The position numbers and the translations under genes were made by a program. A DNA stretch of 48,852 nt. Source: Haliea sp. Lineage in GTDB: Bacteria > Pseudomonadota > Gammaproteobacteria > Pseudomonadales > Halieaceae. Where the stretch lies: assembly GCA_002862465.1 (NCBI GenBank), contig PKDD01000078.1:1-48852 (forward strand). The letters run 5' to 3'. Below the pieces are notes generated by a model, which did not search any database, was not told the DNA's origin, and was given only the letters and a program-made list of their open reading frames with translations. Below are positions 1 through 48,852 of the stretch, piece after piece (position 1 is the first letter of the stretch; each line of letters opens with the position of its first letter).

Positions 1-2
1 TG

Positions 3-134
3 CGCGGCGGCTCCTGTGTCACCAAAAGCAGTCAAGCTCGACCCACTTACCGAAACTTTTTTTACCCACAAGACCGTTGGCAGTTCAGCGGTATTCGACT
101 GGCCCGTACCCCAGACAAAGAGGCGAACCAATGA
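3..134 (+). CDS. egtB: EgtB-like sulfoxide synthase, C-terminal end only (gene cut by window edge)
   Basis: Frame 3 is open from the window edge to a TGA at 132-134. It encodes the last 43 residues of a protein, with RGGSC at the start, PTYRNFF in the middle and [10 protein letters not shown] near the end. This is the typical C-terminal signature of EgtB and other FGE-sulfatase-fold proteins (GGSW ... R..YRNFF ... GFRLAR). EgtB is the non-haem iron enzyme that joins trimethylhistidine (hercynine) to a thiol donor in ergothioneine synthesis. The next gene encodes the hercynine-forming methyltransferase and its ATG overlaps this stop (ATGA, 131-134), which supports the call. Only the tail is visible, so catalytic residues cannot be checked. 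Confidence 0.8.
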
Positions 135-1108
135 GCCAGCAAGCGTCGCGCAACAGCGATAGGGTAGTATTCAAAAATGAGCATCCCGATCTGAGTCACA
201 GCCGTGAGGAAATCCTCGCCGGTTTGCAAGCGCCTCAGAAAACAGTGAACCCGAAGTGGTTCTACGACGAGTACGGGTCACAGTTGTTTGACCAGATCAC
301 GCGTCTGCCAGAGTATTATCCAACGCGCACCGAGGTCGCTATTCTCACAGAAAACCGTGACCAAATCAGCGCACGCTGCGGTCATGGCTGCGTGTTTATC
401 GAGCCCGGTAGCGGTTCCAGTGAGAAGGTGCGGATATTGCTGGACGCCCTGCAGCCCTCAGCCTACGTGCCAGTGGATATCTCTGCGGAGTTTCTTCAGG
501 CTGCGGCTTTTGAACTCAGTGACGAGTACCCATGGCTAGACATCTATGCAGTATGTGCTGATTTCAATCAAGGCTGGTCTTTTCTCGACGCTTTACCGGC
601 AGGAAAACGTGTCGTGTTTTATCCAGGCTCAACCATCGGCAATCTTGAGCCAGACTTAGCAACTGAATTCCTGACTCGGGTGCGCGATATGATAGGTGAG
701 AGCGGTGGTGCTCTCATTGGAGTCGATACGCATAAATCCAGTGATCGTCTGAACGCGGCGTATAACGACAGCCAAGGTGTTACGGCAGCATTCAATCTGA
801 ATCTGCTGCGCCGATTAAACGAGTTGATGGGTGCGGAGTTTGACGAGGACAGTTTTCGCCACTATGCGTTTTACAATGTCGAGGCTCGGCGCATAGAAAT
901 GCACTTGGTCAGCGAACGCCAGCAGTCGGTGCGCTGCAACGGGGCCACCGTGGAGTTCTCACTCGGCGAAACCTTGCACACGGAAAGCTCCTATAAGTAC
1001 ACACCGCAATCGTTTACGGCACTGGCAGAGGCAGCAGGATTAAAGTTGACGCAGAGTTGGATGGATAGTGACGAATTATTCAGTGTGCACTATCTGGAAC
1101 GCGCCTGA
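131..1108 (+). CDS. egtD: L-histidine N-alpha-methyltransferase EgtD
   Basis: A SAM-dependent enzyme that trimethylates the alpha-amino group of histidine to hercynine, the first step of ergothioneine synthesis; cytoplasmic. The 325-residue product has the family's normal length. The N-terminal block [17 protein letters not shown] (about 41-57) followed by [10 protein letters not shown], and the glycine-rich SAM loop EPGSGSSEK (about 91-99), are hallmarks of the EgtD/DUF2260 methyltransferase family. The frame is open further upstream to 77. I chose the ATG at 131 because AGAGGCG lies 7 bases before it and because it overlaps the egtB stop as ATGA, so the two are probably translationally coupled. 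The gene ends 4 bases from the convergent stop of the next gene. Confidence 0.93.
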
Positions 1109-1112
1109 ACGT

Positions 1113-1625
1113 CTACCAATGGCCCGTGCCAGGCTGGCCCTTAAAGGGACCTCTGACACGATCGGTAATCCAGCCCCCGTAGAACTCGCCTGGCTGCGGC
1201 TTCACCCTCTCGCTGTTTACCCAACACTCTACCCGCCCGGGGTAGAATGACGCGTGGTTATGAATGGCAGCGAAACTATGGCTGGGGTTGGCATAAAGCC
1301 ACCCAATCGGCACCTGTTGTGGGTCGCTGGCTAGAGCGTAATAACTGGCCTCGCCTTTCCACTCACAAAAACTACGTTGGCTGATCCTGACCAGTTGCCG
1401 CCAGTCAATATCCTTTGCTGGCAGGTAGTAAGTGGGTGGGCTTGCCGTTTCCAGGACCCTCACAGTGGACAGACTAGTAGCGATGGAGACATGGGCATTG
1501 CTCACTTCAACCTTCTCATCGCTGGTCACTAAGGCAGGCGGGCGTGGATAGTCCCACACTGATTCTTGACCGACGCCTGGCTGCTCAGCAAAATCTGGCC
1601 GCTGTTTTCCCGTATATTCCCACAT
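1113..1625 (-). CDS. DUF427 domain protein
   Basis: A 170-residue protein with the DUF427 pattern: a short N-terminal strand region, then RVLETASPPTYYLPAKDID, then CEWKGEASYYAL, and a C-terminal FYPGRVECWVNSERVKPQPG block. DUF427 proteins are small single-domain beta proteins of unknown biochemical role; I do not assign a function. The frame stays open upstream to 1736, but the ATG at 1625 is preceded by AAGGAGAG at a normal distance and matches the family start (MWEYTGK). It lies 16 bases downstream of the small membrane-protein gene on the same strand, so the two probably form one operon. Its stop nearly abuts the stop of egtD from the other strand, leaving no room for a separate terminator. 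Confidence 0.8.
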   Translation of the reverse strand: MWEYTGKQRPDFAEQPGVGQESVWDYPRPPALVTSDEKVEVSNAHVSIATSLSTVRVLETASPPTYYLPAKDIDWRQLVRISQRSFCEWKGEASYYALASDPQQVPIGWLYANPSHSFAAIHNHASFYPGRVECWVNSERVKPQPGEFYGGWITDRVRGPFKGQPGTGHW

Positions 1626-1641
1626 GCTCAACCTACTCTCC

Positions 1642-1992
1642 TTATTGGCGATGCATTTTCTGCATGCCGCGAACGATAAAATGGATGAATGCGATCCACA
1701 GGCACACGTAAGCCAATGTGAAGCCCCAAGGGGCAACCCAATAACCTAACAACACGCCCATGACTGGCAGCATGGCCAGCCAGTGGCCGGGCACCCACGC
1801 ATCCTGTGCCCACGAAATCCATGTGGCGCTGATGGCTGAGAGGATCATCAGTCCCGCGAACAAAATCAGTGCCCAAGCATACTGATACATAAGACCTCCC
1901 AGCATAAGCGCGAGGATGCCAGCACTCGAATGGATGACAGCGCCAAGGTCTAATTTGTGTTCTTTTGGGGTCGGATTCTCAGACTCGGACAT
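1642..1992 (-). CDS. small integral membrane protein, unknown function
   Basis: A 116-residue protein with a charged N-terminus (MSESENPTPKEHKLD) and about four hydrophobic stretches: near 20-34, 37-55, 70-85 and 88-106. A basic tail follows, so it should be an inner-membrane protein. I do not recognise a named family with certainty; the size and layout are like many uncharacterised proteobacterial four-helix membrane proteins. It is the first gene of a likely two-gene unit with the DUF427 gene 16 bases downstream. No strong ribosome binding site precedes the ATG at 1992. Another overlapping frame (1628-1876) is a shadow without membrane-protein character. Confidence 0.6.
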   Translation of the reverse strand: MSESENPTPKEHKLDLGAVIHSSAGILALMLGGLMYQYAWALILFAGLMILSAISATWISWAQDAWVPGHWLAMLPVMGVLLGYWVAPWGFTLAYVCLWIAFIHFIVRGMQKMHRQ

Positions 1993-2137
1993 ACGAAATA
2001 ATATAGCGTGTCTGCTTCGCTATGAACACAAGTGTCACACTAGACATTATCATATTGTGCATCGGTTGCAGCGCTCAGTAGCGCCATTAAACATTGCCTC
2101 GATAGCGGTTCACCGACGCTATGCCGGTGGCATGATG

Positions 2138-3151
2138 TCACACATAACCGTCGGTCATCTCCATCGACACCTGCCACAGCTGCTGTGCCATTGGCTCATC
2201 GAAGACGTGGTTCGGCCCGTTCACCGTCACCGGATTGCAGTCTTCAAAATAGGCACCATTAATACCAGCAACATCTGGACTTGCAGCGACATACACCTGA
2301 GTGGCGGCACCTTCGGCAGGAGTTTTTGCAATGAGTGGGCCCACCCATTCAAAGCCCTTGCGAATGACTGCGGGGGCATTGCGGGCGATATTGGTCTGCA
2401 CCAGACCCGGATGAATTACGTTTGACGTAACGCCTGACCCGGCCAATTGCTTCGATAACTGCAATGAAAATAGCGCATTTGCCAGCTTAGATTGACCGTA
2501 GTACTCACCCGACTCGAGGACCAAATCGCCATTCAGACTGTCAAACACGATGCCTTCAGCGGGTGCCTGCTTGTAAGCGGAGCGACTGCCAACGTGCACG
2601 ATTCTACCGCCCTGTGGGTTCATTGCGGGCAGCAACTGATTGACGAGGACAAAGTGGCCAAGATGATTAACCCTAAACGTGCGTTCTATGCCGTCCACTA
2701 GAATCAATTCGCCGAACGTGTTGATGCCGGCATTGGCGATCACCATATCCAACTGCACACCCATGCCCTTCACCGCGTCAGCGCAGTTCAACGCCGACTG
2801 AAAATCCGACAGTTCCAACGCAAGTGGTGTGGTCTTGCCGCTCACGCTGGCGCATGCCTCTTGGGCTTTTTCTAAGGTACGGCCGGTGCCAATCACATGT
2901 GCACCGCGCTGTGCCAGCACCGCGAGCGTCTCGTAGCCGAGACCGGAGTTACAACCGGTAACCAATGCCGTCTTACCACTGAGGTTTACCCCTTCAGTGA
3001 CCGCTTCCGTCGTTGCGCCGGCATCAAAGGTGCCCTGCGGGAAACGCGCGTCGGGACTTGTCTCAGGCTCATCCTCACTGCAGGCGGCGCTGCTGGCCAG
3101 CGCAGCGGCTAGACTGAACTGTAAAAACCCGCGTCGACTTACTCGGGACAT
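2138..3151 (-). CDS. short-chain dehydrogenase/reductase with Tat signal peptide
   Basis: A 337-residue NAD(P)-dependent oxidoreductase of the retinol-dehydrogenase-like SDR type. It has the cofactor loop TGCNSGLG (65-72), NAG (140-142), the catalytic serine region at about 189-191 and the catalytic pair Tyr218 and Lys222 in YYGQSK. Unusually for an SDR it starts with a twin-arginine signal: SRRGFLQF (5-12), a hydrophobic stretch, and a cysteine at 24 followed by an acidic linker, so export as a folded protein, perhaps lipid-anchored, is likely. The lipobox (SAAC) is not canonical. AGAAGGAG precedes the ATG at good spacing. The substrate is unknown. It is a paralogue of the cytoplasmic-looking SDR at 8762-9655. 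A Coq4-like gene lies about 100 bases downstream on the same strand? No: that gene lies upstream in transcription (3254-3967) and probably reads into this one. Confidence 0.85.
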   Translation of the reverse strand: MSRVSRRGFLQFSLAAALASSAACSEDEPETSPDARFPQGTFDAGATTEAVTEGVNLSGKTALVTGCNSGLGYETLAVLAQRGAHVIGTGRTLEKAQEACASVSGKTTPLALELSDFQSALNCADAVKGMGVQLDMVIANAGINTFGELILVDGIERTFRVNHLGHFVLVNQLLPAMNPQGGRIVHVGSRSAYKQAPAEGIVFDSLNGDLVLESGEYYGQSKLANALFSLQLSKQLAGSGVTSNVIHPGLVQTNIARNAPAVIRKGFEWVGPLIAKTPAEGAATQVYVAASPDVAGINGAYFEDCNPVTVNGPNHVFDEPMAQQLWQVSMEMTDGYV

Positions 3152-3253
3152 AAATTGCTCCTTCTATTACCGAAAACCTGTCAAGCAATGTCAGAGGATG
3201 ACGCCCAATAAGCGCGAGACCCACTGGGAACGGACACAATCGCTAGTCTTTCA

Positions 3254-3967
3254 CTAACCCGCGGCAGCGGCAGCACCAACAGACCAGATCGGCTCATACA
3301 CGGGCGGCTCACCCAGACCAAGCTTTTGACGAACCTGTGGGAGCGGCAACGGCAGCAAGCCCTCCCAGTCAGCAAATTCGAGGCTCTCACTCTGCTTGCC
3401 GCGCCGCCATGCCTTGCGAATCATGCGGCGCATTTCAGGCCCGCCCGTGAAAAAAGCCATGGCGACGATGAGGGCAATACCGTTATGCCAATGTTGAGAG
3501 ATGTTGTAAGCAAGGACTGAGCCTTCACCGAGTAAATCACGCCCCCAACCTGTGGTGACATGCTGCAGATCATGGCAGTCGCGCAGCCGATTGAAGAAAC
3601 GCTCACGGTTCTCACCGACCGCGATACGATCGCCAGACTCGCTCGCCGCAACCAACCCGTCAGCGGTAATTTTTTCGCGCTCTGTAAATAACAGATACTG
3701 ATGGCCTAGACTCTCCTCTGGAAGCGAGCGCAAGTAGTCATGGTCCACCAGCGTTTCCAATAGGTTACGCTGTTCTGCCAAAATGCGCTGGCCCATTTCA
3801 GTCTTTTTGAATTTGCGATAGTGGCGCTCCCCTGAATTACCAGACAGTGCGCGAATAATAACAAATACCTCATCAGTATTATCAGGGTCTATACGCAGGC
3901 GACCCACGGCGCGCCAAGCGGTACGAAATTGAAGGCTGGTATCGGGCTTTTCCACAATATATCTCAC
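3254..3967 (-). CDS. Coq4-like (ubiquinone biosynthesis COQ4 family) protein
   Basis: A 237-residue protein resembling the COQ4 family. The key signature is RDCHDLQHVTTGWGRD, with the metal-binding type motif HDxxH at 132-136, followed by helices AYNISQHWHNGIALIVAMAFF. In eukaryotes Coq4 takes part in ubiquinone synthesis (recently linked to ring C1 decarboxylation/hydroxylation); bacterial members occur in scattered proteobacteria and their roles are less clear. The GTG start at 3967 has no good ribosome binding site, and a second in-frame GTG lies at 3955, so the start is uncertain. It is transcribed toward the Tat-SDR, about 100 bases away, and diverges from the PQQ dehydrogenase gene. A role connected to quinone supply for that dehydrogenase is possible but is inference. 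Confidence 0.75.
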   Translation of the reverse strand: MRYIVEKPDTSLQFRTAWRAVGRLRIDPDNTDEVFVIIRALSGNSGERHYRKFKKTEMGQRILAEQRNLLETLVDHDYLRSLPEESLGHQYLLFTEREKITADGLVAASESGDRIAVGENRERFFNRLRDCHDLQHVTTGWGRDLLGEGSVLAYNISQHWHNGIALIVAMAFFTGGPEMRRMIRKAWRRGKQSESLEFADWEGLLPLPLPQVRQKLGLGEPPVYEPIWSVGAAAAAG

Positions 3968-4061
3968 GTAGTTAAAGGAGAATTTATCTCAAGTCTGTAC
4001 GTTACTGTAATCTTTGGCGTTTGGTCAAATTAAGGCCAACAATAAAACCTTGAATAGAGAA

Positions 4062-4089
4062 TAGGGCAATTTTGCTGCGCATTGCCCTA
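4062..4089. repeat. perfect 9-bp inverted repeat between divergent genes
   Basis: TAGGGCAAT at 4062-4070 and its exact complement ATTGCCCTA at 4081-4089, separated by 10 bases. It lies about 95 bases upstream of the Coq4-like start (minus strand) and about 160 bases upstream of the PQQ dehydrogenase (plus strand). Neither side carries a T-run, so it does not look like an intrinsic terminator. The 19-base centre-to-centre arm spacing (two helical turns) would suit a dimeric regulator. An operator is inference. Confidence 0.4.
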
Positions 4090-4250
4090 GTGCTGCATCA
4101 CACTCTGAAAAGTCCGTCATTTTCAAGGTCCGACGGCCATCGCCAGAGTGCCGTTGATCGACAGTGTACTTTGTTCAGATCGTCGACAGCACTACATCTT
4201 CCTCCCTATGGTCGCTATACTAGCGCACTAACTGGGCTCCTTGGACATCT

Positions 4251-6392
4251 ATTCTGAATCGTTTAATCACCGCTACGCTGCTGCTCGCTGTCTCATTACC
4301 CGGCTACTGCCTCTCTGTTGATGATCAACGGCTGGCACGCGCCGGTTCAGAGCCCGGCAATTGGATGAGTCACGGCAAGACTTGGCGCGAGCAACGCTTT
4401 AGTCCACTGACAGAAATCAATGACAGTAATGTCAATCAATTAGGCATTAGCTGGTTTTTCGAAACACCTTTTACCAATGGTCTCCAAGGTACACCGCTGG
4501 TTGTTGATGGGGTGATGTACGCCAGCGCCGAGTGGAGTGTGGTTTATGCGCTTGATGCTCGCACGGGTGAGATGTTGTGGAAATATGATCCGATGGTACC
4601 CCGCGAGACGGCTTATAAATATTGCTGCGGTGCCATTAATCGCGGAGTGGCTGTCTGGCAGGATAAGGTCTATATCGGCACGCTGGATGGGCGTCTGATT
4701 GCTATTAATGCAGCCAGCGGCCTTGCGGCTTGGCAGACCCAGACGACAGATACTAACAAGGCCTATTCTATTACCGGTGCGCCACGCATTGCCAATGGCA
4801 AAGTGATTATCGGTAACGGAGGCTCGGAGTATGGGGTGCGTGGTTATGTCAGTGCCTATGATGCCGAAACCGGCCAACAGGTCTGGCGATTTTATACTAT
4901 TCCGGGCAACCCGGCTGATGGCTTTGAAAATGAATCGATGGCGATCGCAGCGAAAACGTGGACCGGCGAGTGGTGGAAGGTCGGCGGCGGCGGCACCGTT
5001 TGGGATTCTATTGTCTTCGACCCTGAACTGAATATTCTTTACATCGGTGTAGGCAACGGCGCGCCGCATAACCGCGATATTCGTAGCCCTGACGGCGGGG
5101 ATAATTTATTTCTGACCTCTATCGTGGCCGTAAATGCAGACAGTGGAGAGTATCTGTGGCACCACCAGCAGGTAGAGGGAGACACGTGGGACTATACATC
5201 CACCCAGCAAATGGTCCTAGCGAACATACAATGGCAGGGTCTACCGCGCAAAGTTCTAATGCAGGCACCCAAGGCAGGTTTCTTTTATGTTTATGACCGC
5301 GTCACTGGCGAGCTGTTGTCGGCGGAACCTTATGTAAAAGTCACCTGGGCCAGTGGCTATGATTTAACTACCGGTAAGCCGATTGAAAATTCGGGTGTGC
5401 GTTATGCGTCTGGCACCACGTCCATGATCTTTCCCAGCGGACTTGGCGGGCATAACTGGCACCCAATGGCCTATAGTCCCGATACGGGCTTAATGTATAT
5501 CCCCACCCTTGAGTTTGGCACTGAGTTTGAAAAGGACGAAGCGTTTGAGTTTACGCCACGCCACTGGAATTTAGGCTACAAGGCGGATGGCGCTAACCTG
5601 AATCAACAGCTGACCCAAGCGATCTTAAAAACCATGCCGAAATATTTTTTAATGGCCTGGGATCCTGTCAAGCAAGCAGCGGCATGGCGAGCGGACTACC
5701 CTTACGGGCCTAACGGTGGCGTTCTGGCCACTGCGGGCAACTTGATATTTCAGGGTAGCGTCGACGGCTATTTCTATGCCTATCGCGCCGATACGGGTGA
5801 ACGCCTGTGGCGTTCTGATGTGCAAAATGGCGTGATGGCAGCACCGATTAGCTATCAGGTCGATGGCGAGGACTATGTCACGGTAATGGTTGGCCGAGGC
5901 GGCGGTTTCAGCTTGATGATCGGCATACAACATGATCGCCCAGTAATAAACGGTCGGGTGATTACCTTTAAGCTCGGTGCCAGCGAGACACTGCCAGTCC
6001 TACCCCGCAAGGAGTTTCCCGAGCCCACACCACGACTGGACATTAGTACTGAACAATTGAAGCGCGGTCATCATTTATACAGTCGCTACTGTGCACGATG
6101 TCATGGCATGGATGTCGTCAGTGATGGCTCGGTGCCGGACTTGCGACATCTCGATTTAATCTGGCATGAAAATTTCTTGCCTGTAGTGCTTGAGGGCACG
6201 ATGGAAAGTGCCGGAATGCCGAGGTTCAATGATGTGCTCAATGAAGACGATGCACACTCTGTACATGCCTATATTATTGAGCGCAGTCATGAGGATAAGA
6301 CACTGCGTGAGTCATGGAGTGTGTGGTTGGCCATAAAAGAGTGGTTCTACACAATGGTTGCCAAAGTAATGACCTGGCTGTTGCCGCAGTAA
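4251..6392 (+). CDS. PQQ-dependent quinohaemoprotein dehydrogenase with C-terminal cytochrome c domain
   Basis: A periplasmic type-II alcohol-dehydrogenase-like enzyme: it would oxidise an alcohol or sugar with PQQ and pass electrons to its own haem. Seen: repeated propeller tryptophan motifs (DARTGEMLWKY, DAETGQQVWRF, DTGERLWRS), the adjacent-cysteine disulfide YKYCCGA at about 4614-4635, the active-site region TWDYTSTQQ, and one haem site CARCH at 6090-6104 with a downstream Met (AGMPRF) as likely axial ligand. A hydrophobic tail (WLAIKEWFYTMVAKVMTWLL) may hold it to the membrane. The first ATG in frame is at 4365, inside the mature part. Upstream, the frame encodes a convincing signal peptide (LNRLITATLLLAVSLPGYCLS) but has no ATG, GTG or TTG, so translation must begin at ATT 4251 or CTG 4254, or the start region contains a sequence change. 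No PQQ synthesis genes are in the window. Confidence 0.85.
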   Translation: MLNRLITATLLLAVSLPGYCLSVDDQRLARAGSEPGNWMSHGKTWREQRFSPLTEINDSNVNQLGISWFFETPFTNGLQGTPLVVDGVMYASAEWSVVYALDARTGEMLWKYDPMVPRETAYKYCCGAINRGVAVWQDKVYIGTLDGRLIAINAASGLAAWQTQTTDTNKAYSITGAPRIANGKVIIGNGGSEYGVRGYVSAYDAETGQQVWRFYTIPGNPADGFENESMAIAAKTWTGEWWKVGGGGTVWDSIVFDPELNILYIGVGNGAPHNRDIRSPDGGDNLFLTSIVAVNADSGEYLWHHQQVEGDTWDYTSTQQMVLANIQWQGLPRKVLMQAPKAGFFYVYDRVTGELLSAEPYVKVTWASGYDLTTGKPIENSGVRYASGTTSMIFPSGLGGHNWHPMAYSPDTGLMYIPTLEFGTEFEKDEAFEFTPRHWNLGYKADGANLNQQLTQAILKTMPKYFLMAWDPVKQAAAWRADYPYGPNGGVLATAGNLIFQGSVDGYFYAYRADTGERLWRSDVQNGVMAAPISYQVDGEDYVTVMVGRGGGFSLMIGIQHDRPVINGRVITFKLGASETLPVLPRKEFPEPTPRLDISTEQLKRGHHLYSRYCARCHGMDVVSDGSVPDLRHLDLIWHENFLPVVLEGTMESAGMPRFNDVLNEDDAHSVHAYIIERSHEDKTLRESWSVWLAIKEWFYTMVAKVMTWLLPQ

Positions 6393-6528
6393 CCCACTCT
6401 GTGTCTACCGACGATAACAATACGCACGCTGCAATGGTTAACGAGAAAACACTACTGCCGTCTGCAGACTAACAACTTACATTGGTTTTTTGGCAACGTC
6501 ACTGCACAACTGGAGGTCGTAAACCGTC

Positions 6529-6621
6529 ATGCTCGGATTTACGCGGATGCTTAAAAAGACGATGTCCTTGTCGCTGCTGTTTGGTTATAGTCCACGGCTG
6601 ATTTCAGGAGAAAACGTATGA
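6529..6621 (+). CDS. possible 30-residue leader ORF coupled to the oxygenase gene
   Basis: An ATG at 6529, with GGAGG at 6512-6516 upstream, opens a 30-codon frame (MLGFTRMLKKTMSLSLLFGY at its start). Its TGA (6619-6621) overlaps the ATG of the oxygenase gene (6618) as ATGA. The arrangement is typical of translational coupling. The peptide is basic and mildly hydrophobic with no recognised family. It may be a real small gene, a leader that sets the oxygenase level, or chance. Confidence 0.25.
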   Translation: MLGFTRMLKKTMSLSLLFGYSPRLISGENV

Positions 6622-7559
6622 GCGTACCGACGATCAACCTCGCCAACCCCTCTACTGCCTCCCTCGCGGCACTCGACGCCGCGTGCCGGGACCATGGCTT
6701 CTTCCTGCTCGAGGGACATGGCCTCGACGCGTTGATTGAGCGCAGTTGGGATGCCACCGAGCGGTTCTTCGCATCGGAGCCGGGACAAAAACATCAGCTA
6801 ATGCGCAAGGAGGGCCAGCCTACCGGATACTATGATCGCGAGCTCACTAAGCGGCTACGCGATCGCAAAGAGGTCTTCGACCTGCTCTCTCCGGCTTTGC
6901 CTGCGGAGTTCAGCACGAATGTCTGGCCTGACTGGATACCCGATCTGCAGGAAACGATAACAGAATATTTCGAAGCTATGGGCGCCGCAGCCGAAAAGAC
7001 GCTGCAGCTTGTGCTCGCCGCACTGAGTCTACCACTCGACATCGCAGCGCGGCACCACGGCAGTGCTCTCGGGAGTCTGATGCGCCTAAACCACTATACG
7101 ATCGATGATCCCACCCCGCTGTCTGATCGAAAAAATCTTGCGCCCTTAGGAGAGTTAGCATTAGGGCCCCATACCGATCCCGGCGTAATCACGCTGCTGC
7201 TACAGGATCATACTGGCGGGCTGCAGACCAAGTCTGCTGAGCACGGCTGGATTGATATCCCGCCACGTGCTGGCACCATCGTGGTAAACCTTGGTGACTC
7301 GTTGCAGGTCTGGAGTAACGATCAATACAAGGCGGCCGTTCACCGTGTCACACCGATGCGCGAGACAGACCGCTACAGCATTCCTTTTTTCCTAAACCCC
7401 ACCTTCGATGCCGTGATAAAACCGATCCCCGAACTCTGCGACGGCAAGCCCCAGTATCGTCCCTTTACCTGGCGTGAATTTGGCATTGGTCGCGCCAATG
7501 ATAATTACGCAGACCTTGGAGCGGAGGACATTCAGATCTCTAAATATAGGGTGGCGTGA
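6618..7559 (+). CDS. 2-oxoglutarate/Fe(II)-dependent oxygenase, isopenicillin-N-synthase-like
   Basis: A 313-residue cytoplasmic dioxygenase of the DIOX_N plus 2OG-FeII_Oxy type. The N-terminal half has DHGFFLLEGHGL, the usual substrate-side domain start. The double-stranded beta helix carries the iron ligands His185 and Asp187 (PHTDPG) and His242 (AVHRV), and the 2-oxoglutarate-binding Arg252-x-Ser254 (DRYSIPFF). Length and motif spacing are normal for the family, which includes hydroxylases, desaturases and ring-forming oxidases; the substrate cannot be told. The stretch is richer in G+C than its surroundings. It has AGGAG upstream (6608-6612) and overlaps the small frame before it as ATGA. 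It converges with the flavin monooxygenase gene. Confidence 0.88.
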   Translation: MSVPTINLANPSTASLAALDAACRDHGFFLLEGHGLDALIERSWDATERFFASEPGQKHQLMRKEGQPTGYYDRELTKRLRDRKEVFDLLSPALPAEFSTNVWPDWIPDLQETITEYFEAMGAAAEKTLQLVLAALSLPLDIAARHHGSALGSLMRLNHYTIDDPTPLSDRKNLAPLGELALGPHTDPGVITLLLQDHTGGLQTKSAEHGWIDIPPRAGTIVVNLGDSLQVWSNDQYKAAVHRVTPMRETDRYSIPFFLNPTFDAVIKPIPELCDGKPQYRPFTWREFGIGRANDNYADLGAEDIQISKYRVA

Positions 7560-7625
7560 GTCCGCGGCTCAATACCCGACGGAAAGCATCGATTGCATCA
7601 GAAGGCTACGCTAGGAGCAGCCATT

Positions 7626-8576
7626 CTAAAGCCGCGACACGACTTCGGCTAATGCGCGCATCGACTGCTCAGCGCATTGAGGACTTAGCCCCTTGATACG
7701 AGGCCGGGCAACAATCAGATAGTTCATACCCAGTTGTTCTTGATACAGTTGAATTTCGCTCGCGACCTCTTCTGCATTGCCGACAATCCACGCTGCTTGC
7801 ATTGTCGTATTGCCTAATTTTAGTGTACTTGCCAACTGTGAGAGGTCACGTATTATTCGATCACACAGTCCTTTATCAGAACTGATAAAAATTGTGCGCA
7901 TTAGTGCTATTTCACGGGGCCTAGGCTGGCTATGTTGCTCCAACGCGCTGCTGTATAGAGCGTAGTTTTCTTTTAACTGCTGCAGTGACTCCATCGGTGA
8001 CGCAAGATACGGCGCACCCATTTTACCCGCCTGTGCCAACGCCTTTGGACCGAAAGCAGCCATCCAAATGGGTGGATGGGGTTTCTGCACAGGCAGGGGC
8101 GACATCACCGCACCGATCTCTTCAGCGCCAACAATTTCGCCAGCCCAAGCCGCTTTCATCACATCAAGATTACGATTGAGTAGCTCGCGCTTTTCTTTCG
8201 GATTAACGTTGAAAGCATTCAACATGTTTTTGTCAAAACCCCGACCGAGGCCGAGAATGAGGCGGCCACCACTAAGCTGATCCAGCACGGCAACTTGCTC
8301 TGCTGCCTGCAGAGGATTGCGAATAGGAAGCAGATAAGACGTCGTGCCAAGCTTAATAGTTGTCGTACGCGCTGCCACTGCGGCTAGCTGCAGAATAGGC
8401 TCAGGCACTGACGATGGACCTGCAAAATGGCTCTCTGGCAACCAGAAAGAATGATAGCCAGACTGCTCCGCTAGCTCAGCCTGTGTGCATAGGGTATTGG
8501 CATCTATAGCACTGCTCATATGCCAAGGCGTGATACCCAAGCGCAGCGGGGAGATCTGTTGAGGTGTTGTTTGCAT
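7626..8576 (-). CDS. LLM-class flavin-dependent oxidoreductase (luciferase-like)
   Basis: A 316-residue TIM-barrel monooxygenase of the bacterial-luciferase-like family. Seen: LAEQSGYHSFWLPESHFAG (about 33-51), then TIKLGTTSYLLPIRNPLQAAEQVAVLDQLS with GGRLILGLGRGFDK (about 104-117), and PPIWMAAFGPKALAQAGKMGA, all standard blocks of the family. Such enzymes use reduced FMN or F420 and oxygen, or act as F420-linked reductases; which applies here cannot be read from sequence. It is followed 185 bases downstream on the same strand? In transcription order the SDR at 8762-9655 comes first and this gene second, so they may share a transcript. The substrate is unknown. Confidence 0.88.
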   Translation of the reverse strand: MQTTPQQISPLRLGITPWHMSSAIDANTLCTQAELAEQSGYHSFWLPESHFAGPSSVPEPILQLAAVAARTTTIKLGTTSYLLPIRNPLQAAEQVAVLDQLSGGRLILGLGRGFDKNMLNAFNVNPKEKRELLNRNLDVMKAAWAGEIVGAEEIGAVMSPLPVQKPHPPIWMAAFGPKALAQAGKMGAPYLASPMESLQQLKENYALYSSALEQHSQPRPREIALMRTIFISSDKGLCDRIIRDLSQLASTLKLGNTTMQAAWIVGNAEEVASEIQLYQEQLGMNYLIVARPRIKGLSPQCAEQSMRALAEVVSRL

Positions 8577-8761
8577 TGTATCTTTACTCTAAAAAAACTC
8601 GCAGCGATAAAATTCTGCATCAACCCTGAGTGCACTACAGCGTGTTTCAGGTTTTTAGCAGCGGTCCTATATTCGACCTTGAAAGACTCCTGCTAGTGAG
8701 CTACACGCATAAACTATTACGTCCTTGTGCCCTCCGCAGCGCCACTCAATTGCCTTACGGG

Positions 8762-9655
8762 TTAGGGTAAATAATCTGCTGCCAGTGCCTCCGACTTCTG
8801 CCACAGCATTGTCGCTAGTCGATCATCGCGTCCAGCGGGCGACGTTTTCGCGACAGCACAATCTGAAAAGTATTCTCCTGAAGTCTTCGCTGCCTCGGGA
8901 TTAACCGCTACATAACATTGCGTCGCCGCGCCCTGCTCTACAGTTTTTTCAAAAGGTTTGGCAAAGACGCCCATTAACGTCATTAACAAGCCACCCGCAT
9001 CACGCGCTAAGTTGGTCTTAATGATGCCCGGGTGCAATGCGTTGACCGTGACTTGATGCCCCTTCATTTGGGCAGACAGATAACGCGCTGTCAAAACATT
9101 TGCCAACTTTGATTGGCCATAAAAACGCCAAGGACTGTAGTCATAGCTGGCGTCCAAATTATCGAAGTCGATGCCGCCCTTTACGGCCATGGCATGAGCG
9201 GCGCTGGACACAATTACGATACGCCCGGCGTCTGCCTGCTTGACCTGCTCTAACAAGTGCTGAATCAACACAAAATGGCCTATGTGGTTCGTGGCAAATT
9301 GCATCTCTAGACCGTGGGCATGGCTCAGTTGCGTGGGCGCCATGATCCCAGCGTTCGCTATCAACGCGTCTATTGGCATCGCCATCGTGCGTATGCTCTC
9401 AGCCGCCGCCTTTACCGAGGCTAGTTCACTCAACTCACAGGCTAGCGGTGTCGTTTTTCCAGCGACACTGTCACAGGCTTGCTGGGCTTTCCCCAGCGTT
9501 CGAGCTAACCCAACCACATGCGCACCGCGCATGCACAGCACGCGCATACTCTCCAAGCCAAGACCGGAGTTTATACCCGTGATAACAATCGTCTGCCCTG
9601 TCAAATCTAAACCTTCGGTTACCTGCTCCGCAGTCGATTTCCTGTTAAAGCCCAT
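8762..9655 (-). CDS. short-chain dehydrogenase/reductase, retinol-dehydrogenase-like
   Basis: A 297-residue NAD(P)-dependent SDR with TGINSGLG (26-33), NAG (101-103), catalytic Ser150/151 region (VIVSSAAH) and Tyr179-x-x-x-Lys183 (FYGQSKLAN). It lacks a signal peptide. It is clearly paralogous to the Tat-exported SDR at 2138-3151: both share VTEGL/VNL(S/T)G before the cofactor loop, the phrase ARTL.KAQ.AC.SV.GKTTPLA, and GAATQ.YVA near the C-terminus. One enzyme therefore acts in the cytoplasm and a sister probably outside it. The flavin monooxygenase follows 185 bases downstream on the same strand, and the EamA gene diverges. Confidence 0.88.
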   Translation of the reverse strand: MGFNRKSTAEQVTEGLDLTGQTIVITGINSGLGLESMRVLCMRGAHVVGLARTLGKAQQACDSVAGKTTPLACELSELASVKAAAESIRTMAMPIDALIANAGIMAPTQLSHAHGLEMQFATNHIGHFVLIQHLLEQVKQADAGRIVIVSSAAHAMAVKGGIDFDNLDASYDYSPWRFYGQSKLANVLTARYLSAQMKGHQVTVNALHPGIIKTNLARDAGGLLMTLMGVFAKPFEKTVEQGAATQCYVAVNPEAAKTSGEYFSDCAVAKTSPAGRDDRLATMLWQKSEALAADYLP

Positions 9656-9807
9656 AACTGTCTCCTACTGGGTTACCGTAGAACCGTGACACACGCCACA
9701 TTGTAGCTGACCCAAAGCATTAAAAGCTTGAAAATATTCAGCGCAGTCATTCACGACACACTGCGATCCTCTAGAACGCGGCTCGGCACACCCTCGACAC
9801 TCCTGTT

Positions 9808-9813
9808 TATAAT
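9808..9813 (+). promoter_or_regulatory. possible -10 element for the EamA gene
   Basis: A perfect TATAAT lies 73 bases upstream of the GTG start at 9886, in the divergent gap. The hexamer 17 bases further upstream (GGCACA) is a poor -35 match, so this is only a weak promoter call. Confidence 0.25.
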
Positions 9814-9885
9814 TCCTATACTTGGTTATTATCGCATTCATATAAATGTGTTCAATCCCATCAAAGGCGTTTCTTCGAGTAATAC

Positions 9886-10764
9886 GTGACTACAGATTCT
9901 ACGCAGCCAAAGGCCAGATTTACCGGCGCGCGTTATATGCTTATATCTGCGCTGGGTTTTGCCCTGATGGCTGCCTGTGTCAAGCTGGTTTCGGATCGTG
10001 GCATTCCACTATTGGAAATCGTCGCTGCACGCGCATTGGTATCGCTGGTAATAAGCTATATCGATGTGCGCAGAAAAGGCTTGTCGGTGTGGGGAACACA
10101 TCGCACACTGCTAGCCGCGCGCGGCATTGTTGGATCGCTCGCCCTGATTTGCGTGTACTATGCATTAACGACCCTGCCCTTGGCAGAGGCTACTTTGTTA
10201 CAGTACATGCATCCGATGTTCACCGCTCTTTTAGGCTTGCTCTTGCTCGGAGAGCGTATTCAACGCTCGACCGTCATGTGCATTCTATTAAGCATTACGG
10301 GCCTCACCGTCATGGTAGAACCTGGCGTATTCAGCGGCGGCGCTCCCTCACTACCGTCACTAAGTGTCGCCGTTGCACTGCTGGGTGCCTTTGGCAGTGC
10401 CGTCGCGTATGTACTGGTCAGACGACTGAGTCTAGAGGAGGATGCATCCGTCATCATTTTCTATTTCCCACTCATTGCGCTCCCCCTTTCAGTGGCAATC
10501 TTGGGCGATCAGTTTATCATGCCCGATGGCTGGTCACTGGCACTATTACTTATGGTAGGAGTATTCACGCAGATAGGGCAACTCGGCCTAACCCATGCTA
10601 TGCGCTACGGAACCGCCGGCAAGACCGCCGCCTATTCCTATATTCAGATTATTTTTGCAGTGGTCTTGGGATGGATGGTGTTTGCCGAGCTACCCTCGAT
10701 ATGGACATGGGTTGGCGGAGGACTAATCATAGCCGGCGCGCTACTTAATTTGATCCGGCGCTAG
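9886..10764 (+). CDS. EamA/DMT-superfamily transporter
   Basis: A 292-residue inner-membrane protein with about ten hydrophobic helices in two related halves, as in EamA exporters (RhaT/YdcZ type). The first half contains ARGIVGSLALICVYYALTTLPLAEATLLQYMHPMFTALLG, the second TQIGQLGLTHAMRYGTAGKTAAYSYIQIIFAVVLGWM..AELPS, the usual conserved helix-pair signatures. The family exports small metabolites such as amino acids or nucleotides; the substrate is not predictable. The start is GTG at 9886 with a weak ribosome binding site; an ATG at 9937 would trim the cytoplasmic N-terminus only. A long overlapping frame (9846-10748) is a shadow. It converges with a sulfotransferase gene. Confidence 0.88.
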   Translation: MTTDSTQPKARFTGARYMLISALGFALMAACVKLVSDRGIPLLEIVAARALVSLVISYIDVRRKGLSVWGTHRTLLAARGIVGSLALICVYYALTTLPLAEATLLQYMHPMFTALLGLLLLGERIQRSTVMCILLSITGLTVMVEPGVFSGGAPSLPSLSVAVALLGAFGSAVAYVLVRRLSLEEDASVIIFYFPLIALPLSVAILGDQFIMPDGWSLALLLMVGVFTQIGQLGLTHAMRYGTAGKTAAYSYIQIIFAVVLGWMVFAELPSIWTWVGGGLIIAGALLNLIRR

Positions 10765-10888
10765 CAAAATGGGGGTCAGCGCACCACCTAGAACTGCAGG
10801 CTACCGCTGACTTATCACGCGAAGCAATGACAGGCGAGACTGACTCCCTTGAACTTTGATATCAAGTTGGATCCACTGACTGATCACC

Positions 10889-10918
10889 ACAAGCGACCTG
10901 CCTAATATGTCGCCTTGT
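10889..10918. terminator. imperfect stem-loop in a convergent gap
   Basis: ACAAGCGAC (10889-10897) and GTCGCCTTGT (10909-10918) pair as a 9-bp stem with one bulged C and an 11-base loop. It lies between the converging EamA and sulfotransferase genes. There is no clear T-run on either side, so termination is uncertain. Confidence 0.22.
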
Positions 10919-10957
10919 AGTTTATATCTCATTTAGCAATTGACGTTAGCCGCTTGA

Positions 10958-12142
10958 CTAGGCAACTTTAACCTTCGAAAAAATAAGTCCTGCTGATGCG
11001 GTGTTTAGCGGATGGCTTTCACTCAACCAGGCATCGTTTTCCACAATGCAGAATTGAACAAAAGCTGCCGCATCATTCTGCAGACTCTCACGGTCGAGAC
11101 AGAGGGGTACGGATACTATTTTTATGTCGCGCGCCGGGATGGTTTGATCTATTTCAACAGTGCCGCGCAGGCCCGCTATCGGACCTCCAACCTCATCTAC
11201 TACTACCCAGCCAATCGAACAAGTATTCCCGCTAGCCGCGGCTAACACTATTGGCGCATTCGAGGCATTACTGATGACCACCGGAGCAAGCGCCGTCCCA
11301 TCATCGGCCACGCCCAAAAAGCCTTTACTAAATAACTGAACTTTGTTCCAACTTATAGGAGCGCTAGCTTCGCCGTCCGCGCTTAGTTCCTCCCGAGCGG
11401 CAACCTCTTTACTTACAGCGTCGATATTTTTCGCGCCTACATAGAGACCACCTCGCTGAAGACGAACAAAGTCATAAAGAAGTTGATCTTCTCCATTGAC
11501 GCTGCGGATGAGGCTTGCAACACCAGGCTCACTAAAAATATCAGTAGAGTATCCCGCGCGACCCACATTTGAGCGCACTCGATTATCGAGGGGGAAATTC
11601 AGCTCCATCTTTAGAAAATCATTAAATAACGGTAGCTTATCAAACACTCCGATCACCATACTTTCCTCCTCCAGTGTTTTCAACACACCCTCAAAGGTCG
11701 GCTCGTACCTCGATAAATAACTACATTGCAAATTGGAAATCATTTCTCTGAAAGGCTTACAGCGCTCTATCGAGCGCGTCAAACTAGACGAATCGATGCC
11801 CTTTTTCTGCCATTTAATTATCTCCTTCTGTCTCTGCTCATGCCACGCCCCGCTGGCGCCTCCGCCTTCGTCTATACAATAGTTAAAAAACGAGACAGCG
11901 CGCTCTACCGGATCTCGAACGACTGATGTGTATAGCGCATCCAATGAGCGCGGGTAGAATCTTAAGGGCCGGTGTCCGCCCAACGCGAAAGACGCACCGA
12001 CTTCGCTAGCATTAAACGTTTTTGCCTCAGAGTGGAGTCCGTACCAAAACAAATCCTCTTCGCCAAATACCTTACGGAGGTATCCGCGATGTGAACTGCC
12101 CGCCGATTTTGGTATGTGCAAATAAACTAACGAGGAACTCAT
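10958..12142 (-). CDS. sulfotransferase with C-terminal beta-sandwich domain
   Basis: A 394-residue PAPS-dependent sulfotransferase. The 5'-phosphosulfate loop is LHIPKSAGSS (8-17) and the 3'-phosphate site is VVRDPVERAVSFFNY. It resembles the heparan-sulfate-2-O-sulfotransferase/Sulfotransfer_2 group that modifies sugars. After the catalytic domain (to about 250) comes a beta-rich segment (NASNAPIVLAAASGNTCSIGW ... VQFCIVENDAWLSE) resembling the Wzt-C-like carbohydrate-binding domains found in glycan-locus proteins; that match is by eye. I prefer the ATG at 12142 (MSSSLVYL) with AGGTAGAG upstream; an ATG at 12160 would add six residues. It is the left-most gene of the glycan locus and follows a GT4 gene on the same strand. 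Confidence 0.82.
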   Translation of the reverse strand: MSSSLVYLHIPKSAGSSHRGYLRKVFGEEDLFWYGLHSEAKTFNASEVGASFALGGHRPLRFYPRSLDALYTSVVRDPVERAVSFFNYCIDEGGGASGAWHEQRQKEIIKWQKKGIDSSSLTRSIERCKPFREMISNLQCSYLSRYEPTFEGVLKTLEEESMVIGVFDKLPLFNDFLKMELNFPLDNRVRSNVGRAGYSTDIFSEPGVASLIRSVNGEDQLLYDFVRLQRGGLYVGAKNIDAVSKEVAAREELSADGEASAPISWNKVQLFSKGFLGVADDGTALAPVVISNASNAPIVLAAASGNTCSIGWVVVDEVGGPIAGLRGTVEIDQTIPARDIKIVSVPLCLDRESLQNDAAAFVQFCIVENDAWLSESHPLNTASAGLIFSKVKVA

Positions 12143-12312
12143 ATTTATCTCTACCTGCATCGCCTTGGGCTAGGAGTCTGGGGACCACACTAGCACATTT
12201 TATATTTTTAGACTGATGGAGCCTGCAAACATCAGGTCGCAATCACATTTTCTTTTTATGAATAATATGACGCTGCACGCCAAGTTCACATCTAAGAAAC
12301 TTCCTGTTCAAC

Positions 12313-13530
12313 CTAATTACGCGCCTTCTGCTTTGAATCAACCCCCAGTAAGGCTTCTATAACTGGCTCCCAGGCAATATCCTTTACACTCTCAAATCCA
12401 GATCTACCCATTTCAGCGCAAAGCGTCTTATCGGACACTAACCTCTCGATGTGTCCCCCCAGTTCCTGAGGGAGAAGACTGTTTGAAATCAAGCCGCTTT
12501 CTTCATGCTCCACAAACTCCAAAGGACCACCCGCATCTACTGTGGTAATGACTGGCTTCTGTGAAAGGAAAGCCTCCAATGTAATGTACCCATAATCCTC
12601 ATCTAGTGGGGCAAAGTAAACAGCCGAACTTCTGCCGTATAAGTCAATAAGCACCTCGTCAGAAACGTATCCAAGAAACTCCACCCGATCAGACACATTC
12701 AACTGTCTTGACAGATTTTCTAGCGACTCCCTTTCGGAGCCGGACCCCGCAATCTTACATTTAATCTTTCTGTCCACATAAGGCAACGCACTTATCAGCG
12801 CATCAATTCGCTTGAGTTTGTCCAGTCGGCCAACAGATAAGATGTAATCCTCGTAACCTACACTCTGGTACCGACCGATCAATCGAGGCGGATGATAAAG
12901 AGCCGTAGAAGTCAAACCGTTGTAGGTCTGTAAGCGTGACGCCGTATTCTTTGCATTGGTAAATCGGCTCGTAAAAGAAGAGAGCGCCTTCGTATCCATG
13001 GCTACAAACTGATCGCGTAACTGTCTATCTTTACGCTTACGCATGTTAAAGGAGGTATATGGTGAATCCAGGAGGTCATACATTTGGCGATATTGATGTA
13101 TCAGCCACAGTACTTTTCTCGGGTGCTGAATAAAATAGGACGGAAACTTGGTCGCAATTACCAAATCAATTTTTTTCCCATTAGATTCACTCAAATCTAA
13201 CTTTGTCCAGAAATCTATAATTTCCAGAAGCTGACTGTGCGGGTACCACTTGTAGGGTATATTAATGAGCTCAACCTCATACCCTCTTTCTCGGAGTTGG
13301 AAGATCAGTGCTTCGACGTGTATCTCTGCTCCACCTGAAAAAAATGGCACCTGTGCAGCGCAGACCGCTATTGTTTTAATTTCATCTTCGCCAGCAAGAT
13401 CATTTAACATATCTATATTTCTCTTGAGTAGGCCAGAAAACCTGCCAAGGACTCGTGATAAAACACTCAATCTGGAGAGCTCCAACGGAAATAGGAATTG
13501 CGCAAAGTAGTCTAATAAGATTATTACCAC
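12313..13530 (-). CDS. GT4-family glycosyltransferase
   Basis: A 405-residue GT-B enzyme. The N-terminal domain has AAQVPFFSGGAEIHVEALIFQL, a classical GT4 acceptor-domain start; the C-terminal donor domain has SVGRLDKLKRIDALISAL and the EX7E pair in EDYGYITLE with GPLEFVE after it, and the final helix AWEPVIEALL. It is a close relative of the protein at 21183-22226 (shared FSGGAE, PYKW/FKWHP, KVLW/KALWILHQ, PPPR, DEDYGYIT). Start uncertain: the GTG at 13530 gives 52 residues before the conserved start, whereas an ATG at 13410 would begin 13 residues before it. The donor is probably a GDP-sugar given gmd-rmd nearby, which is inference. It diverges from the gene at 13813. Confidence 0.88.
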   Translation of the reverse strand: MVIILLDYFAQFLFPLELSRLSVLSRVLGRFSGLLKRNIDMLNDLAGEDEIKTIAVCAAQVPFFSGGAEIHVEALIFQLRERGYEVELINIPYKWYPHSQLLEIIDFWTKLDLSESNGKKIDLVIATKFPSYFIQHPRKVLWLIHQYRQMYDLLDSPYTSFNMRKRKDRQLRDQFVAMDTKALSSFTSRFTNAKNTASRLQTYNGLTSTALYHPPRLIGRYQSVGYEDYILSVGRLDKLKRIDALISALPYVDRKIKCKIAGSGSERESLENLSRQLNVSDRVEFLGYVSDEVLIDLYGRSSAVYFAPLDEDYGYITLEAFLSQKPVITTVDAGGPLEFVEHEESGLISNSLLPQELGGHIERLVSDKTLCAEMGRSGFESVKDIAWEPVIEALLGVDSKQKARN

Positions 13531-13754
13531 TTAACAAGCTAGCTGCCAATAGAACCGATATGGCAGAAGACGGGTACCGTGCGAACCACAAAATATTCTA
13601 GGCAAAAGGAAATACATCGAAGCATATAAAAAATCCGCTAGCGACTCCACCCGCTCTAAATACAACAAAGTGTCGTCATTAGCATACAGCTTCGCGCTTA
13701 ATAGGTTTCAAATTTTGCGACTGGGACGCACTGATTAACGGCGGGACCGCAATA

Positions 13755-13783
13755 CTGATTGGAGAACTCAATCTGTGTATAAT
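13755..13783 (+). promoter_or_regulatory. possible sigma-70 promoter for the split-GT pair
   Basis: A perfect TATAAT at 13778-13783, 29 bases before the ATG at 13813. The hexamer CTGATT at 13755-13760, 17 bases upstream, is a weak -35. The region is A+T-rich and lies between divergent genes. Confidence 0.4.
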
Positions 13784-13812
13784 TACTATATATACTGGAC
13801 GATAATAACCAC

Positions 13813-15534
13813 ATGCTGTTCTACTGCTACTCAGAAGTTAACGACTCAAATATAGAGGCGCGCTTGGGCGATGTCGATTACAGCTACTACTTCGTACTTA
13901 AGGCCTATGTCCCACTGCTCAAGAAAATAGGATTAGTAAAAATTGTAGGCAAACTAGACAAGCCATTCACTGAAGAATGCCAACAGGCTGTCAATAGCGG
14001 AGTTAGATGCTTTTTCCTCGCCTTCGCGCCTCCAAATAAAATTACCTTTGAACTTCCCTGTCCCGTGATCCCTATCTTTTCTTGGGAACACTCTGGCATC
14101 CCCAACCGGTATCCTATCACTGATCTGCAGAACAACTGGTGCAGTAAACTCAACCAAATTGGGCAAGCGATAACGCACTCTGCCTACGCAAAGCAGGTCA
14201 TTAAGACTGACATGCGAGAAACAAATAATAACTTTCCTATTGAGAGCATACCTGCTCCGCTTTGGGATGCATACGAGCCATTCAGAGATCGGACGAGCGG
14301 CAGAAAGGCGCTGAGAGACTGCGTGATTGCGTTCCGTACAACAGTCATTGATAGCTATGATTTCGAAATCGATCAGGAAAGCATTGTTCCCTCGCACAGA
14401 ACAGCGCGGCCACTTTCTCCTTCAGCCTTAAAAAATAGACGATGCAATGATGTCTACATAGATTTCAGTGAAATCAATCCTGAGGTATGGATAGCGGGTT
14501 TTCATCCAGCAGAAGCATGGGGTGTCTGGTCAGAAACGAGTAACCCATGGCTTATGCTGCCGAGCGCCGTTTCTGGAAACGTCCGACTAAAGTTGCGTTT
14601 GAATGCCCACGGGGACAATTGCGGTCGGTCTATTCAAATGAACCTAGGGGAACTGCACACCAATTTAGAGCCTACGGCTGCAATGTCCGAACTAGAGTTT
14701 GACCTAGACGTAACGAAGCCAAGTAATTTTATCTCGTTTAGCAACATTGACACATCAGGCACCCTGAACACTACTGACCCTCGCAACATCGGCATTGGTT
14801 TGAAAAGTATATCCATACAAAGCCTAGATCAGGATAGGGAGAACTCCAACGAGGCACCGATAGAGGAATTCTTAGGACACACCATCAAACTCTGTGGTGT
14901 CATCTACACCAGTATTTTTAACCCCAGAGATCAATCGAAAAACTGGGAAGACATCTTAACGGCCTTCTGCCTTGCATTCCGCGACAACGAAAATGTCACA
15001 CTAATCCTTAAGATGGCCTATAAGGATATGTCCGGTTACCTTGAAGATGTATTTTTTCTCTTGTCCCAGTTGCACCCATTTCACTGCAGAGTAATGGTCA
15101 TCCACGCCTATCTGCAACCTGATGAGTATGCAAACCTTATAGACGCTACAAGCTATATCGTGAATGCATCACGGGGTGAGGGCCAATGCCTTCCGCTGAT
15201 GGAATATATGTCATGCGGAGTGCCTGCTATTGCACCGAACAACACAGCAATGGCTGACTACGTAAATGTAAAAAATTCGTTTATTGTTAACTCAAGTCCG
15301 GAGCCATGCTGTTGGCCGCAGGACCCACAGCAAAATTTTACTACCCTCTGGTATAGACCGAGCTGGGAGTCGCTTCATGAAGCATATTTAGCGAGCTATC
15401 AGGTTGCGACAGAACAGCCGGGTATTTATCGCTCGATGTCCCGATGCGCTTGGGAAAGCCAGTATAACTTCTGCTCACATGACGCATTACAGACTCGCTT
15501 GGAAAGTTTTTTGAAAAGCATCAGAGAAAAATAA
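13813..15534 (+). CDS. GT4-type glycosyltransferase with inserted beta-domain (copy A)
   Basis: A 573-residue GT-B-like enzyme made of three parts. Residues 1 to about 155 form an N-terminal domain (CYSEVNDSNIEARLGDVDYSYYF, FSWEHSGIPNR, IPAPLWD). About 215-340 form an inserted beta-rich domain (WIAGFHPAEAWGVWSE ... ARDNCGR... NIGIGLKSISI). From about 355 a GT4 donor domain follows (CGVIYTSIFNPRDQSKNWEDILTAF, then EX7E as EGQCLPLME, then GVPAIAPNNTAMADY). The insert resembles a domain I know from other glycan proteins as DUF7024. It has three paralogues here: 15542, 28903 and 30662; the last is its closest match by order. The next gene starts 7 bases after its stop, so the two form an operon. 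Sugar and linkage are unknown. Confidence 0.8.
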   Translation: MLFYCYSEVNDSNIEARLGDVDYSYYFVLKAYVPLLKKIGLVKIVGKLDKPFTEECQQAVNSGVRCFFLAFAPPNKITFELPCPVIPIFSWEHSGIPNRYPITDLQNNWCSKLNQIGQAITHSAYAKQVIKTDMRETNNNFPIESIPAPLWDAYEPFRDRTSGRKALRDCVIAFRTTVIDSYDFEIDQESIVPSHRTARPLSPSALKNRRCNDVYIDFSEINPEVWIAGFHPAEAWGVWSETSNPWLMLPSAVSGNVRLKLRLNAHGDNCGRSIQMNLGELHTNLEPTAAMSELEFDLDVTKPSNFISFSNIDTSGTLNTTDPRNIGIGLKSISIQSLDQDRENSNEAPIEEFLGHTIKLCGVIYTSIFNPRDQSKNWEDILTAFCLAFRDNENVTLILKMAYKDMSGYLEDVFFLLSQLHPFHCRVMVIHAYLQPDEYANLIDATSYIVNASRGEGQCLPLMEYMSCGVPAIAPNNTAMADYVNVKNSFIVNSSPEPCCWPQDPQQNFTTLWYRPSWESLHEAYLASYQVATEQPGIYRSMSRCAWESQYNFCSHDALQTRLESFLKSIREK

Positions 15535-15541
15535 CGCTTCT

Positions 15542-17293
15542 ATGATTATAATTACCTATTCAGAAACAAGCGCTGAGACGATAGAACAGCGCCTAGGAAA
15601 AGCAGAGTACAGCTATTATTTCATTTACAAGAAGTATCTGCCTGCGCTAGCGAAAATTGGCACTCTCATTCCAGTAGAATCACCTCAAACCGAAGTTGAC
15701 AAGCTATTTTTAGAAAATCCGGATGAAAAATGTATTTTTCTTTCATTCTCCCCTCCACACAGAACACTGTTCAATTTACGCTGCCCCACCGTCTGTGTAT
15801 TTGCATGGGAGTTCAGTACGATTCCGGAAGAATCCTGGCACGATCGTCCTGAATATAACTGGGCTGCATCACTACAAAGTATAGGAAACGCCATCACTAT
15901 TTCGGAATTTGCCGCAGAGGTAGTTAACAAGGCCATACCTAATGGATTGAATCTTTCTGTCATACCTGCACCTGTCGACACCACAGCTTTACCTCCTCCG
16001 CCCAAGCGTAAAGACACTGCAGCTTTCAGCATAAAGGGGACACTGCACGATAGTCGAATCTACAACCTTAAGTCAGAGATAGCTGAAGACAATGCGCCGA
16101 GTTTAAGAGGCGCGGTAAAACCCCAGTCCTGGAACGGCAAAGATGCATATTTATCGTTTTCCAACGCAGATTTCGATCAAACTGAGTTGTTAGTAGGCTT
16201 TTATAGTTCAGAAGACTGGGGAACCTGGTCTAAAACACAGACGCCTTGGATCTTACTCCCTCATTTCGTCAAAGGACCAATGACGATAGAAGTTGACTTA
16301 TTGGCTTATGGGAAAAATATCGGCAGAGAGATTTACGTGAGCTTAGGTAAAGAATCAACTTCTATCAGAATTGATGGGGATTCAAAACTGTATTCTCTGG
16401 CATTCAGTCCACAAAGCGATGTGAATATTTTGAAATTCTCTAATCTGGATTTGACGCACGCAGCTGGTTCAAGAGATAACCGCTCACTTGGCATCGGCAT
16501 TAAATCGCTGAAGATGGCCAGGCCCAGTACATTTGCACAAAGAATCCAATCCAAACTATTAGGACACCGAAAAATCCCGCACAAAGATTCTCCGCTTCCA
16601 CCGAATTTTGCACCAGACGATGTTACCACTTTGTTAGAACTCAGTGGTGTTGTTTACACGAGCATACTCAACCCGAAAGACGGGCGTAAGAACTGGGAAG
16701 ATTTAGTGACGGCTTTTTGCTGGGCTTTCAAGAGTGATGAGAATGCTACTCTCGTGCTCAAAATGACTCATCACAAGCTGGGAAGCTTTCTGGGAACACT
16801 ATTGCAGCTCTATTCACAGATGTCACCGTTTAAGTGCCGAGTTGTAGCGATACACGGGTTTTTAACGAACGAGGAGTACCGATTGCTCATTGATCGATCA
16901 CACTTTGTGATTAACAGCTCGCACTGCGAGGGACAGTGTCTGCCACTGATGGAGTTTATGGGGCAAGGCGTTCCAGCGATTGCACCTGATCACACTGCTA
17001 TGGCTGATTATATCAATACAAATAATGCCTTCATTGTGACGTCAAATTTATATCCTACTTTTTGGCCATTTGATGAGCGTAAGGCGATGCGGACGCTGTG
17101 CTACCGAATTGACTGGCATTCACTAATGGAAGCATTTAGAGACAGTTTTTATGTTGCAATGCATGATGACGAGACCTACACATCTATGTCCACTGAAAGC
17201 ATCGCAGCTGTTGAAGCCGTTGCTGGGCACGAAGTGGTCTACAAAAAAATGATCAGCTACCTGTCCAGGACTGCCAAGAAAGTAGTAGAGTAA
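15542..17293 (+). CDS. GT4-type glycosyltransferase with inserted beta-domain (copy B)
   Basis: A 583-residue relative of the upstream gene. Residues 1-150: ITYSETSAETIEQRLG, AWEFSTIP and VIPAPVD. Residues about 215-325: the beta-rich insert, with GFYSSEDWGTWS at 219-230, AYGKNIGREIYVSLG and a closing SLGIGIKSLKM. Residues about 366-583: the donor domain, with GVVYTSILNPKDGRKNWEDL, Glu463 and Glu471 in EGQCLPLME, and APDHTAMADY. The Trp-Gly-x-Trp-Ser core of the insert and its C-terminal LGIGI strand recur in all four paralogues. It is nearly co-linear with the 584-residue protein at 28903-30657. No ribosome binding site is evident in the 7-base gap, so coupling to the gene before it is likely. 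It converges with rmd. Confidence 0.82.
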   Translation: MIIITYSETSAETIEQRLGKAEYSYYFIYKKYLPALAKIGTLIPVESPQTEVDKLFLENPDEKCIFLSFSPPHRTLFNLRCPTVCVFAWEFSTIPEESWHDRPEYNWAASLQSIGNAITISEFAAEVVNKAIPNGLNLSVIPAPVDTTALPPPPKRKDTAAFSIKGTLHDSRIYNLKSEIAEDNAPSLRGAVKPQSWNGKDAYLSFSNADFDQTELLVGFYSSEDWGTWSKTQTPWILLPHFVKGPMTIEVDLLAYGKNIGREIYVSLGKESTSIRIDGDSKLYSLAFSPQSDVNILKFSNLDLTHAAGSRDNRSLGIGIKSLKMARPSTFAQRIQSKLLGHRKIPHKDSPLPPNFAPDDVTTLLELSGVVYTSILNPKDGRKNWEDLVTAFCWAFKSDENATLVLKMTHHKLGSFLGTLLQLYSQMSPFKCRVVAIHGFLTNEEYRLLIDRSHFVINSSHCEGQCLPLMEFMGQGVPAIAPDHTAMADYINTNNAFIVTSNLYPTFWPFDERKAMRTLCYRIDWHSLMEAFRDSFYVAMHDDETYTSMSTESIAAVEAVAGHEVVYKKMISYLSRTAKKVVE

Positions 17294-17581
17294 GGCTCTC
17301 CATACTTGCTTGAACCGTTGAATACGACTGCCTACACAGGCCACAATGATATGGTTTATGAGCGGATTTTTATCACGAAAACTCTCTATTACGAGGCTTC
17401 AAAAAGGGAACAATATATTTGTGATTACTATATTACATATAAGGGAGATAGTGCATTACGTTGATAGATTATCATCAGAATAAATAAAATAGCGCTGAAT
17501 TGCTCCGCTTAGAAATCAACGCTAGTAAGCAGTTGGGCGCATTTCAGCAAAGCATTAAATCCAGATTTTGAGCATGAGCAA

Positions 17582-18484
17582 TCATGGAGATTCTGATTTT
17601 TCGAACATCCAGCGCAAGGTATCCCGTATCGGCATCGCCTCAAGTGAAGGACATAATTCAAGCAACTTTTTGTTATCGCCTACTAGCTCTTTGACCTCAT
17701 TCTCGCGAACGAAGTCTGGGTTCACCGCCACATCAATCTTGTACCCAGCAATATCGTTCAATTCATCAATAATACTCGCTAGCGTGCATCCCGACCCTGA
17801 ACAAATATTGTAGGCCTCACCAGGCAACGCATGTTCAATCAGTAGCTGATATGCGGCGCTAACAAATCTCACGTCGGAAAAATCGCGGATAACGTCAATG
17901 TTACCCAGCTCAATTTTGGGCTTATTCTGTTGAAAGTGTGTGACGAGCTTTGGAATAAGAAATTTATCAGCCTGACCTACACCGGTGTAGTTGAATGGGC
18001 GAGTAACAGAAATCGGCAAATGTTTCGACCACGTCTTTGCCATCAGTTCCATCGCGACCTTACTCGTCGCATAGTCATTAGCAGGCGAAAAAGCCGTTTT
18101 TTCATCCAAGGCGCCTTCAATGGCATTGCCATACACGTTTGCACTACTCGCTAGTAACACCTTTTCCGGAGGTGACGTTTGTCTAGAAAGCGCAGACAAC
18201 AAATTCCGAGTGCCAACGATATTAGTCATATACATTTCGGCAACATCCCCATGAGGTACAAAGGTGATCGCAGCTAAATGTATGACGAAATTTGGCTTGA
18301 ACGTATCTATAATTTTGTTCAAGGCAGTGGCATCTAAAAGGTTACCCTCAATGCAGCTTGCACATGCAATCTCGAAGGGAAGCTGACTCAACCCAACGAC
18401 CTCATAGCCATGCAGGAATAATTCTTGAGCAATATAGGGGCCTGTGAAACTTGCAATACCTGTAATAAGTACTTTTTTACTCAT
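17582..18484 (-). CDS. rmd: GDP-4-dehydro-6-deoxy-D-mannose reductase (extended SDR)
   Basis: A 300-residue extended SDR with the NAD(P) loop TGIASFTG (8-15), catalytic Tyr138-x-x-x-Lys142 (YATSK) and the Rmd-like phrases HLAAITFVPHGD, RPFNYTGVGQ, DVIRDFSDVRF and YNICSG. It would reduce the 4-keto sugar made by Gmd to GDP-D-rhamnose; the RPFNYTG/FSDVRD pattern fits Rmd-type reductases better than fucose synthase (Fcl), which also epimerises. Its ATG overlaps the gmd stop by one base (TGATG), so the two are coupled. The D-rhamnose product is a family-based inference; a GDP-6-deoxy-D-talose product cannot be excluded from sequence. Confidence 0.85.
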   Translation of the reverse strand: MSKKVLITGIASFTGPYIAQELFLHGYEVVGLSQLPFEIACASCIEGNLLDATALNKIIDTFKPNFVIHLAAITFVPHGDVAEMYMTNIVGTRNLLSALSRQTSPPEKVLLASSANVYGNAIEGALDEKTAFSPANDYATSKVAMELMAKTWSKHLPISVTRPFNYTGVGQADKFLIPKLVTHFQQNKPKIELGNIDVIRDFSDVRFVSAAYQLLIEHALPGEAYNICSGSGCTLASIIDELNDIAGYKIDVAVNPDFVRENEVKELVGDNKKLLELCPSLEAMPIRDTLRWMFEKSESP

Positions 18485-19518
18485 CAGAAAGACAAGCCAG
18501 TTTTGTTCCGTCGAATATCCGCTTCGACCATCATCTCACACAGCTGCTCTAGTGATGTTTCAGCTTCCCAGCCAAGTAATTGCTTCGCCTTCGAAGGGTC
18601 ACCGATTAAGAGTTCTACCTCAGCAGGACGATAGTATTCTGGGTTAACCTTAACGAGTTCTTTTCCCGAACTGGCGCACCTGCCAACCTCTTGCTCATCC
18701 TTTCCCTCCCACTGTATTGACATATCTACCGCAGCAAAGGCAAGCTCTACGAAATTTCTGACGGTTTCTGTTCTATTGGTCGCCAACACAAAAGTATCAG
18801 GCGTTTCCGCCTGAAGCATACGCCACATACCATCGACATAATCCTTAGCATAACCCCAATCCCGCTTTGCATCGAGGTTTCCTAATTCAAGAACATCCGC
18901 CATGTCGAGATAAATCTTAGCTACCGTGTCAGTGATCTTGCGGGTGACAAACTCCTTTCCACGCAGCGGAGACTCGTGGTTGAACAAAATTCCACTGCAT
19001 GCAAACATATCATACGATTCACGGTAGTTAACTGTCATCCAATGGGCATATAGCTTTGCGACGCCATAGGGGCTTCTCGGATAGAATGGCGTGTCTTCCT
19101 TCTGGGGAACATCCTGAACTTTTCCAAACATCTCTGATGTCGACGCCTGATAGAAACGGATATTTTTGTCCGTAGCTTTAATCGCTTCAAGTAAATTCAG
19201 AGCACCCAAGCCAGTAATTTGAGACGTCGCCATAGGCTGCTTAAATGATACCCCCACAAAACTCTGGGCTGCCAAATTATAGACCTCCTCCGCCTCACTC
19301 GCTTCCAACAAGCGCATGGCATCCATAGAATCTGTCAGATCGTAGTCAATAAGTTCCAGATTTGGATGTTGGCGGATACCCACCTCCTCCATCCTCCAAA
19401 AGTTAACCGCGCTCGTTCGGCGACATGCGCCGAAAACTTTATAACCCTTCTCCAAAAGCAAGGCCGCAAGATAAGCCCCGTCCTGCCCAGTCACACCGGT
19501 AACAACAGCTTTTTTCAT
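18484..19518 (-). CDS. gmd: GDP-mannose 4,6-dehydratase
   Basis: A 344-residue enzyme converting GDP-D-mannose to GDP-4-dehydro-6-deoxy-D-mannose, the entry to GDP-D-rhamnose, GDP-L-fucose and GDP-perosamine. Seen: [11 protein letters not shown] (7-17), the typical ACRRTS, the catalytic Thr/Ser-Glu region [11 protein letters not shown] (123-133), and Tyr151-x-x-x-Lys155 ([12 protein letters not shown]), followed by [12 protein letters not shown] and TRKIT. The frame is open upstream to 19587, but the ATG at 19518 gives the standard N-terminus and has AGGAAATAAG before it. The stop overlaps the rmd start. No manA/manB/manC genes are in the window, so GDP-mannose must come from elsewhere. Confidence 0.95.
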
Positions 19519-19896
19519 CTTATTTCCTACCGTTCCAAATCTATCGAATTCATTTGATAAACACAGTTGTACCCTGCCAGGCTCCACTAATAAAGGTTAA
19601 ACCTTAGAGGTAAACTCCGCCCTTAAGACAACGACATACCTAGATCGCTCTTTTATAGGAAACAGTCACAGCACATATTTCTATAGTCTTCGCGCCCAAA
19701 TACTGTCTCTTTTATTACTTTATTACGAAAATTATTCGTTCGTAGTGTCTAACGCTCACCATACCATATCAAAAATCACACTACTAAATGAGCAAAATGT
19801 TACCGCCACACTGTTTATCTGGCACTAGAATGTGCCGAAAGCCAATTCGGGGCTCTTTGAATTCTTTCTACGCCATGCTCCGATCCACCGGTTACG
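19519..19896. other. intergenic region upstream of gmd
   Basis: 378 bases between the GT4 stop and gmd, both genes on the minus strand. I see no coding frame that looks real. It contains a 13-base palindrome near gmd (19593-19605) and a weak hairpin, GGCAC/GTGCC at 19821-19836, just past the upstream gene's end. gmd-rmd probably has its own promoter here. Confidence 0.5.
19593..19605. repeat. small palindrome upstream of gmd
   Basis: AAGGTT-A-AACCTT, six-base arms around one base, 75 bases upstream of the gmd start. Possibly an operator; could be chance. Confidence 0.2.
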
Positions 19897-21180
19897 CTAA
19901 GACTTTTCTTCATCACTGAGTATAGTAGAAATTTTCGCCAGTGTTTCGGAAAACACAGAAGCATCCTCTACCTCCTGACACATCGAAGCCATAACGCCAA
20001 TCACCCGGTCATTAATAATCGAAGACATAAAACGATTTTCAATGGCGGAGGGGAGAAAGCTTGATAGCGAAGCAATATACTGGGCTAAAGAGTGATGATT
20101 TTGAAGATATTGATAGCCCGCCCCACCCGTATCGAGCAGTTCTTGCTCTCCCGACAGAATTCTCTCTAAGATAGCAATCAACCCCTCTTGCTCCGAATTC
20201 GAGGACACCTTTAAGACCACATTATTTGGCAACTCGCCATACCATCCGACATCTGAGACGATCGACGCTATCCCATGAGACCAATAGCGCAATTGACTGG
20301 CAGAGGCCTCTCCCATAGTTGGATTCCTCAGATTTAGTGCGAGATCTGAACGGGCGATAGCCTTATCCAAAACGTCATCATCGACAAATCCAACCACCTT
20401 AATAAATTCAGCTAACCCAAAGTTTGCAGCCTGAGACAGTAATTCTTCCGCCTTGCTAATATTGCCGTAAAGAGAAAGTCGAAAAAGGTTGGGCTGGCTA
20501 ACCTCAGCCCAAGCACTGAAAAACTGCGTGAGGCGACGATTTGGCCCCGCATGTCCACAGAAAATAATTTCCAAAGGACGAGTAAACTGTCGATGATTAG
20601 GAGCGCCAACTGCGGCGTCATAGGGTAAATTTAGCTTGATGACTGGCCCGCTATACCTCGCTTTTACCTTCTCTAAAGCGTATTGTGAATGAACAACGAT
20701 TCCGTAAGCGTTAGAGATGAATGTCTCGAATGGCGGATATAATGTTACAAAATCTCCGTATTGTTCCTGAGAATCTCCGCACCACTCATATGTTTTATCG
20801 CTATACAATTGAGAAAGTAGCTTACCAGCCTCCGTGCCATATTCGTTTATAACCATTTCCTGAAGATCAAATTCAGGATGCTCTTTCGCATGCGCAATGC
20901 CAAGTTCAAGCAAGCAAACATCATGCAAGATGATGACCCCAGGATTTTCCATTGCCTGATTGACAATGCCACAATGCAAGGAGCTATTACCGATATTGTA
21001 AATATTGAGGGCATTTCCTGCCCAAGCGTGGGTTTCAGGCGTCAACTCTTGGTAAATCTCCGTTGCGTCAGTGATTACGCCGAGAGAAAAGGCTTTTTCT
21101 AAATATGGGAGCAATGCGCGAGTATATCTACCTATCTCCGTTTTCTCGACGTCGAGCGGCGAAAACCAGCGAATATTCAT
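19897..21180 (-). CDS. GT4-like glycosyltransferase with noncanonical EX7E site
   Basis: A 427-residue GT-B protein. The N-terminus MNIRWFSPLDVEKTEIGRYT is followed by NIGNSSLHCGI and VIILHDVCLLELG, then PFETFISNAYGIVVHSQYALEKV; the donor half has FCGHAGPNRRLTQFFSAW, LYGN and RNPTMGEASASQLRYWSHGIASIVSD. The same blocks (GNSSFHYEYF, VVLHDIYLGD, SYGVLVHSKSA, RGESSAALLDSMAAE) occur in the first half of the 951-residue protein at 24556, so these two share a subfamily. At the usual second glutamate of EX7E there is a Tyr, as is common when this subfamily's motif is GE(A/S)S. It starts 2 bases after the stop of the GT4 gene upstream in transcription, in one operon of three genes. Confidence 0.82.
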   Translation of the reverse strand: MNIRWFSPLDVEKTEIGRYTRALLPYLEKAFSLGVITDATEIYQELTPETHAWAGNALNIYNIGNSSLHCGIVNQAMENPGVIILHDVCLLELGIAHAKEHPEFDLQEMVINEYGTEAGKLLSQLYSDKTYEWCGDSQEQYGDFVTLYPPFETFISNAYGIVVHSQYALEKVKARYSGPVIKLNLPYDAAVGAPNHRQFTRPLEIIFCGHAGPNRRLTQFFSAWAEVSQPNLFRLSLYGNISKAEELLSQAANFGLAEFIKVVGFVDDDVLDKAIARSDLALNLRNPTMGEASASQLRYWSHGIASIVSDVGWYGELPNNVVLKVSSNSEQEGLIAILERILSGEQELLDTGGAGYQYLQNHHSLAQYIASLSSFLPSAIENRFMSSIINDRVIGVMASMCQEVEDASVFSETLAKISTILSDEEKS

Positions 21181-21182
21181 AA

Positions 21183-22226
21183 CTAAAGCAGGCTTCCAAT
21201 TACTCGATCCCAGGAAATATCCATACTCACTATTTTTTCGAGCGCATTTTCACCATAAAGCTTGGATAAAGACCTATCTGACCAGATACGGTCCATTTTT
21301 TCACCCAACAAAAGAGCATCAGGTGCAACGACGATTCCATTTACATCGTCGGCAACGAATTCCAATGCGCCACCTGAATCTGTAAGCGTTATAACGCCCT
21401 TGGAGGAAAGCATAGCTTCGGGCGTAATGTAGCCATAATCCTCATCATATGCAGGAAAAATTACCATAAGACACTGCGCATAATATTGAAGTTTTTCATT
21501 ATCACTTATATGCCCCAGCCATGTAATATTTTCTGTAACCTTTAACTCGACTGCACGCTGCTTCAATTGCTCAAGATACTTATCATCATCGGCCGTTCCT
21601 GCAAACACAACCCTTACACTTGGTGAGCAGTGAGCGAGAGCCTCAATAACGAGTTCCTGGCGTTTCATAGGAGTTATTCGACTGGGGAAGAAAAAGTAAT
21701 CTCCGTACTCTTCATGATAAAACTTTTCCATTGACCTAGGAGGCGGATACAAAACGCCTGAGTCGATGTTATTAAACTTTAATAAACGACCTGACACATT
21801 ATGCGAGATTGTATAAACTTTTTTACAGGTCGATATTGCGTCATTATCTTGATTAAAAATTAAATCTCTAACGCGCCCGCCATCTGGCATTGACGCTAAA
21901 TCGTTATATTGTGTCTCCCACAGTTCGTACGCGGCGCGATGTTGATGCAAAATCCACAGTGCCTTGTCGCTATGTTCCAAAAGCCAAGCGGGAAACCTTA
22001 GACCAATAACCTTGTCAATCTTCACCCCATTGATTCCATCAATATCCATTAGCTTGCAAGCTAGGATGCTGTCAACCAAAGACTGCTGTGGGTGCCATTT
22101 AAAGGGGACTGTTATTAATGTTGCTTTATGACCTCGCTCTCTTAAAGAGGCAATCAAATCCTCCGCTAGCACCTCTGCCCCACCACTAGAGAACGGAATT
22201 TGAGTGTTCAGGACCGCTATATTCAC
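21183..22226 (-). CDS. GT4-family glycosyltransferase
   Basis: A 347-residue GT-B enzyme: QIPFSSGGAEVLAEDLIASL near the start, LHQHRAAYEL, VLYPPPRS, then the donor half with FPSRITPMKRQELVIEAL, FAGTADDDKYLEQL, the EX7E pair in EDYGYITPE and GGALEFV, and the closing helix WDRVIGSLL. A close paralogue of 12313-13530, and likely to use the same kind of donor. The start is GTG at 22226 with GGAG five bases before it. It sits in a tight three-gene run: 14 bases after the DUF4214 gene and 2 bases before the next GT. Given the shared locus, a D-rhamnosyl- or mannosyltransferase is a fair guess, not shown. Confidence 0.88.
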   Translation of the reverse strand: MNIAVLNTQIPFSSGGAEVLAEDLIASLRERGHKATLITVPFKWHPQQSLVDSILACKLMDIDGINGVKIDKVIGLRFPAWLLEHSDKALWILHQHRAAYELWETQYNDLASMPDGGRVRDLIFNQDNDAISTCKKVYTISHNVSGRLLKFNNIDSGVLYPPPRSMEKFYHEEYGDYFFFPSRITPMKRQELVIEALAHCSPSVRVVFAGTADDDKYLEQLKQRAVELKVTENITWLGHISDNEKLQYYAQCLMVIFPAYDEDYGYITPEAMLSSKGVITLTDSGGALEFVADDVNGIVVAPDALLLGEKMDRIWSDRSLSKLYGENALEKIVSMDISWDRVIGSLL

Positions 22227-22240
22227 CTTAACTCCAGTCT

Positions 22241-23347
22241 CTAGCTCTTGATATTTTCATCTTCAACTGCTTCTTTTAACGTGCTCTTCAGGCCTGCCAG
22301 TATTCTATTCCTGTGCAGCATCAGTCGGTTTTCCACCTCATATAACTGATGCAAATTTTCTGCACTTTGATGATCGACTATTAGATCAAGCCGCGACAGT
22401 GTTCTGATCGCCCGAGGAAGCTGCAAAATAGGTCCTATCCATGGAGTCGACAGGATTTTCTCAGTACGATAAGCGGCGCTTAAACCAGGAATATCGTTCA
22501 CGCTTCCATGTGCGTCTGGCGACCCATACAAATCGCCAATCAACATTATTTTAGACCTATAGCCAGAAGCCAAAAATTTAACTGCCTCTTCTCTTTCGGA
22601 CATGGAAGGCTTACGTCGCAATACTAAATCATAGATCGAAATCAGGTATTCTTCGCTGGGCAGACTCGTCAGTCTAGCTAGGGATAATCGATAACCTTCC
22701 TCGCCCTGTTCTGGAAGCGTCCCCGCATCGGCAACATCAGTTTTAATGCTTGATGTGGTGTCTATACTGGCACCGGCGTTATTGGAAGGGTCTGACTGTA
22801 TATGCTCTAAAGAGGATAGTTTGTGCACGCCGGCAGCACTATCAGCATCCTGCTTACCTAGATCATTATCTAGCCCGGGCAATTTTTTCAGATTCACTAT
22901 GCAGCCGATTAACGAACCAAATAAAGGGACTTTGCGTGCTCGCGCTAAAAAATATCTAGCCCTAAGGCCACGCACTTCAACGCCATTTCTCCTGCCCTCA
23001 TCGGAATAGCGCAGTCGCCCGAGAATAAAAACACGAGAGTACTTATCAAACCTCAATCCATGCAGTGTAGACGTAAGGCCGGAACCATCCACTTTTCGCT
23101 TAAGGAGGCAAAGGTAGGCGACCTCAACAAATTCAGCATCAAAATAGTTCAGAAAATCGCTGATATGATAGTCTAGTCTTCGCTCGTCGAGCGCATGAGT
23201 GCGCGCATCTGGCAACGTATACGCGGGAATAAGTTCATCCAGATACTTGATAAGTTCTTTATCCGCTACTCTCTCCTTAAGCAGTGCTATCAACCGATCA
23301 GATAGCACCTCATTTTTGGCGCCTCGGGAAGTCATCTTATGGAACAT
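22241..23347 (-). CDS. DUF4214 domain protein
   Basis: A 368-residue protein with two copies of a DUF4214-like helical module. The first is at about 58-115 (FLNYFDAEFVEVAYLCLLKRKVDGSGL ... RLRYSDEGRR), the second at about 230-290 (YLISIYDLVLRRKPSMSERE ... IGDLYGSPDAHG). The pattern of Y..LLxR.PD..G....W....L and LxxSxE fits the family, which occurs in S-layer, hedgehog-like and polysaccharide-locus proteins and whose role is unknown. A long acidic linker joins the copies, and the C-terminus (YEVENRLMLHRNRILAGLKSTLKEAVE) may form a coiled coil. The start could be 23347 or the ATG at 23335; neither has a good ribosome binding site. It heads a three-gene run with two GT4 genes and may scaffold or select their products. 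Confidence 0.72.
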   Translation of the reverse strand: MFHKMTSRGAKNEVLSDRLIALLKERVADKELIKYLDELIPAYTLPDARTHALDERRLDYHISDFLNYFDAEFVEVAYLCLLKRKVDGSGLTSTLHGLRFDKYSRVFILGRLRYSDEGRRNGVEVRGLRARYFLARARKVPLFGSLIGCIVNLKKLPGLDNDLGKQDADSAAGVHKLSSLEHIQSDPSNNAGASIDTTSSIKTDVADAGTLPEQGEEGYRLSLARLTSLPSEEYLISIYDLVLRRKPSMSEREEAVKFLASGYRSKIMLIGDLYGSPDAHGSVNDIPGLSAAYRTEKILSTPWIGPILQLPRAIRTLSRLDLIVDHQSAENLHQLYEVENRLMLHRNRILAGLKSTLKEAVEDENIKS

Positions 23348-23501
23348 ACCAATTTGCGAGGGCAGAATTTAGCAGGCGACCGTTTTCCAATCCATTGGCA
23401 TTACCAAAAATACTGCCTTTCTCACCGATTTTTACGAGATACTCCGAGCTTGCGTTGCCAGCTGATTCGGGGATCTTAAGATAAACTAAGTCTGAATGCA
23501 T
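23337..23501 (-). pseudogene. possible sulfotransferase N-terminal remnant (54 residues)
   Basis: A minus-strand frame from ATG 23501 to TAA 23337. Its start, MHSDLVYLKIPESAGNASSEYL, is close to the start of the sulfotransferase at 12142 (MSSSLVYLHIPKSAGSS). The PAPS-loop Lys is a Glu here and the following His/Lys are changed, and the frame stops after 54 codons, ten bases into the DUF4214 gene. It has no ribosome binding site. I read it as a decayed fragment of a sulfotransferase gene; a short real peptide is less likely. The resemblance rests on about a dozen residues. Confidence 0.35.
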
Positions 23502-23812
23502 AATTGAATAAAATACTATGAAAAATAGAGAGTTAGATGCATATAATCATATTATTTTGAAACTGTATCACATTTGTTGCCCTTCATCTTACTAAACTTC
23601 GAAGAGTTGTGGACGGTTGGCCGCGACAGCCCGCGTCATACTGAAAATGGCGATCGGTGGCCCTGTCAATTATAGAAGGACTTGCAATTCCTATCCGGTA
23701 CAACTCACAAACTATAATTACTGCGGACTAGGTAGATATCGGCTACGGGCCTATGCCATGCAACAGACCCAAAGGGTTGATATACTCGGTCGAATTCAGA
23801 TAAGAGCAGCGT
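23502..23812. other. divergent intergenic region
   Basis: About 310 bases between the remnant/DUF4214 gene (minus) and the membrane-protein gene (plus). The left third is A+T-rich and should hold the minus-strand promoter. A TATAAT occurs near 23714 without a fitting -35. I see no convincing coding frame. Confidence 0.4.
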
Positions 23813-24559
23813 ATGACATCTCGACGACAACAGTATAGCCCCTCGAGGCCAGAGACTTCGATGACGAATGCAGATGGCCTATCTGAAGGAGCGTTGCGCG
23901 AGCTGCTGTCCGCTCGCCGAGAGATGTTACGCTGGAAAACGATCGCCAAGCAAAATGAGGAACGTATCAATCAGATAGAGAGCAATTCACCGCTTTTATA
24001 TTTATTAATACAAGTTATTCCTAAAGTAAAACAACACTGGAAATTATTGCTCTTGCTGACGGTCGGTGCCTTAGTGACCCTGCCCTTGTGGCCGTTTATT
24101 CTAGTGGCATTAGTCATACCCAAGGGACGCCAGTTTCTCTGGTCTATCGTTGCAAAGGTTACCGCCACTTTTCCAGAATATCGCGTATCTCTCTGGTCTT
24201 TTTCAGAGAAACTAGGCTCATCAAATGGTTTATTGGGTCGAACGTGGCTCAAGTTTATGCAGGGCAGAGGCCTGGGCCGCGGCGAGTATAATAAAATTGC
24301 GCCACTTACCTATGCGAGGCCCAAAAACAGTATTAAAGCTATTGCTGAACTTAGTTATGAACAGATCCAATGGCATATTTTCCAACAGTTGAGTCCACAG
24401 AAACGATTTCTGCTGCAAAGCTTTAGCGTTACGCAGAAAAGCCTGATTAAAGACAGCGAAGCGCGCCAATTACTGTCTACATCGAGGGCTGAAATTAGCC
24501 TAATCAAGATTGCACTTGCTAAACATTCGACCGACACGCCACCCACGGTGCATTTGTGA
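23813..24559 (+). CDS. membrane-anchored protein of unknown function, coupled to a double GT
   Basis: A 248-residue protein with no family I recognise. Residues about 24-56 look like a coiled-coil helix (LRELLSARREMLRWKTIAKQ), about 75-118 form a hydrophobic hairpin (LLLLLTVGALVTLPLWPFILVALVIP), and the C-terminal half is basic and soluble. Its TGA overlaps the GTG of the 951-residue double glycosyltransferase (24556-24559), so they are translated together. It may be the membrane anchor of that enzyme, which has no membrane segment of its own; this is inference from coupling and topology. Starts: ATG 23813 (AGATAAGAG upstream) or ATG 23861. Similar helix-plus-hairpin proteins accompany long glycosyltransferases in other glycan loci. 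Confidence 0.55.
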   Translation: MTSRRQQYSPSRPETSMTNADGLSEGALRELLSARREMLRWKTIAKQNEERINQIESNSPLLYLLIQVIPKVKQHWKLLLLLTVGALVTLPLWPFILVALVIPKGRQFLWSIVAKVTATFPEYRVSLWSFSEKLGSSNGLLGRTWLKFMQGRGLGRGEYNKIAPLTYARPKNSIKAIAELSYEQIQWHIFQQLSPQKRFLLQSFSVTQKSLIKDSEARQLLSTSRAEISLIKIALAKHSTDTPPTVHL

Positions 24560-27411
24560 GTCTTGTTATAGATCTTGGAGATTCAACTCACTGGCTGGAT
24601 AGCGTAGTCAAATGGCCCGCGTGGTTGACCACTGCGTGGATTTTAGACCATCAGGCTCAACTCATTTGTCGATTATCTAACTCCGATGACTATACAAAAC
24701 TCCGCAAGACTGTACCCATGCCGGATAAACTGATCGCTTACCCTGCCTATAAGTCTTTGGAAAAAAATCTCTCTCACGAAGAACTGGCGCTGGTGCATAA
24801 AACATTTGTTCAATCTCTGGGTGCGCAGCACTATGTCAAGCTGACGTCGGAAATGATGGCGGAGGAAGCTTTCGAGGGAGCATTGCTTCCGCAAACAAAA
24901 GTTCAAAAGACTACGAACAACAGCCGGTTAGCGCTGGTGTCTCCAATGCCACCGACGGCATCGGGCATTGCCAATTACTGTATGGAAATTCTTCCTGCTC
25001 TCGCAGAACATTATGACGTGACTCTTGTAGTTGACCGCGTGTCTGACCTTGATGCTGGACTCACTGCGCGATTTGCCGCCATGAGCCACGCACAATTTTT
25101 GAAACTGGGCGCTTGTTTTGACCGCGTCATGTACCATTTCGGCAACTCATCCTTTCATTATGAGTACTTCACCTTACTGCAAGCTCATCCGGGCGTTGTA
25201 GTTCTGCACGACATCTACCTAGGGGACTGCATCTTTAGCAATTTCATGCAATTAGGAATTACTGAACTGCATCAAAAAATCTATACCTCTCACGGATGGG
25301 CCGCGTTACTGGATTGCCAGAGTACCGTCCAACAATCGATAAATCTCTACCCCGCATGTGGGCCCCTGTTTAGCGACAGTTACGGCGTACTGGTTCATAG
25401 TAAATCTGCAAGGGACAACTTATCCCTTTTCTTTGATGCAACAACGCTATCAAATCTTTGTGTTACACCTCTTGCACGCAAAATCAAGCAGCTTCCCGAC
25501 CGCACAACCTCACGTCAAAAGCTCAACATTCCAGAAGATGCTAAAGTCTACGCTACCTTTGGGTTTTTAAATCCGAATAAGTACCTCAATGAGTTACTGG
25601 AAGCCTGGGCCGGATCGCTGCTCGCTCATGATGCAACAGCTAGATTATATCTAATAGGCGGCTGCGGTCAGAGAGACCTCGAGGCGGATATAATTACTCG
25701 CATATCAAAAATGCCCATACCCGAGCAAATCATTCTAACTGGGTTCGTAGAAACGACTGCATATGATAATTACCTCAGTGCGGTAGACATATCTATTCAG
25801 CTACGCTGTAACTCTAGAGGGGAGTCTTCAGCCGCACTTCTTGATAGTATGGCCGCTGAGCTTACGACCATTATCAATTCGCACGGTAGCATGGCCGAAA
25901 TTCCTGACGAAGCAGTTATAAAGTTGCGGGACGAATTCACTATTGAAGAACTAATTGAAGCACTTAATAACAGCGCTGAATCCACGGGACAGGGGTCACT
26001 TGCTCGATCCTACGTTGCCAAAGCCCATGCTCCAGAGAAAGTTGTCAGCTCTTATGTGAACTATATCGAAAGTTGCTATCGAGAAAACCCAAGCACGCTT
26101 TTAAATGGTGTCCAAAAAGCTTTGTTTACGTCTAAATTAGACGAACTATCACCCAATGCTATTTTCTCCTGCCTTGAAGACCTGACTGACCTCATGTCTT
26201 GTGCAGTTGGCGCGACTAGCACGCTTACCGGTCGCCAGATTCTTGTCGATATCTCTGTAGTAGCGCACCACGATTTAAAAAGTGGTGTCCAGAGGGTAGT
26301 TAGAAATATTCTTCACGAACTACTGAAAAATCTATATCTTGGCTTTCGTGTTGAAGCGGTATATTTCGATTTCGAGTCTGGACACTTCCGCTATGCGCGT
26401 ACCTTTGTGAATACTTTTCTAGACTTGATGCCAAATCAACTAGTCGATGACGCAGTAGAAGCGAAATCCGGTGATATTTATTTGGGTCTCGATTTCGAAT
26501 CTCGACTAGCGAGGGAAAAGAAATCAAGATGGTGGCTACAGACATGGCGAGGGCGTGGCGTCAGGGTGTACCACGTTTTGTATGACCTAATGCCAATGCA
26601 GTTACCTCACTGCTTTCCCTCTGATCACATACCGTTTTTTGAAAACTGGGTTTCTGCTATTACCGATATCAGCGACGGCGTAGTTAGCATTTCTAGGACA
26701 GTTGCCAACGAGTATGAGGCATGGCTGAATAATAAGGCCTATGACGCCACCTCCAGACCACGCATCGGCTACTTCCACCTCGGCGCGGAAATGGAGTCAC
26801 GGACTAGTGAAGGGGCTCTAGAAGCCTCTGAAACGCGCATGCTTAAAAGATTAGCCGGTAAAGACTATCTGCTCATGGTAGGAACCATCGAGCCGCGAAA
26901 AGGGCACAGTCAGGTTTTAAAAGCCTTTGAGATATTGTGGTCAAGAGGGTTAGATATCGAACTCGTCATCGTAGGGTCTGAGGGCTGGGTAGACAAAGAA
27001 TTAATTGAAGATCTCAGAGCACTCGAAACTAAAACAGAGAAAGTGCAATGGCTGAATTATGTCAGTGATGTAATGTTGAAGTCTCTCTATGAAGGTTGCG
27101 CCGGCACACTCATGGCATCATTTGGCGAAGGCTTTGGATTGCCACTTATTGAAGCTGCGCATTATGGCGCCTCATTGATAGCCCGAGACCTTCCCATATT
27201 CCACGAAGTGTGCGGCGATCATGCTTGGTACTTTCAGGCCCAATCCGAAGCAGAGCTAGCATCGGCACTGCAGGAGTGGCTTAAGCTTTACTATGCATCA
27301 TCTGAGCCCAAACCATTGGGCGTAGAGTGGCAAGATTGGGGGCAGAGTGCCGCACAGCTGATCGACAATGTCATCCACAATCAATGGTACGTCGCAGCAG
27401 AGGAAAGTTAA
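24556..27411 (+). CDS. bifunctional protein with two GT4 glycosyltransferase domains
   Basis: A 951-residue enzyme with a 120-residue N-terminal region of unknown kind, then two complete GT-B units. Unit 1 (about 122-520): LALVSPMPPTASGIANYCMEILPAL, VVLHDIYLGD, YATFGFLNPNKYLNELLEAW, and the noncanonical GESSAALLDSM. Unit 2 (about 565-945): DISVVAHHDLKSGVQRVVRN, HVLYDLMP, LMVGTIEPRKGHSQVLKAF, and a canonical EX7E in EGFGLPLIE. This order matches multi-domain polymerising mannosyl-/rhamnosyltransferases such as WbdA-like proteins and D-rhamnan enzymes, where two linkages alternate. With gmd-rmd beside it, this is the best candidate for building a D-rhamnose or mannose repeat. The GTG start overlaps the upstream stop. 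Confidence 0.87.
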   Translation: MSLVIDLGDSTHWLDSVVKWPAWLTTAWILDHQAQLICRLSNSDDYTKLRKTVPMPDKLIAYPAYKSLEKNLSHEELALVHKTFVQSLGAQHYVKLTSEMMAEEAFEGALLPQTKVQKTTNNSRLALVSPMPPTASGIANYCMEILPALAEHYDVTLVVDRVSDLDAGLTARFAAMSHAQFLKLGACFDRVMYHFGNSSFHYEYFTLLQAHPGVVVLHDIYLGDCIFSNFMQLGITELHQKIYTSHGWAALLDCQSTVQQSINLYPACGPLFSDSYGVLVHSKSARDNLSLFFDATTLSNLCVTPLARKIKQLPDRTTSRQKLNIPEDAKVYATFGFLNPNKYLNELLEAWAGSLLAHDATARLYLIGGCGQRDLEADIITRISKMPIPEQIILTGFVETTAYDNYLSAVDISIQLRCNSRGESSAALLDSMAAELTTIINSHGSMAEIPDEAVIKLRDEFTIEELIEALNNSAESTGQGSLARSYVAKAHAPEKVVSSYVNYIESCYRENPSTLLNGVQKALFTSKLDELSPNAIFSCLEDLTDLMSCAVGATSTLTGRQILVDISVVAHHDLKSGVQRVVRNILHELLKNLYLGFRVEAVYFDFESGHFRYARTFVNTFLDLMPNQLVDDAVEAKSGDIYLGLDFESRLAREKKSRWWLQTWRGRGVRVYHVLYDLMPMQLPHCFPSDHIPFFENWVSAITDISDGVVSISRTVANEYEAWLNNKAYDATSRPRIGYFHLGAEMESRTSEGALEASETRMLKRLAGKDYLLMVGTIEPRKGHSQVLKAFEILWSRGLDIELVIVGSEGWVDKELIEDLRALETKTEKVQWLNYVSDVMLKSLYEGCAGTLMASFGEGFGLPLIEAAHYGASLIARDLPIFHEVCGDHAWYFQAQSEAELASALQEWLKLYYASSEPKPLGVEWQDWGQSAAQLIDNVIHNQWYVAAEES

Positions 27412-27907
27412 AAACATTGACTTCAGGAATCTAACCGTTAGAAACGCTCGAAGCGCAGTATCTATCTGCTAACTCTAAGCTGCTTACTCGCTCGTCACAG
27501 CAAAAGATAGCGACAGCCAGACTAGCAGCACTTAGAAAAATTTTTCTCTGATCGTGTAGGAAACATTTTGGCATTCGACAACAGTGAATAGCCTGCCAGG
27601 CTTGAGTACTGAGCAGAGTCCTATTGCACTAGCGCGGACATCCGAACCGATTGCTTTACCTTGAAAACGTCGCCGGCATGCACTCTGCTTCGAATACGGG
27701 TGAAGACTGTCCCTTTATATTCTTCACAATCGCATGCCGTGATGGCTCAACTTTCCTCTACAGTCACCCCTAATCTATCGGGCCGGGTTATAGGCTCACT
27801 CCTGCCCAAAGCATTCTGGCTGGTATTTTTTTTCATTTCTTCTTTGATACGTTCGTTGCTTCGGCTTATATTGTGTTACTGCGCAATAAAAACCAAAGGG
27901 AAATAGT
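27412..27907. other. intergenic region between double GT and methyltransferase
   Basis: 496 bases. It contains an A/T palindrome (AGAAAAATTTTTCT, 27534-27547) without the GC stem of a terminator. A hydrophobic 81-codon frame at 27661-27906 starts with an unsupported TTG and looks accidental. No RNA gene is recognisable. Confidence 0.4.
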
Positions 27908-28738
27908 GTGACTATTCTTGGCCCGAATATTCCAGACATCAATGATCCTACATGGGTTGGCCTGATCGACGCCAGTCAAAGTGGTTGGTACCCGACCGAT
28001 ACCGGCGAAGTATTTACAGGATTTCATATATCGGCCGATGATTATGTACTTGACGTGGGCTGCGGGCCGGGTGATGCGACGCTGTTTTGCGCGCGCCGAG
28101 GCGCCCATGTCACTTTCACAGATGTTGTTGCCGAATCGGTAACGGATTTAGAAACAAAAATCAGAGACCTTGGAACTGCTCGAGGGTTCGAGGGCATAGT
28201 CTGCGACAGCAATCCTCTCCTGGTTCCAGATGGAAACGCAACCCGCATCATTTGCAGAGAGGTGCTGGAGCATGTGTCGGATCCGCAGCGTGTGCTTTCC
28301 GAACTGGTCCGCGTAGGACGACCCGGCGCACTCTACTTACTCACAGTACCCAGCGAAGAGGGTGAAAAGATACAGGAGAAGTTCGCCCCACCGATATACT
28401 TTCAGCACCCCAATCATATTCGGATTTTCAGCAAAGACGCGTTTCTTTCGCTGGTGGGAGACTCAGGTTTGGTGGTAGAAAGCTATTCTGCATATGGATT
28501 TTACTGGCTATTCGGCATGTGCATGCACTGGGCCATACAGGCAGCAAAAGGCGATGATATCAATAGTCAGCCATTCGCTGTTTATTCTTCAATAGCCCCT
28601 CCCTTTGACGAAAGCCTTCAAACTTGGGCTACCCTGTGGCGCCGATTAATTTCAACGCCGGAGGGTAAATCTTTCAAACAAGAAATCGATAAGATCCTTC
28701 CAAAAAGCCAAGTTATTCTGGCACGCAAACCCGTGTAG
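27908..28738 (+). CDS. class I SAM-dependent methyltransferase
   Basis: A 276-residue Methyltransf_11/UbiE-type enzyme. The SAM loop is VLDVGCGPGD (47-56), motif II about FTDVVAES, then ICREVLEHVSDPQRVLSELVRVGRPGA and FSKDAFLSLVGDSGL. It is related to the two methyltransferases at 33394 and 34325: all share a preface of the form LI..... GW...TGE, the phrase EVLEHV.DP.R.L.E.VR, and PNHI.IF..... The likely role is methylating a sugar of the glycan, for instance a chain-end cap, by analogy with methyl-capped rhamnans and mannans. GTG start at 27908 with AAAGGGA upstream. It stands alone, converging with a split GT. Confidence 0.85.
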   Translation: MTILGPNIPDINDPTWVGLIDASQSGWYPTDTGEVFTGFHISADDYVLDVGCGPGDATLFCARRGAHVTFTDVVAESVTDLETKIRDLGTARGFEGIVCDSNPLLVPDGNATRIICREVLEHVSDPQRVLSELVRVGRPGALYLLTVPSEEGEKIQEKFAPPIYFQHPNHIRIFSKDAFLSLVGDSGLVVESYSAYGFYWLFGMCMHWAIQAAKGDDINSQPFAVYSSIAPPFDESLQTWATLWRRLISTPEGKSFKQEIDKILPKSQVILARKPV

Positions 28739-28902
28739 CCAGCATCAGATTATGCCGCTTAAACAGCGCCATACCCCTGGGTTAAATCTAATACCTTTGA
28801 AGACCCGATATAGGCTACTAAGCTCTCTCACTCAATATTGCGGAAAAATAGCGGCGATCGCCTACGATTCTTCAATATCTACAATTTTTATACTTTTGCA
28901 TT

Positions 28903-30657
28903 TTAGAGTGCGCCTGCACTCTTTGCCGTTGTACTTGCAAATTGGCGTATTTTCTCTTCAACCTGCGAGGCCCCAGCACAGCGTTCAATTGCTTTGATGC
29001 AATTTATTTGCATCTCGCGATAACCGCTCGTATTGTGAGTCGCCAATTGGTAGCTGTTTTCAAAAGCTTTGCACAGTGAATCCCAGTTAATTTCATAGGC
29101 CATAGTGCTGATGGCTTTTCTTTCGTCCTGAGGCCAGTTTGTGGGGTATAAACTGGCGTCGATAACAAAGGCGTTTTCACCGTTGATGTAGTCAGCCATT
29201 GCAGTGTGGTTGGGTGCAACAGCAGGAATACCTTGGCCCATAAACTCCATCAGAGGCAGACATTGTCCCTCTGCAGTGGATGTGTTGACTACGAAGTGCG
29301 TGCTCTGGATAAGTATCTGATACTGCTCCTCCGTGAGAAAACCATGCACTGCAACCACTCTGCATTTGAAGGGCGACATCTTTGCATAGTTAGACAGAAG
29401 CCTACCCAAAAAAGTCAGATAGTTATTATGTGTCATCTTTAAAATCAAGGTCGCATTCTCCTGCTGTCTAAACATCCAGCAAAACGCCATGATCATCTGC
29501 TCCCAATTTTTTCGTCCGTCCTGAGGGTTGAACACACTCGTATATGTAATACCTTCCAAACTAAGCTGATGACTGAGGGCGTGACCGACCAAATTAATGT
29601 CCTTATCAAAAAATCCTCGGATCCTACTTAACCCGGAAAAAAATAATCTAGATAACCCGTTACTTAGCGCGCGTGGCCTGCGCATCTCGAGCCTTTGAAT
29701 TCCCAGTCCAATTGAGCGACGCTCTATTGAGTCTTCCGTCCGTTGAACGTCAATATTTGAAATCACCAACACGTCTACATCGTCTTCTGGCGCAAAACTT
29801 AGCTCGTAAGTCTCTGGGGCTTTGCTAGGGAAAATGCTGCGAGTTTGCTTGCCTAGGGTGACGTCAATCTGCCTTCCAATATTTTTCTCATAGGCCACCA
29901 GTTCTATCTTTATGATCAAGTGGCCACGCACCTTGAAAGGCAGTAGCAGCCAAGGTGACTCAGTTTTAGTCCATACTCCCCAGCTTTCTGGCTCGAAGAA
30001 ACCCACAAGAAAACGCATTGCGTCAGCATTATCCTCTCCGTAAAACTGTCGCACAGGTTTTTCATTCCAGGCCTGCATCTTCATAGGATCACGCGTGCTG
30101 AACATAACGTCATCAACGTTTTCCGGTGTGATGTCATAGTCTTTACTATCGTAGATAGCCGCTTCAATATTAAGCGTGTGACCTGACAGTCTGCCGGGTA
30201 TCTGAGCCGGGTCAATCGTCTCGACTGCAGCCGGAATCACACTAATGTCTACTGCCGAGGATACCTGTTTTTCTACCACACTCTTTGCATATTGCGAAAG
30301 CGTCAGCGCACTGCCTATGCGCTCAAGCATCAGTAGCCAATTATTTTCCTCTATGCCATTCAATGCTTCGCTGGGAATAGTACTGAATTCCCATGCAAAT
30401 ATGCAGACCGTCGGGCATTCAAGGTTGAGTTCAGTGCGACTTGGTGGCGTAAAGGAGAGAAAGATACACTCATCTTCCGGATGCGCATGAAAAATCTCAT
30501 CGACTTCGCTGGATGGATCAGCAACAGCAATGACTTTACCAATTCGCTCCAGTACAGGCAGGTACTTTACATAAATAAAATAGTAGCTGTAGTGAGCTTC
30601 CCCTAGATTTTCTTTTAGAGTTTCTGCACTGGTCTCTGAGTATGTAATGATAACCAT
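28903..30657 (-). CDS. GT4-type glycosyltransferase with inserted beta-domain (copy C)
   Basis: A 584-residue protein nearly co-linear with copy B (15542): ITYSETSAETLKENLGEAHYSYYFIY, CIFAWEFSTIPSE, SVIPAAVE; the insert LVGFFEPESWGVWTKTESPW ... AYEKNIGRQIDVTLG ... SIGLGIQRLEM; and the donor domain EGITYTSVFNPQDGRKNWEQMIMAFCWMF, EGQCLPLMEFMGQGIPAVAPNHTAMADY with the EX7E pair intact. It is the second gene of a pair, starting 4 bases after the stop of copy D. That pair is the reverse-strand counterpart of A-B. It should add one sugar of the repeat; which sugar is unknown. Confidence 0.82.
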   Translation of the reverse strand: MVIITYSETSAETLKENLGEAHYSYYFIYVKYLPVLERIGKVIAVADPSSEVDEIFHAHPEDECIFLSFTPPSRTELNLECPTVCIFAWEFSTIPSEALNGIEENNWLLMLERIGSALTLSQYAKSVVEKQVSSAVDISVIPAAVETIDPAQIPGRLSGHTLNIEAAIYDSKDYDITPENVDDVMFSTRDPMKMQAWNEKPVRQFYGEDNADAMRFLVGFFEPESWGVWTKTESPWLLLPFKVRGHLIIKIELVAYEKNIGRQIDVTLGKQTRSIFPSKAPETYELSFAPEDDVDVLVISNIDVQRTEDSIERRSIGLGIQRLEMRRPRALSNGLSRLFFSGLSRIRGFFDKDINLVGHALSHQLSLEGITYTSVFNPQDGRKNWEQMIMAFCWMFRQQENATLILKMTHNNYLTFLGRLLSNYAKMSPFKCRVVAVHGFLTEEQYQILIQSTHFVVNTSTAEGQCLPLMEFMGQGIPAVAPNHTAMADYINGENAFVIDASLYPTNWPQDERKAISTMAYEINWDSLCKAFENSYQLATHNTSGYREMQINCIKAIERCAGASQVEEKIRQFASTTAKSAGAL

Positions 30658-30661
30658 TGTA

Positions 30662-32365
30662 CTAATTTACTTCAGCCAGAAAATTATGCAATTGTGGCGC
30701 AGTGGTATCCAACGAACAGTGCCGCTGCAGCGCGCGAGCAGCCGCCGCAGACATCGCTTCGTAGATGTCTGGCGACTGATTTGCAATCTCAAAGCTTTTT
30801 TCAAATGCATGCAGTAATGATTCCCAATTAGGTCGGTAACAAAGCGTATTATAGCGACCCTCTAGGTCAGTTGGCCAAGCACAGGGCTCGCTGTTTGATT
30901 CAACCACGAACGCGTTCGCTGGAGAGATGTAATCATGCATTGCAGTATGGTTGGGCGCTATAGCGGGAATACCACATGACATAAAATCCATAAGCGATCG
31001 GCAGTGACCTTCCGCGCTAGCGTTGTTCACCACGAAAGAACTAGCCTCAATGAGGGCAGCGCGCTCAGCCGTGTTTAATGCGCCTTGAACGGCGACAATT
31101 CTGCAATCGAAGGGAGTAAGCTTGCACCAAATCTCTAGCAGATCATTGACGTAACTGAGAAGGTCGGTTCTTTCAACGACAAGAATCAAGTTAGCATCAG
31201 GTTGCCGCCGTAACGCCAGACAAAAAGCAATAATGATATCTTGCCAGCCATCTTTTCTGTCGGCTGGCTCAACCAAAGCAGTATAAACTACGCCCTGTAA
31301 ATGCAAAGGTTTGAAGTCGGCTGCGGTAAAATAATCCGAGTCTAAGGCGCCGTCTGCCTTCTCCATCCGAATGTTTAGACTGGCAACGCCAAGGCCTATG
31401 GTACGCGGATCATCGGCCCGTCCACGGTTTATCCGACTAAGGTTCTCAAAGCTGAGTACATTTCCCGGTGAGCGAATATCAAGCGAAAACTCGAATTCGC
31501 GAACTTGCGACTCAGGAATTACCGTTGCTGTCTCACCGCCTATTGAAACTTGTATTTCGCGGCCGATGTTAGGGCCAAACGCGCTTAAAGCAAGTTTAAC
31601 GAGGGTTTTGCCGTGCGCAGTCTGCGAGAGCTTAATCCAGGGGCTTAACGACCTTGACCACATGCCCCAATTCTCCGGTTCATAGAATCCCACGCCTATT
31701 GCATCTTGATTATAGGTGCCAAAATGCGCAGCAATTACAGTGCGGCCACTATATTTATCCTGTGCCCCACTGAGAGGAGAAATTACACTTTTACCAGGGT
31801 AAACAGTGTCACCAGTCAACACATAGTCTCTACTGTCCAGCACCACTTTTTTTAGGTCTATCGTGTCTTTTTTGACCGCCTTGACCGGGACCGACTTCAG
31901 TCGCATCTCGTGCCATTCATCCCAAACTGGCGCAGGAATGACCGCTATATGAAGCATCGAATCAGTGGCCTCGTTGATCGCCTGCATGGCAAAGGTTGAG
32001 CACGTGATCGCCGCGCTAAAAGCCCTTAACGACACAGGCAAACCGAAAACTGAATCGGTGTTGCTTTCGAGACCCACAATGGTCGGATGAGCCCAAGGAA
32101 AAACAGGGATTACGGAGCACGGTAAGTCTTCAGGGATGCAATGAGGGGGGGCAAAGGCAAAAAGATAGACTCTTTCATCATTGTCAATATGCCGCTGGCA
32201 TTCAGATTTGAAGTCAGAGTCAATCGTGTCCAAAACTACAACAGTACCGAGTTGTTCTAAGAGAGGAAGAAATCCTTGCAGCATTGAGATAGACGCAAAC
32301 TCAGACTGCTCTGTAAGCGTCATTTTGTTACTCTTTGTGGATGCTGAAAAGCAGTAAATATGCAC
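30662..32365 (-). CDS. GT4-type glycosyltransferase with inserted beta-domain (copy D)
   Basis: A 567-residue member of the split-GT family. N-terminal part: YCFSASTKSNKMTLTEQSEF, VYLFAFAPPH, VIPVFPWAHP, VIPAPVWDEW. Insert: GVGFYEPENWGMWSRSLSPWIKLS ... AFGPNIGREIQVSIGG ... TIGLGVASLNI. Donor domain: GVVYTALVEPADRKDGWQDIIIAFCLAL, then ASAEGHCRSLMDFMSCGIPAIAPNHTAMHDY. The EX7E pair reads E..RSLMD: the second Glu is Asp, unlike A, B and C. By position and by IPAP.WD it is the counterpart of copy A, though more diverged. GTG start at 32365 without a strong ribosome binding site. First gene of a two-gene run. Confidence 0.8.
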   Translation of the reverse strand: MHIYCFSASTKSNKMTLTEQSEFASISMLQGFLPLLEQLGTVVVLDTIDSDFKSECQRHIDNDERVYLFAFAPPHCIPEDLPCSVIPVFPWAHPTIVGLESNTDSVFGLPVSLRAFSAAITCSTFAMQAINEATDSMLHIAVIPAPVWDEWHEMRLKSVPVKAVKKDTIDLKKVVLDSRDYVLTGDTVYPGKSVISPLSGAQDKYSGRTVIAAHFGTYNQDAIGVGFYEPENWGMWSRSLSPWIKLSQTAHGKTLVKLALSAFGPNIGREIQVSIGGETATVIPESQVREFEFSLDIRSPGNVLSFENLSRINRGRADDPRTIGLGVASLNIRMEKADGALDSDYFTAADFKPLHLQGVVYTALVEPADRKDGWQDIIIAFCLALRRQPDANLILVVERTDLLSYVNDLLEIWCKLTPFDCRIVAVQGALNTAERAALIEASSFVVNNASAEGHCRSLMDFMSCGIPAIAPNHTAMHDYISPANAFVVESNSEPCAWPTDLEGRYNTLCYRPNWESLLHAFEKSFEIANQSPDIYEAMSAAAARALQRHCSLDTTAPQLHNFLAEVN

Positions 32366-32428
32366 CTGTCTTGAATCCTGATTTAGGGATTAAAGTGTAC
32401 CTCTTTTGCACTGTTTGCGCACAATTGA

Positions 32429-32462
32429 AAAGCCTCTCAAGACTACGCCCATTCTAGGCTTT
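32429..32462 (-). terminator. possible terminator after the minus-strand sulfotransferase
   Basis: AAAGCCT (32429-32435) and AGGCTTT (32456-32462), a perfect 7-bp stem with a 20-base loop. On the minus strand the distal arm runs into TTTTC. It lies about 80 bases past the sulfotransferase stop and 64 bases before copy D. The loop is long, so confidence is low. Confidence 0.3.
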
Positions 32463-32540
32463 CAGCAGAGTTTTTCTTACCAGTACGTTGCCCCGTGCAT
32501 AGCGGCTAGAATGCGGAAAATACACCTTGAAGAGCGCGAC

Positions 32541-33404
32541 TTAGACCAAGTCCCAGAACTCAGCCGCCTTCTCATAAAACCTGAGAAAGCTGACGCTATC
32601 CGGCGCTATATCGCGCTGGAAACGTTCCTCTGAGCCGGGATCCCAATAAACGGACGTGCGACCGAAAGGTTTTCTTAGTCGCAGCGGCATAAGCACCTTA
32701 TCCTGACGAATAGGACCAATTTTTGCCAATTGCGGACCGGTCAGAGGGTTATTTCTTATTCTTCGTAGCAGCCTTGTATCATAAAGCTTGGCCTCACCGG
32801 CATTAAGATTGAGACCACTAGCACCAGGGAAACGGTCTACTTCTAAGCCAAGGTGCCTAAAACATTGATGCAGTGTAGCTTGCTGATTCGAAATGAGTTC
32901 CTCGAGGAAAACTACCGAAATGGCTTCATCTCCAAACTGCTCTCTGAATTTACTGATCCTCTTCCAATACAACGTATCCTGCGTCATCTGTGGAAATGAC
33001 TGCAGGCATTCGTACAATTCATAGGGCGCGTCTAGGCCAAACTGTATACCGCTATGGTGCATTTCTCGGAAGCTAGATTCAATTCGAGCTTTTGGATTAC
33101 GAGCAATAAATAAAAAACGACATCTAGGGTTGTTTTGGTAAATGCGCTCAATAGCGATGTCTTCACTCAAATAACCGCTGTACTCGACGCTACCATCCCC
33201 TTTAAATTGATTTGCCAGCGCAGCTGCATAGTGACTATCGTAATGCGCATGCTGCGTCTCAAAATCAGCATGTGAAAAGTACCACGGCTCTTTTATTGGC
33301 GGGATATAAATATCTGGATGTAGGTCAAGAAGAGCGCAAAGTGTGGTCGATCCACATTTGCTAAAACCCGGTACAACAAAGTCAATTTTAACGTTAGTCG
33401 GCAC
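32541..33404 (-). CDS. sulfotransferase
   Basis: A 287-residue PAPS-dependent sulfotransferase (Sulfotransfer_1/NodH-HS3ST-like). The 5'-phosphosulfate loop is FSKCGSTTLCALL (14-26) with KEPWYFS, the 3'-phosphate site FIARNPKARIESSFREM, followed by VVFLEELISN, which is the standard order. It resembles carbohydrate sulfotransferases, so it probably sulfates a sugar of the surface glycan. GTG start at 33404; its beginning overlaps the last 11 bases of the methyltransferase gene upstream in transcription, so methylation and sulfation genes are co-translated. It is only distantly related to the sulfotransferase at 10958, so two different positions may be sulfated. Confidence 0.87.
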   Translation of the reverse strand: MPTNVKIDFVVPGFSKCGSTTLCALLDLHPDIYIPPIKEPWYFSHADFETQHAHYDSHYAAALANQFKGDGSVEYSGYLSEDIAIERIYQNNPRCRFLFIARNPKARIESSFREMHHSGIQFGLDAPYELYECLQSFPQMTQDTLYWKRISKFREQFGDEAISVVFLEELISNQQATLHQCFRHLGLEVDRFPGASGLNLNAGEAKLYDTRLLRRIRNNPLTGPQLAKIGPIRQDKVLMPLRLRKPFGRTSVYWDPGSEERFQRDIAPDSVSFLRFYEKAAEFWDLV

Positions 33405-34182
33405 TGCGCTTTCTAGCCACTATAACCTGTGAACTTGGAACTGCATTATTCAGCGATTGCCTGATATCTTCACCCTGCGGATGATTAAGAATTTCCTGCC
33501 AAACCTTAGTCCAGTGCTGGGTCATCGGATGATTGGCTTCATTGATTGCATGCTGATCATCAGAAGAGGCCCATTTGAGTAGAAAAAAGATAGCCCAGAA
33601 TGCTCCCACATACTTATGCTCAATGACCTCTAAACCGCAGCTCTCAGCCAGTTGTCGAAAATCTTCGGGAGTAAAAATTTGTATATGATTCGGTTCTTGA
33701 AAATAGACTTTTGGCGCAGTAGCCTTTATCAGCGTCTCACCGCGTGAATCGGGCACAGTAAGAACGAATGTCGCATCGTCTTTCCCAATGCGGACCATTT
33801 CCTTGAGGAACCTCTCGGGATCAGCTACATGCTCCAAAACTTCAGTGCTCATAACGAGATCAGCGTATTTGTCTACAAGTGGGATAGGATTACATTCGGT
33901 CACCAGGCCCTTGATCTCGCCGACATAGTCACCAGCTTTTAAGTGGCTCTCCAAGGCCGATACTTTTTCCTCTTGTATGTCTATAAAAGTCAGATTAGCG
34001 CCCATGCGGGCGCAGAAACTTGCGTACCCTCCATCACCGCAACCAACGTCTACAACCTGCATACCGGGCTTAACTGCTACGCCAGGAGCGATTTCCCCTG
34101 TATCAGGGTCAGCCCACCCGTCTAGTTTTCTATCATGCAAGCCAATCATCGGAGCCGATGGAAATTGTGAATCACTTGACAC
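33394..34182 (-). CDS. class I SAM-dependent methyltransferase
   Basis: A 262-residue Methyltransf_11-type enzyme with the SAM loop VVDVGCGDGGYASFC, motif TFIDIQEEKV, MSTEVLEHVADPERFLKEMVRIG and EPNHIQIFTPEDF. It is a close paralogue of the next gene upstream (34325) and of 27908. The frame is open to an ATG at 34218, but the GTG at 34182 has GGAG eight bases before it, and starting there gives VSSDSQFPSAPMIGLHDRK, matching the paralogue's start. Overlaps the sulfotransferase gene by 11 bases. Likely O-methylates a sugar hydroxyl; exact target unknown. Confidence 0.86.
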   Translation of the reverse strand: MSSDSQFPSAPMIGLHDRKLDGWADPDTGEIAPGVAVKPGMQVVDVGCGDGGYASFCARMGANLTFIDIQEEKVSALESHLKAGDYVGEIKGLVTECNPIPLVDKYADLVMSTEVLEHVADPERFLKEMVRIGKDDATFVLTVPDSRGETLIKATAPKVYFQEPNHIQIFTPEDFRQLAESCGLEVIEHKYVGAFWAIFFLLKWASSDDQHAINEANHPMTQHWTKVWQEILNHPQGEDIRQSLNNAVPSSQVIVARKRSAD

Positions 34183-34324
34183 TGCAAGTACTCCTATACA
34201 ACCAAAACAGGTCTGCATCGACGCCCGATGTTTTCGGCGTTGTGAAAAGAAAAGGGTTTCATAGGTGTTTTGATAAACACTGAACCCTAGACATGTAACT
34301 CATACGGATATTTAGCCAAAAGAG

Positions 34325-35104
34325 CTATTTGGCCCTTTTCGCCACAATCATCTGACTTTTAGGTAGCAAATTATTAAGGCTTTCGCGCATCATATCGCCC
34401 TTTGGATGAGCCAGAACTTCCTCCCACGCCTTAGTCCAATGTATTGTTGCGGGATGCACCGCGTCATTTATAGATTCATCCGGCAGGGATGTGCCCCACT
34501 TAAGAAGATAGAATACCGCCCAGAATCCGCCTAGAAATTCATGCCTTATGATTTCAAGATCGCAGCTTTCTACCAATGAGATGAAATCATCGGCTTCGAA
34601 GATCTGTATGTGGTTGGGCTCCTCAAAGCAGCTTGGGTGCGCCACAGACTTGATTAAATTCTCTCCACGGGCATCTGGGACTGTGAGCACATAGGTCGCG
34701 TCTGCCGAACCCATCCGAATAATTTCTTTCAGAAACTTTTGAGGATCATGGACGTGCTCCAAAACCTCAGTACTCATCACAATATCCGCACAGCCGTCTG
34801 GAAGCGGAATTGGGTCGCAATCTGAGACAATACCTCTTACCTCACCCTGGGCATTTTCTTTCAATCGGTTCTCTAGTGCGCGAACTTTATCTTCTTGAAT
34901 ATCGACGAAGGTCACGTCTGCTCCTCTGGCACTGCAGAAACCGATATAACCGCCATCTCCACAGCCAATATCGACAACCTTGACACCGGGCTCCACAATC
35001 ACATCCGCCACTAATTCACCAGTTTCTGCGTTGCACCAACCGCTCAACTGACGGTCCTTAGTACCAATCAGCCTGGCAGAAGGAATAGGGTCGATATTAC
35101 TCAA
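34325..35104 (-). CDS. class I SAM-dependent methyltransferase
   Basis: A 259-residue Methyltransf_11 enzyme: VVDIGCGDGGYIGFC, TFVDIQEDKVRALENRL, MSTEVLEHVHDPQKFLKEIIRMG, EPNHIQIFEADDF. Nearly block-for-block equal to the enzyme at 33394, so a tandem duplication. The start is TTG at 35104 with AAGGAGA seven bases before it; an ATG at 35111 just upstream is out of frame and stops after four codons. Together with the next two genes on this strand it forms a methylation-methylation-sulfation run. It probably modifies the same glycan at another position or another residue. Confidence 0.86.
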   Translation of the reverse strand: MSNIDPIPSARLIGTKDRQLSGWCNAETGELVADVIVEPGVKVVDIGCGDGGYIGFCSARGADVTFVDIQEDKVRALENRLKENAQGEVRGIVSDCDPIPLPDGCADIVMSTEVLEHVHDPQKFLKEIIRMGSADATYVLTVPDARGENLIKSVAHPSCFEEPNHIQIFEADDFISLVESCDLEIIRHEFLGGFWAVFYLLKWGTSLPDESINDAVHPATIHWTKAWEEVLAHPKGDMMRESLNNLLPKSQMIVAKRAK

Positions 35105-35719
35105 GGTGCATCTCCTTAATATTCAAAACTCAACATGAGCCAGCCTTTAATCTTGCGCATTCGCACAAACAAAATGACTGAGGTGAAATCTAGATTACAC
35201 CCTAAGTGCCCTGTCAATGCCATCTGAACTGTCCAGACATGAGAGATTCAGAGCGAACCAAGCATGATACATTTTCTTTGATTGTTGCACAGACGATGAT
35301 CGAAGTATAGAAATTGGCGCATGAAGTCGAAGCCGTGTGAGATACTGACTGTGCTTCAACATGGTTTGTTTAATTGACGGCATGACGCTTCTCTGGATGC
35401 TGCAGTCTACTTCAGAAAAATTTTGTAGATTGCTAATCTCGAGCAGTAGCGGCACTAAACATACTTCCAATGTGGAAGCAGGCTCTCCCATCGAACCTTA
35501 AGCCGCGGACAGCTGTTACATTTGATTACTCCGTTGGGCGAATCTGTGGGCATAACAAGGCTAAGTATGCCAGCCTGCCCGATCGAGGTTATTAAAAATA
35601 AACAGATTAGGTAGGCCACCTAAGGCTGGGGCATGCGCCCACGGCAATTCTGTAGTATGTGTGCTCATCCCCCGATTTATGACATAATCTCGGTAGAAAT
35701 AAGATTTTAGGAGCAAAGC
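35105..35719. other. long divergent intergenic region
   Basis: 615 bases between a methyltransferase (minus) and an oxygenase (plus). A 98-codon minus frame (35195-35491) has no family character. The right end holds an inverted repeat (35607-35623) and CATAAT at 35683-35688 at a plausible -10 position for the oxygenase. It may hold decayed sequence; I recognise none. Confidence 0.45.
35607..35623. repeat. inverted repeat upstream of the oxygenase gene
   Basis: TTAGGT-AGGCC-ACCTAA: six-base arms around five bases, about 97 bases before the GTG at 35720. Could be an operator or a small hairpin; no T-run follows. Confidence 0.25.
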
Positions 35720-36544
35720 GTGTTGCAAAAGATGATGTCCCGTCTCTGGGGTAGCGGCCACTATGCTGCCAACGCGTCAGAGTTGGAAAAATTCAATTCC
35801 GATGGCTTTTTTGTTCGCGAAAAAGTATTTAGTAACCGCGAATTGGATAAGTGGCGCGATGCCGCTGAAAACGTGCATAAGCGCATGGAGACAGAAGCCG
35901 CTTCTAACGATGCACCTGATCTAGAATTTGTTGATGACAAGCGTTTTCAGTCGATTGATGATTCTGTCGTTAAATGGGAATGGCGGGAGGGTTCCCGCGA
36001 TATACGTTCAATGGAACCCTTTTTACACCTTCATGACGATTTACACCCTATTGTTGATGACCCACGACTCTGGGCTCCCGCACGATCTATTCTTGGTCTA
36101 AATAAGTTGGCGTTGTTTACTGACAAATTAAACTTCAAACGTCCGCAGGGAGCGCCATTTCCGTTTCATCAAGACAGTCCTTATTTTGCTCTAGAATGCA
36201 AGCATGTTGATCAATTACTCAGCATGCAAATATATCTTGACGAATCGCGCGTTGATAACGGCTGCCTGTGGATTATTCCGGGGAGTCATCATCACGGCAT
36301 ACTTTCAGGCGTGCAGGGGAAAGGCGTGCTGGACCGATTGTATACCGATATGGACCTATTTCAGGGTGAGGACCCTGTAGCCATTACCGCCCCAGCCGGC
36401 AGTGTTATCTACTTCCATGCGCATGTCATCCATGGATCCAAGGGCAATAAAAGCAAACAAAGTCGCAGAGCTATGGTTCTTACCTACCAACCCGCAGGAC
36501 ACAACCGCTGGAATACTGAGCGGGAGCGCGAAATAAGAATGTAG
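35720..36544 (+). CDS. phytanoyl-CoA dioxygenase (PhyH) family oxygenase
   Basis: A 274-residue 2-oxoglutarate/Fe(II) oxygenase. Iron ligands are His150 and Asp152 (PFHQDSPYF) and His238 (HVIHGS), with Arg249/250 (QSRRAMVLTYQP) for 2-oxoglutarate; CLWIIPGSHHHGIL (182-194) is the typical PhyH strand. Family members hydroxylate small molecules, lipids and, in some glycan or antibiotic loci, sugars or sugar precursors. Here it could tailor the glycan, but its substrate is not evident. GTG start with AGGAG at 35710-35713 region, eight bases upstream. It stands alone between a divergent methyltransferase and a convergent GT2. Confidence 0.85.
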   Translation: MLQKMMSRLWGSGHYAANASELEKFNSDGFFVREKVFSNRELDKWRDAAENVHKRMETEAASNDAPDLEFVDDKRFQSIDDSVVKWEWREGSRDIRSMEPFLHLHDDLHPIVDDPRLWAPARSILGLNKLALFTDKLNFKRPQGAPFPFHQDSPYFALECKHVDQLLSMQIYLDESRVDNGCLWIIPGSHHHGILSGVQGKGVLDRLYTDMDLFQGEDPVAITAPAGSVIYFHAHVIHGSKGNKSKQSRRAMVLTYQPAGHNRWNTEREREIRM

Positions 36545-36551
36545 GATGTGC

Positions 36552-36581
36552 TGATCTTCACAAAAAAATGTTTTTAGATCA
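36552..36581. terminator. weak bidirectional hairpin in a convergent gap
   Basis: TGATCT (36552-36557) and AGATCA (36576-36581) enclose an A-run and a T-run that can extend the stem. It lies 8 bases after the oxygenase stop. The stem is A+T-rich, so termination is uncertain. Confidence 0.25.
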
Positions 36582-36710
36582 ACGTCCTAGGGTCATTGCT
36601 GAGGTGCGCAATATTGACGCAAAGCAAAAGAGAAAATAGCTCGCAACATACCGCTTATAGCGATTAAATTTGAACATAAGTTGCACCCACGGTATGAATC
36701 CAACTCTCGA

Positions 36711-37679
36711 CTAAACGCCCGTATTACCTTCGCTCATAATTCTATTTTGTAATGGCCTATCAGGGATATTGGACATATCATACTGGAGAAATCCCAGCAA
36801 CATCTGCACTCCTAAAATCAAGGACAGGCCTGACACCATCACCGTTCCTGCGCTGGCCACGGAACCATCCATTGCATGAAAAATCCATTTGCTAGCCCCA
36901 AACAAAAATCCAAACACAGACAAGATAATTCCGAAAATTAACTCTAGCGATGCATAGTTAAAGTTGCGAACAAAATAATTGTAAAAAATTCTTTTACCAA
37001 AATTCCTAACATTACTTATCAGAAACGGACGTATGACTTCTCTAGCATTCAAATTGGACTGCTCATCACCGTATATTGCATCCATAGGAATATCAGCAAT
37101 AACTGCCCTCAATGTGTTCAACCGAAAAATCATGTCACTTTCGAAAAAATAGCGGTCCTCAATTTTATCAAGCGGCAGTAATTGAATCATTCTCGAACTA
37201 ATGGCGGTATAACCATTAGTGGGATCAAAAAGATTCCAGTAACCAGAGGACAGTTTAGTTAAAAACGATAGCGCCACGTTGCCAAGCAACCTGATAGACG
37301 GCATACGATTAATGACGTCTAGTTCAAAAAAACGATTCCCCTTGGTGTAGTTAGCCTCTCCTTTCAAGATCGGATCGACAAAAACTGAGATCAGAGATGG
37401 ATCCATCTGCCCATCACCATCCACTTTCACGACCACCTCAGCACCGAGCTCAACCGCCTTTCGGTAACCCGTCTTCACCGCCGCACCAACACCACCATTC
37501 ACTTTGTGGTAGATAACGGTAACCCGCGGATCAGTGCACTCTGCAGCTACTAGGCGTCCACTATTATCAGGGCAAGCGTCATCAACAACTAGTATATACG
37601 TCACTTCAGGACCAATATGGGATACAACATCCAGTATGTGCCTACTAACTTTGAAACAAGGTATAACGACAGCAATCAT
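36711..37679 (-). CDS. GT2-family polyprenyl-phosphate glycosyltransferase (GtrB/DPM1-like)
   Basis: A 322-residue enzyme. The GT2 domain has AVVIPCFKVSRHILDVV, the nucleotide-binding VVDDACPDNSG, NGGVGAAVKTGYRKA and the metal motif KVDGDGQMDP. Two C-terminal membrane helices follow (LELIFGIILSVFGFLFGAS and VMVSGLSLILGVQMLLGFL). This is the layout of GtrB, CsbB and ArnC, which attach a sugar to undecaprenyl phosphate on the cytoplasmic face. A TTG at 37700 would add seven residues; I prefer ATG 37679 with GGAAAA upstream. The PIG-L gene ends 17 bases before it. With the GtrA-like and YfhO-like genes it makes a three-component glycosylation set. Confidence 0.87.
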   Translation of the reverse strand: MIAVVIPCFKVSRHILDVVSHIGPEVTYILVVDDACPDNSGRLVAAECTDPRVTVIYHKVNGGVGAAVKTGYRKAVELGAEVVVKVDGDGQMDPSLISVFVDPILKGEANYTKGNRFFELDVINRMPSIRLLGNVALSFLTKLSSGYWNLFDPTNGYTAISSRMIQLLPLDKIEDRYFFESDMIFRLNTLRAVIADIPMDAIYGDEQSNLNAREVIRPFLISNVRNFGKRIFYNYFVRNFNYASLELIFGIILSVFGFLFGASKWIFHAMDGSVASAGTVMVSGLSLILGVQMLLGFLQYDMSNIPDRPLQNRIMSEGNTGV

Positions 37680-37696
37680 GCTATTTTCCGTTTTTT

Positions 37697-38473
37697 TCAA
37701 ATGTCTTCATCTAACAGCAAATGGTTTTCACGCAAAAATTTTTGGACGTGTGCTCTAAAGTCTTGTTCCAGACAATGTCCACGACTCTCGTAGAGCAGCT
37801 TACCATGATGTGGGCTTTGGTAAATACGTTTAAACGAGACAGGCTGTACGCTTTCCATACCGTGAAAAATCATATTTATAAACACAAAAGGATACAAACC
37901 AAGCCACGTTTTAAGTTGCGATCGATAGCAAAGAAAAAGCCTCAAAAATTGCAGACGTTGTGCCCAAGGAATGCGAGTGTTGATTGTCTTACCATTAGGA
38001 ACGAGTGGCGATAGCACTTTATAAAAAACCCAGGGTAATCCCTGACCGTGATAGAGAGCGATCTGCCTACTTTCAGCCAAACACGAGTATTTCTCGGCGA
38101 TACAAAGCCCCAATATGTGCGCAGCATCATGATCCTGATGCCCCCCTTCCCAAGCCGGCATATAAACAGAATCGATACAAGAGTGTGACTCCGTAAACGT
38201 AAGAATCGTCTGCCAGGCGAGTTTAAATTGAGAATGTAATGAACCGTCCTGAAGCCGATAATCAAGCCCTATAAAATGTACTTGCTCTGCGCTAACACCT
38301 ACACTCTCCAAGACAGTCAGCGATTCACGATTACGGATCTCTGACACGCTGCCTCCATAAGCGCCGTCGGTTAAATACAGAAGGGCAAAATCTCGATCAG
38401 CGAAAACATCATCACTGATGGACTTTAGTAGGGCAAACTCGTCATCCTGATGGGGTAGCAAGTAAAGGCGCAT
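37697..38473 (-). CDS. PIG-L/LmbE family deacetylase
   Basis: A 258-residue zinc-dependent deacetylase-like protein. The metal motif PHQDDE (7-12) and the second motif GGHQDHDAAH (110-119) are both intact, as in PIG-L, MshB and LmbE enzymes, which remove N-acetyl groups from GlcNAc-containing small molecules or lipids. No signal peptide, so cytoplasmic. It precedes the lipid-linked GT2 gene in one transcript, so it may deacetylate an N-acetylhexosamine on the lipid carrier or nucleotide before flipping; this is inference from context. It diverges from the YfhO-like gene. Confidence 0.82.
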   Translation of the reverse strand: MRLYLLPHQDDEFALLKSISDDVFADRDFALLYLTDGAYGGSVSEIRNRESLTVLESVGVSAEQVHFIGLDYRLQDGSLHSQFKLAWQTILTFTESHSCIDSVYMPAWEGGHQDHDAAHILGLCIAEKYSCLAESRQIALYHGQGLPWVFYKVLSPLVPNGKTINTRIPWAQRLQFLRLFLCYRSQLKTWLGLYPFVFINMIFHGMESVQPVSFKRIYQSPHHGKLLYESRGHCLEQDFRAHVQKFLRENHLLLDEDI

Positions 38474-38630
38474 CTCTCAATCACTTAGTTAATAGGTCTT
38501 AAAGAGCTTCGTACATTCTACAATAAATAGACCAACGACATAAATTGCATCGAAATTGCGGGGAAAAAGCAATTCTCAATACAATTGATCTGCCACTTGC
38601 AGTGATATTGGATGCATAATAGAGTGAAAA

Positions 38631-40952
38631 ATGGATGCCGCTCTATTGGTTTGCCACATCGCAGCCAATGTCACGACTAACATATCTGGAAAGTTCACAG
38701 TGATCAATAAGTACAGCATCACATTGTTCGCGCTCTTAACTGGACTGGCTACTTGGATATTCTATCCAGCCCTTTTTTTAGACCAGTCATTGGTGCACGG
38801 AGATAATCTTCACCATGGCTACGCGATACTAAAATTTCATAGCAGAGTCATACATGAAGGCTACTCGCCTTTCTGGACGGACCTTATATACGGCGGACAT
38901 CCCATATTTGCAGAAAGCCAAGGCGGGCTTAGCAATCCTTTCAATTACCTCGTGGCGTGGTTGTTACCGCCTGAATTTGGCCACAACTTTATACACTACC
39001 TCTCAATGATTGCGTTTGGAATTGGCACCTATGGCTTGTCCAGAACGCTTAAGATCTCTCCAGAAAGCGCCATTTTTGCCGCTATCGCTGCAAGCTTCTC
39101 GGGACTGATAATCCATACAAACTCTAATATGACCGCGATAAGCGCTGCAGCCTGCATCCCTTGGGCACTATGGATGTTTGAACGGTGGCTAAATGCACCT
39201 ACTAGCAATAATGCCATTTGCTTTGGATTGTCTATCGCAATGCAGATTTTCGCAGGGTACCCGCACTTTTTTCATGGCACCGTTCTGTACATGCTAATCA
39301 GTCTGTGCACGTTGCCATTTAATAAAGACGCATACCCTTTAATCAAGAGCTATCTGTCCACAGGCTTTTTAGCCGTGCTGATCTGTGCCGGGGTAAGTGC
39401 AATACAGTGGCTCCCGCTTGTGGAGTTAGCGAGTTTATCGCATAGAAGAGAGGGGGCAGAAACCTATGCTCTGCCGGTTGACTTCGCGGTCAGAGGCTTT
39501 ATATCTACCGTCAAAAGTCTCAGTCCTATCCCCTATTTCCCAATTGTCGGCAGCGTGTTTGTCTGCGCACTTGCATCAATAGTTATATTTTTTCCGACCA
39601 GCCTAAGAATAAAAGGAAATTTGATTGCGTGTTTTTTCCTTTTAAATTTTGGGTTCGCTGATGCGTCACCAATTTACGAGATAGTCGCGGGAAACAGTTT
39701 AATTCCTGGACTGAATAACTTTCGCATGATGTGGCCCTATTTTTATATAACAACTATATCGATATGCATTTTTTCGGCACTGGCTGTCGACTGGATCTCA
39801 AACACCAAAATCCTCGGAATGAACTCGCTGATCACGAAACTATTTATCTTGGTGACATTTGCCATTTGGATATACATCTGTCAGAAATTTGATATCGCAG
39901 AAATATCATTTTTGAATTACCTGATACCTCTGATAGCGATAGCAATAGTAGTGTCCACTGAAGCATTCAATGTAAAAAAACTAACGCCAAAATTCTTTAT
40001 TATTCTACTGTTATTTGAAACAATGCTTTTCAAAGTGCACACCTTTGAATTTGCACCTAATGAAGAACTACTCTTGACTCCAGAAAGTGTAAGCTTGATC
40101 CGCAATGAATCGGGAGACGAGGGTTTTAAACACTTTCATACAACAAGTTCCCCGCTGAGTATGGTTTCCGCTTACCTAGAGGATATGACTCCCAGAGTCA
40201 GATCAGAGCTAAATCATTTAATAGCCAGCTCAAATTTAATTTGGGACATCCCCTCATACCGGGGCTCATTCGCACTGAAACTATCAAGGAAAGGCCTAAT
40301 CCAAGACACAGTACTTGAGGAAATAACAGGTAGCTCATCACAGACGCCTGGATTAAGGCTAATGGATATATTGTCGATTGGTTATATTTCAACGAACACT
40401 TATTATCCAAACACGTCTTTTGTCAATCTCAAGAATAATACTAAATCAAATTTATTGTTAAAAAATACCGCGGCAAAACCTCGAATTCAAATCTATGACA
40501 CATTGGAAGTTGTATCTAGTCCTGAGGAAGCATTGGCGAGCCTCAAAAAAATCGATAAAAACATATTGGTTATTGAGGCGCCAGACTATAATCCAAACAA
40601 AAAATATGATGCTGAAGACAGCACTTACGAAATAATTGAACAGTCAGCGGCGAACTACACTTTCACAACTGAATCATCTGCCCCATTTTGGATATTTATT
40701 TCTGACGCAAATTATCCCGGCTGGAAAGCGGAAATAGACGGTGTAGAGGCGCAGGTGTATACCGCGCAAGTCCTTGGAAAAGCAATCGAAATACCGGCAG
40801 GAAAACACAGAGTAGATGTCTACTTTGATTCAAATACTATTAAATCAGGTGCCATCATAACCCTTCTCAGCTTAATAGCCCTGCTTGCTATAGCGCTTTT
40901 TCGACGTCGAATTATAGTAGCTAATAAAGACCACGTTGCATCCGCATCGTAA
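38631..40952 (+). CDS. YfhO-like GT-C membrane glycosyltransferase (first copy)
   Basis: A 773-residue polytopic protein with about a dozen membrane helices, then a soluble periplasmic C-terminal part closing with ISDANYPGWKAEIDGVEA and IPAGKHRVDVYF, the signature tail of YfhO family proteins. The first outer loop carries Asp-rich LVHGDNLHHG, placed where GT-C enzymes keep the catalytic acid. YfhO in Firmicutes transfers sugar from a lipid carrier to an outer polymer with a CsbB-type GT2 and a GtcA/GtrA flippase. Start uncertain: ATG 38631, or GTG 38700 preceded by GGAAAG and aligned with the second copy. Homologous to 46706 at the DNA level over the first 735 bases. Confidence 0.85.
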   Translation: MDAALLVCHIAANVTTNISGKFTVINKYSITLFALLTGLATWIFYPALFLDQSLVHGDNLHHGYAILKFHSRVIHEGYSPFWTDLIYGGHPIFAESQGGLSNPFNYLVAWLLPPEFGHNFIHYLSMIAFGIGTYGLSRTLKISPESAIFAAIAASFSGLIIHTNSNMTAISAAACIPWALWMFERWLNAPTSNNAICFGLSIAMQIFAGYPHFFHGTVLYMLISLCTLPFNKDAYPLIKSYLSTGFLAVLICAGVSAIQWLPLVELASLSHRREGAETYALPVDFAVRGFISTVKSLSPIPYFPIVGSVFVCALASIVIFFPTSLRIKGNLIACFFLLNFGFADASPIYEIVAGNSLIPGLNNFRMMWPYFYITTISICIFSALAVDWISNTKILGMNSLITKLFILVTFAIWIYICQKFDIAEISFLNYLIPLIAIAIVVSTEAFNVKKLTPKFFIILLLFETMLFKVHTFEFAPNEELLLTPESVSLIRNESGDEGFKHFHTTSSPLSMVSAYLEDMTPRVRSELNHLIASSNLIWDIPSYRGSFALKLSRKGLIQDTVLEEITGSSSQTPGLRLMDILSIGYISTNTYYPNTSFVNLKNNTKSNLLLKNTAAKPRIQIYDTLEVVSSPEEALASLKKIDKNILVIEAPDYNPNKKYDAEDSTYEIIEQSAANYTFTTESSAPFWIFISDANYPGWKAEIDGVEAQVYTAQVLGKAIEIPAGKHRVDVYFDSNTIKSGAIITLLSLIALLAIALFRRRIIVANKDHVASAS
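38673..39407 (+). repeat. direct repeat, left copy (5' part of YfhO-like gene)
   Basis: Aligns without gaps to 46706-47440. It includes 27 bases before the GTG (ACTAACATATCTGGAAAG shared). Most differences are at third codon positions; beyond this stretch the two genes diverge strongly before rejoining at the C-terminal domain. Confidence 0.8.
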
Positions 40953-41471
40953 CAGAGTCTATCGAGTTAAAGCGACTTCACGGCCGACTGTAGAACGTAT
41001 CCAACATTACCCGAAACGACGCTGGTGCGTTCCTCAGCGATTGTAACTGAATACATCACCTCGTAATGGCAAGTTGACCGTGACATTAAGCACTGCAGCC
41101 AACCTGCAAATTCAACCTCGAGATAATAATTTAGGGGCGCAAGATAACGCGTGGGCAGCCGGAACATATTGATATAAATTCCGAATTGAAAAATAGACAT
41201 TGGCTAACTGGCATCCCACCCTGCATACAGCCAATATCATTGCGAGTGCACAGCCCATGACAATACTATTTACTCACTTAATAATATAAAATGGCGAGGT
41301 GTTAGCGTGTATTTGACGATAATTGATGCGTTTCTACCTAAGAGGATGTTGGGTACAACGGCAGTAAGAATAATAGCGTGAAATCAATAGCACATAGCAA
41401 AGGGAACTCTTATGCTGATGCGTAAAACGCGGCAACTTGCTACCAGAAAAGTATAGAGAGGCGAGGTTGCA
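40953..41471. other. intergenic region between YfhO-like and acyltransferase genes
   Basis: 519 bases. A 77-codon minus frame (40967-41200) has no recognisable family and no ribosome binding site. A TATAAA-like stretch near 41285 may belong to a promoter for the acyltransferase. AGAGAGGCGAGG lies just before that gene's start. Confidence 0.4.
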
Positions 41472-42620
41472 ATGAGATCGAACAACGTAAGAATTGATGA
41501 CATCGAAGTATTGCGAGCGTTTGCGATCATCTTTGTCATTATGCATCACTTTAATGGCGGTTTTAGTAGATTTGTTACCGGCAGCTTCGTCAATCAATTT
41601 TATAGCTACTTCAATGGCAGCGTTGGCGTGGACCTCTTTTTTGGTATTTCCGGTTTTGTTATAGCCCGGTCCCTGCTGCCAAGTTTGTGGGCATGTACAG
41701 ATGCCACAGGTAAACGACAAACTATCTATTCGTTCTGGATACGACGTATGTCGCGACTATTTCCCGCTGCGTGGCTGTGGCTAGGTCTCATCCTGGTCTT
41801 TCAAGTGTTTTTCAATGACTCAAACGTCTTTGGAAACCTTAAAGAAAACCTTTGGTCGACTGTCGCCGGTGTATTTCAATTTGCTAATGTGCGTCTTGCC
41901 AATGCTTTTATGAACCAGAGTGGCTACGGAGCAAGCTTCGTCTACTGGTCGCTGTCGTTAGAGGAACAATTTTACTTTGTATTCCCTCTCTTGGCACTAC
42001 TACCCAAAAGGTGGCTGGCCGCAGCACTGGCAGTAATAATCGCCTATCAGCTGTTTAGCCCTCGATCCATTTGGGAAATGATGTTCCGAACAGATGCTCT
42101 TTGCTCTGGCGCGCTGCTGGCAATCATGCATGAAAGCAAAGCCTGCCAAAGATTTCTAAACGTTTTAAGGAGACGCGTCCTCGTCCTAACCGTGCTGTTC
42201 CCCGTCTTACTTTGTATCCTGGTGGTCTCGTCGAGCGATTCATATAAAGTCACTTTTAATTATTATAGCGGCGACTATTACAGCTTTTATTATTACAGTG
42301 TGGTGACAGTTGTTGCATTTTTAATCGTATTGATCGCGTCATTGAACATAGACCTGGCTAAACGAATTCTTCCATTTCATGGTGTTTTTATGTGGATAGG
42401 CTCTAGATCCTATGGCCTTTATCTGATCCATGTGCCTCTTAATTTTGCCATCAGAGAGCTTTGCTTTAATCTGGGGATAACTGTTTCGAACTATCTGATA
42501 CCCCTGACGCTGTTAAATATTGTGCTCCTGGGGGCTATTGCGCAGCTTAACTTTACATGGATAGAACAGCCTTTCCGCCAGCGAGGCGCAGCCTTTGCCC
42601 GTGAGAAATTTGGCAGCTAA
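41472..42620 (+). CDS. acyltransferase-3 (OafA-like) membrane protein
   Basis: A 382-residue membrane acyltransferase. Seen: the family entry LRAFAIIFVIMHHFNGGF with the catalytic His at the end of helix 1, VGVDLFFGISGFVIARSLL, FWIRRMSRLFPAAWLWL and YWSLSLEEQFYFVFPLL, then about six further helices, and the closing IEQPFRQRG. The blocks and length match OafA-type O-antigen acetyltransferases, which move acetyl groups across the membrane onto surface glycans. It lacks the SGNH tail of longer OafA proteins; a separate SGNH-hydrolase gene follows 184 bases downstream and may supply it. AGGCGAGG precedes the ATG. Confidence 0.9.
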   Translation: MRSNNVRIDDIEVLRAFAIIFVIMHHFNGGFSRFVTGSFVNQFYSYFNGSVGVDLFFGISGFVIARSLLPSLWACTDATGKRQTIYSFWIRRMSRLFPAAWLWLGLILVFQVFFNDSNVFGNLKENLWSTVAGVFQFANVRLANAFMNQSGYGASFVYWSLSLEEQFYFVFPLLALLPKRWLAAALAVIIAYQLFSPRSIWEMMFRTDALCSGALLAIMHESKACQRFLNVLRRRVLVLTVLFPVLLCILVVSSSDSYKVTFNYYSGDYYSFYYYSVVTVVAFLIVLIASLNIDLAKRILPFHGVFMWIGSRSYGLYLIHVPLNFAIRELCFNLGITVSNYLIPLTLLNIVLLGAIAQLNFTWIEQPFRQRGAAFAREKFGS

Positions 42621-42804
42621 CCATGCCCTAGTGAACTAAGTCGATTTTTATGTGAATAATGGTCCTAAATAGAACAGCAACTGACTTGCAGGCATCAGAT
42701 AGTCAGCCCAAGGCAACTGCAACTGCAACAACATCAACGCATCTTGCAACAACACAGTATATTGAGTGTGTACAATCAGAGCACGGGGGGACTGGAGACA
42801 GACA

Positions 42805-43614
42805 GTGATAACTATAGATAACGAAATCGTTACGTCGACGCATTATGATAGGTATAGCGCAAGGCAAAAGGCTCAAGGCCCAGAGCCCAAAAACGCTCTA
42901 TTAAGAATTAAAGTACGAACTACACGCTGCGCAACCGTCCTCGTGATGGCGCTGTCGCTCTGTGCATGCAGCACCAACGTAGTGAGACCGAAACCAGAAA
43001 CTGAATCAACTTCACCGATACAAACGCTGATAATATTGGGCGATAGCTTGATGGCGCGTTCTTCTGACGGCGCCGGAACCACATCTTCCTCAGTGATCAC
43101 ACGCGAATATGACTGGCGTGTAATCAATATTTCCCAATCTGGGGAAACGATAGCCAATGCCGTACGGCTCGAGATCTGGAAGGCGGTACAGTTCGTTTTC
43201 GGGGGTGCCAGTGCTGACTCTAAGGAAAGGCGTAAAAAAAACAACGTAGTTGTCCAGCTTGGGCATAATGACTGGTTTTGGTGGGGCTTGAATGAAAAAG
43301 TATTCGAGGAAAACTACCGTAAGTTATTGACTGAACTCAATCCGCTACCGACTACCGTATATTGTCTTGTGCCGATTTCCGCTAGATGGGATTATAACGG
43401 CAAGGTAAATGCCTCAAATGTGTCCTATGAGGATATTAGAATGATAGTGAGAGATCTCGCTAAAGAAGGACTATGTCAATTGATAGAGACTCGAGATTGG
43501 TACACGAAGCAGCACGTCATGGGAACTACCGCCATGCCAGACCGATTGCATCTTAATGGCAAGGGGCATCAAATTTTTAGCGATAATCTAATGGAGTCAC
43601 TACGCTCAGACTAG
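42805..43614 (+). CDS. SGNH/GDSL-hydrolase family lipoprotein
   Basis: A 269-residue protein. A long N-terminal region is followed by a hydrophobic segment ending VMALSLCACSTN, a lipoprotein-like site with Cys as the lipid-bearing residue. The hydrolase part has block I ILGDSLMA (catalytic Ser), block II NISQSGETIANA, block III QLGHND and block V DRLHLNGKGH (Asp and His). It could deacylate or complete acyl transfer on the periplasmic glycan; SGNH domains form the second half of some OafA proteins. Start: GTG 42805 has GGAG seven bases before it; GTG 42766 would add 13 residues. About 40 residues precede the membrane segment, long for a lipoprotein signal. Confidence 0.75.
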   Translation: MITIDNEIVTSTHYDRYSARQKAQGPEPKNALLRIKVRTTRCATVLVMALSLCACSTNVVRPKPETESTSPIQTLIILGDSLMARSSDGAGTTSSSVITREYDWRVINISQSGETIANAVRLEIWKAVQFVFGGASADSKERRKKNNVVVQLGHNDWFWWGLNEKVFEENYRKLLTELNPLPTTVYCLVPISARWDYNGKVNASNVSYEDIRMIVRDLAKEGLCQLIETRDWYTKQHVMGTTAMPDRLHLNGKGHQIFSDNLMESLRSD

Positions 43615-43788
43615 GCCAAGCAAAAAGTGACCGCTACTGGTTAATGGCTCTAACGCGAGTTGACCGTTAGCAAAGCTTGACGCCAGCTAACGCAAGGCAG
43701 ATTTTTTAGACCACCTAATCCAGAAAGCTCGGCCAGCAACGGTAAGAAAATTAAAAGCAGTTACGATAAATAAATTTTACTGGAACAA

Positions 43789-44817
43789 ATGAAAGAACGT
43801 ATACAAACAATAGATAGTTTGAAACTAGTCGCGATCTTCTCCATTGTCATAGTTCACTCTATGCCATTTTTTTCACAAAAAGGTCTGGGCGAATCTATTC
43901 CATTTTTGATTTTTAATCAGGCATTTCGTTTTGCGGTACCTGCATTCTTCGTGCTTGCGGGCTATCTCTACGCAACCAACTTTAGCTATAAACGGCCCTT
44001 CCATAGCTACTTTCGAAGCACAAGACGTTTAGGATTCCTCTATGCATTTTGGTGCTTGGCCTATTTGATTCCGTATAATATTGCGCTGATCCCTGGCAAA
44101 GGCATCAGTGCTCCCGTTAACTTTTCTATCTATCACTACCAAGCATGGACGAGCGGCTGGGAGAGTTTTTTTCTTGTAGGATCTAAAGTGCACCTGTGGT
44201 TTTTACCCGCCTTATGGCTAGCACTAACACTGAGCACGCCAATTATGGTGCTAAAAAGTAACTGGTTACTGCTTACCGTCGCCGCCACTTTATTCTTATT
44301 AGCCCTACTCGGGGGACCGTACGAGGGAACCCAATTCGGAATCGATTTCCCTATACTAACTCGCAACGGCCCCTTCTTTAGCATGATATTTTTTGCGGCC
44401 GGCGTCATCTTGGCCGGAGTCAAGAGAACACAACGTCTCCTTTTTTGGTCATATGCCATATTTTTTATTGGCTTAATTTGGCACCTCACAGAGTATTTTT
44501 GGCTAAGAGAACACTATAGGGGCTACTTTATCTATGATTTTAATACAGGAACCGTGGCATTCGGCATAGGCGCGGCCATGTTGGGAATATACGGAGCCAA
44601 GCCTCTTACCAATAACTGGCTGCAAGAAAATGGTCGATACGCGTTAGGCGTCTATTTATTACACATGTTTATCATGGACTTCTTCATGCCGCTACGTGTT
44701 CCCTTGGCCAATAACTTCCTCTGGGAGGTAGGCAAAATTTTTATATTTTTCTTGCTAACACTATGGCTTGTGAAAGCACTGGTAAAATATCCAGTATTTA
44801 AACGAGTGCTGGAGTAA
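43789..44817 (+). CDS. acyltransferase-3 membrane protein (tandem copy 1)
   Basis: A 342-residue polytopic protein with the entry IDSLKLVAIFSIVIVHSMPFF (catalytic-type His in helix 1), RFAVPAFFVLAGYLY, KVHLWFLPALWLALTL and ENGRYALGVYLLHMFIMDFF near the end, the standard order of the WecH/YjgN-like acyltransferase-3 group. It probably acylates a surface sugar. It is a close paralogue of the gene 237 bases downstream (45054): same length and conserved blocks throughout. The region ahead of the ATG has only a weak ribosome binding site (GGAAC). Confidence 0.88.
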   Translation: MKERIQTIDSLKLVAIFSIVIVHSMPFFSQKGLGESIPFLIFNQAFRFAVPAFFVLAGYLYATNFSYKRPFHSYFRSTRRLGFLYAFWCLAYLIPYNIALIPGKGISAPVNFSIYHYQAWTSGWESFFLVGSKVHLWFLPALWLALTLSTPIMVLKSNWLLLTVAATLFLLALLGGPYEGTQFGIDFPILTRNGPFFSMIFFAAGVILAGVKRTQRLLFWSYAIFFIGLIWHLTEYFWLREHYRGYFIYDFNTGTVAFGIGAAMLGIYGAKPLTNNWLQENGRYALGVYLLHMFIMDFFMPLRVPLANNFLWEVGKIFIFFLLTLWLVKALVKYPVFKRVLE

Positions 44818-45053
44818 TTAATGCCGCATGTAAGCGCATCAGGGCATTTTATCAGATAGCTTTCACGCGGGTAAAAGTTTAATCTCATAGAATTAGCGAC
44901 AGTGCGCAAGTAGCTTACAACTAACTACCACATTACTTTTGATGGGTGATGAGCAGAAAGGCGGTTACGCAATAACTCTATATATAAAACAGCATAGTAC
45001 GTGCCAGTGCCTACCCCAATCGAGTCTCGATAGAAGATGGTTATGAGGCCTAG

Positions 45054-46082
45054 ATGAACGATCGAATAAAAACAATCGACAGCTTAAAACTGGTAGCAAT
45101 TTTTTTTATAATCGTAATCCACTCGCTGCCATTTTTCTTACTAAACGGCATGGGTGAATCTAGGTTATTTTTAATCATCAATCAGGCCGCTCGTTTCGCT
45201 GTGCCTGCATTTTTCGTTCTTTCAGGCTATCTATACACCACCAACTTTAATCACGAGCAGCCATTCCAGAGCTACCTGCGAAGCACCAAACGCCTAGGGA
45301 TCCTGTATATATTTTGGTGCCTGTTTTATCTACTTCCCTATAACATCTCCCTAATTCCAATCGGGGGCATGCATGCTCCACTTGATTTTGCTCGCCAGCA
45401 TTATCGTCTGTGGACGCTTGGATGGCAGAGCTTTATTTTTGCAGGCTCTAAAGCGCACCTGTGGTTTTTACCGGCACTGTGGCTAGCAATGACAATTAGT
45501 ACACCCCTTATTGTGAAAAAAAATATTTTCCTGTTGCTTACCGTTGCCGTCATCCTATTCATACTGGCACTAGCTGGGGGGCCCTATAAAGAGACGCCTT
45601 TAGGAATTGACGTACCTATATACACACGAAATGGGCCCTTCTTTAGTATGATATTTTTTACAGCCGGAGTTATTTTAACCCGAGTAAAAAAAACACCACA
45701 GATTCTTGTTTGGTCGTATATCATATTCTTTGTGGGCTTAGTTTGGCACTTCGCAGAGGTTTTTTGGTTAAGAGAACAGTATAGGAGTTATTACATTTAT
45801 GATTTCAACATGGGCACTCTCGCTTACGGAATCGGTGCGGCTATGTTGGGGATTTATGGCGCTAAGCCTCTGACTAACAGTTGGCTAGAGGAGAATGGCC
45901 GATATTCATTGGGGATTTATTTATTGCACTATTTTGTTATAGACTTTTTTATTCCGCTAGGACCGATTTGGGCTAATAACATTTTTTGGGAGATCGGAAA
46001 GTTATTTCTATTTTTTCTACTTACACTTTGGCTGGTTAAAAGACTGGTCAGATACCCAATTTTAAAACGGGTATTGGAGTAG
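45054..46082 (+). CDS. acyltransferase-3 membrane protein (tandem copy 2)
   Basis: A 342-residue paralogue of the preceding gene: IKTIDSLKLVAIFFIIVIHSLPFF, RFAVPAFFVLSGYLYTTNF, AHLWFLPALWLAMTIST, ENGRYSLGIYLLHYFVIDFF. The two share the same length, without visible gaps, differing mainly in outer loops (about 100-125). This points to a tandem duplication with change in acceptor or acyl-donor specificity, which is inference. GAGG lies six bases before the ATG. It converges with the GtrA-like gene. Confidence 0.88.
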   Translation: MNDRIKTIDSLKLVAIFFIIVIHSLPFFLLNGMGESRLFLIINQAARFAVPAFFVLSGYLYTTNFNHEQPFQSYLRSTKRLGILYIFWCLFYLLPYNISLIPIGGMHAPLDFARQHYRLWTLGWQSFIFAGSKAHLWFLPALWLAMTISTPLIVKKNIFLLLTVAVILFILALAGGPYKETPLGIDVPIYTRNGPFFSMIFFTAGVILTRVKKTPQILVWSYIIFFVGLVWHFAEVFWLREQYRSYYIYDFNMGTLAYGIGAAMLGIYGAKPLTNSWLEENGRYSLGIYLLHYFVIDFFIPLGPIWANNIFWEIGKLFLFFLLTLWLVKRLVRYPILKRVLE

Positions 46083-46167
46083 AACTGGAGCAGACTACTC
46101 CGTGGCATCATTTGAAGCCAACATTGGCTCTCCAAAATCGACGGCTGTTGTCTAGCAGATCGCAGGA

Positions 46168-46584
46168 TTAGGTTTTAAAAATCCAGAATTTCTGAATAAA
46201 GAAAGCAACAACAAAAACAATTGCCTCAACTACTAACTTCACCAGCATACCTAATAAGGGATCAGAAGAACTGGCTACAAAAAAACTAATTGCTAGCATT
46301 ATTCCTAACGTGCTAAGTATGGTCGTCGCAACCCATGCAAATAAGAACCTCAGAAAACTTGTAAAAAAATCAACATCAGTATCTCTAAATGTAATAGAGC
46401 GATTAGCATAAAACCCTGCGAACCCGACAACTGTCCTTGAAAGCAAACTCGCTACAATAAGCTCTATACCAACAAAAAGCAGAGCATAGACAAGTGCTGC
46501 GTCTAGGACATACTGGACCAATCCAACACCGGTAAAAGAGGATAATTGTCGGGCGGCATTTTTTTTGTTCTGGCGAGGTAACAT
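46168..46584 (-). CDS. GtrA-family membrane protein (lipid-linked sugar flippase type)
   Basis: A 138-residue four-helix membrane protein: QLSSFTGVGLVQYVLDAALVYALLF at the start, VASLLSRTVVGFAGFYANRSITFRD in the middle (the typical R...F..NR..TF motif), FLRFLFAWVATTILSTLGIM, and KLVVEAIVFVVAFFIQKFWIF at the end, as in GtrA and GtcA proteins. These help move undecaprenyl-phosphate-linked sugars to the outer face. The missing partners of such a set are here: a GT2 at 36711 and YfhO-like GT-C proteins at 38631 and 46706. It diverges from the second YfhO-like gene. Confidence 0.87.
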   Translation of the reverse strand: MLPRQNKKNAARQLSSFTGVGLVQYVLDAALVYALLFVGIELIVASLLSRTVVGFAGFYANRSITFRDTDVDFFTSFLRFLFAWVATTILSTLGIMLAISFFVASSSDPLLGMLVKLVVEAIVFVVAFFIQKFWIFKT

Positions 46585-46633
46585 ATCTTTAAGTAAAAAC
46601 CGCTTTTAGATGATTTGGGATTTCGCCTTCGCA

Positions 46634-46659
46634 TTGACTCACTGAATTAGGTGTATAAT
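46634..46659 (+). promoter_or_regulatory. possible promoter for the second YfhO-like gene
   Basis: TATAAT at 46654-46659 and TTGACT at 46634-46639, both good hexamers but only 14 bases apart (16-18 is usual), 47 bases before the ATG at 46706. The perfect -10 makes a promoter plausible despite the spacing. Confidence 0.35.
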
Positions 46660-46705
46660 AGGACAATGGAGCCAGCCATTCAGGTTTTAAATCTTGACTA
46701 GTGAG

Positions 46706-47440
46706 ATGACTAACATATCTGGAAAGCCCAACGTGATCAATAAGTATACAGTTACATTGTTCGCAATCTTAACAGGGCTCGCTACCTGGATTTTCTATCC
46801 GGCGCTGTTTTTAGATCAATCATTGGTACACGGGGACAACCTTCATCACGGCTATGCGATACTAAAATTTCATAGCAGGGTAATACATGAAGGTTATTCA
46901 CCCTTTTGGACGGACCTAATATACGGTGGACACGCCATTTTTGCAGAAAGCCAAGGAGGGCTTAGCAATCCTTTTAATTACCTCGTGGCGTGGCTGTTAC
47001 CGCCTGAATTTGGACACAATTTTATACACTATCTCTCAATGATTGCGTTTGGAATTGGTACCTATGGGTTGTCAAGAACGCTTAGGATCTCCTCAGAGAG
47101 CGCCATTTTTGCTGCTATCGCCGCAAGCTTCTCGGGACTAATCATTCATACCAATACAAATATGACAGCGATAAGTGCTGCCGCTTGCATCCCGTGGGCC
47201 TTATGGATGTTTGAACGCTGGATAACGGCGCCAACTAGCAAGAACGCTCTTTGCTTTGGACTGGCTATCGCAATGCAAATCCTCGCAGGTTACCCTCAGT
47301 TTTTTCATGGCACCGTTCTATACATGCTAGTCAGTCTATGTACGCTACCGTTCAATAAAGACGCCTACCGTTTAATAAAGGCTTATATCTCGACGGGTTT
47401 GTTAGCCGTAGTAGTATGTGCGGGTGTCAGTGCAGTACAG
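46706..47440 (+). repeat. direct repeat, right copy (5' part of second YfhO-like gene)
   Basis: Gap-free DNA match to 38673-39407, 8 kb away in the same orientation. At the base where this copy has the ATG, the left copy has ACG. Confidence 0.8.
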
Positions 47441-48852
47441 TGGATACCTCTTATCGAACTAGCAAGTTTATCGAGTAGAAACGATGGGACGGAATTGCTA
47501 TTTAATGTACCTGTTGAGGTGTATATGCGGGGTTTTATATCCTCCATAAATGGTGCAACAGCCGAAATATACTTTCCCAACGTTACCAGTATATTTGTCT
47601 GCACACTCGCTTCGATGATTTTATTCTTACCAACCAATCTCCGACTAAAAGGCCACATCGTTGCGTGCTTCTTACTTCTAAATTTTGCATTTGATGATTC
47701 ATCATCTTTATACCGGCTAGTAAGTCAGTATAACGTAATACCGGGAATGGGCTATTTTCGGCTGATGTTCGCCTATTTTTATCTGCCCATCATATCGATA
47801 TGTGTTTTCGCGGCGTATACCCTTGACTGGCTATCAATCAATAAGATTTTCAACGGAGAGTTGGCCATTCGGAAAGTCTTTATGGCCATAACATTATTAG
47901 TTTGGCTGTATTTTGTAGAGAAGTACCACATCGATGAAGTTTCGACTTGGCATTACATCATCTGGGTCACTGCAATCCTAGCAGTGTTACTTGCTAACCA
48001 ATTAAACCTAAATAGAAAGATTCCTATAGCGCTTATTCTTCTGCTACTTGCCGAAACAATTGCACTCAAGATTACAGTGCCAAATTTCGTTGACAACAAG
48101 TTGCTTCGCTCGACTCCGGAAAGCGTACAATATATGCGTAACGACATTGAAAATAGGGGCGTTAAGCATCTCCCTATGGCACTCTCTCCTTTACACTTGG
48201 GTATATCTGCACATGCGAAAGACATCAAGGATAGGGTTAGACCAGATCTTGAGCAACTCACTGCCAGTACCAATCTGATATGGGACATACCGTCTTTTGG
48301 TGGCGCATTTGCACTTCAGCTATCGAGAAGGGAGTTAGTACAGGGTCACATAGCCAATGAAGTAACAGGAGAATCTACTCAAAGGCCTGGCCTGAGACTC
48401 ATGGATATATTATCAATCGGTTATATTACAACGCGTGACTCCAGTCTAAATGAATCGCTAGTGTCTGCGACAGACAATGATAAATTGAAGCTGTTGTTAA
48501 AAAACACGGCAGTGAAACCGCGCATTCAAACCTATGACACGGTACAAACAGTATCAAGCCCTGAGGATGCATTAGTTGCGTTGAAAAATAGTGACGAGAA
48601 ATTATTGGTGATTGAAACATCTGACTTTATTTCAACAGACGAGTACGATGATCAAGACGCACGATATGAAATACTAGAACAGTCAGCAACAAGCTATAAA
48701 ATAACCAGTAATTCACTAGCAGATTATTGGCTCTTTATTGCAGATGCCAATTATCCGGGGTGGAAAGCAGAAATAGATGGCGTAACCGCGCCCGTGCACA
48801 CGGCTCAGGTGCTTGGAAAAGCAGTGAGGGTACCGAAAGGCCAACATCATAT
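46706..48852 (+). CDS. YfhO-like GT-C membrane glycosyltransferase (second copy, cut by window edge)
   Basis: The frame is open without a stop from ATG 46706 to the window end (715 codons). It begins MTNISGK and reads VINKY at the GTG at 46733, which is preceded by GGAAAG; either may be the start. It has the same parts as the 38631 protein: the Asp loop LVHGDNLHHG, helices, then WDIPS, LMDILSIGYI and DANYPGWKAEIDGV. The N-terminal 235 residues are nearly the same in the two; the middle (from about residue 245) differs clearly; the C-terminal domain is moderately similar. A second transferase with a different specificity is likely. The last about 25 residues lie outside the window. Confidence 0.87.
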   Translation, partial: MTNISGKPNVINKYTVTLFAILTGLATWIFYPALFLDQSLVHGDNLHHGYAILKFHSRVIHEGYSPFWTDLIYGGHAIFAESQGGLSNPFNYLVAWLLPPEFGHNFIHYLSMIAFGIGTYGLSRTLRISSESAIFAAIAASFSGLIIHTNTNMTAISAAACIPWALWMFERWITAPTSKNALCFGLAIAMQILAGYPQFFHGTVLYMLVSLCTLPFNKDAYRLIKAYISTGLLAVVVCAGVSAVQWIPLIELASLSSRNDGTELLFNVPVEVYMRGFISSINGATAEIYFPNVTSIFVCTLASMILFLPTNLRLKGHIVACFLLLNFAFDDSSSLYRLVSQYNVIPGMGYFRLMFAYFYLPIISICVFAAYTLDWLSINKIFNGELAIRKVFMAITLLVWLYFVEKYHIDEVSTWHYIIWVTAILAVLLANQLNLNRKIPIALILLLLAETIALKITVPNFVDNKLLRSTPESVQYMRNDIENRGVKHLPMALSPLHLGISAHAKDIKDRVRPDLEQLTASTNLIWDIPSFGGAFALQLSRRELVQGHIANEVTGESTQRPGLRLMDILSIGYITTRDSSLNESLVSATDNDKLKLLLKNTAVKPRIQTYDTVQTVSSPEDALVALKNSDEKLLVIETSDFISTDEYDDQDARYEILEQSATSYKITSNSLADYWLFIADANYPGWKAEIDGVTAPVHTAQVLGKAVRVPKGQHH

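Follow-up and report, generated by a model that had tools for sequence, protein, structure and literature searches.

Tandem GT4-type glycosyltransferases with a DUF7024 domain between their lobes: a putative glycan-holding module in the interlobe linker

The window analyzed here, a 48,852-nucleotide stretch of Haliea sp. DNA, carries four genes for predicted GT4-type glycosyltransferases (GTs) arranged as two tandem pairs. Pair 1 lies on the forward strand and comprises A1 (13813..15534, 573 aa) followed by B1 (15542..17293, 583 aa), and pair 2 lies on the reverse strand, with A2 (30662..32365, 567 aa) as its first gene and B2 (28903..30657, 584 aa) as its second; a re-check of the open reading frames left the coordinates first reported for the four unchanged. 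A different contig of this genome holds two further copies, which brings the total to six, i.e., three tandem pairs. GT4-type donor-lobe models of Pfam match all four window proteins at residues ~370-500, two of them above the models' own cut-off: for Glyco_trans_1_4 (cut-off 27 bits), A1 scores 29 bits and B2 28, whereas B1 (22.7) and A2 (20.4) fall below. The N-lobe of the four is matched by no Pfam model, and we infer it from the structure model of B1. In PHROGs, the four proteins match only phage glycosyltransferase families, mainly across the donor lobe.

Between the N-lobe and the donor lobe, each protein matches DUF7024 (Pfam PF22895) above the curated cut-off of 24.4 bits: at residues 227-336 in A1 (14491..14820, forward strand; 32.3 bits), 213-325 in B1 (16178..16516, forward; 39.9 bits), 213-325 in B2 (29683..30021, reverse; 33.1 bits) and 225-333 in A2 (31367..31699, reverse; 37.2 bits), where the conserved residues are largely kept. 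The original prediction had proposed a beta-rich domain at this place and pointed to its resemblance to DUF7024, and the resemblance is borne out by these scores. The motif quoted there for the insert (G-F-Y/H-x-x-E-x-W-G-x-W-S, N-I-G-R/C and L-G-I-G-L/I) occurs in all four proteins, with the variants GFFEPESWGVWT in B2, NCGR in A1 and IGLGV in A2. Likewise, DUF7024 is detected at E <= 0.01 in 25/25 relatives with an insert, the window's four included. It was further said to be an appendage of other proteins, and indeed DUF7024 forms the C-terminal part of OpgB and, with 30.3 and 29.2 bits in the two genomes concerned, that of a GT2 protein; a multi-TM protein shows a C-terminal DUF7024-like match under the cut-off (23.4 and 19.7 bits). 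No paper in the literature collection searched uses the name DUF7024.

B1, the sole protein modelled, yielded an AlphaFold2 model of high confidence from a 101-sequence alignment (pLDDT 91.4, pTM 0.90); a single-sequence model (pLDDT 34.4) was discarded. The model depicts a GT-B architecture from which an insert of eight strands stands apart. Instead of the one continuous fold that the original prediction had named as its counter-case, residues 213-326 of B1 form a nearly all-beta block flanked by two alpha/beta lobes. In GT-B enzymes, the N-lobe is the acceptor side and the C-lobe the donor side. A comparison with the PDB gave 227 matches at E <= 0.001, with GT-B enzymes on top and SdgB, TarM and GtfA among the top Foldseek neighbours. 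Several GT-B structures of only 314-392 residues align over 594-631 columns (rmsd 6-13 A), which indicates that both lobes are covered with a large gap between them, and others align on only ~205-220 columns. Beta-domain matches, including BcsB and a CE2 esterase, which contain jelly-roll domains, superpose poorly (TMq 0.12-0.15, rmsd ~18; aligned range not given). At the sequence level, no solved structure was matched by the insert profile at E <= 10 or by the full profile at E <= 0.001, and the family profile found one weak match only (E 0.043). Thus, the model supports the view that DUF7024 forms a discrete domain between two GT-B lobes.

One point of comparison is OpgB (phosphoglycerol transferase I), which resides on the periplasmic side and acts on periplasmic glucan. 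Its C-terminus belongs to the same Pfam family as the inserts (hhalign 98.5%, E 3.5e-15; 24% identity over 117 columns), and the segments ESWGRWS, AYGNN and LGIG are common to both, as are the E-W-G-W, N, R and G positions of the window proteins. OpgB is, however, a non-GT enzyme with the domain at its C-terminus, whereas the window proteins carry it as an insert in a GT-B linker. Conversely, SdgA/SdgB, TarM and GtfA/GtfB share with the window proteins a beta domain inserted into a GT-B enzyme, but theirs is DUF1975. A DUF1975-type insert was rejected: DUF1975 models gave no match to the four proteins at E <= 1, and DUF1975 sits within the acceptor lobe, not between the lobes. According to the available text of PMC8561734, the inserted DUF1975 of SdgB binds the acceptor substrate. 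Trimerisation of TarM via its insert is reported to have no effect on processivity, whereas the trimerisation domain of TarS does affect it (available text of PMC10672168). The intervening domain of O-GlcNAc transferase belongs to another GT family with another substrate, and OGT-type models matched none of the four proteins at E <= 1.

The EX7E motif, originally ascribed to all four donor lobes, is intact (EGQCLPLME) in A1 (15178..15204, forward), B1 (16928..16954, forward) and B2 (29245..29271, reverse), but is changed to EX7D (EGHCRSLMD) in A2 (30986..31012, reverse). In A1, the R of the DGRKNW motif is replaced by S. A2 has lost 17 of 43 near-invariant residues in its lobes versus 1 of 11 in DUF7024, where 10 are kept (Fisher p = 0.077), and, measured as overall identity to its kin, its insert (32-47%) does not exceed its lobes. 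The reading frame of A2 is intact. From these substitutions, A2 is probably the inactive partner of pair 2.

The gene neighbourhood was surveyed in 77 kept loci, which are what remains of the best 80 of 170 matches once only distinct loci are counted, and its counts are bounded by this selection and by flanks of 8 kb. The window encodes a GDP-mannose 4,6-dehydratase (Gmd; 18484..19587, reverse; PF16363, 463.5 bits) and an NAD-dependent reductase that we call Rmd-like by inference (17582..18484, reverse; Pfam Epimerase/GDP_Man_Dehyd), two of the genes that a D-rhamnan (CPA-type) O-polysaccharide locus would have. Among the 77 loci (best 80 of 170 matches), relatives of Gmd occur in 57 and of the Rmd-like reductase in 56, and gmd, rmd, wzm and wzt relatives are all present in 49. 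A methyltransferase of the kind accompanying the GT pair (27908..28738, forward; Pfam Methyltransf_23) has relatives in 73 of these best-80-of-170 loci, a count in which they are inseparable from those of the methyltransferases at 33394 and 34325. Of the 14 DUF7024 loci in the same best-80-of-170 set, 6 have gmd and 5 have rmd; the corresponding numbers are 4 for wzt, 3 for wzm and 11 for a methyltransferase. Another contig of the Haliea genome carries a Wzm relative (37% identity) and a Wzt with a Wzt_C domain (92.2 bits). This gmd/rmd/wzm/wzt and methyltransferase context is like that of ABC-transporter-dependent O-polysaccharide assembly (WbdA/WbdD, Pseudomonas CPA). Judging by gene content, the four proteins probably make a surface polysaccharide from a GDP-linked 6-deoxyhexose of the D-rhamnose type, the sugar and linkage being deduced from gmd/rmd only. 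The available text of four Pseudomonas papers (PMC6804347, PMC12608077, PMC9796965, PMC8319346) did not give gene names for the GT pair.

Exactly two family members stand side by side in 77/77 loci, and the first gene always has the long linker (77/77), although these pairing counts are to be taken with care, since choosing the best 80 of 170 matches may favour two-gene loci. This arrangement would suit a docking module that keeps paired GTs together or links them with a terminating methyltransferase. In line with this idea, the beta inserts of TarM, GtfA/GtfB and SdgB form oligomers (available text of PMC8561734), one relative (L115), present as a single copy, forms a fusion with a methyltransferase, and A2 is apparently inactive yet retains its frame. 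Other exceptions to pairing among relatives are L118, a single copy, and L114, with three copies. However, DUF7024 is present in 14 of the 77 loci and absent from 63, and in 9 of those 14 the partner gene lacks it (best 80 of 170 matches throughout), which implies that contact between two DUF7024 domains is not general; moreover, in OpgB and the GT2 protein the domain has a different context. Docking is the main rival to the preferred reading, in which DUF7024 would hold glycan, but we consider it rather unlikely.

Across relatives, the linker measures 46 to 295 residues, flanking strands counted in (16 proteins), and may be nearly empty or contain one or two DUF7024 domains, a Pro-rich segment with a helix-like motif, or a coiled-coil-like sequence. 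Modules this different fit an accessory role rather than one fixed mechanism. Long linkers lacking DUF7024 are not diverged versions of it, since 0/36 selected members match at E <= 1. Most of those looked at contain a WYR...RDLLP-like stretch amid Pro/Ala-rich sequence, and the helix-like motif has a hydrophobic moment of 0.27-0.55 (six examples, no background set). Both observations, the second weakly, would agree with a tether to the membrane or lipid carrier, with DUF7024 standing in place of the Pseudomonas helix-like motif. We regard this as quite improbable: the motif is absent from the long linkers of L035 and L036, and in 65/77 loci (best 80 of 170 matches) the linker of the second gene is short and contains neither module. 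In L114, two segments have coiled-coil scores (home-made heuristic) reached by 9 and 23 of 300 shuffles, versus 126 and 213 of 300 for the control linkers of B1 and L081, which is only suggestive of a coiled coil.

The tolerance of widely differing lengths could also point to a rigid hinge or a neutral insertion. Against this, the insert keeps the E-W-G-W, N, R and G positions that OpgB has as well, and the insert tree tracks the lobe tree, since a Halioglobus clade of first genes and a core of second genes come out alike in both (L086 and L136 were left out of the DUF7024 tree as the domain-cutting step gave no domain), so that such a passive role appears very improbable.

Our best guess remains putative glycan holding by DUF7024. 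The GT-B, GT4-type transferases, as two tandem pairs, would build a surface polysaccharide; from the linker, DUF7024 would grip the nascent glycan next to the active cleft, so that the acceptor stays with the enzyme pair from one addition to the next; and A2, probably no longer an active transferase, would serve B2 through its binding surfaces. In its favour are the family tie to OpgB, an enzyme acting on a glucan, the occurrence in one or two copies at the same place, the agreement of the insert and lobe trees, the residues retained in the A2 insert, the fold hints from BcsB and the CE2 esterase, and the acceptor binding of the SdgB insert as a precedent; against it are the poor superpositions of those beta domains, the 63 of 77 loci (best 80 of 170 matches) that do without DUF7024, the overall identity of the A2 insert and the TarM result. 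We put this reading forward as a whole only tentatively, short of thinking it probable. A broader proposal, which we consider unlikely, is that the linker is an evolvable slot that sets polymer grip and length, with one or two DUF7024 domains as a glycan clamp, a helix or coiled coil elsewhere, and, in A2/B2, a clamp on a dead transferase that only holds the chain. To our knowledge, chain holding and length control by the cytoplasmic polymerases of ABC-exported polysaccharides are known for few systems only. In WbdD, a coiled coil separates termination from polymerisation and acts as a ruler (available text of PMC11231755); it lies in a separate protein, whereas here the modules lie inside the GT linker itself. 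A GT-B family with zero, one or two DUF7024 domains or unrelated linker modules offers a natural series for studying processivity and length control, and a glycan-holding role, if true, would be the first function for DUF7024, including that of OpgB.

Additionally, the Halioglobus first gene resembles by its motifs the second gene of other lineages, and the gene order may therefore have been swapped in Halioglobus; the split joining these two groups has modest support (99/74).

The four GT4-type proteins of the window, named here by coordinate (13813, 15542, 28903 and 30662; 573, 583, 584 and 567 residues), have their ORFs where the original prediction placed them, and a Pfam search returned, between their two glycosyltransferase (GT) lobes, the domain that had been suggested, DUF7024 (PF22895), above its curated cut-off of 24.4 bits in 4/4 proteins (32.3, 39.9, 33.1 and 37.2 bits, respectively; residues 213-336). 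GT4-type donor-lobe models match C-terminal to it in all four, at about residues 370-500, one of them (Glyco_trans_1_4) above its own cut-off in two; in NCBIfam, the insert stretch resembles the OpgB C-terminus at 16.5-23.4 bits, far under the whole-protein cut-off of 574. The architecture is real, well defined and, as had been proposed, under-described: the chemistry is ordinary, and the placement of the domain is unusual and apparently modular.

Structure modelling covered one of the four proteins, 15542, for which a single-sequence model (pLDDT 34.4) was set aside and a model from 101 aligned sequences reached pLDDT 91.4 and pTM 0.90. The latter places alpha/beta lobes at residues 1-150 and about 362-582, with eight strands and almost no helix in residues 213-326, bearing out for this protein a separate beta domain between two GT lobes rather than one continuous fold. 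A Foldseek search of this model against the PDB gave 227 matches at E <= 0.001, foremost among them GT-B enzymes (SdgB, GlgM, TarM, a sucrose-phosphate synthase-like protein, GtfA, SenB and PimB'). GlgM, SenB, PimB', HepE and 3oy2, of 314-392 residues, align over 594-631 columns with a large rmsd (6-13 Å), as would be expected if the insert is skipped; other chains, SenB ones included, align over only about 205-220 columns, about one lobe. BcsB and a CE2 esterase also match, and because their superpositions are poor they offer only a hint that the insert may be a jelly-roll.

A contig scan with a five-protein alignment found 170 relatives, and the best 80, a best-scoring portion that may favour pairs, occupy 77 distinct loci, every one of which contains exactly two tandem members. 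Typed with N-lobe, insert and C-lobe profiles built from the same five proteins, these 77 loci (best 80 of 170) show a long linker without DUF7024 and then a short one (56), DUF7024 and then a short linker (8), two long linkers (7), DUF7024 in both genes (5), or two DUF7024 and then a short linker (1); the first gene carries the insert in all 14 insert-bearing loci. Pfam confirmed DUF7024 in 25/25 insert-bearing proteins and gave no match in any of 36 selected long-linker proteins. In a separate search of the nearest relatives, 12 of 37 genomes matched, and ten stretches from seven of these were examined, four contigs being, judged by their length, common to both sets (L008/L121, L009/L119, L011/L116 and L012/L117). 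Two DUF7024 copies stand in tandem within one linker at L112:6992-9253, L113:6541-8646 and L020:5655-9185. Among the nearest relatives, L118 has a single family copy; L114:5842-12503 encodes three family GTs with charged, helix-like (coiled-coil-like) linkers in two, an acidic one in the third and DUF7024 in none; and L115:5131-7209 encodes a short-linker member with a C-terminally fused methyltransferase (Methyltransf_23, 56.3 bits). On contig C62 of the window's genome (L007), a third GT pair, its first gene cut by the contig start, precedes a Sulfotransfer_2 gene (97.6 bits).

Insert-less members carry L-x-G-x-V-x-DS before the interlobe slot and L-x-G-V-V-Y-T after it, and the corresponding stretches of 15542 fold partly into strands in its model (160-170 and 362-376); together with both segments, the slot spans 46 to 295 residues in 16 proteins compared. 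Most of the DUF7024-less long linkers compared (Pseudomonas, Collimonas and related) are Pro/Ala-rich around a recurring WYR...RDLLP-like stretch, which is missing from those of L035 and L036. On the lobe tree (106 rows), the DUF7024 label takes two changes, versus 22.8 in shuffles. The seven-row clade of Halioglobus first genes (97/93) and a core clade of second genes (99/94) reappear in a tree built from 45 DUF7024 domains, so that lobes and insert were mostly inherited together; the deeper forks of this domain tree are weak, and GT2 and some tandem second copies sit on long branches.

Elsewhere DUF7024 is indeed an appendage, as had been stated: it is C-terminal in E. coli OpgB (residues 620-763 against the insert alignment: 98.5% probability, E 3.5e-15, 24% identity, 117 columns) and in GT2 proteins of two genomes (Glycos_transf_2 first, 37.7 and 38.3 bits; DUF7024 last, 30.3 and 29.2 bits). 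Above-cut-off matches occur in 16 of 398 genomes of the phylum: 11 belong to one family, with frames of about 770 residues (OpgB size), and the other five are the window's genome, one further genome with a GT4-inserted copy (G007), the two GT2 genomes and the borderline L136, at 23.4 bits versus the 24.4 cut-off once its own frame was scanned. In the overlapping set of 274 genomes of the class, four match, two above cut-off. The GT2-start proteins (L134 and L135) have about 555 residues and come from one family; L086:1009-2877 encodes a multi-TM protein (by eye) with a below-cut-off C-terminal match. The word DUF7024 was not found in the literature searched.

The EX7E donor motif, predicted for all four proteins, is intact in three, but 30662, the first gene of the second pair, reads EGHCRSLMD; among 160 aligned proteins, it alone lacks the final E, alone has lost E90 and alone has neither R nor K in DGRKNW (13813 lacks R, L050 lacks K), and has V at the K407 position (R in L050). 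Several of these residues would, by analogy with GT4 enzymes, be expected to bind the donor. At 43 positions of the lobes with 97% conservation among the other proteins (leaving out position 1, changed solely by a GTG start), 30662 differs at 17, 13813 at 2, and 15542 and 28903 at none; at conserved DUF7024 positions 30662 differs at 1 of 11, a lobe-versus-insert difference not significant alone (Fisher p = 0.077). No end branch of the lobe tree is longer than that of 30662 (2.15). With its reading frame intact, 30662 is probably a pseudo-enzyme and not a gene in decay.

For such a GT pair, our best guess is that it would extend a rhamnose-type polymer whose nascent chain is held by DUF7024. 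SdgB offers the closest parallel on record: its inserted DUF1975 binds the acceptor peptide and forms dimers (PMC8561734). The OGT intervening domain occupies the position that DUF7024 has here, between the Rossmann folds (PMC4703063). The SdgB parallel fits partner docking by DUF7024 just as well as chain holding, and the oligomerising insert of TarM is reported to be without effect on processivity (PMC10672168); for these reasons chain holding is proposed tentatively, at slightly less than even confidence.

The window encodes gmd, an rmd-like reductase, more GTs, methyltransferases, two sulfotransferases and acyltransferases. Among the 77 loci (best 80 of 170), relatives of the acyltransferase occur in 60, of gmd in 57, of rmd, wzt and wzm in 56 each (wzt and wzm with queries from one of these loci) and of the 24556 tandem GT in 52; gmd, rmd, wzt and wzm are all present in 49, and each of the three window methyltransferases has relatives in 73, the same gene in 31, so that these counts do not separate them. 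Counts are lower in the 14 DUF7024 loci, some of whose stretches stop at contig ends (methyltransferase 11, tandem GT 8, gmd 6, rmd 5, acyltransferase 5, wzt 4, wzm 3). Contig C79 of the window's genome has a Wzm relative (37% identity) and a Wzt with a Wzt_C domain (92.2 bits); the genome also has a further, more distant Wzm relative at 26%. In P. syringae, loci that combine gmd/rmd with wzm and wzt have been described as D-rhamnose-making CPA loci (PMC12608077). Judging by its neighbouring genes, the L054 pair of P. syringae probably lies in that locus. Another study reports L-rhamnose in many O-polysaccharides of plant-associated strains and no CPA cluster in most such strains (PMC6804347), so that D-rhamnose is a tentative assignment for the sugar of the window's polymer. 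The window also encodes tandem Acyl_transf_3 proteins (43789-44817 and 45054-46082; 342 residues each, 69% identical) and, at 38631-40952, a 773-residue membrane protein with a sub-threshold YfhO match (19.7 versus 28.5 bits).
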